Source: Quatrionicoccus australiensis (GTDB taxonomy: Bacteria; Pseudomonadota; Gammaproteobacteria; Burkholderiales; Rhodocyclaceae). From it: a DNA stretch of 64,000 bases. A program made the position numbers and the translations under genes. Where the stretch lies: positions 1,178,001-1,242,000 of the forward strand of contig NZ_CP075188.1 of assembly GCF_020510525.1 (NCBI RefSeq). The letters run 5' to 3'. This document shows, one piece after another, positions 1 to 64,000 of this stretch. The first letter of the stretch is position 1. Each line of letters begins with the position of its first letter. The notes below the pieces were generated by a model. It was given only the letters and a program-made list of their open reading frames with translations. It did no database searches and was not told the origin of the DNA.

Positions 1-318
1 AATCAGCTCCGGCTCGTGCTTGGCCAGTTCGACTTCGTTATAGACCGCAAAGGTCGCAATGATCAGGATGTCGCCAGGTGCAGCACGGCGGGCAGCCGAG
101 CCGTTGACGGAGATGACGCCAGAACCACGTTCAGCACGAATTGCATAGGTGGTGAAACGCTCGCCATTGTTTACGTTCCAGATGTCGATCTGTTCGTATT
201 CCTTGATGTTGGCGGCTTCGAGCAGGTCTTCATCAATGGCACAGGAACCCTCGTAGTGCAGGTCGGCGTGGGTTGCTGTCACGCGATGCAACTTGGATTT
301 CAGCATTGTTCTCTGCAT
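1..318 (-). CDS. panD: Aspartate 1-decarboxylase PanD (3' end beyond window)
   Basis: Converts L-aspartate to beta-alanine, one of the two precursors joined by PanC. The 106 visible residues start [13 protein letters not shown] and contain YEGSCAID, where the Gly-Ser bond is cleaved autocatalytically to form the pyruvoyl cofactor in this family; the DIWNV and NGERF motifs follow. The 5' end is complete (ATG at 318). The C-terminal ~20 residues of the usual ~126 lie outside the window. It lies upstream of panC and panB on the reverse strand, read in the same direction; the three steps of pantothenate synthesis are thus clustered. Confidence 0.95.
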
Positions 319-407
319 GGTTTCACTCATCCAGATGGTTGGGGGATGCGAATTGTAGCCCCTACAAAACCGCTGTCAACGATCTTTTTATGCCCGGCGG
401 AAGGGCG

Positions 408-2070
<1,663 letters not shown>

Positions 2071-2433
2071 TCAGGTCCTGAAAACGAAATAGACAGCGCC
2101 TAGGATACACAGGGCAGCCCACAGGTAGTCAAGCTTCAGCGGCTGATCCATGTAAAAAATCACGAAAGGCACAAAAACGGCGAGGGTGATGACTTCCTGC
2201 AGGATCTTGAGCTGGCCGAGGCTCATCTCGGTGTGGCCGATGCGGTTGGCCGGCACCTGGATCAGGTACTCGAACAGTGCGATGCCCCAGGAAAACAGCG
2301 CGGCAATCCACCACGGCTTGTCATTGAGGTTTTTCAGGTGCGAATACCAGGCGAAAGTCATGAAGACATTCGACAAAGCAAGCAGGATCACCGTCTGCCA
2401 GAGAACCGGCAGGTTGAAACCAGGGAAATTCAC
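2071..2433 (-). CDS. DUF486 family small membrane protein
   Basis: A 120-residue hydrophobic protein with about four membrane-spanning segments (residues ~10-28, 38-57, 75-93, 98-118). The sequence, including FAWYSHLKNL, ALFEYLIQVPANRIG and LGQLKILQEVITL, matches the DUF486 family of drug/metabolite-transporter-like small inner-membrane proteins as recalled. No biochemical function is known for the family. Its start overlaps the folK stop by 4 nt (ATGA) and its stop touches the panB start, so it is translationally coupled within the folK-panBC run. Confidence 0.85.
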   Translation of the reverse strand: MNFPGFNLPVLWQTVILLALSNVFMTFAWYSHLKNLNDKPWWIAALFSWGIALFEYLIQVPANRIGHTEMSLGQLKILQEVITLAVFVPFVIFYMDQPLKLDYLWAALCILGAVYFVFRT

Positions 2434-2906
2434 AGGCGGACGATGCCCTGGTTGGCGACGGCCGGCAGCCAGGCAGCGATGCTGCCGCGGCCGGGGATGA
2501 CCAGGTCGGGGGAGATTTCAGCCAGCGGCTGCAGGACGAAGGCGCGCAGGTGCAGGCGCGGATGCGGTAATTGCAGGCGCGGCAGGTCGAGAAACTGGTC
2601 GTTGTAGAGCAGCAGGTCGAGATCGAGCGTGCGCGGGCCGTTTTTCTCGGCACGCAGGCGACCGAAGCGGTTTTCCAGGTCGAGCAGCGCGTCGAGTAGG
2701 CTTTCCGGCGCCAGCGTTGTTTCCAGTGCAGCGACGGCGTTGATGAAGTCGGGCTGGTCGGCAAGGCCGACCGGTGCCGTGCGGTACAGCGACGAGGTAT
2801 GCACGACGCGGCTTTCCGGCAGGTTGGCCAGGGCACCGAAGGCAGCGCGGACGGTGCTCGCCGGGTCGCCGAGGTTGGCGCCCAGCGCGACGTAGGCGAG
2901 GTTCAT
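2430..2906 (-). CDS. folK: HPPK, 2-amino-4-hydroxy-6-hydroxymethyldihydropteridine pyrophosphokinase
   Basis: Transfers pyrophosphate from ATP to 6-hydroxymethyl-dihydropterin in folate synthesis. The 158-residue protein has the family features: YVALGANLGDP at the N-terminus, SSLYRTAPVG, QPDFINAVA, then the signature GPRTLDLDLLLY with catalytic Asp residues, and LPHPRLHLRAFVLQPL. Length is typical. The start overlaps the pcnB stop (ATGA), a coupling of pcnB and folK that also occurs in other proteobacteria. Confidence 0.95.
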   Translation of the reverse strand: MNLAYVALGANLGDPASTVRAAFGALANLPESRVVHTSSLYRTAPVGLADQPDFINAVAALETTLAPESLLDALLDLENRFGRLRAEKNGPRTLDLDLLLYNDQFLDLPRLQLPHPRLHLRAFVLQPLAEISPDLVIPGRGSIAAWLPAVANQGIVRL

Positions 2907-4246
2907 TCGGCGCTGCTGGATTCGCCGCCCGCGGCCGCAGGCTTCTTGCGCCGGCGGCGGCGTTTCTTGTCGGCAGCCTGTTCCGGCAGCAGCATTTCTG
3001 CCCTTTCTTCACCGTCGACCGCCTGGAAGCGCGTCCACCAGTCCGCGACTTCCATGTCGAGCTCACCGGACTCGGCGCGCAACACGAGGAAGTCGTAGCC
3101 GGCGCGGAAGCGCGGCTGCTCGAGCAGGGCGTAGGGGCGCTTGCCGGCGCGCTGTTCGAAGCGCGGTTGCAGGGCCCAGATGTCCTTGATGTCGCCGGCG
3201 ATGCGGCGCGTGATGGCGAGCTTTTCGCCCTGCACGTCGAGCACCGTGTCCATGGCCTGGTAAAGCGCCGGGATCTTGGCTTCGCCCTTGTTCTTGAGCT
3301 TTTCCCAGTGTGCCAGCACTTCGTGCCAGAGCAGTGTCGCGAACAGGAAACCGGGCGAGATGCCCTTGCCCTTGCGTACGCGGGCATCGGTGTTGGCGAG
3401 CGAGAGCATGATGAATTTCTCGCCCATCGGCTGGTCGAGAATGACGTCGAGCAGCGGCAGCAGGCCGTGATGCAGGCCTTCGTCGCGCAACTGGGTGATG
3501 CACTTGACGGAATGGCCCGAGGTCAGCAGTTTGAGCATTTCGTCGAAGAGGCGGGCAGCCGGCACGTTTTCGAGCAGCACGGCCATCTCGCGGATAGGCT
3601 TCTTGGCTTCCGGGTCGATCGACAGGCCGAGCTTGGCGGCGAGACGCACGGCACGCAGCATGCGCACCGGGTCTTCGCGGTAGCGGGTGCGCGGCTCGCC
3701 GATCATGCGCAGGGTTTTCTGCTTGAGATCGCCGACGCCGTGGTGATAGTCGATGACCGCTTCGGTGGCCGGATCGTAATACAGCGCATTGGCGGTGAAG
3801 TCGCGGCGGGCGGCATCCTCGGCATGGCTGCCGAAGACGTTATCGTGCAGCACGCGGCCGTGTTCGTCGGTTTTCGTCTTCTCGTCCAGGGTGCCGCGGA
3901 AGGTGGTGACCTCGAGGGTTTCCTGGCCCATCATCACATGCACGATCTGGAAGCGGCGGCCGATGATGCGGGCGCGGCGGAAGTGGCGACGCACTTCTTC
4001 CGGCGTGGCATCGGTGGCGATGTCGAAATCCTTCGGCTCGGCGCCGATCAGCAGGTCGCGTACGGCGCCGCCGACGACATAGGCCTTGTGGCCGTGTTCC
4101 TGCAGGGTTTCGCAAACACGCCGGCTGCCGGAACTGATCCGGTCGCGGGTGATGCCGTGGGTGGAGACGGGGATGACGGCCGGCTCATGGTGGCCGGCCC
4201 TGGGTTTTTTGCCGCCTAGAACGCGGGAAATGAATTTGCGGATCAC
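2903..4246 (-). CDS. pcnB: Poly(A) polymerase I
   Basis: Adds 3' poly(A) tails that mark RNAs for decay. The 447-residue protein starts at a GTG (4246) and shows the class II nucleotidyltransferase core: AYVVGGAVRDLLIG, then PKDFDIATDATPEEV with the metal-binding DxD, the RRARIIGRRF segment, and the RDFTANALYYDP motif. The tail is basic (KKRRRRRRKK), as in PcnB rather than CCA-adding enzymes, which supports the poly(A) polymerase assignment. folK follows with a 4-nt overlap. Confidence 0.93.
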   Translation of the reverse strand: MIRKFISRVLGGKKPRAGHHEPAVIPVSTHGITRDRISSGSRRVCETLQEHGHKAYVVGGAVRDLLIGAEPKDFDIATDATPEEVRRHFRRARIIGRRFQIVHVMMGQETLEVTTFRGTLDEKTKTDEHGRVLHDNVFGSHAEDAARRDFTANALYYDPATEAVIDYHHGVGDLKQKTLRMIGEPRTRYREDPVRMLRAVRLAAKLGLSIDPEAKKPIREMAVLLENVPAARLFDEMLKLLTSGHSVKCITQLRDEGLHHGLLPLLDVILDQPMGEKFIMLSLANTDARVRKGKGISPGFLFATLLWHEVLAHWEKLKNKGEAKIPALYQAMDTVLDVQGEKLAITRRIAGDIKDIWALQPRFEQRAGKRPYALLEQPRFRAGYDFLVLRAESGELDMEVADWWTRFQAVDGEERAEMLLPEQAADKKRRRRRKKPAAAGGESSSAE

Positions 4247-4329
4247 TTATTACCGATCATTGAGCGCTTGCTGCGCTGCGGAAAAGAAGCGATTCTACCG
4301 CAAAGTGATGATTTTTCATCGAATTGGCA

Positions 4330-5853
4330 TCAATCCAGACCAAAGAACTCGCGGATTTTCCTGCCGATTGCGGCACTGCCCGGGACTTTCTGCTGTGCTT
4401 CGTTGCGCCCCTGGTGGTAACCATGTTCGAGCTCGGCAAAGCGCTGCAGGCGGGCTTCGAGAATGCCGGACAGGCTGTCGGCCAGCTCGGGGCGCTGCTG
4501 GATGATTTCCTGGAAACCTTCCTTGTCGAGGCGGTAGGCCTCGACATTGCTGGTCGCGATCACCGTGGCCCGGCGCGGCGCCCCGGTCATCAGGCCGATT
4601 TCGCCGAAGACGCTGCCCGGGCCACGCTTTTCCAGCAGGCGGCGGGGGCCTTCCGGCGGTTGCCACCAGGCTTCGGCCTCGCCATTGACGATGATGTACA
4701 GCCAGTGGGCGATGGCGCCCTGGCGGGTGAGGATGTCGCCGCGCGCGAATGGCGCGTTGATCAGGTGTTCGGCGAGATGGCGCTTTTCGCTGTCATCGAA
4801 GCGGGCAAACAGCTCGATCGAGTTGATCGCCTGCAAGCGGCGTTTCAATTCGCGGCTCTGTACCTCTTCGCGATGTGCGGCACCTTCCTCGACGAGGTGG
4901 ATGGTGTGATCGTCGGTGGCGAGGCGGATGCCGTTGCGTTGCAGCGTGGCGAGTACGTGCGTGCGCACATCGGAGTCGGTGAGGTCGTCGGGCAGCGGGT
5001 TGTGCAGCCAGTAGCGCAGCGTGTAGTGGGCGTAACCGGGGCCGAAATTCATCAGCACGCAGCTCGGTGCCGGGTCAGGTGCGACGTTGCTGATCGTCGC
5101 CGCGGCAATGTCTGCCTCGATCAGCGGGATCAGGCGGCCGGGCTGTACCGCGAGGTCGATGTTGAAGTCGATGCTGCGCCGCCAGGCCGGGTGCTCGCTG
5201 TTCTTGTCGCAAATGATGTAGTAACGCCCCTTCATCAGTTGGCTGTTGGGAACGATGACCTTTTCGCCGTTGCGCGTGAGCAGGGCGGTGTAACGCCACT
5301 GGATGTCGGTAACCCGGCCTGACAGGTCGTCGACCCTGATCCAGTCGCCGATTTCCAGTGAGTTGTCCATCTGCAGCGCGAGGCCGCCGAGCAGGTTGCC
5401 CAGCGTGTCCTGCATCGAGATGGCGAGCACCGCGGTCAGGATGGCGGAGGTGGCGAACAGGTGGGTCAGTTCAACGCCGGACTGGTTGAGGCGGAAGAAG
5501 CCCCAGCCGATGTAGCCGATGATGACCAGGATGTCGGCCAGGATGCCGGCGATGTGGATGCGTACGCGCGGCAGGGCGACATTGAACAGGGCAAGGCCGG
5601 CGAAGCGGATCACCGCCAGGCCCTCGCCGAAAATGCTCATCTGGCGCAGCCAGCGGGCAGCGGCGGTCATTGCCTGGTCGGCAAGGAGGAGGCCGGCGAG
5701 CAGGTCGCCGAGCAGGCAGGCGGCGAAAAAGACGCTGGTATTGATCAGCGAGCGGCGCAGCGGCTTCAGCGGCTGCCAGATCAGGAGCAGCAGAAAACCG
5801 AGGGCGAGGAAGGTGAGCGGAGCTTCGCGGCTGAGAAAGGGGATGTTCAGCAT
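4330..5853 (-). CDS. MscS-type channel with C-terminal cyclic-nucleotide-binding domain
   Basis: Predicted inner-membrane channel of 507 residues. Hydrophobic segments fill residues ~12-150. The MscS pore and beta domain follow (SMQDTLGNLLGGLALQ, DWIRVDDLSGRVTDIQWRYT, VIVPNSQLMKG). The C-terminal third is a cNMP-binding fold with LTRQGAIAHWLYIIVNGEAE and the phosphate-binding-cassette signature FGEIGLMTGAPRRATV. It may be gated or modulated by a nucleotide, which is inference from domain content. Its start overlaps the HAD hydrolase stop (TGATG). MscS-cNMP fusions are known but less common than plain MscS. Confidence 0.88.
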   Translation of the reverse strand: MLNIPFLSREAPLTFLALGFLLLLIWQPLKPLRRSLINTSVFFAACLLGDLLAGLLLADQAMTAAARWLRQMSIFGEGLAVIRFAGLALFNVALPRVRIHIAGILADILVIIGYIGWGFFRLNQSGVELTHLFATSAILTAVLAISMQDTLGNLLGGLALQMDNSLEIGDWIRVDDLSGRVTDIQWRYTALLTRNGEKVIVPNSQLMKGRYYIICDKNSEHPAWRRSIDFNIDLAVQPGRLIPLIEADIAAATISNVAPDPAPSCVLMNFGPGYAHYTLRYWLHNPLPDDLTDSDVRTHVLATLQRNGIRLATDDHTIHLVEEGAAHREEVQSRELKRRLQAINSIELFARFDDSEKRHLAEHLINAPFARGDILTRQGAIAHWLYIIVNGEAEAWWQPPEGPRRLLEKRGPGSVFGEIGLMTGAPRRATVIATSNVEAYRLDKEGFQEIIQQRPELADSLSGILEARLQRFAELEHGYHQGRNEAQQKVPGSAAIGRKIREFFGLD

Positions 5854-6527
5854 CAGGCGTTGCGCAGGCTGATCGAGATCCAGTCATGCGCGTCGGCGTG
5901 CGCCTGCAGTTTTTCATCGGCATCGACCGCGACCGGCGTCTTGACCTTGCCCATCAGCGGCAGGTCGTTGTGCGAGTCGCTGTAGAAGAAGCTGTCCTCG
6001 AAACTGCCCCACCACAGGCCGAGCGATTCGAGCCAGGCTTCGACGCGGACGATCTTGCCTTCACGGAAGGACGGTACGCCGCTCGGCGCGCCGGTAAACG
6101 CCCCGGTTTGCACGTCGACCGCCGGGATCGTGCCGATCAGGTGCGGAATGCCGAAGGCGCGGGCAATCGCGCCGGTGACGAAGGTGTTGGTGGCGGTGAC
6201 GATGGCGCACAGGTCGCCGTTGTCGAGGTGCTGGCGCACGACGTCGAGGCCTTCGCTGCTCATGATCGGGCGGATGTGCTTTTCCATGTACTCGGCGTGC
6301 CAGGCATCGAGTTCGGCGCGGCTGTGACGGGCGAGCGGGGCGAGCTGGAAGGCGAGGAATTCATGGATGTCGAGGGTGCCGGCCTTGTACTGTTCGTAGA
6401 ACTGGACGTTCTTGGCTTCCTGTACTTCGCGGTCGACGACGCCCTTGCTGATCAGGAACTGCGCCCATTCAAAATCGGAGTCGCCGGAGAGGAGGGTATT
6501 GTCCAAGTCAAAAAGAGCGAGGTTCAT
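5853..6527 (-). CDS. HAD-IB family hydrolase (phosphoserine-phosphatase-like)
   Basis: A 224-residue haloacid-dehalogenase phosphatase. The nucleophile motif is LALFDLDNTLLSGDSDFEW at the N-terminus, the second motif is IVTATN and the acidic metal motif is FFYSDSHNDLPLM near residue 185. This arrangement is the HAD-IB (SerB-like) subfamily; the natural substrate cannot be read from sequence. The frame extends far upstream over hda, but MNLALFDLDN at 6527 fits the family start and gives a 4-nt overlap with the hda stop. Likely co-transcribed with hda. Confidence 0.88.
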   Translation of the reverse strand: MNLALFDLDNTLLSGDSDFEWAQFLISKGVVDREVQEAKNVQFYEQYKAGTLDIHEFLAFQLAPLARHSRAELDAWHAEYMEKHIRPIMSSEGLDVVRQHLDNGDLCAIVTATNTFVTGAIARAFGIPHLIGTIPAVDVQTGAFTGAPSGVPSFREGKIVRVEAWLESLGLWWGSFEDSFFYSDSHNDLPLMGKVKTPVAVDADEKLQAHADAHDWISISLRNA

Positions 6528-7177
6528 GCGTTTTCCATATTGAGCAGTTCGCGCAGCAGCGGCAGGGTGACCGGCCGTTTCTGTTCGAGGGTGTATTGAT
6601 CGAGGGCGACGACCAGCATCGACAGCGTGCGCATGTCGCGCGGCGCGTGGCGCATCAGGTAAGCGATCACTTCCGGCGTCAGCTTGAGGGCGCGTTCCTT
6701 CGCCTGGGCGGCGACGGCGGCGGCCTTCTCGGCGTCGGACAGCGGCTGCAGGCGGTAGATCAGGCCGGAGCCCAGGCGGGTGCGCAAATCCTCGCGCAGC
6801 GCGAGGTGGACCGGTGGCTGCGGTGCGGCGGTCAACAGCATGCCGTCGCTCATTTTCAGGCGATTGAAATGGTTGAACAGGGCGATCTGGCCGACCTCGT
6901 TCAAGGCATCGACGTTGTCGACCGCGAGCTGCTCGGCTGCCGGGGCGCTGCCCAGGGACGGATCTAGCGCCGCATCGACCAGCGTGAAAGTGCTCGCCTG
7001 CAGCAGGTGCGAGCGGCCGCAACCGGATTCGCCCCACAGGCAGAACGAGGTGTCACGCCGTTCGCCGGCCAGCCAGCCGGTCAGGGCGGCGACCGTTTCC
7101 GCATTGCCGCCGGCGACGAAGTTGTCGAGCGAAGGCGGGCTTTCCGGCAACAGGTCGAGAATCAGCTGGCGCATCAT
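6524..7177 (-). CDS. hda: DnaA regulatory inactivator Hda
   Basis: DnaA-related AAA+ protein that, bound to the sliding clamp, promotes hydrolysis of DnaA-ATP after initiation. The 217-residue protein begins MMRQLILDLL, a QL-x-L-x-L-type clamp-binding peptide as in E. coli Hda. It has a degenerate P-loop (WGESGCGRSHLLQ), VDNVDALNE, an RLGSGLIYRLQPL segment and a sensor-II-like DMRTL. Start at the double ATG (7177). The first 125 nt overlap the 3' end of the upstream GH3 gene in another frame, unusual for neighbours on the same strand. Confidence 0.88.
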   Translation of the reverse strand: MMRQLILDLLPESPPSLDNFVAGGNAETVAALTGWLAGERRDTSFCLWGESGCGRSHLLQASTFTLVDAALDPSLGSAPAAEQLAVDNVDALNEVGQIALFNHFNRLKMSDGMLLTAAPQPPVHLALREDLRTRLGSGLIYRLQPLSDAEKAAAVAAQAKERALKLTPEVIAYLMRHAPRDMRTLSMLVVALDQYTLEQKRPVTLPLLRELLNMENA

Positions 7178-8522
7178 GGGGCGGGTAGGAAACAAGGGTG
7201 GCGATTTTAGCATCGCTGCCGGCAATCGCCGGTGCTTGCCGGGTGGCGTTGAAGCTTTCCAGGCGTTGCCAGGCGGTCGACAGCGTTTTTTGCCCGATTT
7301 TGCCGGCCTTGAGCGCTTGTGCTGCGCCGTAGAGGGCGCGGAAATACTGGTCCGGATCGTAGGAAACGAGGACCAGGTCGACGCCGGCGGCAAGCGCTTC
7401 GCTGGCCACCCGGCCGATGCCGCGTTGATAGACGGCGCCCATGTTGAGATCGTCGGTAATCAGGATGCCGGCGTAGCCCCAGTCGCGGCGCAGCAGGCCG
7501 GCAACCACGGCGGCCGAGTGCGAGGCGGCGTGCGCCGGATCGATGCTGTCCAGCGTCACATGGCCGAGCATGATCGCGGTCGCCGGCTGCCCGCCCAGGG
7601 CGCGGAAGGGCAGCCAGTCGGCCGCCAGCGCGGTTGGTGTGGCGGTGAGGCGGGCGGCCTTCAGATGGGTATCCTGGCGCACCTGGCCGAGACCGGGGAA
7701 ATGCTTCAGTGTCGCGCGCACCCCGTTGTTGCTCAGGCCGGTGATGTAGCCGTCGGCGACTTCGCTGACCAGCAGCGGATCGGCCGAGATGGCACGGGCG
7801 CCGATGTTGGTCAGCATGTCGTCGGCGACGGGCCGCTGCGGGCGCAGATCGACGACCGGGCCGAAATTGAGATTGACGCCGAGCCGCGCCAGGCCGGCGC
7901 CCTGTTCCTCGCCATAGCGGCGGGCCCGCTCATGCAGGCTGCCGCCTTCCCGCTCAAGCAGACTGGATAGCGGCGGCAGGTTGGCCAGCATCGGCGAGAG
8001 GTGGGCCACGCTGCCGCCTTCCTGGTCGGCGGCGACGATCAGCGGCGGCAGGCCGTTCTGCTGGCGCAGCTGCTGCAAGCGGGCGATGGCAGCGGCGACT
8101 AGGCCGGGCGAACTGTGGCGCACATTGCGCCGGGTCAGATAGATGCCGCCGATCAGGCCGCGCGCGGCGAGCGGCTCGAGATCGTCGAAGTGCTCGAAGC
8201 CGACGATGAAATGCCTGCCCAGCCGGCGCATGTCGGCATCGGCGGCTAGCACGCTGGCGCGCTGCAACTGGAATTCCAGCTCGCGGTACAGGGTGAGCGC
8301 GACCAGAGCGAGCAGCGCCATGCCGAGCAGGCGGCGGTTGCCGCCGGGCCGGCGCAGGGCGAACCCGGCGCCGGTCATGCCGATCAGCAGCAGAGCCGGC
8401 GTTTCCCAGGCGCGCCAGACATGGAGCAAGGGATGCTTGAGATGCCAGGCGACGCCGAGCAGCAGGCAAACTGCCGCCCAGCCGGGGGCCGGGCGGAGCA
8501 GGCGACAGAGTGGTCGCAACAT
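7053..8522 (-). CDS. Membrane-anchored glycoside hydrolase family 3 protein (NagZ-like)
   Basis: The 489-residue protein has three hydrophobic segments at its N-terminus (residues ~13-30, 43-58, 66-82), then a GH3 catalytic domain: LIVAADQEGGSVAHL, the NagZ-type loop KHFPGLGQVRQDTH with the catalytic Asp/His pair, and the nucleophile region ILITDDLNMGAV. NagZ enzymes release beta-N-acetylglucosamine from muropeptides; the membrane anchor suggests action at the envelope rather than the usual cytosolic recycling role. The final ~40 residues come from an out-of-frame overlap with hda and look non-homologous, so the natural stop may have been lost. Confidence 0.82.
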   Translation of the reverse strand: MLRPLCRLLRPAPGWAAVCLLLGVAWHLKHPLLHVWRAWETPALLLIGMTGAGFALRRPGGNRRLLGMALLALVALTLYRELEFQLQRASVLAADADMRRLGRHFIVGFEHFDDLEPLAARGLIGGIYLTRRNVRHSSPGLVAAAIARLQQLRQQNGLPPLIVAADQEGGSVAHLSPMLANLPPLSSLLEREGGSLHERARRYGEEQGAGLARLGVNLNFGPVVDLRPQRPVADDMLTNIGARAISADPLLVSEVADGYITGLSNNGVRATLKHFPGLGQVRQDTHLKAARLTATPTALAADWLPFRALGGQPATAIMLGHVTLDSIDPAHAASHSAAVVAGLLRRDWGYAGILITDDLNMGAVYQRGIGRVASEALAAGVDLVLVSYDPDQYFRALYGAAQALKAGKIGQKTLSTAWQRLESFNATRQAPAIAGSDAKIATLVSYPPHDAPADSRPVAGKPAFARQLRRRRQCGNGRRPDRLAGRRTA

Positions 8523-8531
8523 CGTCTTGCC

Positions 8532-9863
8532 TTACTCGACGGTCGGGTTGAGGCTGGCGCCGATGCGGTACCAGTCGAGGCGGCGCGTGGCAAGCATGGT
8601 GGTGGCGAGCGCCAGGAAGAGCAGGATGGCGCCCATCAGCAGCGCGTTGTCTTCCGAGAGCAGGACGCCGTAGAGCACGCCGTACAGCCCGGTCAGGCCG
8701 CCGGCAAAGGCGAAGCCCTGGCGGGTGCCGCCGAGCGCGCCGGCGAGGTAGGTGCCGATCAGCAGGATGCAGGCGGCGGACGACAGGCCGTAGGAGACGA
8801 CAAAGGGCAGATGCTCGGAAAGTGCGATCAGGAGCAGGAAGAAGATCGCCAGCGCGAGGCCGACCAGCAGGTATTGCATGGGGTGGATCGGCGAGCGGCG
8901 CAGGATCTCGGTCAGGAAAAAGCCGGCGAAGGTCAGCGCGACGAAGAGGATGCCGTACTTGATGGCGCGTTCGGCCTGCAGATAGACATTGACCGGGTCG
9001 ACGAAGTCGACGCTGAGCACTTCGCCGCTGGCCGGGTTCAGCGTGTTGGCGAAATTGCGAGCCAGGTGCGAGATCTCCCAGTGCGCGCTGAAACCGTCGG
9101 CGCTGATCTGGCGTTCGCGCGGCAGGAAGCGGCCGCCGAAATTGGGATGCCGCCAGTCCGACTTGAGCTGGACGCTGTTCGCCTCGCCGCTCGGTGCGAT
9201 GGCAAAGCGCTCCGTACCGGTCAACTGCAGCGGAAAGCTGAAATTGAAAGTGGCGCCCTGGGCCGGGTCGATGCTGCCGAGCGCGATGCTCAGTTGCGGC
9301 ATGGGCAGTTCGGCGTCGCTCTTCGTCTTGCCGCTGGGCGAGGCAAAGCGGCGGCGCTGGCCGTTGATGCTGACTTCCGGGTCGCTGTCGACGCCGCGCG
9401 GATCGCTCAGGCCGAGGATCAGCGTCGCCTCGACATTGCTGATCGCGCCGGCCTCGCCGCCGAGCGGGGCAATCACGAAACGGCCGGCGGCCTGCAGGTT
9501 GAGGTGGAAGAGGCGGGCCTGGTAGATGCCGCGGTTACGCGCCTCGACCTTGGCCTCGCCGCTGATGTTCAGGGTTTCCGGCGGCAGCAGGCGGGTTTTG
9601 ACGACGTAGCGCGGGGTCCGGATCAGGCGGCCGCTTTCCGGGTCCTTGCTGACTTCCGGCTCGACCGCCTCGTGGTAGCGCAGGGCGATCACCGGGCCGC
9701 TCAGCGTCTGCGCGCCGGCCGCGCTGTTGGCGATGTTTTGCTGCACCTCGTTCTGGCGATTGCTGCGCGCCCGGATCTGGTCCTCGATCAGGCCGAGCGG
9801 AATGAGCAGCAGGATGGTCATCAGGCCGATGGCCAGCATCTTGTACAGCAGTTTCTTGTCCAT
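8532..9863 (-). CDS. creD: CreD inner-membrane protein
   Basis: A 443-residue protein with one N-terminal membrane segment (residues ~10-26), a large beta-rich extracytoplasmic region, and about five C-terminal helices (from ~290). The pattern and sequence (LIPLGLIEDQIRAR, RSPIHPMQYLLVGLAL, FLLLIALSEHLPF, YGVLYGVLLSEDNALL) match CreD, the envelope-related target of the CreBC two-component system. creB and creC are 16 kb away in this window, yet a CreB-type box lies at 9940-9955 just upstream. The start is ATG at 9863. Confidence 0.92.
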   Translation of the reverse strand: MDKKLLYKMLAIGLMTILLLIPLGLIEDQIRARSNRQNEVQQNIANSAAGAQTLSGPVIALRYHEAVEPEVSKDPESGRLIRTPRYVVKTRLLPPETLNISGEAKVEARNRGIYQARLFHLNLQAAGRFVIAPLGGEAGAISNVEATLILGLSDPRGVDSDPEVSINGQRRRFASPSGKTKSDAELPMPQLSIALGSIDPAQGATFNFSFPLQLTGTERFAIAPSGEANSVQLKSDWRHPNFGGRFLPRERQISADGFSAHWEISHLARNFANTLNPASGEVLSVDFVDPVNVYLQAERAIKYGILFVALTFAGFFLTEILRRSPIHPMQYLLVGLALAIFFLLLIALSEHLPFVVSYGLSSAACILLIGTYLAGALGGTRQGFAFAGGLTGLYGVLYGVLLSEDNALLMGAILLFLALATTMLATRRLDWYRIGASLNPTVE

Positions 9864-9939
9864 GACAGGCTCCCTTGTTGAAAGTGATGCCAGTCTGGGC
9901 GGCCGGCGTGAACCGTTGACGAAGCCGGGGTGAAGGCCT

Positions 9940-9955
9940 GTGAAGCGAATGTGAA
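9940..9955 (-). promoter_or_regulatory. CreB box (cre tag) upstream of creD
   Basis: Read on the minus strand this is TTCAC-N6-TTCAC, an exact match to the known CreB tag. It sits 77 nt before the creD start. Two more TTCAC copies follow at 9930-9934 (5-nt spacing) and 9908-9912, so four half-sites point toward creD. This supports control of creD by the CreB protein encoded at 26.3-27.0 kb. Confidence 0.75.
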
Positions 9956-9977
9956 GTCGGGTTTTAAATGTGACGCA

Positions 9978-10007
9978 GCGGTCGACCGCCTGGATTCGCC
10001 AATTTCG
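9978..10007. repeat. GTCGAC-type interspersed repeat, copy 1
   Basis: Perfect 12-bp palindrome GCGGTCGACCGC (9978-9989) followed after about 9 nt by GCCAATTTCG. Located between the divergent creD and diguanylate cyclase genes. Same architecture as the other copies in this window. Confidence 0.55.
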
Positions 10008-10113
10008 TATGCGAGGTGGAAAGCTGCATCAATCGTGACTGTTCGAGTCATCCTTGTTTGGTAACATTGTTGAAAATAATGCGCCCAAGCGCAGCCAGGA
10101 AAGCTCCCCCAAC

Positions 10114-11727
10114 ATGCAAGTTCGTCGTTTCGCCAACAGTCTTGTCGTTCGCGCCGTCCTGGTCGGCGTGCTGATTACCGTGATCGGCACGGTTATTCGC
10201 TTTGCGCTGCTCTCCACCAGCATGCACGACAGCATCGAAGTGACCGTTTCGGCGCATCTGCTGTCCGATGCGAGCTACGTGGCCAAGGACATCGACGAGA
10301 AAATCAACCAGCGCAAGATTCTTCTCGAAACCCTGGCCCGGCAATTGCCGCCTGCCCTGCTCGGCAAGCCGGTGGCGCTCGAGGCCTGGCTGGCCGAGCG
10401 GCATGCGCTGGCGCCGCATTTTTCGCTCGGGCTTGCCGTGCTGCCACCCAACGGCCGGGGCGCACTGGCCGATTACCCGGTTTTGCCGGGGCGGCGACAA
10501 TTCAACTTTGCGATGCTGGACTGGTTCCTGATGGCGCGCGATCAAGGTGGTTTTGCCATTGGCAAGCCGACCGTCGGGCGCATCTCGCATCAGGGAGTCA
10601 TCGCCATGGCGGTGCCCGTGCACGATGCGCAGGGGCATGTGCTGGCGATCATTGCCGGTGCCACGGCGCTCGATGCGCCGGGTTTTCTCAACCTGATCCA
10701 GGGCAACAAGATAGGCTCGACCGGTGGCTTTCTTCTGGTTTCGCCACGGGATCAGCTCTTCGTGACGGCGCTGCAACCGGACATGCGTCTGAAGCCGACG
10801 CCGGCATCCGGCATCAATCCGCTGCACGACCGGGCGATGGCCGGTTGGCGGGGCGTTGGCCGGACGGTCAATGCGGCCGGCGTCGAGGAACTGGCCGGAG
10901 TTGCCAGTGTGCATGCCGCCGACTGGTTCGTCGTCGCCCGCATGCCGACGGCGGAAGCCTTCAGCTCGGTCGACGAGGCGCGCCGCATGTTGCTGAAAAT
11001 CGGCACGGTCGCCGGCGTGATCGTCATCCTGATTTTCGGCGCCGTCTTGTTCCGGCTCTTTCGGCCCTTGCGCGAGGCGGCCCGCCAGATGCACCGGATG
11101 GCCAGTGGTGAGGCACCGCTGGCGCCGCTGGTGCGCGTGCGCCATGACGAAGTCGGCGACATGGTCGATGGCTTCAACTTCCTGGTCGCCCGGGTCAGGG
11201 AAAAGGAGTTGCGCATGACGGAACTGGCGCACCACGACACGCTGACCAGCCTGCCCAATCGTCTTTCCTTCCTCAAGCGGGCGCAGCAGACCGTGGCCCT
11301 GAGCATGCGCCAGAAGGGCCGTCTGGCCCTGATGTTCATCGACCTCGACGGCTTCAAGCCGATCAACGACCGGCACGGCCACGAAGCCGGTGACATGGTC
11401 TTGCAGCAAGTTGCGGTTCGTCTCGGCGAAGGCTTCCGTCAGGCCGACATGGTGGCGCGTTTCGGCGGCGACGAATTCGTCGTGCTGCTGACCGACGTCC
11501 GCGACCGTGAATGCCTGACCCGCATGGCCGACAAGGTCATCGCCCGTCTCTCCGAGCCTTACCTGATCGATGGTGCGAGCTATTCGATCGGCGCCAGCAT
11601 CGGCATCGCCTGCCTGCCCGACGACGCCGAAGACATCGAATCGCTGATCGCCCAGGCCGACGCCGCGATGTACGACGCCAAACGCGCCGGCCGCAACTGC
11701 AGCCGCTTTGCGCATCGGGTGGATTGA
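10114..11727 (+). CDS. Membrane-bound diguanylate cyclase (Cache-HAMP-GGDEF)
   Basis: A 537-residue protein predicted to make cyclic di-GMP. There is an N-terminal membrane segment (~residues 10-30), an extracytoplasmic Cache-like sensor up to ~290, a second membrane segment (VAGVIVILIFGAVLFRLF), a HAMP segment, then a GGDEF domain. The catalytic motif FGGDEF is intact and is preceded by RQAD five residues upstream, a complete RxxD inhibitory site, so product feedback is expected. The ATG at 10114 is preferred over the TTG at 10054 because AGGAAAG lies about 10 nt before it. It is transcribed divergently from creD. Confidence 0.9.
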   Translation: MQVRRFANSLVVRAVLVGVLITVIGTVIRFALLSTSMHDSIEVTVSAHLLSDASYVAKDIDEKINQRKILLETLARQLPPALLGKPVALEAWLAERHALAPHFSLGLAVLPPNGRGALADYPVLPGRRQFNFAMLDWFLMARDQGGFAIGKPTVGRISHQGVIAMAVPVHDAQGHVLAIIAGATALDAPGFLNLIQGNKIGSTGGFLLVSPRDQLFVTALQPDMRLKPTPASGINPLHDRAMAGWRGVGRTVNAAGVEELAGVASVHAADWFVVARMPTAEAFSSVDEARRMLLKIGTVAGVIVILIFGAVLFRLFRPLREAARQMHRMASGEAPLAPLVRVRHDEVGDMVDGFNFLVARVREKELRMTELAHHDTLTSLPNRLSFLKRAQQTVALSMRQKGRLALMFIDLDGFKPINDRHGHEAGDMVLQQVAVRLGEGFRQADMVARFGGDEFVVLLTDVRDRECLTRMADKVIARLSEPYLIDGASYSIGASIGIACLPDDAEDIESLIAQADAAMYDAKRAGRNCSRFAHRVD

Positions 11728-11748
11728 GGCGGGGCTGCGTTACCCGCC
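11728..11748 (+). terminator. Possible hairpin terminator after the diguanylate cyclase
   Basis: GGCGGG and CCCGCC form a short stem around a 9-nt loop right after the stop codon. Only two T residues follow, so intrinsic termination is weakly supported. Confidence 0.3.
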
Positions 11749-11760
11749 TTGAGCATTCGG

Positions 11761-11788
11761 TTGGCATGGCTGTGGGCGGCGCTATATC
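11761..11788 (+). promoter_or_regulatory. Candidate sigma-70 promoter of the hsd locus
   Basis: TTGGCA (11761-11766), a 16-bp spacer, and TATATC (11783-11788). Transcription would start near 11795, downstream of the ATG at 11789, which favours the ATG at 11828 as the hsdR start. Confidence 0.5.
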
Positions 11789-11827
11789 ATGCCGAGCTTG
11801 ACCCATGCGGCACAGGCCGGTTCCCCG

Positions 11828-14329
11828 ATGACCGAAAACCAGAATCCAGAACAACAAGCCCGCGACCGCATCGACGCGCAACTGCGCGCCGCCGGCTGGG
11901 TGGTGCAAGCCAAGAACAAGGTCAATTTTGCTGCCGCAATCGGTGTCGCCGTGCGCGAATGGCAAACCGACGTCGGTCCCGCCGACTACGTGCTCTTCAT
12001 CAACAAGCAGGCGGTCGGCGTCATCGAAGCCAAGCGCGAGGAAGAAGGCCAGCACCTGACCGTGCACGAAACGCAGACCGAAGGCTACGCCGCCGCCAAA
12101 CTCAAGTGGGTCAATAACAAGCAGCCGCTGCCCTTCCTCTACGAAGCAACCGGCATCGTCACCCGCTTTACCGATGGCCGCGACCCCAAGCCACGTTCGC
12201 GTGAAATCTTCAGCTTCCACCGCCCGGAAACCCTGCGCGACTGGCTGACCGAGGATGAAAGCCTGCGCGCCCGCCTCGCCGAGTTGCCTCCGCTCAACCC
12301 CGCGCATCTGCCGGCCGCCCAACTGCGCCTGCGCGATTGCCAGGAAACGGCGATCACCAATCTCGAACAGTCCTTCCGCGAAGCCCGGCCGCGCGCGTTG
12401 ATCCAGATGGCCACCGGGGCCGGCAAGACCTACACCGCCATTACCAGCATCTACCGGCTGTTGAAGCACGCCGACGCCAAGCGCGTGCTCTTCCTGGTCG
12501 ATACCAAGAACCTCGGCGAGCAGGCCGAGCAGGAAATGATGGCCTATGTGCCCATCGACGATAACCGCAAATTCACCGAGCTTTACAGCGTCCAGCGCCT
12601 GAAAAGCAGCTTCGTCGACAAGGGCGCCGACGTCTGCATCTCGACCATCCAGCGCCTCTATTCGCTGTTGCAGGACAAGGAACTTGACGAAGCCGCCGAA
12701 GAAATCAACCCGGCCGAACTGGTCCAGCCGAAAGCGCCTGCGCCCGTCGCCTACAACGCCAAAATCCCGCCCGAGTTCTTCGATTTCATCTTCATCGACG
12801 AATGCCACCGCAGCATCTACAACCTCTGGCAGCAGGTGCTCGACTACTTCGACGCCAGCCTGATCGGCCTCACCGCCACGCCCGACAACCGTACCTACGG
12901 CTTCTTCAAAAAGAACGTCGTCAGCGACTACAGCCATGAAAAGGCCGTCGCCGACGGGGTCAATGTCGGCAATGAAATCTACCTGATCGACACCCTGGTC
13001 ACCCAGCAAGGCGGCGTCATCGCCGCCCAGCAGCAGGTCGAAAAGCGCGAACGCCTGACGCGCAAAAAGCGTTGGGAACAGCAGGACGAAGACGCCGCCT
13101 ACACCGCCAAGCAACTCGACCGCGACATCGTGAACCCGGACCAGATCCGCACCGTCGTCCGCGCCTTCCGCGACAACCTGCCGGCCATCTTCCCCGGTCG
13201 CGAGGAAGTCCCGAAGACCTTGATCTTCGCCAAAACCGACAGCCACGCCGACGACATCATCAACACCGTGCGCGAGGAATTCGGCGAGGGCAACGCTTTC
13301 TGTAAGAAAGTCACCTACCGCGCCACGCAAGACAGAAAACTGCCCGATGGCACGGTCGACCGTGGCGAAGACCCCAAATCCATCCTTGCCCAGTTCCGCA
13401 ACGAATACCACCCGCGCATCGCCGTCACCGTCGACATGATCGCCACCGGCACCGACGTCAAGCCGCTCGAATGCCTGCTCTTCATGCGTGACGTCAAAAG
13501 CCGCAACTACTTCGAGCAGATGAAAGGTCGCGGCACCCGCACGCTGGACATGGACGACCTCAAGAAAGTCACCCCCAGCGCCAAAACCGCCAAGACTCAC
13601 TACGTCATCGTCGACGCCATTGGCGTCACCAAATCGCTGAAGACTGCCAGTCAGCCGCTGATCACCAAGCCCGGCGTGCCGCTCAAGGATCTTGCGATGG
13701 GCATCCTGATGGGCGCCTGCGACACCGACAGCGTCTCCTCGCTGGCCGGTCGCCTGGCCCGGCTCAACAAGCAGCTCGACGCCGACGACCAGCGCCGTCT
13801 GCGCGAAGCGGCCGGCGGCGTCGAACTCAGCCACCTGATCAGCAAACTGTTCAACGCCATCGACGGCGACCTCATCGAAGCCCGCGCCCTCGAACTGGCG
13901 GAATTACCCATCGGCAACGACCCCGGCGACACCTTGCGCGACCAAGCCCAGCAGCAACTGGTCGGCGAAGCCGCGGCGCTGATGAACGGCGAATTCATCG
14001 AACTGATCGACACCATCCGCCGCGAAAAAGAACAGACCATCGACCACGACACCCTCGATCACCTGACCTACGCCGGCTGGAGCCAGGACAGCGCCGCCAA
14101 CGCCGAAGCATTGACCGGCGAATTCGCCGACTGGTTGGCCGCCAACCGGGACGAAATCGAAGCCCTCAGCATCTTCTTCGCCCAACCCTGGCGGCGGCGC
14201 GAGGTCACGCTCAAGCTGGTGCGCCAGGTGCTCGACAAGCTCAAGGCCGACAAACCGAAGTTGGCCCCGCTGCGCATCTGGCAAGCCTACTGCCAGCTGG
14301 ACAGCTACAATGGCGCCCCGCCGGAATAG
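11828..14329 (+). CDS. hsdR: Type I restriction enzyme R subunit HsdR, truncated by an in-frame amber codon
   Basis: The R subunit supplies ATP-driven DNA translocation and cleavage. The 833 residues before the stop include the N-terminal nuclease region (ADYVLFINK...GVIEAKRE, PD-(D/E)xK style, ~residue 50-70), Walker A ATGAGKT (~194), FIFIDECHRSI (~323), LTATP, and the helicase motif QMKGRGTR. A TAG at 14327-14329 ends translation. The same frame then continues without another stop to 14647, giving a full length of 939 codons as expected for an EcoEI/EcoAI-like HsdR. The truncated product would lack the C-terminal assembly domain, so restriction is probably impaired unless the amber is read through. 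Confidence 0.9.
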   Translation: MTENQNPEQQARDRIDAQLRAAGWVVQAKNKVNFAAAIGVAVREWQTDVGPADYVLFINKQAVGVIEAKREEEGQHLTVHETQTEGYAAAKLKWVNNKQPLPFLYEATGIVTRFTDGRDPKPRSREIFSFHRPETLRDWLTEDESLRARLAELPPLNPAHLPAAQLRLRDCQETAITNLEQSFREARPRALIQMATGAGKTYTAITSIYRLLKHADAKRVLFLVDTKNLGEQAEQEMMAYVPIDDNRKFTELYSVQRLKSSFVDKGADVCISTIQRLYSLLQDKELDEAAEEINPAELVQPKAPAPVAYNAKIPPEFFDFIFIDECHRSIYNLWQQVLDYFDASLIGLTATPDNRTYGFFKKNVVSDYSHEKAVADGVNVGNEIYLIDTLVTQQGGVIAAQQQVEKRERLTRKKRWEQQDEDAAYTAKQLDRDIVNPDQIRTVVRAFRDNLPAIFPGREEVPKTLIFAKTDSHADDIINTVREEFGEGNAFCKKVTYRATQDRKLPDGTVDRGEDPKSILAQFRNEYHPRIAVTVDMIATGTDVKPLECLLFMRDVKSRNYFEQMKGRGTRTLDMDDLKKVTPSAKTAKTHYVIVDAIGVTKSLKTASQPLITKPGVPLKDLAMGILMGACDTDSVSSLAGRLARLNKQLDADDQRRLREAAGGVELSHLISKLFNAIDGDLIEARALELAELPIGNDPGDTLRDQAQQQLVGEAAALMNGEFIELIDTIRREKEQTIDHDTLDHLTYAGWSQDSAANAEALTGEFADWLAANRDEIEALSIFFAQPWRRREVTLKLVRQVLDKLKADKPKLAPLRIWQAYCQLDSYNGAPPE

Positions 14330-14647
14330 GAACTGACCGCGCTGGTCGCCCTGATCCGCCGCGTCTGCGGCCTGGACGCCAAAATCACCCCATTCGCCGA
14401 CACCGTGCGCAAGAACTTCCAGACCTGGATCATGCAGCACCACGCCGGCGGCACCGACAAATTCAACGAAGAACAGATGAACTGGCTACGCATGCTCCGC
14501 GACCATATTTGCCACTCCTGCCACGTCGACCGTAACGATCTTGAGCTTCCTCCCTTTGGTCAGGGCGGGCTGGGGAAGATGTGGCAATTGTTCGGCGAGG
14601 GCATGGACCCGCTGCTGGATGAACTGAATGAGGCGTTGGTGGCGTGA
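14330..14647 (+). pseudogene. hsdR: Detached C-terminal part of hsdR
   Basis: Directly continues the hsdR frame after the TAG. It encodes ELTALVALIRRVCGLDAK, NFQTWIMQHHAG, FNEEQMNWLRMLRDHI and QGGLGKMWQLFGEGM, typical of the EcoEI-type HsdR C-terminal domain that contacts HsdM/HsdS. No ribosome-binding site stands out before its first ATG (14405). The terminal TGA overlaps the hsdS start (GTGATG), showing that the original operon coupling is preserved and that the amber is a point change, not a rearrangement. Confidence 0.85.
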
Positions 14648-16170
14648 TGGGTGCGGCTGCGTTGCCAGAAAGCTGGTGTGTTGCAACCCTGAATGACATT
14701 GCGCAACCTTTTGGCGGCTCAACACCGTCCAAAATTGACGCCTCCTTATGGAGCGATGGAACTGTGCCTTGGGTTTCGCCCAAGGACATGAAGGTTTTTG
14801 ATTTACGGGGAAGCGAAGATTTAGTTTCCGAAAAAGCCTTGGCAAGACTGTCACTGATTCCCGAGGGCAGCATTTTGGTTGTGGTCCGTTCTGGCATCCT
14901 TTCGCGCATCCTTCCCGTAGCGATCAACCATCTGCCAGTGACGATCAATCAGGACATGCGTGCTTTTGTTCCGGCCCCCGAAATCAGCGCAAGATTCATT
15001 GCGTGGCAGTTGTTGGCAAATCAGCGTGAAATTCTTGGCAAGTGCTCGAAAGATGGCACTACCGTGGCGAGCATCGAAGCGGTTGCGTTGGCCTCATTTC
15101 CCTTCGCGCTGCCTCCCGCCGCTGAACAACACCGCATCGTCGCCAAGATCGAGGAACTGTTTTCCGAACTCGATCAGGGCGTGGCCAGCCTGAAAACTGC
15201 CCGCGAACAACTCAAGGTCTATCGCCAGTCGCTGCTCAAAAATGCCTTCGAGGGCAAGTTGACCGCTGCCTGGCGCGCCGCCCACCGCGACCAGCTCGAA
15301 ACCGCCACCGCCCTGCAACAACGCATCGCCCGCGAACGCGAAGCCCGCTACCAGCAACAACTCGCCGACTGGCAAGCCGCCGGCCAAGCAGGCCCCAAAC
15401 CCAAATTCCCCAAGCTCCTGCCACCGCTCACTGCCGAAGAACTCGCCGAGTTGCCTGAATTGCCGGGAGGATGGGGATGGATTCGAGTTGGTGAGTTGGT
15501 CGACCGAGTAACGGTCGGTTACGTAGGCCCTATGAAGAACGAATACATCGAACAAGGGGTGCCATTTTTGCGTTCGCAGAATGTTCGAGAAAACCGTTTT
15601 GATTCCGAAGGCTTAAAGTTCGTATCAGAAAGATTCCATCAGTCCTTGAGCAAGTCCGCCTTGTCTGCGGGGGATGTGGTCGTGGTTCGGTCAGGCTCTG
15701 TTGGCGTTTCTTGTGTGATCCCTGAGCATCTGGGTGAGGCAAATTGCTCTGACCTTGTTATTGTCAAAGCGCCGCGACATGTTTCCTCGCATTTGTTGGC
15801 CTACTACATGAACTGGCAAACGCAGGGGCGCGTAAAACAAAAGATGGTTGGGGTTGCGTTGATTCACTTCAATACCAAGTCCGTTGAAGGTTTTGCCTAT
15901 CCGCTTTGCAGTGAGCAAGAACAGCAACAAATAGAAAAACTGCTTGCTGAAAAACTCTCCGAAGCCGACCAACTCGAACTAACCCTCGCCACCGCGCTGC
16001 AACAGGCCGACGCGCTGCGCCAGTCCATCCTGAAAAAGGCTTTCCACGGTCAACTGGTAAAACAGGCCAAAAACGAAGAACCCGCCACCACCCTGCTCGA
16101 ACGCATCCGCACCGCGCGTTCCGCCAACCAACCGGCCCGCCGTGGCCGTTCTGCCGGGAGCCAGCCATGA
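14647..16170 (+). CDS. hsdS: Type I specificity subunit HsdS
   Basis: Recognises the split DNA target and bridges HsdM and HsdR. The 507-residue protein has two target-recognition domains (residues ~5-160 and ~270-420), each followed by a conserved helical spacer. LPPAAEQHRIVAKIEELFSE precedes the first helix and CSEQEQQQIEKLLAEKL the second; SLLKNAFEGKLT and SILKKAFHGQLV are the paired repeats. The gene appears intact. Start is ATG 14647 (or GTG 14644), overlapping the end of the hsdR frame. Specificity cannot be read from sequence. Confidence 0.93.
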   Translation: MGAAALPESWCVATLNDIAQPFGGSTPSKIDASLWSDGTVPWVSPKDMKVFDLRGSEDLVSEKALARLSLIPEGSILVVVRSGILSRILPVAINHLPVTINQDMRAFVPAPEISARFIAWQLLANQREILGKCSKDGTTVASIEAVALASFPFALPPAAEQHRIVAKIEELFSELDQGVASLKTAREQLKVYRQSLLKNAFEGKLTAAWRAAHRDQLETATALQQRIAREREARYQQQLADWQAAGQAGPKPKFPKLLPPLTAEELAELPELPGGWGWIRVGELVDRVTVGYVGPMKNEYIEQGVPFLRSQNVRENRFDSEGLKFVSERFHQSLSKSALSAGDVVVVRSGSVGVSCVIPEHLGEANCSDLVIVKAPRHVSSHLLAYYMNWQTQGRVKQKMVGVALIHFNTKSVEGFAYPLCSEQEQQQIEKLLAEKLSEADQLELTLATALQQADALRQSILKKAFHGQLVKQAKNEEPATTLLERIRTARSANQPARRGRSAGSQP

Positions 16171-17183
16171 GTCTTCTGCTTGCCGATGTCCGCCAGCTCA
16201 TCGTTTCCGCCCGCGTCCGCGTGGCGCAGGCGGTGAATAGCGAGTTGAGCCTGCTTTACTGGCAGGTCGGGCAGCGGATTCGCAATGAGGTGTTACAGGG
16301 CGAGCGCGCCGAGTACGGCAAGCAGGTGGTCGAGTCGCTGGCCGGGCAGTTGTCGCTGGAGTTCGGGCGAGGCTGGGGCGCACGCCAGTTGCGTGACTGC
16401 CTGCGCATGGCTGAGGTTTTCCCTGAGGCGGAGATTGTGCACACGCTGTGTGCACAATTGAGCTGGTCGCATTTGCGCCTGATGTTGCCGGTGGACGATG
16501 CGCTGAAACGGGATTTCTACCTGACGATGTGTCGCCAGGAAGGCTGGAGCGTTCGTCAGTTGCAGGAGCGCATGCGCTCGATGTTGTTCGAGCGCACCGC
16601 CATTTCCCGCAAGCCGGAGGAAACGATCCGGCAGGAATTGGTGCAACTGCGCGAGAGCGGCGAGCTGTCGCCCGATCTGGCGTTTCGCGATCCCTATCTG
16701 CTGGATTTCCTCGGTTTGGCCGACAGCTATTCGGAGAAGGATCTGGAGACTTCGATCCTCGCGGAGTTGCAGCGCGTCATCATCGAACTGGGGAGCGACT
16801 TCGCGTTCATGGCCCGGCAAAAGCGGATTGTCATCGACGGGCGGGACTACTGGATTGACCTGCTGTTTTTCCATCGTCGCCTGAAATGCCTTGTGGCGGT
16901 GGAGCTCAAGATCGGCGAGTTCGAGGCCGCGCACAAAGGACAGATGGAGCTTTATCTGCGCTACCTCGAAAAATACGAGCAGATGGAAGGTGAGAACACG
17001 CCGATTGGCCTGATCCTTTGCACCGGCAAGAATCAGGAGCATGTCGAATTGATGCGTCTGGACCAGAGCAATATCCGCGTTGCCGATTACCTGACGGTTT
17101 TGCCGCCGCGCGAGATTCTGGAGGCTAAGTTGCATCAGTCCATTGCCATGGCCAGGCAGCGATTGTTGGAGAGTGAGGAATGA
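16167..17183 (+). CDS. DUF1016 / PD-(D/E)xK nuclease-domain protein (YhcG-like)
   Basis: A 338-residue protein with an N-terminal DUF1016 segment (LLYWQVGQRIRNEVLQ, GWGARQLRDCLRMAEVFP, LSWSHLRLMLPV) and a C-terminal PD-(D/E)xK-like core: IDGRDYWIDLLFFHRRLKCL then VAVELKIGEF, with the Asp and ExK residues of a nuclease. The start overlaps the hsdS stop by 4 nt, so it is translated as part of the hsd operon. Proteins of this family often sit inside type I restriction loci; their role is unsettled (accessory nuclease or DNA-recombination factor). It appears complete, unlike hsdR. Confidence 0.87.
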   Translation: MSLLLADVRQLIVSARVRVAQAVNSELSLLYWQVGQRIRNEVLQGERAEYGKQVVESLAGQLSLEFGRGWGARQLRDCLRMAEVFPEAEIVHTLCAQLSWSHLRLMLPVDDALKRDFYLTMCRQEGWSVRQLQERMRSMLFERTAISRKPEETIRQELVQLRESGELSPDLAFRDPYLLDFLGLADSYSEKDLETSILAELQRVIIELGSDFAFMARQKRIVIDGRDYWIDLLFFHRRLKCLVAVELKIGEFEAAHKGQMELYLRYLEKYEQMEGENTPIGLILCTGKNQEHVELMRLDQSNIRVADYLTVLPPREILEAKLHQSIAMARQRLLESEE

Positions 17184-17375
17184 TCGCAACGAGGATATTC
17201 TGGGCGTGATTTCTTGATCCTGTTTTGATTCGATGGGTGCTGCTTGGGGAAACGTATGGCAAAGAAACCCAATAAATCAGGTTGTTGTGGGCGTTCCGGG
17301 TACGCCGAATTTCTTGATTTACAGTTGCCGATGCATAGCCAGGACTGATCGCCGAGAAAAGCTGTTGACCGGTTG

Positions 17376-17395
17376 TTATGCGCCTTGGCGCATAA
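17376..17395. promoter_or_regulatory. Palindromic operator candidate, site 1
   Basis: TTATGCGCC-TT-GGCGCATAA, a perfect 9-bp inverted repeat with a 2-nt centre. It lies 138 bp before the hsdM start and shares its half-site with site 2. Confidence 0.6.
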
Positions 17396-17440
17396 ATTAC
17401 CGCTTGGTGAAATACTTAATAAACAATTACTTATTCAAAT

Positions 17441-17493
17441 AACGAAAGATTTTACGCGCTGAGGCGCATAAATTTACGCGCTTAACTTTCGTT
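17441..17493. promoter_or_regulatory. Operator candidate, site 2 (three half-sites in a nested inverted repeat)
   Basis: TTTACGCGC at 17451-17459, GCGCATAAA at 17464-17472 and TTTACGCGC at 17473-17481, alternating in orientation. AACGAAAG (17441-17448) and CTTTCGTT (17486-17493) flank them as an outer inverted repeat. It ends 40 bp before hsdM and matches the half-site of site 1, as expected for a dimeric regulator binding cooperatively. Confidence 0.55.
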
Positions 17494-17533
17494 TTGAGCG
17501 TGAGCAGCAAGCCAAAAAAGAGAACCTGAATTC

Positions 17534-19015
17534 ATGAACGCAACCGCATCCATCGTCTCCCGTGTCTGGAGCTTCTGTACCACGCTGCGCGACGACGGGG
17601 TCAGCTATGGCGACTATCTGGAGCAGCTTACTTATCTTATCTTCCTGAAAATGGCCGATGAATACGGTCGACCGCCCTACAACCGCAAAATCGGCATTCC
17701 CGAAAACCTCGGCTGGAGTAGCCTGAAGGCAGTGCGCGGGGCTGCGCTGGAGGTGCATTACGTGACGGCGCTGCGCGAACTGGGCAACAAGCCGGGGTTG
17801 CTCGGGCAGATTTTCACCAAGGCGCAGAACAAGATTCAGGACCCGGCCAAGCTGTCGCGGCTGATCGACATGGTCGACGAAACCAGTTGGGTGACGCTGG
17901 GGGCGGACGTCAAGGGTGACATCTACGAAGGCCTGCTCGAGCGCAATGCCGAGGATACGAAGTCGGGCGCCGGGCAATACTTCACGCCGCGGCCGCTGAT
18001 CCGGGCGATGGTGGAATGCGTGCGGCCGCTGCCGAACAAGACGATTGCCGACCCGGCCTGCGGTACGGGCGGCTTCTTCCTCGCCGCCTACGATTTTCTG
18101 GTCGCCACCTATCCGGGTATGGACAGCGAACAGCGCGCTTTCCTCAAGCATGAGACGTTTTTCGGCAACGAGATTGTCGCCGGCACGCGCCGTCTCGCCT
18201 TGATGAACATGTTCCTGCACAACATCGGCGAGATCGACGGTGACAGCCCGATTTCGCCGAACGATGCCTTGGTGGCTGCGCCGGCCCAGACCTTCGACTA
18301 CGTGCTGGCCAACCCGCCCTTTGGCAAGAAGAGCAGCATGAGCTTCACCAACGAGGAGGGCGAGCAGGAAACCGATGCGCTGACCTACAACCGTCAGGAT
18401 TTCTGGGCGACGACCTCGAACAAGCAGCTCAATTTCGTGCAGCACATCAAGAGCCTGTTGAAGAGCACCGGCCGCGCCGCCGTGGTGGTGCCGGACAATG
18501 TGCTGTTCGAAGGCGGGGCGGGCGAGACGGTGCGCCGCAAGCTGCTCGAAACGACCGATCTGCACACCATCCTGCGCCTGCCGACGGGGATTTTCTACGC
18601 CAACGGCGTCAAGGCCAACGTGCTGTTCTTCGACAACCAGCCGGCGAGGAAGGAAGCGTGGACGCGGGAAGTCTGGGTCTACGACTACCGCACCAACATC
18701 CACCACACGCTGAAAAAGAAGCCGCTGCGCTACGAGGATTTGAAGGATTTCGTCGCTTGCTACCAGCCGCTGAACCGCTTCGAGCGCGCCGAAACCTGGC
18801 ACGAGACGCAAAACCCGGAAGGCCGCTGGCGCAAGTTCAGCTACGAGCAGATCGTTGCCCGCGACAAGACCAGCCTGGATATTTTCTGGTTGAAAGACAA
18901 GAGCCTGGCCGACCTCGATAACCTGCCCGAACCGGATGATCTGGCCGGCGAAATTATCGAAAACCTGGAGGCCGGGCTGGCCAGTTTCCGGGCGGTGGCG
19001 GCGGCTTTGGCGTAA
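17534..19015 (+). CDS. hsdM: Type I modification methyltransferase subunit HsdM
   Basis: N6-adenine methyltransferase that protects host DNA. The 493-residue protein has the N-terminal HsdM helical region (SYGDYLEQLTYLIFLKMADE), the SAM-binding motif ADPACGTGGFFLAAYD (~172) and the catalytic NPPF (ANPPFGKKS, ~259), and ends in helices used for HsdS contact. It looks fully functional. It stands last in the locus and has its own AT-rich upstream region, so it can be expressed separately from hsdR-hsdS, which would suit protective methylation before restriction. Confidence 0.94.
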   Translation: MNATASIVSRVWSFCTTLRDDGVSYGDYLEQLTYLIFLKMADEYGRPPYNRKIGIPENLGWSSLKAVRGAALEVHYVTALRELGNKPGLLGQIFTKAQNKIQDPAKLSRLIDMVDETSWVTLGADVKGDIYEGLLERNAEDTKSGAGQYFTPRPLIRAMVECVRPLPNKTIADPACGTGGFFLAAYDFLVATYPGMDSEQRAFLKHETFFGNEIVAGTRRLALMNMFLHNIGEIDGDSPISPNDALVAAPAQTFDYVLANPPFGKKSSMSFTNEEGEQETDALTYNRQDFWATTSNKQLNFVQHIKSLLKSTGRAAVVVPDNVLFEGGAGETVRRKLLETTDLHTILRLPTGIFYANGVKANVLFFDNQPARKEAWTREVWVYDYRTNIHHTLKKKPLRYEDLKDFVACYQPLNRFERAETWHETQNPEGRWRKFSYEQIVARDKTSLDIFWLKDKSLADLDNLPEPDDLAGEIIENLEAGLASFRAVAAALA

Positions 19016-19024
19016 GCGAAGCGC

Positions 19025-19369
19025 TTAGCCTTCCGGGAAGAACACGAAGAGCACGCAGCCCTCGACGGACTGCGGGATGTGCGAACTGCCGGCCGGGTTG
19101 TGGATGAAGCTGCCGGCCGGATAGCTGGTGTGGCCGTCGCAGAAGGTGCCGGAGACGACGAAGACCTCCTCGGCGCCGGGCGCGTGGATGTCGAGCTCGG
19201 GATAGACGGCACCGGGCGCGATTTCGAACAGCAGGGCCTTGCGGCCGTTCTCGCCGGTCCACAGCAGGCGGGTCGTGAAGCCGGGATGAATGCTGCGCGG
19301 CGGGACGTCTTGCCAGTGGCAGGCGACGACGCCGGTGAGATTGAGTGCGGGCGGGGTGTTGGCGGTCAT
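19025..19369 (-). CDS. Cupin-domain protein (ChrR-like)
   Basis: A small (114-residue) single-domain cupin of the type found in ChrR anti-sigma factors and dioxygenase-like proteins: VYPELDIHAPGAEEVFVVSG, DGHTSYPAGSFIHNPAGSSH. Candidate metal ligands are His and Glu residues in these two motifs. No anti-sigma zinc-binding segment is present. ATG 19369 is preferred because GGAG lies before it; an upstream ATG (19408) would add 13 residues. It stands alone, convergent with hsdM. Substrate unknown. Confidence 0.8.
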   Translation of the reverse strand: MTANTPPALNLTGVVACHWQDVPPRSIHPGFTTRLLWTGENGRKALLFEIAPGAVYPELDIHAPGAEEVFVVSGTFCDGHTSYPAGSFIHNPAGSSHIPQSVEGCVLFVFFPEG

Positions 19370-19410
19370 GCTTGGCGGACTCCGGTTCGGCGTTAAATCA
19401 TTTGGCATTA

Positions 19411-19459
19411 TTTTGCCCGGTTTTTAGCGGTCGACCGCTGTGAGACAGCATTTTTGCCC
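19411..19459. repeat. GTCGAC-type interspersed repeat, copy 2
   Basis: TTTTGCCCGGTTTTTA, then the palindrome GCGGTCGACCGC (19427-19438), about 10 nt, then GCATTTTTGCCC. It has T-rich arms on both sides. Located between the divergent cupin and VOC genes. Confidence 0.65.
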
Positions 19460-19521
19460 AAGACAGCCGCCCGGTCAGCCATTATGCTTGCTGCCTATTC
19501 GGTAACCACGGAAGCAACGCC

Positions 19522-19902
19522 ATGCAACTCGCCTACACCATCCTCTACGTTGAAAATGTCGCCGCAAGCCTCGCTTTCTACAGCGCGGCCTTCGGGCTGG
19601 AGCGCAAATTCCTGCACGAATCCGGCGATTTCGGCGAACTGGCGACCGGCACCACGACACTGGCCTTTTCGTCGCGGCAACTGATGCGCTCGCTGGGCAA
19701 GAACCCGCAGCTGGCGCGCCCGGAGGCGCCGTGTTTCGAGATTGCGCTGAGCACGCCGAACGTGCCGGCCGCCTACGCGCAGGCGCTGCAGGCCGGTGCC
19801 AAGGCGGTGCAGGCGCCGGAGCAGATGCCCTGGGGCCAGACCGTGGCTTACGTCGCCGATCCCGACGGCTTTCTCGTCGAACTGTGCACGCCGATGGGCT
19901 GA
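19522..19902 (+). CDS. VOC superfamily (glyoxalase-like) protein
   Basis: A 126-residue vicinal-oxygen-chelate fold protein: LAYTILYVENVAASLAFYSAAFG at the start, FEIALSTPNVPAAY in the middle and YVADPDGFLVELCTP at the end, the usual second metal-ligand strand with Glu. Members include glyoxalases, antibiotic-binding proteins and dioxygenases; this one cannot be assigned further. GGAAG precedes the ATG by about 7 nt. It is a single gene ending in a shared terminator with tyrS. Confidence 0.87.
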   Translation: MQLAYTILYVENVAASLAFYSAAFGLERKFLHESGDFGELATGTTTLAFSSRQLMRSLGKNPQLARPEAPCFEIALSTPNVPAAYAQALQAGAKAVQAPEQMPWGQTVAYVADPDGFLVELCTPMG

Positions 19903-19908
19903 CATGAA

Positions 19909-19932
19909 AACGGCGACCCGCAGGTCGCCGTT
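19909..19932. terminator. Bidirectional hairpin terminator between VOC gene and tyrS
   Basis: AACGGCGACC and GGTCGCCGTT pair into a 10-bp stem with a 4-nt loop. A-rich sequence lies on the left and T-rich on the right, so it can serve both convergent genes. Confidence 0.8.
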
Positions 19933-19952
19933 GTTGTATCGGGCCGGCCGGC

Positions 19953-21227
<1,275 letters not shown>

Positions 21228-21265
21228 GGCAAAACTCTCCACTGGGACAGGCGCTCGCTGAAAGT

Positions 21266-21293
21266 CGCGGGCGCCGAAAAATTCGGACCCGCG
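21266..21293. promoter_or_regulatory. Inverted repeat at the tyrS promoter
   Basis: CGCGGG...CCCGCG with an inner CCGAA/TTCGG pairing forms a strong hairpin. It sits between a TAAAAT-like -10 (minus strand, 21294-21299) and the tyrS start, so it overlaps the likely transcription start. Operator or 5'-leader hairpin; function not established. Confidence 0.4.
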
Positions 21294-21363
21294 ATTTTAG
21301 CAGAGGCGGGCGGCACCCGGCCCGCCTTGGCGCGGCATTTGCCGCTGCGTGCCGGGCCGGTGC

Positions 21364-21680
21364 TCAGGCGGGCAGTGCCACACCATGCGCGGCAAACACT
21401 TCCTTGGCCGCAAACAGGCCGTTCAGGGCGGCCGGAAAGCCGGCATAGACGGCCATCTGCATGATCACCTCGACGATTTTCGCGGGTGTCACGCCGACAT
21501 TGAGCGTGCCGCCGCTATGCGCCTTCAATTGGCTGGTCAGGCGCGCGGGAGTGTTCGATCTGCCGGTAATGTGCAACCCCGGCCGATGCGTTCGTTGTAG
21601 CGCAGCGTATGGAGGCTGAGTCCGCGACGTGTCGCCACTGCCTTGATGGTCAGGTCGGACGCCATGGGCGGGACTGTAAA
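21364..21680 (-). pseudogene. Deletion scar: MerR N-terminal fragment joined to carboxymuconolactone-decarboxylase C-terminal fragment
   Basis: From 21665 the minus strand encodes [28 protein letters not shown], cited here as a MerR winged-helix start that breaks off after ~28 residues. Downstream, in another frame, about 50 residues of a CMD/AhpD-like protein follow ([35 protein letters not shown]) and run to the normal-looking stop at 21364. The MerR remainder and the CMD N-terminal half are missing. This fits a deletion of roughly 500-700 bp that fused two adjacent genes. Neither product would work. Confidence 0.72.
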
Positions 21681-21752
21681 AGTTCGAGCGCGCTCGAAGT
21701 CAAGCGGGGTTTGCGGCAGCACCTCCACCAATGCATCACGACGAATCCCTGT

Positions 21753-22268
21753 TTAGGGATTCAGGAGGAACTCCTTTATCTTCTCAATCGTTGGATTATC
21801 CATGGTGGATATGTCTTTTAAGGAGTCTCGGGTGATAGAGAGTTCTTTCTCTATCAGGCCTAGCGTTTCGTGACTGACAGTTCCTGTGCTATCGACCTCC
21901 ATCCTGACCAGCTGAAACAGGTTAAAAGCATTTCCCACATAATGCGACGTAGCCAGCATTGCTGCGTCATACGTCGCAACTCGCTCTTTGATAAGCCGCG
22001 TCTGATTGAAATGCGCAGAAAGTTCTTTGGAAACCCACCAGGCGATCAGTGTCGAAAGCACAGAGGTAAAGACGATCGTTATCACGTGGGATTGCCAAAG
22101 GGTCAGATTCCCAAATATTTGCTGTTTGAGGGACTCATACGCTGTCATCACGACTGCGGTCGTCACAAAGGTCGTGACTGCTACAGAGGTGCTTGAGCTG
22201 ATCATTCGTTCCAAGCGTTCGGGTTTTTTTGCTGTGTGCACAAATGTCTCCTCATCCTTATTCACCAT
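21753..22268 (-). CDS. Hypothetical two-helix membrane protein
   Basis: A 171-residue protein that I do not recognise. It has a charged N-terminus, two hydrophobic segments (residues ~27-44 and ~60-79) and a C-terminal soluble helical region rich in Glu, Thr and Ser (EKELSITRDSLKDISTM). Codon use is more A/T-rich than in the flanking housekeeping genes, so it was probably acquired horizontally. It lies between a gene scar and an IS630-type element, transcribed away from the latter. Confidence 0.65.
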   Translation of the reverse strand: MVNKDEETFVHTAKKPERLERMISSSTSVAVTTFVTTAVVMTAYESLKQQIFGNLTLWQSHVITIVFTSVLSTLIAWWVSKELSAHFNQTRLIKERVATYDAAMLATSHYVGNAFNLFQLVRMEVDSTGTVSHETLGLIEKELSITRDSLKDISTMDNPTIEKIKEFLLNP

Positions 22269-22302
22269 CTGGTGCCGGAATTAGTATTGCTTTCTCAGAT
22301 TA

Positions 22303-23408
22303 TTAACCTGGCAAATAGATAGGGCGTTTATGTTATGATATTTGCATGGATAAAGAAGATGCCCGCAAGCTCAGGCCAGAGCAACAAAAGGAGAAGCGCA
22401 AGATAGCGCTTCGCATGCGAATGAACGGACGCGAATTTGCCGAGATTGGATTAGCGGTCGGAGTACATTCCCGTACGGTCCAATATTGGTGGTCGCGCTA
22501 CCAGGCAGAAGGCCTCAAGTCGGCGGTAGAAGGCGGCAAAAGAGGCACGGAGATTGGTGAGCGACGCACACTCAGCGTGGAACAGGAGTGGGCAGTGCAG
22601 CAGTTGATCAGCGAGAAAATGCCTGACCAACTCAAGCTTTCCTTCGCGCTCTGGACACGGGCAGCAGTTCAGGAGTTGATCCATCGTCGTTTCAAGATCG
22701 ACATGCCGATTCGGACGGTCGGTGAGTATCTCAAGCGCTGGGGTTTTACACCGCAGAAGCCGTTGAAGCGGGCCTATGAGCAGAAACCTGAATTGGTGGA
22801 GGCTTGGCTCAAGGAGAGTTACCCACGCATCGCCCGGCGCGCCAAGGACGAAGGGGCGGAGATTCACTGGGGTGACGAAACGGGCATCCGTAGCGATTGC
22901 CAACATGGCCGGAGCTATGCGCCAGCGGGAAAAACACCTGTTCAAAGGGTGCCCGGCAGCCGGTTTGCCACGAACATGATCTCCACGGTCACCAACCAGG
23001 GGAAAGTGCGCTTCATGCTCTATCGGGAAACGATGACGGCCACTGTCCTGATTCGATTCCTTGCACGCCTGGTTCGTGATGCTGGACGCAAAGTGTTTTT
23101 GATTCTCGACAACCTGCGAGTGCATCACAGCAACAAGGTTCGGGACTGGTTGGAAAAACATACCGAGCACATTGAGTTGTTCTTCTTGCCCGCCTACGCC
23201 CCGGAACTCAATCCGGACGAGTATCTGAATTGCGACCTGAAGGCCTTGGTTCATGGCGGAAAGCCTGCCAGGAATCGGGATGAACTGGAATCAAAGGTGC
23301 GAGGTGCAATGATGAAAATACAGAATCGCCCAAAACGGGTTATGTCCTATTTTAGACACCGAAAAATCCAATATGCCGCGTAATGAACCTATTGGATTGC
23401 CGGGTTAA
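22303..23408 (+). mobile_element. IS630-family insertion sequence, complete with ends
   Basis: A 1.1-kb element. Left end TTAACCTGGCAAATAGATAGG and the complement of the right end TTAACCCGGCAATCCAATAGG match at most positions. Both ends are flanked by TA (22301-22302 and 23409-23410), the target duplication typical of this family. It carries one intact transposase gene. Confidence 0.85.
22346..23383 (+). CDS. IS630-family transposase
   Basis: A 345-residue DDE transposase. The N-terminal helix-turn-helix (FAEIGLAVGVHSRTVQYWW) is followed by a winged-helix region, then the catalytic core: Asp in HWGDETGI (~176), Asp in FLILDNLRVHHS (~253) and Glu in PELNPDEYLNCDLK (~290). All three catalytic residues are present and the frame is uninterrupted, so the element may still be active. 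Confidence 0.93.
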   Translation: MDKEDARKLRPEQQKEKRKIALRMRMNGREFAEIGLAVGVHSRTVQYWWSRYQAEGLKSAVEGGKRGTEIGERRTLSVEQEWAVQQLISEKMPDQLKLSFALWTRAAVQELIHRRFKIDMPIRTVGEYLKRWGFTPQKPLKRAYEQKPELVEAWLKESYPRIARRAKDEGAEIHWGDETGIRSDCQHGRSYAPAGKTPVQRVPGSRFATNMISTVTNQGKVRFMLYRETMTATVLIRFLARLVRDAGRKVFLILDNLRVHHSNKVRDWLEKHTEHIELFFLPAYAPELNPDEYLNCDLKALVHGGKPARNRDELESKVRGAMMKIQNRPKRVMSYFRHRKIQYAA

Positions 23409-23541
23409 TAGCAGTTAGCAGCTCAATTGATCAATTGTTGCAAATGGCATGGCAGGAAGATGCGTGTCTTGGCTCTTGGGTGTCCATATCTGTAGCGTGC
23501 CTCCTTAAATCGGCCGACTTTTGCGTGGATTATGGATAAGC
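23409..23541. other. Non-coding gap after the insertion sequence
   Basis: No gene seen. Contains a 14-bp perfect palindrome, CAATTGATCAATTG, at 23424-23437. Otherwise featureless. Confidence 0.4.
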
Positions 23542-24678
23542 CTAGTTGAACTGCGCGGGCGCCAGAGCAATAGGAAAAAAAGTTCGGCCCATCAGTTTTC
23601 GGGCCGTAGCTTCAGTGATGGAAAAACAGGCGCCATAACGTACGGCTCCGTCATTTTGGGATCGGTTTGCCTGCACCGCGGTTACGACACCCACCAAGCG
23701 CCCTTGGCCATCCAGCAAGGGTCCTCCGGAAGATCCGGGGCGACAGTAATTCGAAGTCACCAAATAGGGCACGCCGTTACGCTCTGTTCGAGCAATAAAT
23801 TTTGCCTCTGACCAAATAACGTCTGACGATCCGCCCGGATGCCCGAGATTGTAGGTGGTGTCGCCGTTTCCAAGGTTATCTGAAGCCCCCCAGGGAATCA
23901 CGTCTCCGCCAGCCCCTGGTGCATGCAGCAAACATACGTCCTCGTCAGCCAGGCGCGTATATTGTTCCACCCTTGCCACGGTGTTTGTTTGCTTGTGAAT
24001 GACGATCAGCCCGTTGGTTGCCCCGCCAGCAAGCACGTGGCAGTTAGTGAGAATGCGGTCTGGCGCAATGAGTACGCCTGAACCCGATTTGTGACGTTGG
24101 CGAATCATGAACACGGACCAGGCGAGGCATTGAGGGTCAAATCCCGGTTTGCAGGCTGGATGCGAGTAAGTGACAGTCCTGGTCTCGGCCTTTGGCTGAG
24201 CGGCCTGGATGTCGGATGGCAACGCGACAGGTTCGTTTTGCGCCGGTATTTCTGCGGGAGGCGCTTCTGCTTCTGCAGATGGTGGTGCAGGCAAATCAGG
24301 TGCAGGCGAATCCATTGCATTCTCTTGTGCCAGCGATAACGGCGGCGAAGGGTTTTCGATGGGTTTCTTCTTCCAATAGGCCGCGCCAATGGCAAGCAGG
24401 AGCATTAGGAACAGCAAGGAATAACGGCGCCCGCCAGGTTTCGATTCCACGCTCTCAATCGCCCTGGACTGGAGGGCCCTTTCCCGGGCAAGCCTGCGAT
24501 CATAAGCTGCGCGTAAATCCGGAACACGCAGGTTGTCGTAGGCGATTTTTAGCAATGACGTCTCCGTGCCGGCATCCTGCGCTTCTTTTAGTCGGGCCAG
24601 ATAGGCCATTTCGATGTCTTCGGCGGAGGATGAAGCCTCAATGCCCAGGATCGCATACAGTGTGTTTGGTTGGCTCAT
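23542..24678 (-). CDS. J-like domain + membrane segment + trypsin-like serine protease
   Basis: A 378-residue fusion. Residues ~6-65 resemble a J domain (LYAILGIEASSSAEDIEMAY, then AYDNLRVPDLRAAYDRRL) but lack the HPD tripeptide needed to stimulate Hsp70. A single membrane segment spans ~86-100, followed by a Pro/Ala/Glu-rich linker to ~165. The rest is a chymotrypsin-fold protease: TNCHVLAG (His214), DEDVCLL (Asp245/247), RPGSSGGPLL (Ser317). Predicted topology puts the J-like part in the cytoplasm and the protease in the periplasm. It stands alone in the accessory patch. Function unknown; a signal-transducing or quality-control protease is one possibility. Confidence 0.78.
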   Translation of the reverse strand: MSQPNTLYAILGIEASSSAEDIEMAYLARLKEAQDAGTETSLLKIAYDNLRVPDLRAAYDRRLARERALQSRAIESVESKPGGRRYSLLFLMLLLAIGAAYWKKKPIENPSPPLSLAQENAMDSPAPDLPAPPSAEAEAPPAEIPAQNEPVALPSDIQAAQPKAETRTVTYSHPACKPGFDPQCLAWSVFMIRQRHKSGSGVLIAPDRILTNCHVLAGGATNGLIVIHKQTNTVARVEQYTRLADEDVCLLHAPGAGGDVIPWGASDNLGNGDTTYNLGHPGGSSDVIWSEAKFIARTERNGVPYLVTSNYCRPGSSGGPLLDGQGRLVGVVTAVQANRSQNDGAVRYGACFSITEATARKLMGRTFFPIALAPAQFN

Positions 24679-24895
24679 TCGGTGTCAGTGATGGCGGGAA
24701 TGAATAGTTTGACGTCTTGCTGCTTCCTCAACAGGCCCGGGGACGCTGGAGCAAACGAGTATTCATCGGCATCCTGCCGTAAAGCATATGGAATATCAAG
24801 GCAGCATTTTTCCTCGAATTTGCTGCCGGCGGCTGCTATGGAGCGCATTGGTGAGAGCCCGGTTGTGCGCGATTGCTACCTCTTCTCCCCGCTAG

Positions 24896-26323
24896 TCAAA
24901 CCATCGCCAGCCGAATCCACGCCACTCCGCCACCCTCCGGATGATTCGCAAACCCCGCTTCGCCGCCATGCAGCCTGGCCACTTCGCGCACCAGCGCCAG
25001 CCCCAGGCCGGTGCTTTTTTTGCCGGTGGCCGGGCGGGGCAGGGAATAGAAGCGCTCGAACAGTTGCGGCAGGGCGTAGTCGGGGGCGCCGGTGCCATGG
25101 TCGCGGATGCGGATTTCGGCCTCGTCTTCGCCAACTTCGAGCGTGATTTCGATGCGGCCGCCGTCGGGTGAGAATTCGATGGCGTTGTCGAGCAGGTTGA
25201 GGACGGCCTGTTGCAGCAAAAAGGCATCGCCACGCAGGTCGACCGCTGCAGGGGCATCGAGTTGGCAATCAAGGTGGCGGGCATCGAGGAACTGGCGGCG
25301 CAGTTCGATCGTGGTTTTGAGCATTTTGGCGAGGTCGACCGTCGCGCCGCCTTCAGGGGCCTGCAGTTGTTCGACGCGGGCGAGCATCAGCATGCGCTCG
25401 ATGATGGCCTGCAGGCGACGGGCCTGTTCGCCGATGCTGTCGGCGAATTTGCGGCGGTCGGCGGCGGGCAGTTCGTCCTCGAGGATTTCGGCGGCGCCGA
25501 TCACCGCGGTGAGCGGGCTTTTCATTTCGTGCGCGAGGTTCTGCACGTAGCGTTCGACGTATTGCTTGCCTTCGAGCTTTTCGCGCATCTGGCCCAGCGC
25601 GCGGGCGAGTTCGGAAAACTGGTGGCCGCCGCCGGTCGGCGGTTCGACCTTGCGGCCGTCGGCGACGGCGCGGGCGTAGGCGCGCAGGCGGTGGATGGAC
25701 CAGCTCAGCCAGCCCGAGAAGAAGAGGCCGATGGCGGCGGTGGCGGCGAGCAGCCAGAAGCCGGATTGCTTGACGCGTGCCGTGGCGCGGCTGATGTAGG
25801 GGGCGAGCGAGGACATCGGCTTGGCGACCGAGAGCACGCCGATGCGTTCGCCCTGCCAGAAGATGGGGGCGGCGACGTACATCACCGAGGAGTAGGGATC
25901 GTCCGGGTCGTCCAGCGTGCTGCGCGCGCCGTATTCGCCGCGCAGGACGCGGGCGATGTCGCGCCATTGCGAGTAATCCTCGCCGAGCGCGGCGTGTTCG
26001 GAGTCGTAGACGACGATGCCCCTGGCGTCGGTGACATAGACGCGGAAGTCGATGCTTTCCTTGTGCACGCCGGCGATGTCGGCACGCGGGCTGCGCCGGG
26101 TGGCGGCGCGCAGCGAGGCGGCGAAGCTGCCCTGGTTGATGCGTCCGGTCGACAGTTCGAGGGCGGCCATTTCGGCCAGCACGTGCGCCGTGTCGACCAG
26201 GGTTTCCTCGGTTGCCTGGCGGATGCCGGGCTCGGTTTCGCGGTTGATGACGGTAAGCACGAACCAGGCGGCCAGGCCGACCACCAGGAAGTAACCGAAA
26301 AACAGGCGGACCGAGACGTTCAC
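24896..26323 (-). CDS. creC: Sensor histidine kinase CreC
   Basis: Partner of CreB. The 475-residue protein starts at GTG 26323. It has two membrane segments (~8-25 and ~185-202) around a periplasmic sensor, then a HAMP-like region and the kinase core. The phospho-accepting H box is VQNLAHEMKSPLTAVIGAAE, followed by NLLDNAIEFSPDGG (N box), RDHGTG and TGLGLALVREV (G boxes). The sequence around the His and the sensor (ESIDFRVYVTDARGIVVYDS) is characteristic of CreC. The gene follows creB after 7 nt. Confidence 0.92.
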   Translation of the reverse strand: MNVSVRLFFGYFLVVGLAAWFVLTVINRETEPGIRQATEETLVDTAHVLAEMAALELSTGRINQGSFAASLRAATRRSPRADIAGVHKESIDFRVYVTDARGIVVYDSEHAALGEDYSQWRDIARVLRGEYGARSTLDDPDDPYSSVMYVAAPIFWQGERIGVLSVAKPMSSLAPYISRATARVKQSGFWLLAATAAIGLFFSGWLSWSIHRLRAYARAVADGRKVEPPTGGGHQFSELARALGQMREKLEGKQYVERYVQNLAHEMKSPLTAVIGAAEILEDELPAADRRKFADSIGEQARRLQAIIERMLMLARVEQLQAPEGGATVDLAKMLKTTIELRRQFLDARHLDCQLDAPAAVDLRGDAFLLQQAVLNLLDNAIEFSPDGGRIEITLEVGEDEAEIRIRDHGTGAPDYALPQLFERFYSLPRPATGKKSTGLGLALVREVARLHGGEAGFANHPEGGGVAWIRLAMV

Positions 26324-26330
26324 CGCAGTC

Positions 26331-27020
26331 TCAGTCGGCCGTCACGCTGTAACCGAGGCCGCGGTGGGTCTGGATGCAGTCGGCGGTGGCGTCGATGGCG
26401 CGCAGCTTGCCGCGCAGGGTCTTGATGTGGGTGTCCACGGTGCGCTCGAAACTCTCGCCGCTGTCCTGCCAGACGCTTTCCATGATCTGGGCGCGGTTCA
26501 GGATGCGGCCCGGCCGCTCAAGCAGCTGCGCCAGCAGCAGGTATTCGTAACGCGTCAGGTTCAGCCACTGGCCGTGGTAGGCGATGCGCAGGCCATCCCG
26601 GTCGACGGCAAAACGGGCACTTTTTTCCGGTCGACCGTCAGAAATGCCTGTTTTTGCTTCCGGCCGCAGGCGGCGCAGGATGGCGCGGATGCGCGAGACG
26701 ACTTCGCGCGGGCTGAACGGTTTGGCAACGTAATCGTCGCCGCCCAGCTCAAGGCCGACGATGCGGTCCACCTCGTCGGTACGTGCGGTCAGGAATAGCA
26801 CGGGAATATCGGAAAAGCGGCGCAACTGGCGGCAGACGTCGAAACCGTTCAGGTCGGGCAGGCCGACATCGAGTACGACCAGGTCGTGTGCGCCGTCCTG
26901 CAACATGGCCAGCGCCGCACTGCCCAGCGTGCAGCTGTCGGCCGTGAAGCCGTCGGCGCGCAGCGCGTAGGCCAGGGTTTCGGAAATGGCGGGTTCGTCG
27001 TCGACGATCAGGATTTTCAT
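26331..27020 (-). CDS. creB: Response regulator CreB
   Basis: OmpR/PhoB-type regulator of 229 residues from MKILIVDDEP (27020; an ATG at 27038 would add six residues). The phosphoacceptor is Asp51 (LVVLDVGLPD), with Thr78 and Lys100 also in place. A winged-helix domain spans ~145-229 (RYEYLLLAQLLERPGRILNR, ERTVDTHIKTLRGKL, RGLGYSV). Residues ~122-141, the interdomain linker, are encoded by two back-to-back copies of the window's GTCGAC repeat. The expected target sequence TTCAC-N6-TTCAC occurs before creD. Confidence 0.92.
   Translation of the reverse strand: MKILIVDDEPAISETLAYALRADGFTADSCTLGSAALAMLQDGAHDLVVLDVGLPDLNGFDVCRQLRRFSDIPVLFLTARTDEVDRIVGLELGGDDYVAKPFSPREVVSRIRAILRRLRPEAKTGISDGRPEKSARFAVDRDGLRIAYHGQWLNLTRYEYLLLAQLLERPGRILNRAQIMESVWQDSGESFERTVDTHIKTLRGKLRAIDATADCIQTHRGLGYSVTAD
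26599..26657. repeat. GTCGAC-type interspersed repeat, copy 3 (within creB linker)
   Basis: CGGTCGACGGCAAAACGGGC followed by CTTTTTTCCGGTCGACCG, 8 nt, then GCCTGTTTTTGC: two tandem units. It lies in frame between the receiver and DNA-binding domains of CreB. Confidence 0.6.
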
Positions 27021-27152
27021 GGCGCCATGATAATTCATCCCTTTGCCAATTTTGCCAAACTCTACCTGGCCGACTGCTCTCGCGTGCTATGCTTTTCCGG
27101 ACGGGCCGCTTGCCGGCGGCGCGCTCAGATTGTTGTTTCTGGAGGAGGCAAC

Positions 27153-28589
27153 ATGAAGCAGATACATGAATTGGTCGTCCAGTCCTTTGCCGATCCGGCG
27201 ACCCGGCCGGCGGCGCTGGCACGTTATCTGGAAGCGGCGGCGGCTGCGGCGCCGGTTGCGCCGGAACTGCTCGAAGCGGCCCTGGTCGATGCGCTCACTG
27301 CCTGTCAGGCCATCCAGGCCGACAGCGCCCGCCAGGCGGCGGAGCGGCTCGATGCCGAGGAACATACCGAGAACCTGTTGCAACTGCTCGGCACCATCCT
27401 CGAGTCGTCCGACGAAGGCATCCTGGCGCTCGATACCGAAGATCGCATCATTCGTTTCAACAGCCGGCTGGTCGGCCTGTTCGCGATTCCCGACGAGGTC
27501 ATCGCCTTCTGGCGGCACGAGGATGTGATGGCGGCGCTGCTGGCGCAACTGGCCGACCCGGCTGCCTTCAGCCATAGCCTGGCAGAGCTCTGCCTGGCGC
27601 CGGACGCCGACTGGCGCGAGACCCTGGAATGCGCGGACGGGCGCGTCATCGAGTGGCGCTCGCAGCCGCAACCGGCGGTCTGGGCAGGCGTCAAGCGGGT
27701 GATCAGCTTCCTCGACGTGACCGAGCGCTTCCGCTCGGAAACCAACCGCCGCCTGCTTGAGCGCAAGCTCGACGAAACGCGCGAACGCCTGTTGCAGGCC
27801 GAAAAGCTCGCCGCGATTTTCCAGCTCTCGGCCGGGCTGGCGCACGAAATCAGCAATCCGATCGGCTTCATCCAGTCCAATCTTGAGGCGATGGGGCGCT
27901 ACGTGCATACCATGCTTGGCCTGCTCGAACTCTACGCGCAGGCCGAGGATGATTTGCCGCCCGAGGGAGCCAGGATGGCGGCACTCGGTGCAGCCAAAAA
28001 GGCAGCCGACCTCGAGTTCCTGCGTGACGATGTCGTCGATCTGCTCGACGAGTCGCTGCGCGGCACCCGTCGCCTCGCCACCATGGTCGGCAGCCTGCGC
28101 GTGCTGGCGCATGCCCAGGGCAGTGCGATGCAGACGGTCGGTCTGGCCGGACTGCTCGACGCCGCGCTGGTGGCCGCCGATGCGGCGGCGGGCGGGCGCG
28201 TGCAGATCCGGCGCAGTGTAGATGACAGCCTGCAGGTCGAGTGCCGTCCCTCGGAACTGGGCGAGGCGCTCAAGAATCTGTTGCACAACGCCCGCGATGC
28301 GATTGCCGGGGCGGGCGAAATCAGTCTGCGCGCCGGCGCCGACGAGCGTCAGGTCTGGCTCGAGATTGCCGATACCGGCTGCGGGATTCCGGCCGGGAAC
28401 CTGGGCCGCATCTTCGAACCCTTCTTCACCACCAAGCCGCCCGGCGCCGGCATGGGGCTCGGCCTGTCGGTGGCCTATGCGATCGTCGCCATGCATGGCG
28501 GGACGATTGCAGCGACGAGCGAGGCGGGGCAGGGCAGCGTTTTCCGGATCTGCCTGCCGCGGCACCAGGCAGCAATACCGGCAGCCTGA
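27153..28589 (+). CDS. PAS-domain histidine kinase (soluble)
   Basis: A 478-residue protein without membrane segments. A helical N-terminal region (~1-80, Ala-rich) is followed by a PAS domain ([28 protein letters not shown]), then the phosphoacceptor region [21 protein letters not shown] box [10 protein letters not shown], and G boxes DTGCGIP and [13 protein letters not shown]. The long insert between H and N boxes resembles NtrB/DctB-like kinases. Start at ATG 27153, after GGAGGAGG. No response regulator is adjacent downstream. It is divergent from creB. Likely cytoplasmic redox or ligand sensing, which is inference. Confidence 0.88.
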
Positions 28590-28628
28590 GCTTTCCGGCG
28601 CGTCACCCGCACGTGGGCCCGAGCCGAC

Positions 28629-28655
28629 TTCACCCTCGCTTCGTCATCTCTTCAC
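28629..28655 (+). promoter_or_regulatory. CreB-like triple box upstream of the radical SAM gene
   Basis: TTCAC-N6-TTCGT-N6-TTCAC with exact 11-bp spacing, 44 bp before the ATG at 28699. The outer repeats match the CreB half-site; the middle one has two mismatches. A possible second CreB target near creBC. Confidence 0.4.
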
Positions 28656-28698
28656 CGGGTGGGCAAATGCTGACAGCTCTTCGTTCAAGGAGCCTGCC

Positions 28699-30285
28699 AT
28701 GCCTGCCATCATTCCCAAGATTCTTCTGCTCAACCCGCCGCATACCGCCATCGGCAGCCGCATTCCCGACGATCACCTGCCGCCGCTCGGCCTGCTCGCC
28801 ATCGGTGGACCGCTGCTCGATGCCGGTTTTGCCGTCGAATTGCTCGACGCCGATTACGACCCGCTGGCGCCGGCTGAAATCGTCCGCCGCATCGTCGCCG
28901 CGGCGCCGCGCATCCTCATGCTCGGCCATGCCGGCTCGTCGACGGCGCATCCGACCTGCGTGGCGCTGGCTGTGCGGATCAAGGCGGCGCTGCCGGCGGT
29001 GACGATCGTCTATGGCGGTGTTTTTCCGACCTATCACTGGCGGGAAATCCTCGCCGAGTGCCCGGCCATCGATGTCATCGTGCGCGGCGAGGGTGAGCGG
29101 ACGGCCGTGCTCGTGGCGCGCGCCATCGTCACGCACGGCCTGCTCGCCACCGTGCCGGGCTGTGCCTACCGGGATGGCGGTCTGGCGCGGGCGACCCGGC
29201 AGGCCAAGCCGATTGAAAACCTCGATGCTTACCGGGTCGGCTGGGAACTCATCGATTTTGCGCGCTATTCCTACTGGGGCGGGCGCCGGGCCGTCGTCGT
29301 GCAGTTCTCGCGCGGTTGTCCCTACCTGTGCAATTACTGCGGCCAGCGCGGCTTCTGGCGCAGCTGGCGGCATCGTGACCCGGTGCTTTTTGCACGCGAA
29401 CTGGCCTGGCTGCACCGTACGCATGGCGTCGAAGTGATCAATTTCGCCGACGAGCTGCCGACCGCCTCGCGTCCTGCCTGGCAAGCCTTCCTCGAAGCCC
29501 TGATTGCCGAAAACGTGGCGCTCACGCTGGTCGGTTCGACGCGGGCCGGCGACATCGTGCGCGATGCCGACATCCTGCATCTCTATCGCCAGGCCGGCGT
29601 CGTGCGCTTCCTGCTCGGTATCGAAAGCTACGACGCCGCCACCTTGCAAGCCATTCGCAAGGACGCCACGCCGCGCGAGGACCAGCAGGTGATCCGGCTG
29701 CTGCGCGCGCACGGCATCGTGTCGATGGCGACCTACGTCGTCGGTTTTGCCGCCGAGACCGACCGCGATTACTGGCGCTCGCTGCAGCAACTGCTGCGCT
29801 ATGACCCCGACCAGATCCAGTTGCTGTACGCGACGCCGCATCGCTGGACGAGTCATTTCGCCAGCGTGGCGCAGCACGAAGTGGTGCAGCCTGATACCCG
29901 GCTCTGGGATTACAAGCACCAGGTGCTGGCCGCGCCGGGCATGCCGCCCTGGCGCATGCTGCTCTGGGTGAAGGGCATCGAGGTCGCCATGCAGTTGCGG
30001 CCGCGCGCCCTGTTGCGCACTTTCTTCAGTCGCGATCCGGAATTCCGGCATGCCATGCAGTGGTATGTGCAGATGGGACGCCGCGTCTGGCTGCGCGAAG
30101 TCGGCGAATTCATTTTTGCCGCCCGGCCGCGGTCGACCGGTGTGCGCCTGGCCGATTTCCGCGGGGCGGGGTATGGCGCTCGCCCGACGGCGATCCCGGC
30201 AGCGCGGCCAGCGCCGCCGATCGTGCAGAAAATCCTGCGCTTCGCGCGTTTGGCACTGATGGCGGGCATCGACAGAAGCGCTTAG
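28699..30285 (+). CDS. B12-binding radical SAM protein, BchE-like (Mg-protoporphyrin ester cyclase family)
   Basis: The 528-residue protein has an N-terminal cobalamin-binding Rossmann-like domain (ILLLNPPHTAIGSRIPDDHL, MLGHAGSSTAHP, IVYGGVFPTYHWREI) and a radical SAM core with the 4Fe-4S motif SRGCPYLCNYCGQRGFW (Cx3Cx2C), then GSTRAGDIVRD and LLGIESYDAATLQ. Residues through LLYATPHRWT and DYKHQVLA fit, from memory, BchE-type anaerobic oxidative cyclases of bacteriochlorophyll synthesis. No other bch gene is in the window, so a different tetrapyrrole or isoprenoid substrate is possible. Start ATG 28699, preceded by AAGGAG. It is a single gene, possibly CreB-controlled. Confidence 0.75.
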   Translation: MPAIIPKILLLNPPHTAIGSRIPDDHLPPLGLLAIGGPLLDAGFAVELLDADYDPLAPAEIVRRIVAAAPRILMLGHAGSSTAHPTCVALAVRIKAALPAVTIVYGGVFPTYHWREILAECPAIDVIVRGEGERTAVLVARAIVTHGLLATVPGCAYRDGGLARATRQAKPIENLDAYRVGWELIDFARYSYWGGRRAVVVQFSRGCPYLCNYCGQRGFWRSWRHRDPVLFARELAWLHRTHGVEVINFADELPTASRPAWQAFLEALIAENVALTLVGSTRAGDIVRDADILHLYRQAGVVRFLLGIESYDAATLQAIRKDATPREDQQVIRLLRAHGIVSMATYVVGFAAETDRDYWRSLQQLLRYDPDQIQLLYATPHRWTSHFASVAQHEVVQPDTRLWDYKHQVLAAPGMPPWRMLLWVKGIEVAMQLRPRALLRTFFSRDPEFRHAMQWYVQMGRRVWLREVGEFIFAARPRSTGVRLADFRGAGYGARPTAIPAARPAPPIVQKILRFARLALMAGIDRSA

Positions 30286-30310
30286 GAAGCAGGCCGGTTT
30301 CGGGTAAAAT
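30282..30310 (+). promoter_or_regulatory. Candidate purM promoter
   Basis: TTAGGA (30282-30287), a 17-bp spacer and TAAAAT (30305-30310), 51 bp before the purM start. The -10 is good; the -35 is weak. Confidence 0.4.
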
Positions 30311-30360
30311 CGCCGTTTTTTCCAGCGGCCATCCGCCGCCACCGGCGAGTTCACCAGACC

Positions 30361-31384
<1,024 letters not shown>

Positions 31385-31413
<29 letters not shown>

Positions 31414-32086
31414 TCGGCTGCGGTGGGCCGCCGCCACGCTGGTGGGCGGCCTGCTTCTGCTGAATGTCTCGTTGGCCGACGCGGCAACGAGCAAGAATCC
31501 ATCTGTCAAAAAGGTCGAAGTTTCGGCCCGGGCCGCCGCGCGGCAGGCCGGGAAAAAGCCGACCAGAACCGTGGTGCGCGGTACGCGCACGCTGGGGCGT
31601 AACAACCTCAAGCAGCGCAGTGAAAGTCATGCCGCGCCGGAGGTGCTGACCGCCGAAATGAAGGACAACGCGGCGACCGGCTTGCATGGCGCCGCCAGTT
31701 TCTATGCCTACGGTTTCCATGGTCGGCGCACGGCGACCGGCGAGGTTTTCAAGGTCAAGGACTTCACGGCGGCGAGTAATCACTTTCCGCTCGGCACCAT
31801 GGTTGCCGTGCGCCGTCTCGACAACAGCCTGTGTGCGATCGTCAAGGTCAATGACCGCATGCATGCCAAGCATCGCAAACGCATCATCGATGTTTCGCGC
31901 GGTGTCGCCGAATACCTCGACATGATTCGCGCCGGTGTGGTGCTGGTGCGCGTTGCCGCGTTGCGGCCGGACTGGCGCGAGCAAGGTCTGGGAGCCTGTC
32001 AGGCGGCGTTCGAGCCGGTAGGCGATTGTCCGTCCTGCGCTCAGGCGCCGCGTCTGCCGGATTTTGCCGGCGAGCCGCGCGACTAG
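31385..32086 (+). CDS. RlpA-like double-psi beta-barrel protein
   Basis: A secreted protein of 233 residues if started at GTG 31385, which gives a plausible signal peptide ([20 protein letters not shown]). After a Lys/Arg-rich stretch comes the RlpA domain: [54 protein letters not shown]. The conserved Asp of the lytic fold is in VNDR. RlpA proteins cleave denuded peptidoglycan at septa. There is no SPOR domain and no lipobox, so it is shorter than classical RlpA. The start overlaps purM by 29 nt; the exact start is uncertain. Confidence 0.75.
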
Positions 32087-32172
32087 CCGGGAATTTTCTC
32101 CGGTTTTTTCCTTCCGGGTCCTTGAAGCCGGCCATTGATCGGCAGACAATCAGAAAACACAGGGAGAACGAG

Positions 32173-33300
32173 ATGAGCACAGGCTTGCGGCTGTTTGTCG
32201 TCGATGACGATCCGGTACTGACCGAAATCTTCATGGCGACCCTTGAGGATGATTTCCAGCTTGAGACCTTTGCCTCGGCCGAGGCCTGTCTGGCCCGCGT
32301 CGCAGAGCAGAAACCCGACATCTTCCTGCTCGACGTTTCGCTGCCTGGCATTGATGGTTGCCAGCTCTGCCGGCAGTTGAAGGACGACTGGGATACGCAG
32401 GACATTCCGGTGCTCTTCGTTTCCGGCAGCGATGACATCGAGGCGCGCCTGCTCTGTTACGACGCCGGCGGCGAGGATTTCATCAGCAAGCCGTTCGACC
32501 CGAACGAATTGCTGCGCAAGCTGCGCATTGCCGCCCAGTTGATCAACAGCCGCCGGCAGTTGCACGAACAGGCCGGCTATGCCCAACGCACCGCGATGTC
32601 GGCGATGGTCAGCATGGGCGAACTGGGCGTCGTGCTGCAGTTCCTGAGCAAGTCGTTTGCCTGCGAGAGCGCCGGAGAGCTGGCCGAGGCCTTGCTCGAA
32701 TCGATGCGTCAGTACGATCTGCAGGCCGCCGTGCAGGTGCGCCTGGGCGAAGATATGCTCTCGCTCAGTGAAAACGGCCGCGATCTGCCGCTCGAAACTT
32801 CGGTGCTCAATCACGTCAGCCACGCCGGCCGGATCTTCCAGTTCAAGTCGCGCTGCGTTTTCAATTACGGCCGCGTCACGCTGATGGTCAATAACATGCC
32901 GCTCGATGATGCCGACCGTTGCGGTCGCATCCGCGACAACGGCGCACTGCTCGCCGAAGGCGCCGATGCGCGGCTCAAGGCGATCGAGGTCGAGCTGTCG
33001 GCACAGCGCCGGCGCAGCGGCATCGAGGCTGCGCTGCCACGCGTGCATGCCACGCTGGATGCGGTGCAGGGCAATTACCGGCGCAACTGCTACGAGCTGA
33101 CCCAGGTCATGGTCGAATTCCAGGAGGCGCTGATGAAGTCCTACGTGCATCTCGGCCTGACCGAGGGGCAGGAGGAGCAGATGACGGCAATGGCCGGCGA
33201 GTTCATGCAGCGCATGGTCGGCACGCAGGACGAGAGCCTGCACATCGTCGGCCAGCTCGAGGAACTGGCCCACAGCCTGGAAGGGCTGGTCAAAGCTTGA
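32173..33300 (+). CDS. Response regulator with uncharacterised C-terminal region
   Basis: A 375-residue protein. An N-terminal receiver (~5-120) is complete: VVDDDP acidic pocket, phosphoacceptor Asp in [13 protein letters not shown], Ser in LFVSGSD and Lys in FISKPFDP. The remaining ~250 residues carry no domain I recognise: a helical segment after ~135, a GAF-like stretch ([32 protein letters not shown]), then a long helix-rich tail ([20 protein letters not shown]). No HTH, GGDEF, HD-GYP or kinase signature is visible. AGGGAGAAC precedes ATG 32173. The 3' end overlaps convergent miaA by 11 nt. No kinase is adjacent. Confidence 0.82.
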
Positions 33301-34234
33301 GGTAGTCTCCGACGCGGGCGGCGATCCGCTCGCTCAGCGCCGGATCGAGACAATCGAAGCTTTCGGCGGCAAAGGAGTTGCCGAGCCAGGTGATCTGCCG
33401 CTTGGCGAGCTGGCGGGTGGCGAAGATGCCGCGCTCGCGCAACTCCCTGGCCGGCAGCAGGCCATCCTGCACTTCCCAGGCCTGGCGATAGCCGACGCAG
33501 CGCATCGACGGCAGGTCGAGACTCAAATCGTATTTTTGCCTCAGCTGGCGGACTTCCTCGTCCAGCCCGGCGAGCAGCATCTCGTCGAAGCGGCGCGCGA
33601 TGCGTTCGTGCAGCACGGCACGCTCGGAGGGCAGCAGCGCGATCTGGAGAAAGTCGTAGGGCGGTTTCTGCTGTTCGCTCTCGGCGAGCAGTTCGGACAT
33701 CGGCCGGCCGCTGAGCAGGCAGACTTCGAGCGCCCGCTGCAGGCGCTGGCTGTCGCCCGGATGCAGGCGGCCAGCGGTCGACGGGTCGAGAACGGCCAAT
33801 TTGGCATGTATCGCCGGCCAGCCTTTTTGCGCGGCTTCGGCATCGATTTCGGCACGCAGCGCCGCATCGGCCTGCGGCAGTTCGGCCAGGCCCTGGAGCA
33901 GCGAGCGGAAGTAGAGCATGGTGCCGCCGACCAGCACCGGCACCTTGCCGGCGGCCGTGATCTCGGCCATCGCGGCGAGCGCATCCTGGCGGAAACGTGC
34001 CGTCGAGTAGCTTTCTTCCGGTGAAATGATGTCGATCAGGCGGTGCGGGTAGCGCGCCAGCGTCGCCGGGTCCGGCTTGGCGGTGCCGACATTCATGTCG
34101 CGGAAGACCTGCGCCGAATCGACGCTGATCAGCTTGACCGGGAAACGCTCGGTCAGCGCCATGGCGGCAGCCGTCTTGCCCGAGGCGGTCGGGCCCATGA
34201 TCAGGATGGCGGGAGGCAGGCGGGGCGAATTCAT
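33290..34234 (-). CDS. miaA: tRNA dimethylallyltransferase MiaA
   Basis: Adds the dimethylallyl group to A37 of tRNAs reading UNN codons. The 314-residue protein has P-loop [34 protein letters not shown] (DSxQ/YRxxxIGTAKP-like), [29 protein letters not shown] and the C-terminal [12 protein letters not shown]. The frame extends upstream, but [15 protein letters not shown] at 34234 is the family start. It is convergent with the response regulator and divergent from lemA, with a GTCGAC repeat in the shared upstream region. Confidence 0.95.
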
Positions 34235-34268
34235 GGCGGCGAATGCTACCACGCCGGCTGCGCTCGCC

Positions 34269-34316
34269 GCTTTTGTCGGCCAGCGGTCGACGCCGCGAAA
34301 AGGGCAAAAATGCCCG
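34269..34316. repeat. GTCGAC-type interspersed repeat, copy 4
   Basis: CGCTTTTGTCGG, then GCGGTCGACGC (from 34283), about 10 nt, then GGGCAAAAATGCCC, itself a small hairpin. Located in the miaA-lemA divergent region. The centre is imperfect on the right side. Confidence 0.55.
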
Positions 34317-34331
34317 GCATTCAATATGCCC

Positions 34332-34360
34332 TTGAGCTTTCGCGGCAACGGCCTCATATT
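34332..34360 (+). promoter_or_regulatory. Candidate lemA promoter
   Basis: TTGAGC (34332-34337), 17-bp spacer, CATATT (34355-34360); 4/6 matches in each box, 36 bp before the ATG. Confidence 0.4.
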
Positions 34361-34395
34361 GGCGCCACTTGTCTTAACACTGGGAGATTCCCGCC

Positions 34396-35001
34396 ATGAA
34401 GCTACGCCTGCTTGTCCTGCTTTCCGTTATCGTTTCGCTGCTCTCCGGCTGCGGCTACAACCAGATCCAGATCAACGACGAGGCGGTCACCGCCAGTTGG
34501 TCCGAGGTGCTCAATCAATACAAGCGGCGTGCCGACCTGGTGCCCAATCTGGTGTCCATCGTGCAGGGCTACGCCGCCCACGAAAAGGACGTGCTGACCC
34601 GCGTCACCGAAGCGCGCGCCGGCGTCGGCAGCATCAAGGCCACGCCCGAGCTGGTCAATGACGAAGCCGCCTTCGCCAAGTTCCAGAAGGCGCAGTCCGA
34701 ATTGTCGAGCGCCCTCGGTCGACTGCTCGTGGTCTCGGAAAACTATCCGCAACTGAAGGCCGATGCCAATTTCCGCGATCTGCAGGCGCAGGTCGAAGGC
34801 ACCGAAAACCGCATTACCGTTGCCCGCAACCGCTACATCAAGGCAGTGCAGGACTACAACATCTCGGTGCGTACCTTCCCCAACAACCTGACCGCCATGG
34901 CGATGGGCTGGAAGGCCAAGGCCAACTTCACGGTCGAGGACGAGAAGGCGATCAGCGATGCGCCGAAGATCGATTTCAACGCGCCGAAGGCAGCCCAGTA
35001 A
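34396..35001 (+). CDS. LemA family lipoprotein
   Basis: A 201-residue envelope protein. The signal [19 protein letters not shown] ends in a lipobox (LSGC), so it is a predicted lipoprotein. The rest is the helical LemA fold: [52 protein letters not shown] and the near-terminal [12 protein letters not shown]. LemA proteins have no settled enzymatic role. The gene is followed after 7 nt by two TPM-domain genes, an arrangement found in many bacteria and suggesting a joint envelope function. Confidence 0.92.
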
Positions 35002-35008
35002 TTTCCGC

Positions 35009-35881
35009 ATGAAAGCCTGGCGGCACGGCCTGCTCGGCCTCTTCCTCTGTCTCTGCGCCAGCCTGTTGTGGGCGGCGCCGGCAGCGGACGGGCTGGTGCC
35101 TATCCCGGCGCTGACGGCGCGCGTCACCGATCTGACCGGCACGCTGGATGCCGCGCAGAAGGCGGCGCTGGAAGAAAAGCTCGCGGCTTTCGAAGCGCAG
35201 AAGGGCGCCCAGGTCGTCGTGCTGTTGCTGCCGACGACGCAGCCGGAGACGATAGAGCAGTTCGGCATCCGCCTGCTCGAAGCCTGGAAAATCGGGCGCA
35301 AGGGCGTGGACGACGGCGTCCTGCTGATCGTTGCCAGGGATGACCGCAAGCTGCGCATCGAGGTTGGCTACGGCCTGGAAGGCGCACTCAACGACGCGAC
35401 GGCGAAGCGCATCATCGCCGAAACGATCACGCCGCTGTTCAAGGCCGGCGACCTGCCGGGCGGCGTCGCGGCCGGGGTCGATGCGATTCTCAAGGTGGTC
35501 GGGGGCGAGGAACTGCCGGCGCCTTCCGGTCTGGCCGGGGGCGCTACGGTCGACCTCGGAAATATCCCGGAATTCGTCTTTTTCGCCGTGCTGATCGGCG
35601 TCGTGCTGGGTGGCACGCTTCTGCGTCACCTGCTCGGCAATCTGCTCGGCTGCGGCGTCGTCGGCGCGGTGACAGGCGGCATCGGCTGGCTGGTGGTCGG
35701 CGGTCTGGCGGGCATCATCGGCGGCGCCCTGGCCGGCATCTTTCTCGCCGTGTTCGGGCTCGACCTCGTGCTGAGCGGCATCCTGAGCGGTGGACGCGGC
35801 GGCGGGGGCGGTTTTGGTGGCGGCGGCTTTTCCGGCGGTGGTGGTTCAGGCGGGGGCGGTGGTGCCTCGGGGAGCTGGTAA
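35009..35881 (+). CDS. TPM-domain membrane protein (YgcG-like)
   Basis: A 290-residue protein: signal peptide (~1-23, HGLLGLFLCLCASLLWAAPA), a periplasmic TPM domain (ARVTDLTGTLDAAQKAALEE, LLPTTQPETIEQFGIRLLE, DDGVLLIVARDDRKLRIEVG), one or two membrane segments (~190-265), and a Gly/Ser-rich tail ending in SGSW. Gly-rich C-termini are typical of YgcG-type TPM proteins. It is in an operon with lemA and the following TPM gene, whose start is adjacent to its stop. Confidence 0.9.
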   Translation: MKAWRHGLLGLFLCLCASLLWAAPAADGLVPIPALTARVTDLTGTLDAAQKAALEEKLAAFEAQKGAQVVVLLLPTTQPETIEQFGIRLLEAWKIGRKGVDDGVLLIVARDDRKLRIEVGYGLEGALNDATAKRIIAETITPLFKAGDLPGGVAAGVDAILKVVGGEELPAPSGLAGGATVDLGNIPEFVFFAVLIGVVLGGTLLRHLLGNLLGCGVVGAVTGGIGWLVVGGLAGIIGGALAGIFLAVFGLDLVLSGILSGGRGGGGGFGGGGFSGGGGSGGGGGASGSW

Positions 35882-36379
35882 ATGAATTTCGCGCGTCTGT
35901 TCAAGCATCTGCTGGCGCCGCCCTGGCTCGCGGCGCACCGCTTCAATGCCCGGCTGGTCGCCGAGATCGGTGCGGCCGTCGAGCTTGCCGAAGCCGGCCA
36001 GCGCGGCGAATTGCGTTTCGTCGTCGAAGGGCCGCTGCCCTGGGCCGACCTGCGCCGCGGGCGCACTGCCCGGCAACGCGCCGCCGACCTGTTCGCGCGG
36101 CTTGGCGTCTGGGATACGGCGGAGAACAGCGGCGTGCTGATCTATGTCCAGCTGGTCGACCGCCAGGTCGAGATCCTCGCCGATCGCGGCATTGCCGCCA
36201 AAGTGGCGCAGGCCGAGTGGGATGCCATCTGCCGAAGCATGGAAGCGGCGTTCCGGATGGGCGACTACCGTGCCGGCGCGCTCGCCGCGATTGCCCGCGC
36301 CGGCCAGTTGCTGGCCGAGCATTTTCCGGTCGACGGGGAAAATCCCAACGAATTGCCGGATCGCCCGCTGCTGCTCTGA
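35882..36379 (+). CDS. Short TPM-domain protein
   Basis: A 165-residue protein starting right after the previous stop. It has the TPM core without signal or membrane segment: RQRAADLFARLGVWDTAENSG, VLIYVQLVDRQVEILADRGI, AAFRMGDYRAGALAAIARAG. It is probably peripheral to the membrane or cytoplasmic, unlike its larger neighbour. It is the third gene of the lemA-TPM-TPM unit; the pairing of a long and a short TPM protein recurs next to lemA in proteobacteria. Biochemical role unknown. Confidence 0.85.
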   Translation: MNFARLFKHLLAPPWLAAHRFNARLVAEIGAAVELAEAGQRGELRFVVEGPLPWADLRRGRTARQRAADLFARLGVWDTAENSGVLIYVQLVDRQVEILADRGIAAKVAQAEWDAICRSMEAAFRMGDYRAGALAAIARAGQLLAEHFPVDGENPNELPDRPLLL

Positions 36380-36404
36380 GCGGGCGGATCAGGCCGATGC
36401 CGGA

Positions 36405-38108
36405 TCAGTCGTGCCCGGCGGCCGGCGCAAAGCGTTGCAGGACGTGCCGGCTCATGCCGCGCGCCAGTTCTTCCTCGCCGAAAAACACGGTGCCCAGGTT
36501 TTCCGTGCGTAGCAGGCGTGATTCCTCTTCGCTGTGCGTGCGCAGCACGATCTCGATCGCCGGGTTCAACGTGCGCGCGGTGTCCACCATCTGTCGGATG
36601 TTGAGCGTGTCCGGCGCGGCGACGACGAGCATCGCGGCATGCGCGATATGCGCCTGGATCAGCACGGCCGGTTCGGCGGCATTGCCGGAAACCGCGGCAT
36701 AACCCTGTTTCCGCAGGCCTTCGACCTGTTCGCGGTTTTGTTCGACGATGACGTAAGGAATGCCGCGCTCGTCGAGGCTGGCGGCGATGCGCTTGCCGAC
36801 GCGGCCGAAGCCGATCAGCACGATCTGGCCCTCAAGGAATTTGCGTTCGGTGCTCATCGGCAGTTCGGCATAGGGATCGTCGCGGCTTTCCAGGCGGCGG
36901 GCCAGCGCCGAGCAGGCGATGACCCAGCGGCCGAGCGGCTTGACGACGGCAAAGACGAGCGGATTGAGGGCGATCGAAATCAGCGCCCCGGCCAGGATCA
37001 GGCTCATGCCTTCGGCCGGCATCAGTTTCAGCGAAATGCCCAGCGCCGCGAGGATGAAGGAGAATTCGCCGATCTGCGCCAGGCTCGCGGCCACCGTCAG
37101 TGCCGTGTTGAGCGGGTAGCGGAAGACCAGGACCAGCGCCATCGCGGCCAGCGATTTGCCGATCACGATGATGGCGACGACGGCCAGCACCTGCAGCGGC
37201 TGCTCGAGCAGCACGTTGGGCACGAAGAGCATGCCGACCGACACGAAGAAGAGCACCGAGAAGGCATCGCGCAGCGGCAGCGATTCCTCGGCGGCGCGGT
37301 GGCTGAATTCCGATTCGCGCATGACCATGCCGGCGAAGAAGGCGCCGAGCGCAAAGGAGACATGGAAGAGCGCCGAGGCGCCGTAGGCGATGCCGATCGC
37401 GACGGCGATCACGGCCAGCGTGAATAATTCGCGCGAACCGGTGCGCGCCACCTGCCAGAGCAGCCAGGGCAGCACGCGGCGGCCGACGATGAGCATCAGG
37501 GCGATGAAGGCGGAAACCTGGAGCAGGGTCTGGCCTATGGTCTGCCAGAGCGGTGCGCCGTCGCCGGCCCCGGCGTCGCCGCCGAGCACGCCGGCGAGCG
37601 GCGGCAGCAGGACGAGGATGAGGACGGTGGCGAGGTCTTCGACGACCAGCCAGCCGACCGCGATACGGCCGTTCATCGAATCGAGGATGCCGCGCGCTTC
37701 GAGCGCCTTGAGCAGGACGACGGTGCTGGCGCAGGACAGCGACAGGCCGAAGATCAGCCCGGCACCGAGACTCCAGCCCCAGCCCCAGGCGATGCCCATG
37801 CCGAGCAGCGTCGCCAGACTCATCTGGACGACGGCGCCGGGCAACGCGATGCGCTTGACGGCGAGCAGGTCGTCGAGCGAAAAATGCAGGCCGACACCGA
37901 ACATCAGCAGCATTACGCCGACTTCGGCGAGTTGCGAGGCGGTGTGGATATCGGCAACGAAGCCCGGTGTCGCCGGGCCGATGATGATGCCGGCGACGAG
38001 GTAGCCGACCAGGGCCGGCAGCTTGATGCGTTCGGCGATGAAGCCGAGGATCAGCGCGACGCCGAAACCGGCGGCCAGGGTGGTAATCAGGGAGATATCG
38101 TGTTCCAT
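36405..38108 (-). CDS. ybaL: CPA2-family cation:proton antiporter with TrkA-N domain (YbaL)
   Basis: A 567-residue inner-membrane antiporter. Twelve or so hydrophobic segments fill residues 1-390, with LPALVGYLVAGIIIGPATPG and VGWLVVEDLATVLILVLLPP (acidic transport residues) as in KefB/YbaL. The cytoplasmic C-terminus is an NAD-binding RCK/TrkA-N domain: IVLIGFGRVGKRIAASLDER, VIVEQNREQVEGLRKQGYAA. It likely exchanges K+ or Na+ for H+ under nucleotide or redox control. The sequence fits YbaL better than KefB/C. It is transcribed alone or as the end of the mutL-GGDEF/EAL run. Confidence 0.9.
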   Translation of the reverse strand: MEHDISLITTLAAGFGVALILGFIAERIKLPALVGYLVAGIIIGPATPGFVADIHTASQLAEVGVMLLMFGVGLHFSLDDLLAVKRIALPGAVVQMSLATLLGMGIAWGWGWSLGAGLIFGLSLSCASTVVLLKALEARGILDSMNGRIAVGWLVVEDLATVLILVLLPPLAGVLGGDAGAGDGAPLWQTIGQTLLQVSAFIALMLIVGRRVLPWLLWQVARTGSRELFTLAVIAVAIGIAYGASALFHVSFALGAFFAGMVMRESEFSHRAAEESLPLRDAFSVLFFVSVGMLFVPNVLLEQPLQVLAVVAIIVIGKSLAAMALVLVFRYPLNTALTVAASLAQIGEFSFILAALGISLKLMPAEGMSLILAGALISIALNPLVFAVVKPLGRWVIACSALARRLESRDDPYAELPMSTERKFLEGQIVLIGFGRVGKRIAASLDERGIPYVIVEQNREQVEGLRKQGYAAVSGNAAEPAVLIQAHIAHAAMLVVAAPDTLNIRQMVDTARTLNPAIEIVLRTHSEEESRLLRTENLGTVFFGEEELARGMSRHVLQRFAPAAGHD

Positions 38109-38206
38109 GCCGGGGCGGGTTCCATGCGTGAGGCTGGGTGGAAGGCGTCGACGGCGAGCGACGGACAGCCGCTATGCTAGCCGGTTTTTCCCTGGCCGGA
38201 CCGGCC

Positions 38207-38241
38207 GGTCAAACTCGGTCAAACTTCGTCAAGCTTGGTCA
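38207..38241. repeat. Short 10-bp direct repeats
   Basis: GGTCAAACTC, GGTCAAACTT, CGTCAAGCTT and GGTCAGCCGA occur head to tail between ybaL and the GGDEF/EAL stop codon. Four degenerate units; the last overlaps the 3' end of the gene. Confidence 0.5.
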
Positions 38242-40941
38242 GCCGAGCGGCGCGTCCCGGCGCAGCAACTCGGTCATGGCGTCAGCCGGCATCGGCCGGC
38301 CAAAATGGTAGCCCTGCATCAGTTCGCAGCCTTCGGCGAGCAGGAAGCGGCGCTGTTCTTCCTGTTCGACGCCCTCGGCAATGACTTCCTTGCGCAGGCT
38401 CTCGGCAATGCCGATGATCGCCCGCGTGATGGCGACATCGTCTTCATTGTGCGGCAGGTCGCGGACGAAGGACTGGTCGATCTTGATCCGGTCGAAGGGC
38501 AGGCGCTTCAGGTAGCCGAGGCTGGAATAGCCGGTGCCGAAGTCGTCGACCGATAGCTTGACGCCGAGCTTTTTCAGGCGCGCCAGGGTTTCGATGATGC
38601 GTTCGGTGTCGCGAATGAAGGCGCTTTCGGTGATTTCCAGTTCCAGCCAGCACGGATCGAGGCCGGTTTCGGCAAGTACGCCGGCGACCTGCTCGGCCAG
38701 GCTGGCCTGGCGCAATTGCACGGCCGACAGATTGACGGCAACGACGACCGGTGTGATGCCTTGCCGAATCCATTCGGCATTCTGGCGGCAGGCTTCGTGC
38801 AGCACCCATTCGCCGATGGCGTTGATCAGGTTGCTTTCCTCGGCAACCGGAATGAAGCGCACCGGCTGGATCTCGCCAAGTTCGGGATGCTGCCAGCGGA
38901 TCAGGGCTTCCATGCCGATCAGGCGGCCGCTGCTGCCATCGACCTGGGGCTGGTAATGCAGGCGGAATTCCTGGTTGTCCACGGCGCGGCGCAGGCTGTT
39001 TTCCAGCGTGACGCGCTCGGAGATGCGCGCATTCATTTCCGGCGTGAAGAAGCGGTAGGCGTTGCCGCCGGCTGCCTTGGCCTGGTACATCGCCGTATCG
39101 GCGTTCTTGAGCAGGCCGCCGATGTCGGAGCCATCCTGCGGGTAGATGCTGATGCCGATGCTGGCGCCGACCCGCAGTTCCTGACCATTTACCAGGAAGG
39201 GCTGATTGATGCCGTTGATCAGGCGCTGCGCGATGATCGCGACGCGCGACAGGTTGTGGAAGCCCTGCAGCAGGACGGCGAACTCGTCGCCGCCCTGGCG
39301 GCTGATCGTGTCGCGTCCGTCCAGGCAGTCGCGCATGCGCTGGGCGACCTGCAGCAGCAACTGGTCGCCGGTGTCGTGGCCGAGCGTGTCGTTGATGTAT
39401 TTGAACTGGTCGAGATCGAGGAAGAGCAGGGCTAGTTGGGCCTGCTCGCCGAGCACGTCGGCCAGCGCCTGCGACAGGTGTTCGCCGAGCATGGCGCGGT
39501 TGGGCAGGTCGGTCAGAATGTCATGTTCGGCGAGGTGGCGGATGCGTTCCTGGTTGTCATGCAGTTGCGTGATGTCGCGCGCGACGCCGGCCACGCCGGC
39601 CAGACGGCCTTCCTCGTCAAGCACCGGGGTCGAGATGTACTCGAAGTGGCGCTCGCTGCCGTCGGCGACCAGCTGGCTGCCCTCGCGGCGTTGCTGCAGG
39701 CGGCTGTGCATGGCTTCGGCATCCTGCTCGACGAGGGCGATGGCGGCTTCTTCGGGCCAGATCTCGTCGGCAGTCCGGCCAAGGATTTCGCCTTCCGTGC
39801 GTCCGCTCACCGAGCAGTAGGCTTCGTTGACGGCAATCATGCGCTGCTGGCGATCGCTCAGCCAGGCCGGGTCGGGCAGGCTGTCGAGCAGGGCGCGGGT
39901 GCGCCGCAAGGTGGTTTCGTAGGCGCGTGCCATGCCTTGTGCGAGACGGCGGGCATTGCCGTAGGTGCGCAACCAGACGGCAATCCAGCCCGCCAGAACG
40001 AGGCTCAGGATGACCGTGCTGATCACCCCCCAGATGACCTGCTGGTACCAGTTGGCGAGGTAGTCGTCGGTGGCGTGCCCGATCAGCACGTAGAGCGGGT
40101 AATCGCCGACCTTGCGCAGCGCGTACAGGCGTTCGACGCCGTCGACGCCGGAGTGCGTGGTGTACAGGCCGCCCTGGCCGTGACCGCCGGCGACCAGCTT
40201 ACGTAGCGTCTCGCTTTCGATGACCTTGCCGAGCTTGTCGGGGGCGGCCGGATAGCGGGCGATCAGGCGCAGTTGGTCGTCGATCAGCGTGACGCTGTGG
40301 TTGGGGCCGAGATTGAGGCTGGCGTAGAAGGTCTGGAAATGCTCGGCGCGCACGGCCGCCTGGATGAGGCCGGCGAATTCCCCGTTCCGGTCGTTGAGGC
40401 GCCGGCTCAGTGTGATTACCCAGTTGTCGGTGATGCGTGCGAAAAGCGGTTCGGAAATGACCAGGCGGCCGCTGTTGTCGGCCTTGTTGTGCAGGAAATA
40501 ATTGCGGTCCGCGATGCTGGCCGTGGAAATCTCGCCCGAGGCGTCATAGATGAATTTGCCAGTGCGGTCGGCGATGCGCAGGCTTTGCGACTCGTCAATC
40601 AGAGCCAGGTAGCGGGCCAGCGAAGCGTTGATCGCGCTGGCGTCCATCGCCTCGCCGGCGAAGGCGCTGTTCAGCCGTTGCTGGCTGGCAAGCAATACTG
40701 TGTCGATCTTGTCAATGCTGCTGCGGGCATGGCTTTCGAGTACCTTGGCGAGGTTTTCCTGGCCACGCCGGGCAAATTCGTTCTCGCGGTCGTAAGATTG
40801 TTTCAGGCCGATCAGGCCGAGACCGACATAGGTGGCCAGTGCGATCAGGCCGAGCGCGATAATCGCGACACTGCGCCAGATTTCTGCGCAGTTTTTCGCC
40901 AATGGTGGCGTTGCGGGGTTTTCGCGCTCCATGTGGGTCAT
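38239..40941 (-). CDS. Cache-PAS-GGDEF-EAL cyclic-di-GMP signalling protein
   Basis: A 900-residue membrane protein. An N-terminal helix (~22-45), a periplasmic dCache sensor to ~300, a second helix (VIWGVISTVILSLVLAGWIA), a PAS domain (TEGEILGRTADEIWPEE), a GGDEF domain with intact GGDEF (RQGGDEFAVLL), and an EAL domain with GMEALIRWQHP, NLSAVQLRQ, DDFGTGYSSLGYLKRLPFD. Both catalytic signatures are preserved, so it could make or break cyclic di-GMP. It follows mutL after 17 nt on the same strand. Start ATG 40941, or 40932. Confidence 0.92.
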   Translation of the reverse strand: MTHMERENPATPPLAKNCAEIWRSVAIIALGLIALATYVGLGLIGLKQSYDRENEFARRGQENLAKVLESHARSSIDKIDTVLLASQQRLNSAFAGEAMDASAINASLARYLALIDESQSLRIADRTGKFIYDASGEISTASIADRNYFLHNKADNSGRLVISEPLFARITDNWVITLSRRLNDRNGEFAGLIQAAVRAEHFQTFYASLNLGPNHSVTLIDDQLRLIARYPAAPDKLGKVIESETLRKLVAGGHGQGGLYTTHSGVDGVERLYALRKVGDYPLYVLIGHATDDYLANWYQQVIWGVISTVILSLVLAGWIAVWLRTYGNARRLAQGMARAYETTLRRTRALLDSLPDPAWLSDRQQRMIAVNEAYCSVSGRTEGEILGRTADEIWPEEAAIALVEQDAEAMHSRLQQRREGSQLVADGSERHFEYISTPVLDEEGRLAGVAGVARDITQLHDNQERIRHLAEHDILTDLPNRAMLGEHLSQALADVLGEQAQLALLFLDLDQFKYINDTLGHDTGDQLLLQVAQRMRDCLDGRDTISRQGGDEFAVLLQGFHNLSRVAIIAQRLINGINQPFLVNGQELRVGASIGISIYPQDGSDIGGLLKNADTAMYQAKAAGGNAYRFFTPEMNARISERVTLENSLRRAVDNQEFRLHYQPQVDGSSGRLIGMEALIRWQHPELGEIQPVRFIPVAEESNLINAIGEWVLHEACRQNAEWIRQGITPVVVAVNLSAVQLRQASLAEQVAGVLAETGLDPCWLELEITESAFIRDTERIIETLARLKKLGVKLSVDDFGTGYSSLGYLKRLPFDRIKIDQSFVRDLPHNEDDVAITRAIIGIAESLRKEVIAEGVEQEEQRRFLLAEGCELMQGYHFGRPMPADAMTELLRRDAPLG

Positions 40942-40958
40942 TGGCGATAAAAAGGCGC

Positions 40959-42806
40959 TTATTGTCCGCGCAGAAACAGTGTGTCAAGTTGATCCAGCGC
41001 AAGTTCCGTCCATGTCGGTCGGCCGTGGTTGCACTGGCCGGCGCGCTCGGTTTCCTCCATCTGGCGCAGCAGGGCGTTCATCTCGGGTAGCGCCAGCTGG
41101 CGCCGGGCGCGCACCGCGCCGTGGCAGGCCATGGTGGCGAGCAGTTCGTTGCGCCGCGCGGTGGCGAGCTGGGTAATGCCGTGCTCGCGCAATTCGGCGA
41201 TCAGCGAACGCGCCAGCGCCGCCGGGTCGCCCGATTGCAGCAGCGCGGGGACGCTGCGCACGCCCAACTGGTTGGGGCCGAGCGGGGCAATGGCGAAACC
41301 GAGATCGGCGAGCGCTTCGGCATGTTCCTCGACGGCGGCGATATCGAGCGCGTCGGCCGAGAAAACGGCCGGAATCAACAGTGCCTGGGTGGCGATCTGG
41401 CGGTTGTCGAAAGCGGTTTTCAGCTTTTCGTAGAGGATGCGTTCGTGCGCCGCGTGCATGTCGACCAGCACCAGGCCGCGCGCGTTCTGGGCCAGGATGT
41501 AGATGCCGTGCAGTTGCGCCAGCGCGTAGCCGAGCGGCGGGCCGTCGTTGCCCTGGGAAATCTCGCCCGTGGACCGGTCGACCGTTGGCGAAGGGGCAAA
41601 ATGCGGCGTCGTCGCCGGGGTGGCCGCGGTGTGCTGATTCTGGCCGATGTTCTGCGTTGCCTTGGCGAAAGCGAGATAGGCCGCGGCGGCAGGTTCGGCA
41701 ACGCCGAGCGAGGTCTGGTGGCGCAGCGGCGGCGGATAATTCGGCGGCGTGAAATTGGCCGTTTTTGCCGCGTCGACCGCTACGGAATACTGCCGCTCGA
41801 CCAGCGGCGGCGTCGCTTCGGCCTGCACCGGCGCGGCCAGCGTGCGCTGGATGGCGTGGAAGACGAACTGGTGCATGGCGCGCGAATCGCGGAAACGCAC
41901 CTCGGTCTTGGCCGGATGCACATTGACGTCGACCAGTGCCGGATCGATGTTCACGAACAGGCAGACGGCCGGCTGGCGGCTGCCGTGCAGCACGTCGCGG
42001 TAGGCCTCGCGCAACGCGTGGCCGATGATCTTGTCGCGCACGAAGCGGCCGTTCACAAAGACGTACTGGCCGTCCTTGGCGTCGCTGGCACGGGTCGGAT
42101 CGATCGCGAAACCGCTGATGGAAATCGGCCCGCCGGCGGCGTCGACCGTACGGGCTGCGGCAAGGAAGTCGTCGCCGAGAATGTCGGCGATGCGTCGCGC
42201 GCTGTCGGCCGGCGCCAGCTGGAACAGGCTGCGCCCGTTGTGCGAGAGGCTGAAAGCGACATCGGGCCGGGTCAGCGCCAGGCGGCGCACGGCATCGGCG
42301 CAATGAGCGAACTCGGTGCCCTCGGCCTTCAGGAATTTGCGGCGGGCCGGGGTGTTGTAATACAGGTCGCGCATCTCGACCACGGTGCCGGCCATCAGCG
42401 CCGCCGGCTCGGGCTCGGCACCCGGCTCGCCGCGCAATTTCCAGGCATGGCCGGCGCCGCGTTCGCGGCTGGAAATCGCCAGGCGGGCGACCGACGCCAC
42501 CGAGGCCAGCGCCTCGCCGCGAAAACCCAGGGTATTGACGCATTCCAGGTCGTCGAGCGAAACGATCTTCGAGGTCGCATGCCGGGTCAGGGCCAGCGCC
42601 AGTTCATCCTTCGCTATGCCGCAACCGTCGTCGGTAATGCGGATCAGCTTGACGCCGCCTTCCTCCAGATGCACCTGGATCGCCTTGCTGCCGGCGTCGA
42701 GGCTGTTTTCGAGCAGTTCCTTGAGAACCGAGGCGGGACGTTCAACGACTTCGCCAGCGGCAATCTGGCTGATTAGGAGGTCGGGGAGGCGGGCAATGGT
42801 CGGCAT
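40959..42806 (-). CDS. mutL: DNA mismatch repair protein MutL
   Basis: Couples mismatch recognition by MutS to strand nicking. The 615-residue protein has the GHKL ATPase domain: IAAGEVVERPASVLKELLEN, ITDDGCGIAKDEL, RHATSKI, LGFRGEALASVASVA. The C-terminal dimerisation domain begins near 430 (GYALAQLHGIYILAQNARGL). No DQHA-type metal motif is visible in the C-terminal domain, as in MutH-dependent MutL proteins. The linker (~335-425) contains two GTCGAC repeats. Start MPTIARLPDLLISQ (42806) is canonical. Confidence 0.95.
   Translation of the reverse strand: MPTIARLPDLLISQIAAGEVVERPASVLKELLENSLDAGSKAIQVHLEEGGVKLIRITDDGCGIAKDELALALTRHATSKIVSLDDLECVNTLGFRGEALASVASVARLAISSRERGAGHAWKLRGEPGAEPEPAALMAGTVVEMRDLYYNTPARRKFLKAEGTEFAHCADAVRRLALTRPDVAFSLSHNGRSLFQLAPADSARRIADILGDDFLAAARTVDAAGGPISISGFAIDPTRASDAKDGQYVFVNGRFVRDKIIGHALREAYRDVLHGSRQPAVCLFVNIDPALVDVNVHPAKTEVRFRDSRAMHQFVFHAIQRTLAAPVQAEATPPLVERQYSVAVDAAKTANFTPPNYPPPLRHQTSLGVAEPAAAAYLAFAKATQNIGQNQHTAATPATTPHFAPSPTVDRSTGEISQGNDGPPLGYALAQLHGIYILAQNARGLVLVDMHAAHERILYEKLKTAFDNRQIATQALLIPAVFSADALDIAAVEEHAEALADLGFAIAPLGPNQLGVRSVPALLQSGDPAALARSLIAELREHGITQLATARRNELLATMACHGAVRARRQLALPEMNALLRQMEETERAGQCNHGRPTWTELALDQLDTLFLRGQ
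41574..41609. repeat. GTCGAC-type interspersed repeat, copy 5 (in mutL linker)
   Basis: CCGGTCGACCG, then about 11 nt, then GGGGCAAAATGCGGC. It encodes residues ~400-411 of MutL, in the variable linker. Confidence 0.55.
41758..41780. repeat. GTCGAC-type interspersed repeat, copy 6 (in mutL linker)
   Basis: GGCCGTTTTTGCC directly followed by GCGTCGACCGC: a compact copy in opposite orientation. It encodes MutL residues ~343-350 in the same linker. Confidence 0.5.
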
Positions 42807-43459
42807 GGCGGCGATTATCCCAGATTGGCTGTTACCGGCTTGTGGATAACGAAAAAATCCACTGTCGAGACGCAAGAGGGATGCTGCGGAGTTTCTGGTC
42901 CGTTGTCCGCCAAATCTAGTACATCAGGCAGGGGAAAGTCATCTCGCTGATCAGCTGACAGGCATGAGGTGGCAATCGGCCACAACCGGTCATCCAAGAA
43001 ATCGCTCCATAGCTGACATTTGCGTGGAAATTTTGCCCGTACCTTGTAATCACGAAATATACGCGACGCGTTGAAGTGCTCAAATCTCAGGTAACGAATC
43101 CATCGGACTGTGCATTCCACGGCCGCCAATCTTCAATACATGGGTATAAATCATGGTCGTCGCCACTATTCGGAGTTCCAGACTATGCCGACTGTAATCA
43201 CATGCACGCTCGAAAGCGTGCTGCCGGTGGTCGTTCCAGGGCGGATGCACGTAGGCAACTCGGCATAGTCCAGCGCTTCAGTCCTTATAATTCCTTGAGG
43301 AACGTCAGCAATTGGTCATCCGGCCGGAAGCGGCCAGGAGTGACGTCGGGTGGCGCGGTTCTGGCCAGTGCTGATGCACGAATCAACCGTCATTTGGGGT
43401 AGAAAGCCAAATCCAAAGTAGTACTATTGTGGAATTCATCAACTTCGTTGCTCCACGAT
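42807..43459. other. Non-coding stretch between mutL and the glycosyltransferase-like gene
   Basis: About 650 bp with no convincing gene. Open frames at 42815-43129 (-) and 43076-43402 (+) overlap each other, lack ribosome sites and show no family resemblance. It contains one exact DnaA-box sequence (TGTGGATAA, 42841-42849) and the nested inverted repeat at 43181-43270. Composition is lower in GC than the neighbours. It looks like eroded or laterally acquired DNA. Confidence 0.55.
43181..43270. repeat. 90-bp nested inverted repeat
   Basis: GACTATGCCGA (43181-43191) pairs perfectly with TCGGCATAGTC (43260-43270). Inside lies a second perfect hairpin, GCACGCT-CGAA-AGCGTGC (43204-43221). It could be a structured RNA, a recombination site or the ends of a tiny mobile element. 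Confidence 0.6.
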
Positions 43460-44476
43460 ATGAATCCCCCCCCCCGCCTTACCCCCAGCGAGGCGATCAG
43501 TGCGACTGAGCTTGCCCGGAAAGGTAAGTTCAAGGAATCTGGCATCAAAGGCAGTGCGGCATTAGCCCATGCAGACAAGACTACCGTCAGGATGGCGGGG
43601 TTGTCTCGACGGATCGTTTCCTTCTCGTTGTTTGGCAGCGAACCGGGCTATTGTGAGACCGCCATCCTGAACGCGCAGGCCATGGGACAGCTTTACCCTG
43701 GCTGGGAAATGTGGGTCTTCCACGACAACACGGTGCCGACTTCCGTTCTTCAACGGCTGGAGGCAGCAGGAGCTCACCTTACAACGCCAAGTGAGTGGGG
43801 AATTGCCCATTGGCCGGGTACATTTTGGCGGTTTGCCGCCCTGCTCTTTCCGCACACGGAGAAGGTGATTTTCAGGGATGCGGATTCTGTTGTCTCGATC
43901 AGAGAAAGCGCGTTGGTATCGGTGTGGCTGACGAGCGGCAAGCCGTTTCATGTTCTCCGCGACTGGTACTCGCATGTCGACCTGATCCTGGCCGGCTTGT
44001 GGGGGGCTCATGCGCCTTTCTTGGGTGACATTCGGAGTTTGGTCGAAGCCTTCCTTGGTCAAGGGAATCTGCATCCTACGCACGCGGATCAGCATTTTCT
44101 CGCGGAATCGATTTGGCCGCGCATCCGGGACTACGTGCTTGAGCATGACAGCATTCATTCCGGGCCAAACATCGTGGCCTTTGACGCGCCCAATGCAGCG
44201 GCAAATGGCAAGAATGCATTGGGGGGGTTTCGCCTCAATCAGTTGAGCTTTGTGCTGGATTCAGGGTGGAGTGGCCCCTATGATTTCGTGATCCTTGACG
44301 GGCGCAAACAGGCGGTTTGCAGCTATCGCCGGGCCTTCGTGGCCGGCAAAGACTCGGTTGAAATTCCCTACGAGTACAATGATCGGATCAATAGCAAGCA
44401 GTGGGAGGTTGCCCTGCGCCGGGTAAGCGTTGCACCCACCATTCAGGTTCGACTCTCGCCGACAGGAAGAGCGTAA
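43460..44476 (+). CDS. Glycosyltransferase-like protein with a C10 tract after its start
   Basis: A 338-residue protein without a signal peptide. A GT-A-like core is suggested by GYCETAILNAQAMGQLYPGW, WRFAALLFPHTEKVIFRDADSVVS (a DxD-type metal motif) and THADQHFLAESIWPRIRDYV. No closer family is assigned. The likely ATG (43460) has no strong ribosome site; an in-frame TTG lies at 43427. Codons 3-6 are a run of ten C residues (43466-43475), so slippage would switch the frame. GC content and codon use are lower than in the neighbours, which suggests acquisition. It probably modifies a surface glycan. Confidence 0.7.
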   Translation: MNPPPRLTPSEAISATELARKGKFKESGIKGSAALAHADKTTVRMAGLSRRIVSFSLFGSEPGYCETAILNAQAMGQLYPGWEMWVFHDNTVPTSVLQRLEAAGAHLTTPSEWGIAHWPGTFWRFAALLFPHTEKVIFRDADSVVSIRESALVSVWLTSGKPFHVLRDWYSHVDLILAGLWGAHAPFLGDIRSLVEAFLGQGNLHPTHADQHFLAESIWPRIRDYVLEHDSIHSGPNIVAFDAPNAAANGKNALGGFRLNQLSFVLDSGWSGPYDFVILDGRKQAVCSYRRAFVAGKDSVEIPYEYNDRINSKQWEVALRRVSVAPTIQVRLSPTGRA

Positions 44477-44693
44477 TGCGGTTGTGCCAAGTGTGTTGCT
44501 TCAGTCCAGATTCTTCTGGATGGTCGAAGGGGTGCGATTTGCCGCATTTTAGGCAATCCAGAAGTATTCAAAAATCAAGCCACTGGATTGCTTTGCTACG
44601 CTCGCAATGACGGTTTCTCGATTGGATTCGGTTCCCTTTACGCTTTCTTCGCATCCCAGCGCATTTGCGGCGGCTTTTGGGTTTCGCGATTTT
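44477..44693. other. Non-coding gap holding palindromic repeats
   Basis: No gene seen. It holds TCCAGATTCTTCTGGA (a 6-bp inverted repeat) and the repeat listed at 44553-44613. Confidence 0.45.
44553..44613. repeat. Palindromic GGATTGC...GCAATGACG element
   Basis: GCAATCCAG (44553-44561) pairs with CTGGATTGC (44583-44591), and the latter continues TTTGCTACGCTCGCAATGACGG with a further ATTGC/GCAAT pairing. The second half resembles a palindromic sequence seen in intergenic DNA of many unrelated bacteria, as recalled. Confidence 0.5.
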
Positions 44694-45992
44694 TCAGTGA
44701 TAAAACGCATAACCAATCAGCACCGCCCCGACCAGCCCGACCGCATCCGCAATCAGCCCGCAGGCCAGTGCGTAGCGGGTTTTCGTGATGCCGACGCTGC
44801 CGAAGTAGACGGCGAGCACGTAGAAGGTGGTTTCGGTCGAGCCCTGGATGATGGCGGCGAGTTTGCCCGGGAATGAGTCGACGCCGTAGGTCGTCATGAC
44901 GTCCACCATCAGGCCGCGCGCACCGCTGCCGGACAGCGTCTTCATCAGGCCGACCGGCAGGGCCGGGACAAAGTCGGCATTGAGGCCGAACGCCAGGACC
45001 AGGCTGCGGATGCCGCCGATCAGGTAGTCCATGCAGCCGGTGCTGCGAAAGACCGAGATGGCGACGAGCATGGCGATCAGGTAGGGAATGATCTGTACGG
45101 CGACGCCGAAGCCCTCCTTGGCGCCGTCGACGAAACTCTCGTAGGCGTCGATGCCCTGCCAGGCGGCGACTGCGACGAAGAGCACGATAATCGACACGAT
45201 GATGCCGCTGCCGAGCAGGCCGATGGCCTGCGCCATGGCCTCGGGCGGCAGGCCGCCCAGCCAGGCGTAGAGGCCGCCGAGCAGGGCCGCGAAGGCGGCG
45301 AAGAAGACGAGCACGGGGCGGCAGAAAAGATTGATGCGCTGCCACAGTGCAACGGCGATCAGCCCGGCGCAGAAGGAGATGAAGGTGGCGAGCAGTGTCG
45401 GCAGGAAAATGTCGGCGGCGTTGAAACCGACCAGTCCCTGCTTGAGCGCCAGGCTCTGGCGGATGGCGATCACCGAGGTCGGGATCAGCGTGATGCCGGC
45501 CGTGTTGAGCACCAGGAACATGATCATCGGGTTGCTGGCGGTATCTTTCTGCGGATTGATTTCCTGCAGCTCGCGCATGGCCTTGAGGCCGAGCGGGGTC
45601 GCCGCGTTGTCGAGGCCGAGGATGTTGGCCGAGACATTCATGACGATGCTGCCGCTGGCCGGGTGGCCGGGCGGGATGTCGGGGAAGATGCGGCGGAACA
45701 GCGGTGCGATGAGTCGGCCGAAGAGCTGGATCAGGCCGCCACGCTCGCCGATTTTCATGATGCCCAGCCACAGGCTCATGACGCCGACCAGACCGAGCGA
45801 GACTTCGAAGCCGGTCCGGGCGCTGTCGAACAGGCCGGCGAGGACGCGCGCAAAGACATCCAGGTCGCCCTGCAGCAATTGCAGCAGCGCCGCAGCGAAG
45901 CCGACCAGAATGAAGGAAATCCAGACGCGATTGAGCACGTTCTTTGCGGCCTTATTCCGGGGGAATGCGGCCGGCCGGGAAATGGAAAGCAC
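44694..45992 (-). CDS. SpmA/SpmB-type fused nucleoside-recognition membrane protein
   Basis: A 432-residue integral membrane protein with two related halves, each containing a Gate (nucleoside-recognition) domain: ERGGLIQLFGRLIAPLFRRI and NVSANILGLDNAATPLGLKA in the first half (SpmA-like), and GIDAYESFVDGAKEGFGVAV and MKTLSGSGARGLMVDVMTTY in the second (SpmB-like). In Bacillus the two are separate sporulation genes; fused versions occur in Gram-negatives, where the function is unknown. No ATG fits the N-terminus: GTG 45992 or GTG 45938 are candidates. Confidence 0.85.
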   Translation of the reverse strand: MLSISRPAAFPRNKAAKNVLNRVWISFILVGFAAALLQLLQGDLDVFARVLAGLFDSARTGFEVSLGLVGVMSLWLGIMKIGERGGLIQLFGRLIAPLFRRIFPDIPPGHPASGSIVMNVSANILGLDNAATPLGLKAMRELQEINPQKDTASNPMIMFLVLNTAGITLIPTSVIAIRQSLALKQGLVGFNAADIFLPTLLATFISFCAGLIAVALWQRINLFCRPVLVFFAAFAALLGGLYAWLGGLPPEAMAQAIGLLGSGIIVSIIVLFVAVAAWQGIDAYESFVDGAKEGFGVAVQIIPYLIAMLVAISVFRSTGCMDYLIGGIRSLVLAFGLNADFVPALPVGLMKTLSGSGARGLMVDVMTTYGVDSFPGKLAAIIQGSTETTFYVLAVYFGSVGITKTRYALACGLIADAVGLVGAVLIGYAFYH

Positions 45993-46033
45993 GCAGTCTA
46001 GCGGTCCGGCCGCCGGCTGTCATCGCAAGCGCC

Positions 46034-46756
46034 TCAGGGCAGCGCCCAGACGGCGCGGAAATGCGCGTATTCTGCTTCTGGCAACTGGACGAGCAGCGGC
46101 ATGGCGGCGCCATCCAGCCAGGTGCAGATTTCCGTGATCTCGGCCAGTGCGCCGGCCGTGCAGCCAGCCGTCGGCACGCCGGGCGCCTGCCAGACGTGCA
46201 GGAAGATGCAGGAGCCGGCCCCGGCGAGCGGTGCGGGGCTGTTGTGGGCGATCACGGCGCCGATTGTGTAGCGGGCATCGGTGCGCAGCATGTCTTCGTG
46301 CGAATGCCAGTCGCGCTGCGGGGCTGTGGCGAGATCGACGAAGCGGTTGTAATGCGCCGAGGCCGGGTCGTCCACGCATTTGAGATCAGCGCTCGCCGCG
46401 CGGTAGGGCAGGCGGGCGGCGTTGGCGAAGGCGCTGTCGGCGCTGGCCGCACCGAACAGTTCGCTGATCGCGAAAATGCCGGCCGGCGCGCAGCCATCGC
46501 CTTCCCGCTTGCGCGGTCCCGGACGGTCGACCGCGCCATGCAGGCCAATTCCCCAGGCCAGCCCGCTACGCCCGAGGCTGACCGGGATGCATGCGCCAAT
46601 CGCTTGCCAGTCCGAACATAGACTTTGCCGTGCAAAGCGCTGCAATTTGCCGGTTGTGCACGTCCAGTCCTGTGCCACGACGACGAGCAACTGGTTTGAG
46701 TTTGCCAGTGGTGACGCTTTGTGTTGTGGCAGTTTGTCAGGGCAGTGGTTGGTCAT
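46034..46756 (-). CDS. L,D-transpeptidase (YkuD-type) family protein
   Basis: A 240-residue protein assigned from QLLVVVAQDWTCTTGKLQRF at the N-terminus, GLHGAVDR, KREGDGCAPAGIFAI, and the active-site region FLHVWQAPGVPTAGCTAGAL with the nucleophilic Cys after a conserved His. Such enzymes form 3-3 peptidoglycan crosslinks or attach proteins to the wall. No clear signal peptide is visible with the start at 46756, so the start or location is uncertain. The frame reaches into the neighbouring kinase gene, which ends at 46794. Confidence 0.75.
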   Translation of the reverse strand: MTNHCPDKLPQHKASPLANSNQLLVVVAQDWTCTTGKLQRFARQSLCSDWQAIGACIPVSLGRSGLAWGIGLHGAVDRPGPRKREGDGCAPAGIFAISELFGAASADSAFANAARLPYRAASADLKCVDDPASAHYNRFVDLATAPQRDWHSHEDMLRTDARYTIGAVIAHNSPAPLAGAGSCIFLHVWQAPGVPTAGCTAGALAEITEICTWLDGAAMPLLVQLPEAEYAHFRAVWALP

Positions 46757-46793
46757 TGTGGCGGGGATTGCAGCCTGTTTGACATCGGGGTAC

Positions 46794-49700
46794 TTATTGG
46801 TGCCGGAGATGTTGGCGAATAACACGAACCAGATCATCGGCAATAATCGGTTTGGCAATGTGTCCAACCATGCCTGCAGCAATGCACTTGTCGCGCTCCT
46901 CCTCAAAGGCGTGCGCCGTTTGGGCAATAATTGGCAAGTCCGGGACTAATGCTAGGATGTGTCGCGTTGCTTCGTAACCGTCCATCTCGGGCATCTGTAA
47001 ATCCATCAGCACGATGTCGTAAGTGCTGCCGCCATCCTGGCGAATCTGCTCGAAGGCCTCCTTGCCGTTGGTGACCAGAACAACCTGTGCGCCTTCTTCG
47101 ATCAGGCAGTCTTCGAGTATGGCCCGGTTGACCGGTTCATCCTCGGCAACCAGGACGGAAATGCCGGCCAGTGCTTTGCCTTCCCGTGATGAATCTGCTC
47201 TCTTTTGAGAGCTTTCCATTGGCGGTGCGACAGGAAGGATCAGCGGTATTGAAAAGGAAAAAGTGCTGCCTGATCCCAAATGGCTTTCGACGCTGATCCG
47301 GCCCCCCATCAGTTCGAGAATTCGCTTGCTGATCGCCAAACCCAAGCCGGTTCCGCCAAAGCGTCGCGATGCAGAAGCATCGGCTTGATGGAAAGCGCTG
47401 AACAACTCGACTAGTTGCGCCTCGCTCATCCCGATTCCGGTATCGCTTACCGTGAAGTGAATTTCATCGTTTGTCCGGGAAACCGATACGGTGATACGCC
47501 CCGATTCAGTGAATTTGACAGCATTTGACAGGATGTTGAGGAGGACCTGGCCTATCCGTAGCGGATCGCTGATGCAAATGGCTGGCAAATCAGGCGCAAC
47601 TTCGAGTTGCAAGGCGAGATTCTTGGCCTGGATGCGGTCGGCAAGAATTTCGATTGTTTGATGGGTGATATCACTCAAGCAGACCTCTGTCTGCTCGATT
47701 TTTAGCTTGCCCGCCTCGATCTTTGAAAAGTCGAGAATGTCGTTAATGACACCCAGTAGCCGCTTTCCTGAGGAAATGATTTTCTGGAAGGCATTCAGAG
47801 CTTTTTCGGGATTGTGGCAATTGCGCAGGCCGATGTCGGCAAATCCCAGAACGCCATTGAGCGGTGTGCGGATTTCGTGGCTCATGTTGGCCAGGAATTC
47901 ACTGCGTATCCTTGCCAGGTTTTCTGCCGCAAGCAGTGCACGCTCACGCGCTTCGCTGGCGGCCCGCTGTTCGCTGATGTCTACGAAACTGGTTACCGCA
48001 CCGGTGATTTCGCCGTTCTTGATCATCGGATGGGTCGCATAAATGACTGCGATGCCATGCCCGTCAGAGTGCCAATAAACTTCGTTGTCGACGCGAATTT
48101 GCTGACCCTGCTGCAATGCACGGTAGCTCGGGCATTCAGATGCCGGATAGAACGTGCCATCGCCCCGGCTGTGATGGAAAAGCGCATGCGCTGATTGCCC
48201 GATGACTTGTTCCGAGGTGTATCCGAGCATGCTGCAAGCAGCCGGGTTAATGAAGGTGATCAGTCCGCCGCGGTCAATGCCGTAGAGGCCGCCGGCACTC
48301 GATTCAAGCAAGTGGCTGGCTTTGGCTTCAATCTCGTTGAGTGCGGTTGTGCGTTCCTCGACCAGGGTTTCAAGATCATGCCGGTAGGCCTCAAGCTCAA
48401 TTTCACCTTTCTTGCGCTCGGTGATGTCGCGAAAGACATTGACTGCTCCGCTGACTTTTCCATCCTGAAGCAGGGCTGAAACGGTATATTCGACCAGAAA
48501 AGACGAGCCATCGCGGCGCCAGTAGCAGTCATCCTTGATGTGTCGTTGCTCGGCATCAAGCATGGTCGCCGTTATCGGGCATTGTGCGGAGGGGAATTCC
48601 TGCCCATTGGCGTAATGGTGGTGCGTCAACGCGTGCAGGTTGCAGCCGATTCCTTCACCTTCCTTCCAGCCCAGCAGTTCGCGGGCTGTTTGGTTGATGA
48701 ATATGATATTGCCTTCCGTGTCGACACCGCAGATACCTTCGCCGACAGACGCCAAGATCAGTTCGATTTTCTGGCGAGCATCTTCTGCTTCCAGGCTGCG
48801 CGCGGCGAGTGCTGCATTCAACTCGTTCAGCTTGTGTTGGGCGAGTTCACGTCTTTGCCAGCTAACATAAGCCTGGCGGGCAAAAAACAGGGTCGCAATC
48901 GAGAACAGCGCTACCAGTCCAAGAATTTTCAAGGAATGGTCACGCCATTCCGCCAGGTAGTCTTCGTCGGCCAGGCCGACAACCAGAAACAGTTCGTGCG
49001 GCTCTATTTTTTGGAAGCGATAAATGCGGCTAATGCTGTCGATGCCCGATGTTGCGTGATAACTGCTTTCTCGCAGGTCAGACTCCAGAAGCCCCCGTAA
49101 TTGTGGAGAAGGGGATGTCGAGCCTGTTTGGGCTCCGACTGGGTCGGCCTTGCTGAAGCGCGCGATCAACTGGCTTCTGTTCCATAAGCCGGAGTTTCCC
49201 TGGTTTCCCAGGTCGAGCTTGGAGAACAGGTTAAGGAAGTAGGCGATGGGCACCGAAATATAGGCTGCACCAGCGAAGGAGCCATCCGGGTTGTTGATGC
49301 GCCGCGCCAGAATGATTGCCGGTTTTTGGCTTAAGCGGCCGAGCAATGGTTGGGAAATGACCAGTCCGCTATCAGGGTTGTTGCGCAGGCGCAGGAAATA
49401 ATCCCGATCAGCATTGTTGCTCTTGGCGATCGTGACATTCGATACAGCGAACAAAACAGCACCGTCGGCATCAGAGATGCGTATACCCAGTGTGCCTGGT
49501 AGATGTGATTGCTGTTGCGTCAGGAAGGCTTCAAGCTTGCTTGATTTGATGCCGCCGAAGGGTTCCTGGCGCTTAACTTCGTCAATCACGTTCAGGAGTG
49601 TGATGTCGATTTGTCTGATGAAACCGGCAATGTTCTGTTCGAGGATCTTGGCGTAGTTCTCGGTCAATCGCTGCGCCTTATCCACCGAACTTTGATGGTC

Positions 49701-49814
49701 TTCGGTGATGACGAGGGTGGCCAGACTGAAAATCAGCAGATTGGCAATCAGGGTGCCCAGCCAGATGAGTCGACCAAACCGTTTGTCGAATTTGCTTTCC
49801 TTGCCAATCACCAT
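46794..49814 (-). CDS. Hybrid sensor histidine kinase (dCache-PAS-PAS-HisKA-HATPase-REC)
   Basis: About 1006 residues from ATG 49814, chosen because AAGGA lies ~10 nt upstream; in-frame starts as far as 50027 exist. An N-terminal membrane helix is followed by a periplasmic dCache sensor, a second helix (ILGLVALFSIATLFFARQAY), two PAS domains (GEGICGVDTEGNIIFINQTA; GGLYGIDRGGLITFINPAAC), the H box FLANMSHEIRTPLNGVLGFA, an ATPase core (GTGLGLAISKRILELMGG) and a C-terminal receiver with Asp in DIVLMDLQMPEMDGYE. No Hpt domain is present, so the phosphate goes to a separate partner not seen here. Confidence 0.9.
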   Translation of the reverse strand: MVIGKESKFDKRFGRLIWLGTLIANLLIFSLATLVITEDHQSSVDKAQRLTENYAKILEQNIAGFIRQIDITLLNVIDEVKRQEPFGGIKSSKLEAFLTQQQSHLPGTLGIRISDADGAVLFAVSNVTIAKSNNADRDYFLRLRNNPDSGLVISQPLLGRLSQKPAIILARRINNPDGSFAGAAYISVPIAYFLNLFSKLDLGNQGNSGLWNRSQLIARFSKADPVGAQTGSTSPSPQLRGLLESDLRESSYHATSGIDSISRIYRFQKIEPHELFLVVGLADEDYLAEWRDHSLKILGLVALFSIATLFFARQAYVSWQRRELAQHKLNELNAALAARSLEAEDARQKIELILASVGEGICGVDTEGNIIFINQTARELLGWKEGEGIGCNLHALTHHHYANGQEFPSAQCPITATMLDAEQRHIKDDCYWRRDGSSFLVEYTVSALLQDGKVSGAVNVFRDITERKKGEIELEAYRHDLETLVEERTTALNEIEAKASHLLESSAGGLYGIDRGGLITFINPAACSMLGYTSEQVIGQSAHALFHHSRGDGTFYPASECPSYRALQQGQQIRVDNEVYWHSDGHGIAVIYATHPMIKNGEITGAVTSFVDISEQRAASEARERALLAAENLARIRSEFLANMSHEIRTPLNGVLGFADIGLRNCHNPEKALNAFQKIISSGKRLLGVINDILDFSKIEAGKLKIEQTEVCLSDITHQTIEILADRIQAKNLALQLEVAPDLPAICISDPLRIGQVLLNILSNAVKFTESGRITVSVSRTNDEIHFTVSDTGIGMSEAQLVELFSAFHQADASASRRFGGTGLGLAISKRILELMGGRISVESHLGSGSTFSFSIPLILPVAPPMESSQKRADSSREGKALAGISVLVAEDEPVNRAILEDCLIEEGAQVVLVTNGKEAFEQIRQDGGSTYDIVLMDLQMPEMDGYEATRHILALVPDLPIIAQTAHAFEEERDKCIAAGMVGHIAKPIIADDLVRVIRQHLRHQ

Positions 49815-50101
49815 TTCAATTCGCATCCTTGGCATGTAGTGAGTGAGGCACGTCGAAATAACTTGCGTCGAGTTTAGCAGTAGCCGGAGCGCTTCCGGTT
49901 GCCAGTGTTTGCAAAGCGGCCAGTGGGTTTTTTGCAAAATGACAGGTGCCTGTCGCCCCCGTTTTCGGCGGGCGCGTGGGGTGTTTGGTGGACGCATGCT
50001 GAAATTGCCTTTAGTGGCGCAGTTCATCTCCCGTTGCTCTCCCGCAGCCCAAGCCCCCTTGGGGTAAAATCGCAGCCTCTCTCCTCATCCGGCGTATCCG
50101 C

Positions 50102-50743
50102 ATGGAATTCCTCGCGCAGTTCATCGATATCGTGCTTCATCTGGACAAGCATCTGGCCTTGCTGGTGCAGCAATACGGCTTGTGGATCTACGGCATTTTG
50201 TTTTTCATCGTCTTTGCCGAAACCGGTTTTGTCGTGACGCCCTTTCTGCCCGGCGATTCGCTGCTGTTCGTGGCCGGGGCGCTGGCTGCGCTGGGCGAGG
50301 GCGGCATGGATATTTTTGTGCTGATCGGCGTGCTGTCGGCGGCCGCGATTCTTGGCAACATGCTCAATTACCAGATCGGCCGCTTTTTCGGGCCCAAGGT
50401 GTTCCACTGGGAGAACTCGCGTTTCTTCAACCGCAATGCGCTGATCAAGACGCATGCCTTTTATGAAAAGCATGGCGGCAAAACGCTGGTGCTGTCGCGC
50501 TTCCTGCCACTGTTCCGGACCTTTGCGCCCTTCGTGGCCGGCATCGGTGCGATGTCCTATGCCCGATTCACGCTGTTCAACCTGATCGGCGCCATCGGCT
50601 GGGTCGTTTCGTTGTGCGCTGCCGGCTACTGGCTGGGCAATATCGCCTGGGTCAAGGCCAATTTGTCGCTGATCATCATCGGTATCGTCGTTTCCTCACT
50701 GGTGCCGATCGGCATCGGTTACCTGAAAACCCGGGAAGCCTGA
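50102..50743 (+). CDS. DedA family membrane protein
   Basis: A 213-residue inner-membrane protein of the DedA/VTT family, thought to act in lipid or undecaprenyl-phosphate flipping. Characteristic parts are GLWIYGILFFIVFAETGFVV, FLPGDSLLFVAGALAA, LGNMLNYQIGRFFG, and the FxRFxPxxR-like LSRFLPLFRTFAPFVAGIG. Four to five membrane segments. It starts a run of closely packed genes: its stop overlaps the next start (TGATG). Confidence 0.92.
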   Translation: MEFLAQFIDIVLHLDKHLALLVQQYGLWIYGILFFIVFAETGFVVTPFLPGDSLLFVAGALAALGEGGMDIFVLIGVLSAAAILGNMLNYQIGRFFGPKVFHWENSRFFNRNALIKTHAFYEKHGGKTLVLSRFLPLFRTFAPFVAGIGAMSYARFTLFNLIGAIGWVVSLCAAGYWLGNIAWVKANLSLIIIGIVVSSLVPIGIGYLKTREA

Positions 50744-51447
50744 TGCGCTGGCTGGTCATCCTGCTGGTGCTCAGCCTGTCGGCCTGTTCGACGCGCCTTG
50801 GCAAGGATGGCCGGACCGAGACTACGGTCGACGCCAAATATCTGATCAAAACCGAGGTCGACCGGATCGCCGATACCGGGCGTGCCGAAGTCATGGGCGG
50901 CCTGATGCTGATTGCCGACAAGCTCTACAAGCGCAATCCCAAGGAATGGAAAAAGGCGGGTCTGGCCAGCCGCGAGGCGGCGCTCGAGCGCCTGAGCCTG
51001 CGCAACCAGCGCAGCTGGCCGGAACTGGCCGGGGCGCGCGAAGGGCCGGCGGCGGCGCTGGCTTTCAGCGAGACGTTCAGTGGCGACCGGGTCGCGGCGT
51101 TGATGTTCGGGCTGTTCAGCATGGCCGACGCGGCTTTCGAGCACAAGGAAGAGTTCTACATCCTCGACGGCCTGAACGAGATCAAGCTCTACAACTGCGC
51201 CCGCAACATGGAGGTGGCGATCTGGAAACTCAGCCAGGACAAGAACTCGCTCGGTGAGCCTTATCTGCTGTCGAACGAGCTCGATCCGGCCAGGCGCAAT
51301 CTTTCCTTCGAGCGCGAGTTCGGGCGCCTGATGGGCATTCTCGATTTTATGGCCAAGGTCGTTGCCGACCGCAATGGCCGCAATTTATCCCGGCTGACCC
51401 AGACGGTGGTCGGCTCGATCTTTTTACCGGTGAGTTTTTTGAAATGA
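50743..51447 (+). CDS. Predicted lipoprotein of unknown function
   Basis: A 234-residue product beginning MRWLVILLVLSLSACSTRLG, a lipoprotein signal with lipobox LSAC (Cys15). The mature part is mostly helical (TEVDRIADTGRAEVMGGLML, FGLFSMADAAFEHKEEFYIL, RRNLSFEREFGRLMGILDFM). I do not recognise the family. It overlaps dedA by 1 nt and purN by 4 nt, so it is co-translated with both, although no functional link is obvious. Confidence 0.8.
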   Translation: MRWLVILLVLSLSACSTRLGKDGRTETTVDAKYLIKTEVDRIADTGRAEVMGGLMLIADKLYKRNPKEWKKAGLASREAALERLSLRNQRSWPELAGAREGPAAALAFSETFSGDRVAALMFGLFSMADAAFEHKEEFYILDGLNEIKLYNCARNMEVAIWKLSQDKNSLGEPYLLSNELDPARRNLSFEREFGRLMGILDFMAKVVADRNGRNLSRLTQTVVGSIFLPVSFLK

Positions 51448-52091
51448 AGAATATCGTCATCCTGATTTCCGGCCGCGGCAGCAACATGGAAGCCCTGATC
51501 GCCGCCCGCGATGCCGGCAATCTGCCGGTCAACATCGCTGCCGTGATCAGCAACCGGCCGGATGCCAAGGGGCTGGAGACGGCGATGAAGGCCGGTATTG
51601 CCACGCATTACATCGACCACAAGGCATTCGCCGGGCGCGAGGCTTTCGATGCCGCGCTGGCCGAATGCATCGACGGCTTTGCGCCGGATCTGGTTGTGCT
51701 CGCCGGTTTCATGCGCATCCTCAGCGAGGGCTTCGTGCGCCATTACGAAGGTCGGCTGATGAATATCCATCCTTCGCTGCTGCCGTCCTTTCCTGGCCTG
51801 CACACGCACCAGCGGGCGCTGGAGGAGGGCGTGCGCATTCACGGCTGCACCGTGCATTTTGTCACGCCGACCCTCGATCACGGCCCGGTCATCATCCAGG
51901 CTGCCGTGCCGGTGCTTGATGCGGATGATGAAGATGCCCTCGCCGCCCGCATCCTGGTGCAGGAACACAAGATCTATCCGCAGGCCGTGCGCTGGTTTGC
52001 CGAAGATCGCCTGCGTCTGGAAAACGGCCGTGTACGCCTGTCGACCGCCCTGGCTGACAGCAGTGTGCTGATTTCGCCCGAGATTCGCTGA
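51444..52091 (+). CDS. purN: Phosphoribosylglycinamide formyltransferase
   Basis: Third step of purine synthesis: formylates GAR using 10-formyl-tetrahydrofolate. The 215-residue protein has the family signature ILISGRGSNMEALI, VISNRPDAKGLE, VVLAGFMRILSEGFV, the catalytic segment MNIHPSLLPSFPGLHTHQRA (Asn and His), and GCTVHFVTPTLDHGPVI with the catalytic Asp. Length is normal. Confidence 0.96.
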   Translation: MKNIVILISGRGSNMEALIAARDAGNLPVNIAAVISNRPDAKGLETAMKAGIATHYIDHKAFAGREAFDAALAECIDGFAPDLVVLAGFMRILSEGFVRHYEGRLMNIHPSLLPSFPGLHTHQRALEEGVRIHGCTVHFVTPTLDHGPVIIQAAVPVLDADDEDALAARILVQEHKIYPQAVRWFAEDRLRLENGRVRLSTALADSSVLISPEIR

Positions 52092-52097
52092 GCCGCA

Positions 52098-53075
52098 ATG
52101 CCCTTTGCCCTGGTTGTCGCATTTGCCGGTTCGTTGGCGCTGCACGCCCTGGCCTTGTTCGGCACCGATCTTGAATTGCCTGGCAGCGAGCCGGAGCCGC
52201 TGGTGCTGCATGCCGAACTGCGCATGCCCTTGCCGCCGCCCGCCGTGCCGGATCCGGTGCAAGCGGCGCGCGAAAAAAAGCCGCGGCCGCTCAAGAAAGT
52301 ACCGCTGACCCGTGCCGCACCGGATGCCGTGAGCCTGGCGCCGGCGCCGGAACTCTTGCCGGTGGAGGAAGCGCCGCCGGAGGAGCAAGCGCCCGAAGTG
52401 TCGACATCGCCGCTGCCGACCGAGCCGCTGCTGCCGGCCAGTGGTGCGATTCGCTACGCGGTCTACAAGACCTCGCTCGGTATGCAGGTCGGGCGCGCCG
52501 AGCATCGCTGGGAGTTCGACGGCGAAGGACATTACCGTCTGACGGCCTTTACCGAAACCAGCGGCCTGGTGGCCTTGATCAAGCCGGTGCGCGTCGACAT
52601 GGAAAGCCGCGGCCGGCTGCTTGCCGGCGGTCTGCAGCCGGAGAGCTATCGCACCTGGAAAAAAAGCGGTGACGAGGAAAATGCTGATTTTGACTGGTCG
52701 ACCGGTCAGGTGCGCCTCAGTCGCGATGGCGGCGTTGCCAACATCGTGCCGGGGACGCAGGACCTGCTGTCGCTGATCTACCAGCTGGCCTACCTGCCGC
52801 ACCCGGAGGAGGGCGGTAGCATCGGTGTCGTCACCGGTCGCAAGTACGACCGCTACGAACTCGACTCGCATGGTGAAGAGCTGATCGAGGTGCCTGCCGG
52901 GCAATTCCTTACCCTGCATTTGCGCGCCGTGGCCGGTGGAACCATAACGGAAATCTGGATTGCGCTCGATGACTCGCGCTTGCCGGTTAAAATTCGCTTT
53001 ACGGATAAAAAGGGCGACAGCTTTGATCAGGTCGCTACAGAAATTGCAATGAAGGTCGAACCGCCTCAACCGTGA
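52098..53075 (+). CDS. DUF3108 domain protein
   Basis: A 325-residue protein with an N-terminal membrane anchor (FALVVAFAGSLALHALALFG), a Pro/Glu-rich stretch (~45-110) reminiscent of TonB-type periplasmic spacers, and a C-terminal DUF3108 domain (IRYAVYKTSLGMQVGRAEHR, GHYRLTAFTETSGLVALIKP, SRLPVKIRFTDKKGDSFDQV). DUF3108 proteins are periplasmic with no established activity. It begins 6 nt after purN, the usual context in several betaproteobacteria as recalled. Confidence 0.85.
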   Translation: MPFALVVAFAGSLALHALALFGTDLELPGSEPEPLVLHAELRMPLPPPAVPDPVQAAREKKPRPLKKVPLTRAAPDAVSLAPAPELLPVEEAPPEEQAPEVSTSPLPTEPLLPASGAIRYAVYKTSLGMQVGRAEHRWEFDGEGHYRLTAFTETSGLVALIKPVRVDMESRGRLLAGGLQPESYRTWKKSGDEENADFDWSTGQVRLSRDGGVANIVPGTQDLLSLIYQLAYLPHPEEGGSIGVVTGRKYDRYELDSHGEELIEVPAGQFLTLHLRAVAGGTITEIWIALDDSRLPVKIRFTDKKGDSFDQVATEIAMKVEPPQP

Positions 53076-53132
53076 GGCGAGCGTCGACCGCTCAGAACCG
53101 GTGCGGCGAATGCCGGCCGTCGATTTAGGAAA

Positions 53133-54398
53133 ATGATGAAAGCTCGCTTTACGCCCGCCCTGTTTGCCCACGCCGAAGCTGTGATCGGCCAGTTGTTGCG
53201 CTTCGAGCACCCGGCCGACGCCGTTGTCTCGCGCTACTTCCGCGATCACCGCGAACTGGGCCACGCCGACCGCGCCTTCGTTGCCGAGACGGTCTTCGCC
53301 GTGCTGCGCCGCGGCCGCAGTCTGGAAGCACGCTGCGCCGGCCAGCTGTCGGATCGTCACCTGCTGCTCGTCGCGCTCGCCGTGACACGCGGCTGGAACC
53401 AGCGCGAACTGGCACCGGTGCTGCGTGCCAACGAGGAAGAATGGCTGGCCACTGCCCGCGCCATGCCGGACAGCGAATTTTCGCCGGCGGTGCGCTGCGA
53501 CCTGCCGGACTGGCTGTACAACAAGCTGGAAGCCCAGTTCGGCGCCGAGGAAACGGAAAAGCTGGCGCACGCGCTGAATCAGCCGGCGCCGCTCGACCTG
53601 CGCGTCAATACGCTGAAGACCAATCGCGATGCGGTGCTCGCCCGCTTTGCCGAAGAAGGCATTGGCGCCGCTGCCGGGCCGCTCTCGCCGACCGCCATTC
53701 GCCTGCGCGAAAAGCCGGCGCTGGCCAAGCATGCGCTCTTCCTCGAAGGCGCTTTCGAAGTGCAGGACGAAGGCAGCCAGTTGCTCGGCTACCTGCTCGA
53801 ACCGCGCCGCGGCGAGATGGTGGTCGATTTCTGCGCCGGCGCCGGCGGCAAGACGCTGCTGCTCGGCGCGCTGATGAAGAACACCGGTCGTCTCTACGCC
53901 TTCGACGTGTCCGACAAGCGCCTCGTCAAGCTCAAGCCGCGCCTGGCGCGCTCTGGCCTGTCCAACGTGCATCCGGCCCGTATCGAGCACGAGCGCGACC
54001 AGAAGATCAAGCGCCTGTCCGGCAAGGCCGACCGCGTGCTGGTCGATGCGCCGTGTTCCGGCCTCGGCACCCTGCGCCGCAATCCCGACCTGAAATGGCG
54101 GCAGAGCGAGGAATCGGTTGCCGAACTGACCGTCAAGCAGGCCGCCATCCTCGATTCGGCGGCGCGCCTGGTACGCCCGGGCGGGCGTCTGGTTTATGCC
54201 ACCTGCAGCCTGTTGACCGCTGAAAACGATGCGATCGTCGAGGACTTCCTGGCGAAGCATCCGGAATTCACGCTGACGCCGGCGTCGACCGTGCTGGCCA
54301 AGCATGGCATCGAGTTCTCCGGCGACCTGCTGCGCCTCTTGCCCAACCAGCACAACACCGACGGTTTCTTCGCCGCCGTTCTCGACCGGAAAGCATGA
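53133..54398 (+). CDS. RsmB/NOP-family RNA (cytosine-5) methyltransferase
   Basis: Predicted rRNA m5C methyltransferase of 421 residues. A helical N-terminal region (~1-140) resembles the NusB-like part of RsmB. The SAM-dependent core has VVDFCAGAGGKTLLLGAL (motif I), ADRVLVDAPCSGLGTLRRNP (motif IV with the release Cys) and VYATCSLLTAEND (motif VI with the catalytic Cys). It could be a paralogue of RsmB rather than RsmB itself, so no symbol is given. The stop overlaps the mscS start (ATGA). Confidence 0.85.
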   Translation: MMKARFTPALFAHAEAVIGQLLRFEHPADAVVSRYFRDHRELGHADRAFVAETVFAVLRRGRSLEARCAGQLSDRHLLLVALAVTRGWNQRELAPVLRANEEEWLATARAMPDSEFSPAVRCDLPDWLYNKLEAQFGAEETEKLAHALNQPAPLDLRVNTLKTNRDAVLARFAEEGIGAAAGPLSPTAIRLREKPALAKHALFLEGAFEVQDEGSQLLGYLLEPRRGEMVVDFCAGAGGKTLLLGALMKNTGRLYAFDVSDKRLVKLKPRLARSGLSNVHPARIEHERDQKIKRLSGKADRVLVDAPCSGLGTLRRNPDLKWRQSEESVAELTVKQAAILDSAARLVRPGGRLVYATCSLLTAENDAIVEDFLAKHPEFTLTPASTVLAKHGIEFSGDLLRLLPNQHNTDGFFAAVLDRKA

Positions 54399-55663
54399 TG
54401 CAGAAAAACCCGGCGCTGCAGCTGTTCAATGATCTTTGGTCGGATATCAACGAGCCCAATTTCATCTGGCAGGTGCTCGCGCTGATCGGCTGCCTGGTCG
54501 TTGCCTACGTGATTGCGCACTGGTGGCGCAGTCGTCACGCCGAAGGGGCCGGGCGCCTGAGCGACGCCGGTTCGCGCCTGGTTTTTCCGCTCACCGGCAT
54601 GATCCTGGTCGGGGCGGCGCGGCTGGCATTGAAGCCTTTCTTTCACGTCAATCTGCTCAAGCTTGCCTTGCCGCTGCTCGGTTCGATGGCCCTGGTGCGC
54701 AGCGTCATCTTCGTGCTGCGTCAGGCCTTCCCGCGCGCTACCTGGCTGACTGCCTGGGAGCGCATCATCGCGGCCGTGGTCTGGAGCTGGCTGGCGCTCT
54801 ACATCACCGATCTCGCACCCTACGTGGTCGACGCGCTGGAGCAGGTCGATTTCGCAATCGGCAAGCAGCGTGTCGATCTGTGGATGATCCTGCATGGCCT
54901 GATCACGGTCTTCCTGACCGTCGTTCTCGCCCTCTGGGTGGCCGGCATCATCGAAGCCCGCCTGATGCGCATCGATACGCTGGACTCCAGCCTGCGCATC
55001 GTCGGCATCCGCGTCGCCAAGGCGCTGCTGACCGTGCTGGCCATTGTCTCCAGCCTGTCGCTGGTCGGCATCGACATGACGGCGCTCTCGGTATTTACCG
55101 GCGCACTCGGTGTCGGGCTCGGTTTCGGTCTGCAGAAAATTGCCAGCAACTATGTTTCCGGCTTCATCATCCTGCTCGACCGCTCGATCCGCCTCGGCAA
55201 CATCATCCAGGTCGGCAGCGAGGGTGGCCAGGTGACGCAGATCACGACGCGCTACACCGTGCTCAAGCATCCGGGCGGTACCGAGTACATCGTGCCCAAT
55301 GAAACGCTGATCGGCAGTGTCGTGCAGAACCAGACCTATTCCGACAGCAGCCTGCGCCTGACGACGACGGTCGGGGTTGCCTATGACAGTGATCTCGATC
55401 TGGCCATGCGTCTGATGGTCGAGGCGGCCGCGGCGCAGGCGCGCGTGCAGAGCGAGCCGCCGCCCAAGGTTTTCCTGACCCAGTTTGCCGACAGCAGCAT
55501 CAATCTCGAACTCGGCTTCTGGATCGAGGATCCGGAAGGCGGCAAGGGCAATGTCGTTTCCGACATCAACCTGGCGATCTGGAAGTCCTTCCGCGCCCAC
55601 GGTGTCGAGATTCCCTTCCCGCAGCGCGACGTGCGCATCGTCAACGAAAAAACGGCGGCCTGA
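54395..55663 (+). CDS. MscS family mechanosensitive channel
   Basis: A 422-residue protein with about four or five membrane segments (to ~240) and the MscS core: ALSVFTGALGVGLGFGLQKI, ASNYVSGFIILLDRSIRLGN, TRYTVLKHPGGTEYIVPNET and LIGSVVQNQTYSD. The soluble end has LGFWIEDPEGGKGNVVSDI, as in MscS-like proteins with a C-terminal vestibule. It lacks the cyclic-nucleotide domain of the channel at 4.3-5.9 kb. It is the last gene of the dedA-to-mscS run. Confidence 0.92.
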   Translation: MMQKNPALQLFNDLWSDINEPNFIWQVLALIGCLVVAYVIAHWWRSRHAEGAGRLSDAGSRLVFPLTGMILVGAARLALKPFFHVNLLKLALPLLGSMALVRSVIFVLRQAFPRATWLTAWERIIAAVVWSWLALYITDLAPYVVDALEQVDFAIGKQRVDLWMILHGLITVFLTVVLALWVAGIIEARLMRIDTLDSSLRIVGIRVAKALLTVLAIVSSLSLVGIDMTALSVFTGALGVGLGFGLQKIASNYVSGFIILLDRSIRLGNIIQVGSEGGQVTQITTRYTVLKHPGGTEYIVPNETLIGSVVQNQTYSDSSLRLTTTVGVAYDSDLDLAMRLMVEAAAAQARVQSEPPPKVFLTQFADSSINLELGFWIEDPEGGKGNVVSDINLAIWKSFRAHGVEIPFPQRDVRIVNEKTAA

Positions 55664-55702
55664 CCGGTGGACCGGTGGCCGCCGTGCCTGGCCGCTGCCG
55701 TT

Positions 55703-55849
55703 TCAGGTCAGCGGCTGCAGGCTGCGCTCGAAGGCGCGCAGTGCCCGTTCCTTGCGGCGCTTGTTGATCGCCCGCGTGGCGTGGGCGATGCGCTGGCCGA
55801 GCTTGTCCAGCTTGAGAAACTTGCCTACCTTGCTTTTCGTCTTTTGCAT
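55703..55849 (-). CDS. Small basic protein (48 residues)
   Basis: Reads MQKTKSKVGKFLKLDKLGQR and then a strongly basic, Arg-rich helix (HATRAINKRRKERALRAFER). It has an ideal ribosome-binding site, AGGAGACGAAC, just before the ATG. No family recognised. Its high Lys/Arg content suggests binding to nucleic acid or to the membrane surface. It lies convergent with mscS, with no other gene between. Confidence 0.65.
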   Translation of the reverse strand: MQKTKSKVGKFLKLDKLGQRIAHATRAINKRRKERALRAFERSLQPLT

Positions 55850-55962
55850 GTTCGTCTCCTTTGTCGATTGCAGGTGAAATCACTCTAGCAAGGTGCAGGT
55901 GGCGAATTTGTCCTGTTTTCTTGGCGGCTTTGTAACGCTTGCTGACTTCCCGCTGGCGAGGC

Positions 55963-55992
55963 AAAAAAAACCCCGCCACGTGGGCGGGGTAA
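55963..55992 (-). terminator. Intrinsic terminator (minus strand)
   Basis: On the minus strand, ACCCCGCC pairs with GGCGGGGT around a short loop and is followed by eight T residues. It ends the two small genes at 56038-56327. Confidence 0.85.
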
Positions 55993-56037
55993 CAGGGAGT
56001 TTCTCGAATGGGGGATTCGAGAGGGAGGTAAAACTGT

Positions 56038-56220
56038 TCAGTGTTTCGTGCGCTGCTTCAGGTAGTGGCGGGCGGCGGCGATGACCACACCGGCGGTGAT
56101 GGCGGCGGCAATTGCTTTCAGCGGTTCCGCCTGGCCTTCGGTAAGCCAGTCATAACCGGCGACACCGACAAATACGCCGAGTGTTTCGCTGACTGGCAAA
56201 CTGCTGCCAAAGGCCATCAC
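56038..56220 (-). CDS. Small single-helix membrane protein (60 residues)
   Basis: Begins MMAFGSSLPVSETLGVFVGV and has a hydrophobic C-terminal helix (AIAAAITAGVVIAAARHYLK). Its ATG overlaps the stop of the gene before it (TGATG) and a strong terminator follows, so it is a bona fide coupled small gene. No family recognised. Confidence 0.6.
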   Translation of the reverse strand: MMAFGSSLPVSETLGVFVGVAGYDWLTEGQAEPLKAIAAAITAGVVIAAARHYLKQRTKH

Positions 56221-56327
56221 TGCACCCGGCAGGCGGTGCTCAGGTTTTGTTGCACTGGCGCGCTGACCAGGCCAAAAAAGTGCTGGCGGGCGGCGGCGAT
56301 GAATTGTTTGATGTTGTTTTCGAGCAT
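56217..56327 (-). CDS. Very small protein (36 residues), coupled to the next
   Basis: MLENNIKQFIAAARQHFFGL then a short polar tail. GAGGAG lies about 8 nt before the ATG at 56327. An in-frame ATG at 56420 would give 67 residues but lacks a ribosome site. The stop overlaps the next ATG (TGATG). The helix looks amphipathic. Function unknown. Confidence 0.55.
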   Translation of the reverse strand: MLENNIKQFIAAARQHFFGLVSAPVQQNLSTACRVQ

Positions 56328-56475
56328 TTCGGGGTTCTCCTCTTGCGGGTCTTGTTGCTGATCCATGGCTTGCATTCTAGGGAGGGCAAGCCATGGTGTC
56401 TGTTGCGCAAGAGTGGCCACGACGTAACGTGGCTTGATGTTCTATGACGCTTTGTAACCGGCGGCGGGAGATGGC

Positions 56476-57912
56476 CTACTGGTGAGCCTTCCAGGCCAGC
56501 GTGAAGCGGGCGCCGCCGAGCGGTGCGGCTTCGGCGGTGGCGGTGCCGCCGTGCAGTTCAAGCACGCGGCGGGCGATCGCCAGACCGAGGCCGTAACCAC
56601 CGGTCGCCCGGTCGCGCGAGCGGTCGAGGCGGGTAAAGGCGGAGAAGACATGGTCGCGCTCTTCCGGCGGGATGCCGATGCCGTCGTCGTCGACGTGGAT
56701 CAGGATGCGTTCGCCATCGACTTCGGCGCTGACCACGATCTGCCGGCTGGCGTACTTGAAGGCATTGCGCAGCAGGTTGCGCAGCGCGTAGGGCATGGCC
56801 TTGCGGTCGAGATCGACATTGAGCTTTTCCGGCAGTTTTTCGGTGTCGACCGTAATCTGCAACTGGCGGCCGAGCAGGCGGACGCTATCGACCTCATCGG
56901 CCAGCCATTCGTCGAACTGGACGCTGGAAAAGTGCGGCTGCGGCGCTTCACGCTCGAAGCGGGCATAGGTCAGGCTGGTGTCGATGAGGTGGTCGAGCTC
57001 GTCGAGATCAGCCTCCATCATGCCCCACAGGCGCTCGCGCTCGGCAGTCTCATCGGTCTCGGTGAGCATTTCCAGCGCAAAGCGCATGCGCGCGATCGGC
57101 GTGCGCAGTTCGTGCGAAATGCCGCAGGACAGTTCGCGATGCGTCGCGAGCAGTTGCTGCACACGTTCGGCCATGCTGTTCATGGTGTCGGAGAGCGGTG
57201 CGATCAGCTGACTGATGGCGGGGGGCGAGCGGGCGTCGAAATTGCCGTCGCCGAGATCGCGTGCGGTCTGGCGCAGCGACTCGAGGTCGCGCCAGATCGG
57301 GCGGACCCAGAACCACAGCGCGATCCCGAAGATGACGCCGATCAGGCTCCAGGTCAGCAGGCGCAGGCGCAACTCGAGCGGCAGGCGTTCGGCGAGTTCC
57401 GGGTTGCGGTTGGCGGCGAGCGGGCCGACCACGAGCACCTGGCTGCTGTTGCCGAGGCGGTGGTACATGATGTCGCCGTCGTGGTCGATGGCAATGTCGC
57501 CGGCGTCGAGCTTGCTGACCTGGACCGGGGTCAGGCGGCGGTCGAGCGACATGCGCTCGACGATGTCGAGCTTGTACGAGAATTTCTCGTCGAGCTCCTT
57601 GATGTTGCGTTGCCAGGTCGTGCGCGGATGGCGAAAGAGCTCGTCTTCGATCAGCGTGATCGTGCCACGCATGAAGCGGCGCGCGTAATCATCGGTGATG
57701 CCGCGCTGGGCCGTGGAAATGATGAAGTCGGCGGTAAACGCGATGGCGACGAAGGAGCCCATCGCCAGCAGGTAGAAGTTGAAGAACAGCTTGGACAGGC
57801 TGTAGCGGCCGCCCCGCCAGCGCGGCAGCGAAACGCGGAACAGCGAGCGGGCAAGCCCCTGGCTGCTTTCGCTGGCTTCCTTGTCGGCCGGCGCCGGCTC
57901 AGTTCCAGTCAT
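56476..57912 (-). CDS. rstB: Sensor histidine kinase RstB
   Basis: A 478-residue inner-membrane kinase: two membrane segments (~40-60 and ~180-198), a periplasmic region between, HAMP, H box LSCGISHELRTPIARMRFAL, N box NLLRNAFKYASR, and DDDGIGIPPEERDHVFSAFT plus GGYGLGLAIARRVLELHGG. The HAMP-H-box region and pairing identify RstB. The start (57912) overlaps the rstA stop by 14 nt. Confidence 0.9.
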   Translation of the reverse strand: MTGTEPAPADKEASESSQGLARSLFRVSLPRWRGGRYSLSKLFFNFYLLAMGSFVAIAFTADFIISTAQRGITDDYARRFMRGTITLIEDELFRHPRTTWQRNIKELDEKFSYKLDIVERMSLDRRLTPVQVSKLDAGDIAIDHDGDIMYHRLGNSSQVLVVGPLAANRNPELAERLPLELRLRLLTWSLIGVIFGIALWFWVRPIWRDLESLRQTARDLGDGNFDARSPPAISQLIAPLSDTMNSMAERVQQLLATHRELSCGISHELRTPIARMRFALEMLTETDETAERERLWGMMEADLDELDHLIDTSLTYARFEREAPQPHFSSVQFDEWLADEVDSVRLLGRQLQITVDTEKLPEKLNVDLDRKAMPYALRNLLRNAFKYASRQIVVSAEVDGERILIHVDDDGIGIPPEERDHVFSAFTRLDRSRDRATGGYGLGLAIARRVLELHGGTATAEAAPLGGARFTLAWKAHQ

Positions 57913-58603
57913 GTTTGCTGAACAGGTAGCCCTTGCCGCGGACCGTCTTGATCCGGGTCGGATTTTCCGGATCGTCATTGAGTTTCTTGCGCAGGCGCGA
58001 GATGCGGGCGTCGATCGAGCGGTCCAGGCCGTCGAAGCCGATGCCGCGCAATTCCTGCAGCAGGTCGTCGCGCGACAGCACGTTGCCGGCATGTGAGGCG
58101 AGCAGCCAGAGCAGGTCGAACTCGGCGGTGGTCAGGTCGATCGTGATGCCGGTCAGCGAAGCCGTGCGGGTGGATTGGCTGATCCGGAACTGACCGAAAA
58201 CCATGGCTTCGGATTCGTCGCTGCTGCTTTCGCCGGTGTTCGGCCGACGCCGGAGCAGGGCCTTGATGCGGGCCAGCAGCACACGCGGCTGCACTGGCTT
58301 GGCGATGTAGTCGTCGGCGCCCATCTCGAGGCCGAGAATCTGGTCGAAGTCCTCGTCGCGCGCAGTGAGCATCAGGATCACGCCGCGATAGTTCTGGCGC
58401 ACGGCGCGGCAGACTTCGAAGCCGTCCTTGCCGGGCAGCATGACGTCGAGGATCACCAGATCCGGCTGTTCGGCCAGGATGCGGGTCTCGGCGGTGTCGC
58501 CGCGCGGTTCGATGGAGACCTGGAGATCGTTCTTGGTCAGGTATTCGGCGGTCAGTTCGGCCAGCCGTTCGTCGTCTTCGACAAGCAGGATACGTGTATT
58601 CAT
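57899..58603 (-). CDS. rstA: Response regulator RstA
   Basis: A 234-residue OmpR-family regulator. Phosphoacceptor Asp lies in LVILDVMLPGKDGFEVC, Thr in MLTARDED, Lys in DYIAKPVQP. The winged-helix DNA-binding domain (TTAEFDLLWLLASHAGNVLS, DRSIDARISRLRKKLNDD, RTVRGKGYLF) is complete. It precedes rstB on the same strand and overlaps it. Divergent from dsbB. Confidence 0.92.
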   Translation of the reverse strand: MNTRILLVEDDERLAELTAEYLTKNDLQVSIEPRGDTAETRILAEQPDLVILDVMLPGKDGFEVCRAVRQNYRGVILMLTARDEDFDQILGLEMGADDYIAKPVQPRVLLARIKALLRRRPNTGESSSDESEAMVFGQFRISQSTRTASLTGITIDLTTAEFDLLWLLASHAGNVLSRDDLLQELRGIGFDGLDRSIDARISRLRKKLNDDPENPTRIKTVRGKGYLFSKHDWN

Positions 58604-58645
58604 GCGCCAATCTTAACGGCGGGGCGGCCGGTGGTCCACCTTCTT

Positions 58646-58678
58646 GCGGTCAACCGCACTGCCAAGGCCATTTTCGCC
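58646..58678. repeat. GTCGAC-type interspersed repeat, copy 7 (degenerate)
   Basis: GCGGTCAACCGC (one changed base), 8-9 nt, then GGCCATTTTCGCC. It is directly upstream of the dsbB promoter region (GTTAGAAT). Confidence 0.45.
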
Positions 58679-58722
58679 GGGTTAGAATCCGGGCTCGCAT
58701 CAACTTTACTGGAAGCCTTGTT

Positions 58723-59214
58723 ATGCCTTGGTCCAAAGTGCCCGTCCGGGCCTGGTTTGCCGCCTTGTCGCTGGGTTGTTTCGGCCTCGTTGCGGTCGGT
58801 ATGGAATTACAGAGTCTGCTGCGCCTGGCGCCTTGTCCGCTGTGCATCTTTCAGCGCCTGCTCTATCTGGTGATCGGCGCGCTCGCCCTGTTCGGCTTCA
58901 TCCTGCCGCAGGGCCGTCAGGTGTGGACGGCGCTGATTGCAGTTGTCGCACTGTTTGGTGTCGGTGTTGCCGGTTACCAGACCTGGATGCAGGCTTTTCC
59001 CGAGCTGGCCAGCGAATGCAGCTATGTCGATCCGAACCTGATCGAGCGTTTTGTCGACTGGCTGGGCATGCAGTATTCGCCGCTCTTCCTGGCGACCGGT
59101 TTCTGTACCAGCAAGGAATGGGTATTCCTTGGCCTGTCGATGGCCAACTGGTCGGTACTGATGTTTGCCGGTATCGCGGCTTACGCTGCCTTGCTTTTCC
59201 GGCGCCGGGCCTGA
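58723..59214 (+). CDS. dsbB: Disulfide bond formation protein B
   Basis: Re-oxidises DsbA and passes electrons to quinones. The 163-residue protein has four membrane segments, the first Cys pair in LAPCPLCIFQRLLYL (CPLC) and the second in ASECSYVD and ATGFCTSKEW. A longer frame upstream is not needed: MPWSKVPVRAWFAALSLG at 58723 is a normal start. The stop is followed by the rpmG terminator hairpin, which may also work in this direction. Confidence 0.94.
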   Translation: MPWSKVPVRAWFAALSLGCFGLVAVGMELQSLLRLAPCPLCIFQRLLYLVIGALALFGFILPQGRQVWTALIAVVALFGVGVAGYQTWMQAFPELASECSYVDPNLIERFVDWLGMQYSPLFLATGFCTSKEWVFLGLSMANWSVLMFAGIAAYAALLFRRRA

Positions 59215-59221
59215 AAAAACA

Positions 59222-59243
59222 AAACCCGCCGAGAGGCGGGTTT
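59222..59243 (-). terminator. Intrinsic terminator for rpmB-rpmG
   Basis: AAACCCGCC and GGCGGGTTT form a 9-bp stem with a GAGA (plus strand) loop. On the minus strand a T-rich run (TTGTTTTTT) follows. Confidence 0.85.
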
Positions 59244-59266
59244 GTCGAAAGCTGGAGGATGCCGAA

Positions 59267-59434
59267 TTACTTCAGCTTCACTTCCTTGTAAGCAACGTGC
59301 TTACGGGCCTTCGGGTCATACTTGTTGAACTCCAGTTTGCCAGGCGTCGTGCGCTTGTTCTTGGAGGTGGTGTAGAAGTGTCCGGTACCAGCTGTAGATT
59401 CCAGCTTGATTTTTTCGCGTCCGCCTTTAGCCAT
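59267..59434 (-). CDS. rpmG: 50S ribosomal protein L33
   Basis: 55 residues, [20 protein letters not shown], then [20 protein letters not shown] and [14 protein letters not shown], an unmistakable bacterial L33. It lacks the CxxC pairs of the zinc-binding form. Follows rpmB after 19 nt. Confidence 0.97.
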
Positions 59435-59453
59435 TTTACTTATCCTTCCTTAA

Positions 59454-59687
59454 TCAGACTTCGCCGCGGGCACGCAGGTCGGCCAGAACGGTATCGATAC
59501 CATTCTTGTCGATCAGACGCAGACCGGCGTTGGAAACGCGCAGGCGGACGAAGCGGTTTTCGCTCTCGACCCAGAAGCGGCGATACTGCAGATTCGGCAG
59601 GAAGCGACGCTTCGTTCTATTGTTGGCGTGGGAAACTTTGTTCCCAACCATCGGGGCTTTACCCGTTACTTGGCAGACTCGCGCCAT
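59454..59687 (-). CDS. rpmB: 50S ribosomal protein L28
   Basis: 77 residues, [59 protein letters not shown]28. It lies directly upstream of rpmG, the usual bacterial order. A longer upstream frame is spurious. The start is ATG 59687, with GGAGC before it. Confidence 0.97.
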
Positions 59688-59724
59688 GATTGGTGCTCCA
59701 GAATTCGCTAGAAGAAAGCCCGCG

Positions 59725-59753
59725 ATTTTACGAATAAGCCACGGTAATTTCAA
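59725..59753 (-). promoter_or_regulatory. rpmB-rpmG promoter
   Basis: On the minus strand TTGAAA (59753-59748), a 17-bp spacer and TAAAAT (59730-59725): 5/6 matches in both boxes, ideal spacing, 38 bp before the rpmB start. Confidence 0.8.
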
Positions 59754-59769
59754 GTACTTTTTGCTTTTT

Positions 59770-60450
59770 CTATAAAAGGCCACGCTCGGCGAAGGAGAGT
59801 GGCAGCTGATTGCCGGCCACGATGAAGTGGTCGAGCAGCCTGACATCGACCATGGCAAGCGCCTCCTTGAGCGAGCGGGTGAGCATTTCGTCGGCGCGTG
59901 ATGGCTCGGCGATGCCCGACGGATGGTTGTGCGCGAGGATGACGGCCGCGGCATTGTGGGCGAGGGCAATCTTGACCACTTCGCGGGGATAGACCGAAGT
60001 CTGGGTCAGCGAGCCGGTAAACAATTCCTCTGCTATTAGTAGACGATTCTGCGCATCGAGCCAGAGTGCCATGAAAATCTCGCGCGGCTGGCTGGCCAGT
60101 TTCAGGCGTAGCCAGTCGCGTACCGCGCCGGGGGCGGACAAGGTGTCGCGCTGCGCCAGTTCCTGGGAAAGGGCGCGCCGGCTCAGTTCGAAACTGGCTT
60201 TGAGTTGTGCCGCCTTGGCCAGGCCGATGCCCGAGACGCTGGCCAGTTCCTTCAGCGAGGCTTCGGCCAGGCGGCTCAAATGGCCGTCGAAGCGCTTCAA
60301 TAAATCGCGCGCCAGATCGACCGCGCTTTTGCCGCGCACGCCGACTCTTAAATAGATGGCGAGCAGTTCGGCATCGGAGAGCGCTTGCGGGCCATGCCGC
60401 AACAAACGTTCGCGCGGACGTTCGGCGAGGGGCCAGTCGGTGATCGACAT
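59770..60450 (-). CDS. radC: RadC/JAMM-domain DNA repair-family protein
   Basis: 226 residues. N-terminal helix-hairpin-helix region ([37 protein letters not shown]) and a C-terminal JAMM metalloprotease-like domain: motif [14 protein letters not shown] with His-x-His and Asp ligands. Despite the name, its role in repair is unproven. Divergent from coaBC, as often seen. Confidence 0.93.
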
Positions 60451-60496
60451 GCTAATTCCAGTAAAATGGAAAGGCTCTCATTCTAATGGCAAGACA

Positions 60497-61699
60497 ATGG
60501 AATTAAATGCAAAACGCATAGTTCTTGGCGTGACCGGTGGTATCGCTGCCTACAAGGCGGCGGAACTGGTTCGTCTGCTGGGCAAGCAGGGCGCCGACGT
60601 GCAGGTGGCGATGACCGAGGGCGCGACGCACTTCGTGACGACGACCACTTTCCAGGCCCTGTCCGGCAAGGCGGTATTCACCGACCAGTGGGATCAGCGC
60701 ATGCCGAACGCCATGGCGCATATCGATCTGTCGCGTGCGGCCGACCTGATCCTGGTGGCGCCCGCTTCCGCCGACTTCCTGGCACGCATCGCCCACGGTT
60801 TTGCCGATGACCTGTTGTCTACCATGGTGCTGGCGCGCGCTTGCCCGCTGCTCGTGGCGCCGGCGATGAATCTGCAGATGTGGCAGAACCCGGCGACGCA
60901 GCGCAATGTCGCGCAACTCGCCGCCGATGGCGTGCAGCTGCTCGGTCCGGCCAGCGGCGAGCAGGCCTGCGGCGAAGTCGGTGCCGGTCGCATGCTGGAG
61001 CCGGAAGAGATTCTCGAAGAGGTGATCGCCTTCTTCACGCCCAAGGTGCTGGCCGGACGCAAGGTGGTGATTACGGCCGGACCGACTTTCGAGGCGATCG
61101 ACCCGGTGCGCGGCATTACCAACCTGTCGTCCGGGCGCATGGGTTATGCGCTGGCACGTGCTGCGCGCCAGGCCGGGGCGCAGGTGACGCTGGTTTCCGG
61201 GCCGGTTGCTTTTGCCGCGCCACAGGGCGTCGACCGTATCAATGTGCGCAGTGCGCTCGAAATGCATGCGGCGGTGATGGGCGCGGTCGGCGCTGCCGAT
61301 ATTTTCATCGGCGTTGCGGCGGTGGCCGACTACCGCGTCGCGAATGCTGCCGAGCACAAGCTGAAGAAGGATACGGGCGGCATTCCGCCGATCGAGCTGG
61401 TTGAAAACCCGGACATCCTGGCCGAAGTCGCCGCCTTGCCGGCCGCGCCGTTCTGCGTCGGCTTTGCGGCCGAGAGCCGCAATCTCGAAGACTATGCGCA
61501 GGCCAAGCGCAAAAAGAAGAATATCCCGCTGATTGCCGGCAACCTGATCCAGGACGGCTTCGGCGGCGACGACAACCGGCTAGTCCTGTTCGACGATGCC
61601 GGTGTCCATCCGCTGACGCCGGCGCCGAAATCGGTGCTGGCCCGTCAGCTTGTTGAACACATTGCCCACATGACAGGAAACACCGATGCACACGATTGA
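60497..61699 (+). CDS. coaBC: Bifunctional phosphopantothenoylcysteine synthetase/decarboxylase
   Basis: Carries out two steps of CoA synthesis. The N-terminal CoaC flavoprotein ([56 protein letters not shown]) binds FMN; the C-terminal CoaB domain has [30 protein letters not shown] and [20 protein letters not shown]. 400 residues from ATG 60497. A -10-like TAAAAT lies upstream. dut begins 14 nt before its stop, a conserved pair. The panD/C/B genes at the other end of the window feed the same pathway. Confidence 0.95.
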
Positions 61700-62135
61700 C
61701 GTCAAGATTCTCGACAACCGCCTGCGCGATACGCCGCCGCACTATGCAACGCCCGGCTCGGCCGGCCTCGACCTGCGCGCCTGCATCGCCGAACCGCTCA
61801 CCGTGGCACCCGGCCAGACGACGCTGGTGCCGACCGGCATGGCCATCCATCTGGCCGATCCCGGCCTGGCGGCAATGATCCTGCCGCGCTCCGGCCTCGG
61901 TCACAAGCACGGCATCGTGCTCGGCAACCTGACCGGCCTGATCGACAGCGATTACCAGGGCGAGTTGATGGTCTCGGTGTGGAACCGCGGCCAGACTGAA
62001 TTCACGCTTAATCCGCTCGATCGCATCGCGCAGATGATCATCGTGCCGGTGCTGCAGGTCGGCTTCAATATTGTTGACGAGTTCGACGCCAGCAAGCGTG
62101 GCGAGGGCGGTTTCGGCAGTACCGGCCACGCCTGA
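61686..62135 (+). CDS. dut: dUTPase
   Basis: Hydrolyses dUTP to dUMP and PPi. The 149-residue trimeric enzyme shows all five motifs: [11 protein letters not shown] (1), [16 protein letters not shown] (2), [13 protein letters not shown] (3), [12 protein letters not shown] (4) and [12 protein letters not shown] (5). It overlaps coaBC by 14 nt. Confidence 0.96.
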
Positions 62136-62143
62136 GCAAATAT

Positions 62144-62383
62144 TTAGTGCGCGGGGTGCAGCGCCGCGTTCAGATGGTCGATGACTTCCGCCCAGGCGGC
62201 ATCGACCAGGATTTCCTCACGCAGGAAAGTGGCCTGGGCCGGGCTCCAGAACGGGGCATCGGCCAGGCGGGCCGGTTCGGGTAGCGGGCCGTGCGTTTCG
62301 ATGAAGCGCGCGATGTCCGCATCTTCCGACGGCAATCCCAATTGGGCGAACAGATTGCGCATGCTGTGGCTGTGGGTTTCCAT
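62144..62383 (-). CDS. DUF2789 family protein
   Basis: 79 residues, METHSHSMRNLFAQLGLPSE, ARLADAPFWSPAQATFLREE, AAWAEVIDHLNAAL: a small helical protein of the DUF2789 family, function unknown. The stop lies 8 nt past the convergent dut stop. Confidence 0.85.
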   Translation of the reverse strand: METHSHSMRNLFAQLGLPSEDADIARFIETHGPLPEPARLADAPFWSPAQATFLREEILVDAAWAEVIDHLNAALHPAH

Positions 62384-62462
62384 GGCTGACCTCGATGTGA
62401 TTGTTTGTTGCGGCGGCCGAATGTGGCGTGCTGCAGGTTGGAGTCCGGCGCGCCGGCAAAGT

Positions 62463-63863
62463 TCATGACGCCGTCAGCGGCGTAGCGGTCGACGCCGGCT
62501 GCAGCATGTTTTCCGGGCGCACCCATTGCGCGTACTCGGCGGCCGTCAGGTAGCCCAGGGCCAGTGCCGCTTCTTCCAGTGTCGATGCGTCGCGCTGCGC
62601 CTTCTTGGCGATCTCCGCCGCCCGGTCGTAGCCGATGTGCGGCGTCAGTGCCGTGACCAGCATCAGCGAGCGTTGCAGCAGTTCGGTGATGCGTTCGCGG
62701 TTGGCCGTGATGCCGCGCGCGCAGTGCTGCTCGAAGCTGCGCATGCCGTCGGCGAGCAGGCGGATGCTGAAGAGGAAGTTGTGGGCGATCAGCGGCTTGC
62801 AGACATTAAGTTCGAAATTGCCGGCCGCGCCGCCCATACTGATCGCCACGTCGTTGGCCATAACCTGGATGCAGGCCATGGCGAGCGCCTCGCTTTGCGT
62901 CGGGTTGACCTTGCCGGGCATGATCGAACTGCCCGGCTCGTTTTCGGGCAGGGCAATTTCGCCCAGTCCGGCACGTGGACCGCTGGCCAGCCAGCGAATG
63001 TCGTTGGCGATCTTGCTGAGTGCAACCGCCAGCACCTTGAGGCCGCCATGTACGGCGACCATCGCGTCGTGCCCGGCCAGGGCCGCGAACTTGTTGCCGG
63101 CGCTGGTGAAGAGCAGTCTGCTGCGCTGAGCGACCTCGGTCGCAACGCGCCTCCCGAATTCCGGGTGCGTGTTGAGGCCGGTGCCGACCGCCGTGCCGCC
63201 CACGGCGAGCGGGTAAAGCGCCGGCAGCAGCACGTCGATTACGCTTTGCGCCTGATCGAGTTGCGCGACGTAGCCGGAAAATTCCTGGCCCAGCGTCAGT
63301 GGCGTCGCGTCCTGCAAATGCGTGCGGCCGATCTTGATGATGCTGGCGAATTCGCCGGCTTTGGCGTCCAGCGTGTGGCGCAGGGCGCTCAGCGCCGGCA
63401 GCAGTTGCTGCACGATGCCGGTCGCCGCGGCGACGTGCATGGCGCTCGGGAACATGTCGTTCGAGGATTGCCCGAGATTGACCGCATCGTTGGGATGCAC
63501 AGGCTGTCCGAGTTGCTCTCCGGCAAGGCGGGCGAGCACTTCGTTCACGTTCATGTTGGTCTGCGTGCCGGAACCGGTTTGCCAGACGGAGAGCGGGAAT
63601 TCGGCGGCGTATTCGCCCTTTGCCACGGCGTCGCCGGCAGCGGCGATGGCGGACGCCGTGTCCGGCGGCAGCAGGCCGAGTTCACCATTGACGCGGGCGG
63701 CAGCGGCCTTGAGCAGGGCGAGGGCGCGGATCAGTTCCTCCGGCATGCGCTCGCGGGAGATGGCGAAATGCTGCAGCGAGCGCTGCGTCTGGGCGCCCCA
63801 CAGATGCTCGGCGGGAACCTCGATGGCGCCGAAGGCGTCGTGTTCGGTGCGGGTGTTGCGCAT
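62463..63863 (-). CDS. fumC: Class II fumarate hydratase
   Basis: Interconverts fumarate and malate in the TCA cycle without an Fe-S cluster. The 466-residue protein has [78 protein letters not shown] and the signature [11 protein letters not shown]. The C-terminal tail ([16 protein letters not shown]) is partly encoded by a GTCGAC repeat. GAGG precedes the ATG. Confidence 0.95.
62485..62513. repeat. GTCGAC-type interspersed repeat, copy 8 (fumC tail)
   Basis: GCGGTCGACGC, about 8 nt, then GCATGTTTTCC. It encodes the final residues of FumC, beyond the conserved fold. Confidence 0.4.
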
Positions 63864-63921
63864 GGCTGGCCTCGCTTTCTCCCTATTAAGAGAGCGTTGC
63901 CGGCCGGAGGTTCAGAAATCG

Positions 63922-63964
63922 TGCCTTTTTACCGGTCGACCGTCTGGCGCGGCCGTTTTTCGCC
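63922..63964. repeat. GTCGAC-type interspersed repeat, copy 9
   Basis: GCCTTTTTA, CCGGTCGACCG (63932-63942), 9 nt, GCCGTTTTTCGCC. It has T-rich arms on both sides like copy 2. Intergenic, upstream of fumC. Confidence 0.65.
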
Positions 63965-64000
63965 TAGTCAGCTTCCGGCGGGTTGTTGCAGAAGCGCAGT
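63964..64000 (-). CDS. 3' end of an unidentified gene (partial)
   Basis: A minus-strand reading frame enters from the window edge and ends at TAG (63964-63966): residues LRFCNNPPEAD. Too short to assign. It would be transcribed toward fumC with the repeat between. Confidence 0.35.
   Translation of the reverse strand, partial: LRFCNNPPEAD

What the first reader, a model, noticed from the sequence alone, without database searches (positions are those of the whole stretch)
9978..63964. A dispersed repeat family built on CGGTCGACCG with spaced T/A-rich arms
At least nine places share one layout: palindrome SCGGTCGACCGS (sometimes one half degenerate), usually 8-12 nt of unconserved sequence, then GCC/GCN with a T4-5 or A4-5 run and GCC. 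The best copies (19411-19459, 63922-63964, 26599-26657) also have a left arm GCCnnTTTTTA. Copies: 9978, 19411, 26599, 34269, 41574, 41758, 58646, 62485, 63922. The combination of a fixed core, T-run arms and intergenic preference is not explained by codon use. It could be a REP-like element mobilised by a RAYT-type transposase, a nucleoid-protein site, or an uptake-like sequence. The T-run arms next to an inverted repeat also resemble paired terminators.
Basis: partly seen in the sequence, partly recalled or inferred. Interest (0 to 1): 0.72.

Follow-up and report, generated by a model that had tools for sequence, protein, structure and literature searches.

The report
Self-DNA uptake tag in Dechloromonas
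This bacterium, probably a Dechloromonas, carries hundreds to thousands of copies of one roughly 30-letter DNA tag that looks like the 'take up DNA of my own kind' signals known from two other bacterial families; it would be a third case, but no uptake experiment has been done.

Summary
The repeat family is real and larger than reported. The unit is an asymmetric, discontinuous motif of about 34 nt: an A/T tract at -20..-16, a weaker T tract at -10..-7, a core GTYGACCG, then (own dialect) CT(G/A). The palindrome CGGTCGACCG is two such units facing each other and sharing one core. The window holds 42 strict matches (0.04 expected); the genome holds 723+736, against 2+1 for the reversed pattern. 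In an 864-kb sample 503 of 628 matrix sites lie inside genes, on both strands, in Poisson spread and without replication polarity.

Of 76 genomes of the genus, 40 carry it at 150-780 per strand, 9 are intermediate and 27 near background. No other genus in a 399-genome sample of the order carries it. Own sites are kept at orthologous places in 89 of 195 pairs with motif-positive species but 7 of 125 with motif-negative ones. Three other positive species show other dialects 3' of the core.

Best reading: an uptake signal sequence for natural transformation, built like the Pasteurellaceae USS but with another core, in a third family. The receptor is unknown and uptake untested. REP/RAYT and terminators are not supported.

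The parts
548..575 (-). uptake-signal-like site (strict match)
6094..6121 (+). uptake-signal-like site (strict match)
6829..6856 (-). uptake-signal-like site (strict match)
7274..7301 (-). uptake-signal-like site (strict match)
9218..9245 (-). uptake-signal-like site (strict match)
13335..13380 (.). two opposed sites sharing core CGGTCGACCG
14505..14532 (+). uptake-signal-like site (strict match)
15238..15265 (+). uptake-signal-like site (strict match)
16047..16074 (-). uptake-signal-like site (strict match)
17647..17692 (.). two opposed sites sharing core CGGTCGACCG
20217..20244 (+). uptake-signal-like site (strict match)
25218..25245 (+). uptake-signal-like site (strict match)
25314..25341 (+). 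uptake-signal-like site (strict match)
26146..26173 (-). uptake-signal-like site (strict match)
26628..26655 (-). uptake-signal-like site; an opposed partner on + is found by the matrix (core at 26630)
30112..30139 (+). uptake-signal-like site (strict match)
33775..33802 (-). uptake-signal-like site (strict match)
34716..34743 (-). uptake-signal-like site (strict match)
38525..38552 (+). uptake-signal-like site (strict match)
42121..42148 (+). uptake-signal-like site inside mutL
46524..46551 (-). uptake-signal-like site (strict match)
50825..50864 (.). two opposed sites with overlapping A/T tracts
52020..52047 (+). uptake-signal-like site (strict match)
52677..52704 (+). uptake-signal-like site (strict match)
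54192..54219 (+). uptake-signal-like site (strict match)
54264..54291 (+). uptake-signal-like site (strict match)

Best explanation
The repeats are an uptake signal sequence for natural transformation. SHOWN: a discontinuous motif (A/T tract, a weaker T tract about one helical turn on, core GTYGACCG, species-specific 3' extension) is scattered through the genome at about 0.7 per kb, inside and outside genes, on both strands; it is kept at orthologous places in species that have it, is missing or decayed where the species lacks it, and differs in dialect between species. INFERRED: a surface DNA receptor, most likely a type IV minor pilin (FimT- or ComP/PilE-like), binds DNA carrying the motif, reading the core and using the phased A/T tracts as bendable narrow-groove contacts; pilus retraction brings the DNA in, ComEC passes one strand, and homologous recombination installs it. 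Because motif-bearing alleles are taken up more often, the motif accumulates by biased uptake (molecular drive) and marks DNA of the same kind. CGGTCGACCG double sites are two such signals facing each other.
For: Whole genome: 723+736 strict matches against 2+1 for the reversed pattern. A/T run at -19 in 349 of 639 cores; reversed control core flat. Geometry: A/T tract centre 9-10 nt from the T tract, which lies about 12 nt from the core centre, like the USS with its core and two AT-rich regions (PMC12616744). Both strands equal, no polarity between GC-skew arms (165/161 and 156/146), variance/mean 1.10 among 32 samples above 61% GC. Genus-limited and bimodal: 40 positive, 9 intermediate, 27 near background of 76; absent in the other genera of a 399-genome sample. 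Retention at orthologous places 89 of 195 (positive), 7 of 55 (intermediate), 7 of 125 (negative), with random positions equally conserved in positive and negative pairs; per own site, positive higher in 11, lower in 1, tied in 9 of 21. Distinct dialects in G030, G031, G024 and own. Machinery: ComEC; operon PilY1-FimT-PilV-PilW-PilX-PilE whose last pilin is in Pfam ComP_DUS, 68 bits against a cut-off of 27.3.
Against: No uptake or binding experiment. No receptor gene follows the motif: ComP_DUS-family pilins occur in 39 of 40 positive, 7 of 9 intermediate and 24 of 27 negative genomes; close FimT relatives (at least 50% identity) occur in 5 other positive genomes and 1 negative one only; pilin charge and cysteine counts show no difference (weak). 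Own ComP-like pilin has 2 cysteines (sequence) where Neisseria ComP needs two disulfides. ComEC in one open frame of 750 aa or more: 15 of 19 positive, 9 of 15 negative, 1 of 2 intermediate, so loss of the motif is not explained by loss of ComEC. Other competence genes (DprA, ComEA, PilQ) were not searched. The pilus operon itself is free of sites over 9.6 kb. The GC trend of site density may partly reflect the motif's own G+C-rich core.
Confidence: 0.76

Rival explanations
1. Binding site of a chromosome-organising or nucleoid-associated protein that some species of the genus have.
For: Phased A/T tracts around a near-palindromic core are typical of DNA-bending sites (own knowledge); genus-limited presence.
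Against: No polarity, no ori/ter pattern, Poisson spread among the 32 samples above 61% GC. About 0.7 sites per kb within genes with dialects is easier to explain by biased uptake than by selection on each site (inference).
Confidence: 0.12
2. Sequence-biased repair, methylation or mutation process that writes an over-represented word (HIP1-like).
For: Palindromic core containing GTCGAC; mostly in coding DNA.
Against: Such a process would not add A/T tracts at fixed distances of about one and two turns or species dialects on one side.
Confidence: 0.06
3. REP-like element mobilised by a RAYT or other transposase.
For: Dispersed near-palindromes; two Y1-transposase hits in the genome.
Against: Sites arise by substitution: 107 of 138 align gap-free with motif-negative orthologs (random positions 97%). 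No shared sequence beyond the motif. 503 of 628 genic. No site in the 3.4-kb locus of one Y1 hit, three ordinary ones at the other, which carries an inner TAG.
Confidence: 0.02
4. Bidirectional intrinsic terminators.
For: 28 of 46 double sites are not in called genes, 7 of them between convergent genes; one, L040:19277, has 16-nt arms with T/A flanks.
Against: Only 4 of 72 exact palindromes have arms of 9 nt or more; 503 of 628 sites are genic. At most a secondary use, as stated for inverted USS/DUS (PMC12616744).
Confidence: 0.03

Closest known systems
Pasteurellaceae uptake signal sequence (Hin-USS, Apl-USS)
   Same: Core plus two AT-rich regions about one and two helical turns to one side, total about 30 nt; many copies in and between genes; inverted pairs; dialects (PMC12616744 introduction; PMC7811141 passages).
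   Different: Invariant part here is GTYGACCG (complement CGGTCRAC), not the USS inner core GCGG: the G031 dialect lacks GCGG. A/T tracts lie several bases farther from the core. Found in a betaproteobacterium.
Neisseriaceae DNA uptake sequence (DUS)
   Same: Genome-wide repeat with species dialects, missing from some relatives; a betaproteobacterial family (PMC3630211 passages).
   Different: DUS is continuous, up to about 13 nt; this motif is discontinuous. The DUS inner core CTG is not shared by all dialects here (G031: CCGTCA/CCGTGA).
REP elements with RAYT transposases
   Same: Dispersed near-palindromic repeats (definition recalled).
   Different: Mostly inside genes, arise by substitution, no linked RAYT.
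HIP1 of cyanobacteria
   Same: Highly repeated palindrome, largely in coding DNA (recalled, no call).
   Different: Here the core is coupled to spaced A/T tracts on one side and to dialects.

Membership tests
Uptake signal sequences as a functional class (USS, DUS) | Hundreds to thousands of copies genome-wide, far above chance | tested here: met
   723+736 strict matches against 2+1 reversed
Uptake signal sequences as a functional class (USS, DUS) | Copies in coding and non-coding DNA, both orientations | tested here: met
   503 genic (223 with, 280 against the gene's strand) and 125 intergenic of 628
Uptake signal sequences as a functional class (USS, DUS) | Dialects between related species with a conserved inner core | tested here: met
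   Four species compared: own, G030, G031, G024; the 8-nt core was fixed by the search, the 3' extension was not
Uptake signal sequences as a functional class (USS, DUS) | Increases DNA binding, uptake or transformation | not testable with these tools
   needs competent cells
Uptake signal sequences as a functional class (USS, DUS) | A cognate surface receptor | tested here: inconclusive
   FimT and ComP_DUS-family pilins present, but neither follows the motif across the genus
Uptake signal sequences as a functional class (USS, DUS) | Competence machinery | tested here: inconclusive
   ComEC and a minor-pilin operon present; DprA, ComEA and PilQ not searched
Pasteurellaceae USS | Core plus two AT-rich tracts one and two turns to one side | tested here: met
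   with PMC12616744
Pasteurellaceae USS | Inner core GCGG | tested here: not met
   G031 dialect GTYGACCGT lacks it
Neisseriaceae DUS | Continuous motif with inner core CTG | tested here: not met
   discontinuous; CTG frequent in the own dialect only
Neisseria ComP receptor | Two disulfides (four cysteines) | tested here: not met
   own pilin has two cysteines; requirement from PMC12616744 passage
REP/RAYT | Whole units inserted at new sites | tested here: not met
   107 of 138 gap-free against motif-negative orthologs
REP/RAYT | Linked RAYT transposase | tested here: not met
Polar or macrodomain chromosome sites (KOPS, Chi, matS; recalled) | Replication-strand polarity or confinement to a domain | tested here: not met
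   41 sampled regions

The most novel reading that the evidence does not exclude
A third bacterial family has independently evolved a self-DNA uptake signal: a USS-like discontinuous motif with its own core, with dialects between species of one genus and repeated loss, so that one genus with isolates in culture holds the states with, eroding and without.
Probability: 0.7. Interest if true: 0.9.

Novelty: new variant of a known kind. Interest (0 to 1): 0.83.

Why it matters
[quoted passage not shown] A third case with USS-like geometry would suggest that the layout of a core plus phased A/T tracts evolved more than once, would allow receptor hunting by comparing 40 motif-positive with 27 motif-negative congeners, and would let the open question of why uptake specificity arises and is lost be tested within one genus. 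It would also mean that gene exchange in these bacteria is channelled towards their own kind.

Tried and rejected
RAYT/REP: two Y1_Tnp hits, loci ordinary, orthologs mostly gap-free. Terminators: 4 of 72 palindromes with arms of 9 nt or more. Polar or domain sites: no bias. Known RNA families: no hit in the window at gathering thresholds. Receptor: FimT distribution, PF16732 distribution, charge and cysteines of pilins in fetched loci (22 of 30 ComP-like and 15 of 30 FimT loci gave a pilin-like frame, and several of those are the wrong, longer neighbouring frame, so weak) and PDB sequence matches (ordinary pilins) gave no gene that follows the motif. ComEC intactness: 15 of 19 positive, 9 of 15 negative, 1 of 2 intermediate genomes; a weak trend. 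G035's split ComEC may be a sequencing error, since its MutL is split too. A different motif in four motif-negative congeners (100 kb each): none coupled to an A/T tract except a weak 6-of-29 word in G018 at a distant offset. A scan of the named genome collection with a narrow own-dialect pattern returned two contigs of one MAG, CTSoil_122; records near the window's genome may be left out there, so it does not measure distribution. The first k-mer run read only 6 of the 40 stretches by a loading mistake and was replaced. A search of papers for the core letters listed 6 of 873, all with other titles (primers, by guess), and was of no use.

The classes are my cut-offs: positive at least 150 on each strand, negative at most 26 on each, intermediate between (G097, 34/15, is put there). 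The MutL tree (30 rows) has only 8 of 27 inner branches well supported, so losses are not counted. Ortholog pairs are not independent.
Full report
WHAT IS THERE. The window is G000:C1:1178001-1242000 of a single 4.17-Mb contig. A matrix trained by iteration on 864 kb (the window plus 40 stretches of 20 kb) gives this unit: G/C at -21, five A/T-rich positions at -20..-16, a loose GCC at -14..-12, a weak T tract at -10..-7, core GTYGACCG at 0..7, then C, T, G/A. At 12 bits it finds 628 sites against 29 in an order-3 Markov control of equal length; they lie at 582 distinct places. The matrix was trained on the same DNA, so independent checks matter. The fixed pattern RWWWW-N15-GTYGACCG occurs 723+736 times in the whole genome against 2+1 reversed, and 42 times in the window against 0.04 in shuffles. 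A run of four A/T begins at -19 in 349 of 639 cores, and the reversed control core shows no peak. Logos show little beyond about -24..+14.

THE PALINDROME. GTCGACCG and its reverse complement overlap in CGGTCGACCG; 46 places are two opposed matrix sites two bases apart. CGGTCGACCG occurs 321 times in the genome, against 43 for the sequence read backwards, and is the commonest 10-base palindrome of the sample, 72 copies. Of the double sites 28 of 46 are outside called genes (one at a stretch edge), against 69 of 536 single sites.

PLACEMENT. With a home-made gene caller (84% coding, 770 genes), 503 of 628 sites are genic, 223 on the gene's strand and 280 opposite; 125 are intergenic, 20% against 16% expected. 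Sites are spread fairly evenly along genes, the counts among 32 samples above 61% GC have variance/mean 1.10, and the two GC-skew arms have equal strands (165/161 and 156/146). Density rises with GC, from 2 sites in 24 two-kb bins below 54% GC to about 1 per kb above 63%. This suits scarcity in recently acquired DNA but may partly reflect the motif's own G+C-rich core. One 20-kb stretch at 60% GC (L045) has no site at all.

WHO HAS IT. Among 76 genomes of the genus (own included), 40 have at least 150 matches per strand (156-781), 9 are intermediate (15-71) and 27 have at most 26; the reversed control is 0-7 in every one. In 399 genomes sampled from the order (158 genera, own genus included with 6 genomes), only the own genus rings; other genera reach at most 17 per strand, and seven genomes of six other genera of the same family reach 0-4. 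The genus name is an inference: a pilin in the homolog search lies on a contig of 3,457,400 bases, the length of G030:C1, and is named by NCBI as from Dechloromonas denitrif... (cut off in the listing).

HOW IT EVOLVES. In MutL of 30 congeners (16 positive, 3 intermediate, 11 negative), a site of 10 bits or more lies at alignment column 355 in 12 of 16 positive species and at column 438 in 13 of 16, with tract and core kept while the bases between differ. Of the 11 negative species 10 have none, and G029 has both with altered cores; two of the three intermediate ones have none, and the third has one weak match elsewhere. Over 350 ortholog pairs (139 own genes, at least 60% identity and 75% length), own genic sites of at least 15 bits score at least 12 bits within 3 nt of the same place in 89 of 195 positive, 7 of 55 intermediate and 7 of 125 negative pairs; random positions in the same pairs have about 0.8 identity in both groups. 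Site density in the orthologs is 0.65, 0.17 and 0.09 per kb, against 0.74 in the own genes. Pairs are not independent: with one vote per own site, 21 sites have both kinds of ortholog, and positive retention is higher in 11, lower in 1 and tied in 9. In negative orthologs 107 of 138 sites align without a gap, so sites come and go mainly by substitution; at random positions 97% do, so sites favour variable stretches. More than half of the own sites are thus not shared even with positive species. Positive and negative species interleave in the MutL tree, which suggests an old motif lost several times, but support is modest.

DIALECTS. The core was fixed by the search; the 3' extension was not. 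Among cores with an A/T tract, the commonest next three bases are: own CTG 87 and CTA 32 of 453; G030 CAG 14 of 52; G031 TCA 16 and TGA 10 of 58; G024 CAA 5, CGG 4 and CAG 4 of 20. Four motif-negative genomes (100 kb each) show no A/T-coupled word of comparable strength.

MECHANISM. The layout matches what is published for the Pasteurellaceae USS: a 9-nt core and two AT-rich regions downstream, up to 32 nt, with dialects and inverted pairs (PMC12616744, introduction read in full, and passages; PMC7811141, passages). Neisserial DUS also has dialects and is absent from some relatives (PMC3630211, passages). The genome has ComEC and an operon PilY1-FimT-PilV-PilW-PilX-PilE whose last pilin is in Pfam ComP_DUS, 68 bits against a cut-off of 27.3. 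None of this proves uptake. The same Pfam family occurs in 39 of 40 positive, 7 of 9 intermediate and 24 of 27 negative genomes, and an intact ComEC in 15 of 19 positive and 9 of 15 negative ones. I therefore rate the uptake reading at 0.76 and leave the receptor open.

NOVELTY. PMC12616744 says that only Neisseriaceae and Pasteurellaceae are known to discriminate by such motifs. Searches of the held library for 'uptake sequence' with Rhodocyclaceae and with Dechloromonas found no paper. 'DNA uptake sequence' with Burkholderiales found one, on N. meningitidis mutants (listing only). Subscription papers and preprints are not held, so an earlier report elsewhere is possible.

Noticed in passing
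L176:4805-14423 (near G000:C1 1,320,800-1,330,400): The minor-pilin operon (PilY1-FimT-PilV-PilW-PilX-PilE) and its flank are free of sites over 9.6 kb, though about seven would be expected at the mean density.
   Followed up: partly
L045 (G000:C1:2900001-2920000): 20 kb at 60% GC without one site; three of its four proteins... two of four scanned in Pfam had domains (CHAD/CYTH; GGDEF with PAS) and two had none; 8 of 10 had no PHROG match. Possibly a recent arrival.
   Followed up: partly
own-genome sample outside the window, place not determined: A CRISPR-like repeat around CCCCGCGTTCGCGGGG, about 90 copies of its 12-mers in the 864-kb sample; its 16-nt centre is not in L057.
   Followed up: no
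window 11828-14329 and 17534-19015 (+): Type I restriction-modification genes: HsdR-like and HsdM-like proteins.
   Followed up: no
L072, L073: MAG CTSoil_122, titled only Proteobacteria bacterium, carries the own-dialect motif (8 matrix sites in the 8 kb of L073 and 3 in L072), so it may belong to this genus.
   Followed up: no
G035 (L269 and ComEC place): In this single-contig genome both MutL and ComEC are split between frames, which suggests sequencing indels rather than gene loss.
   Followed up: no
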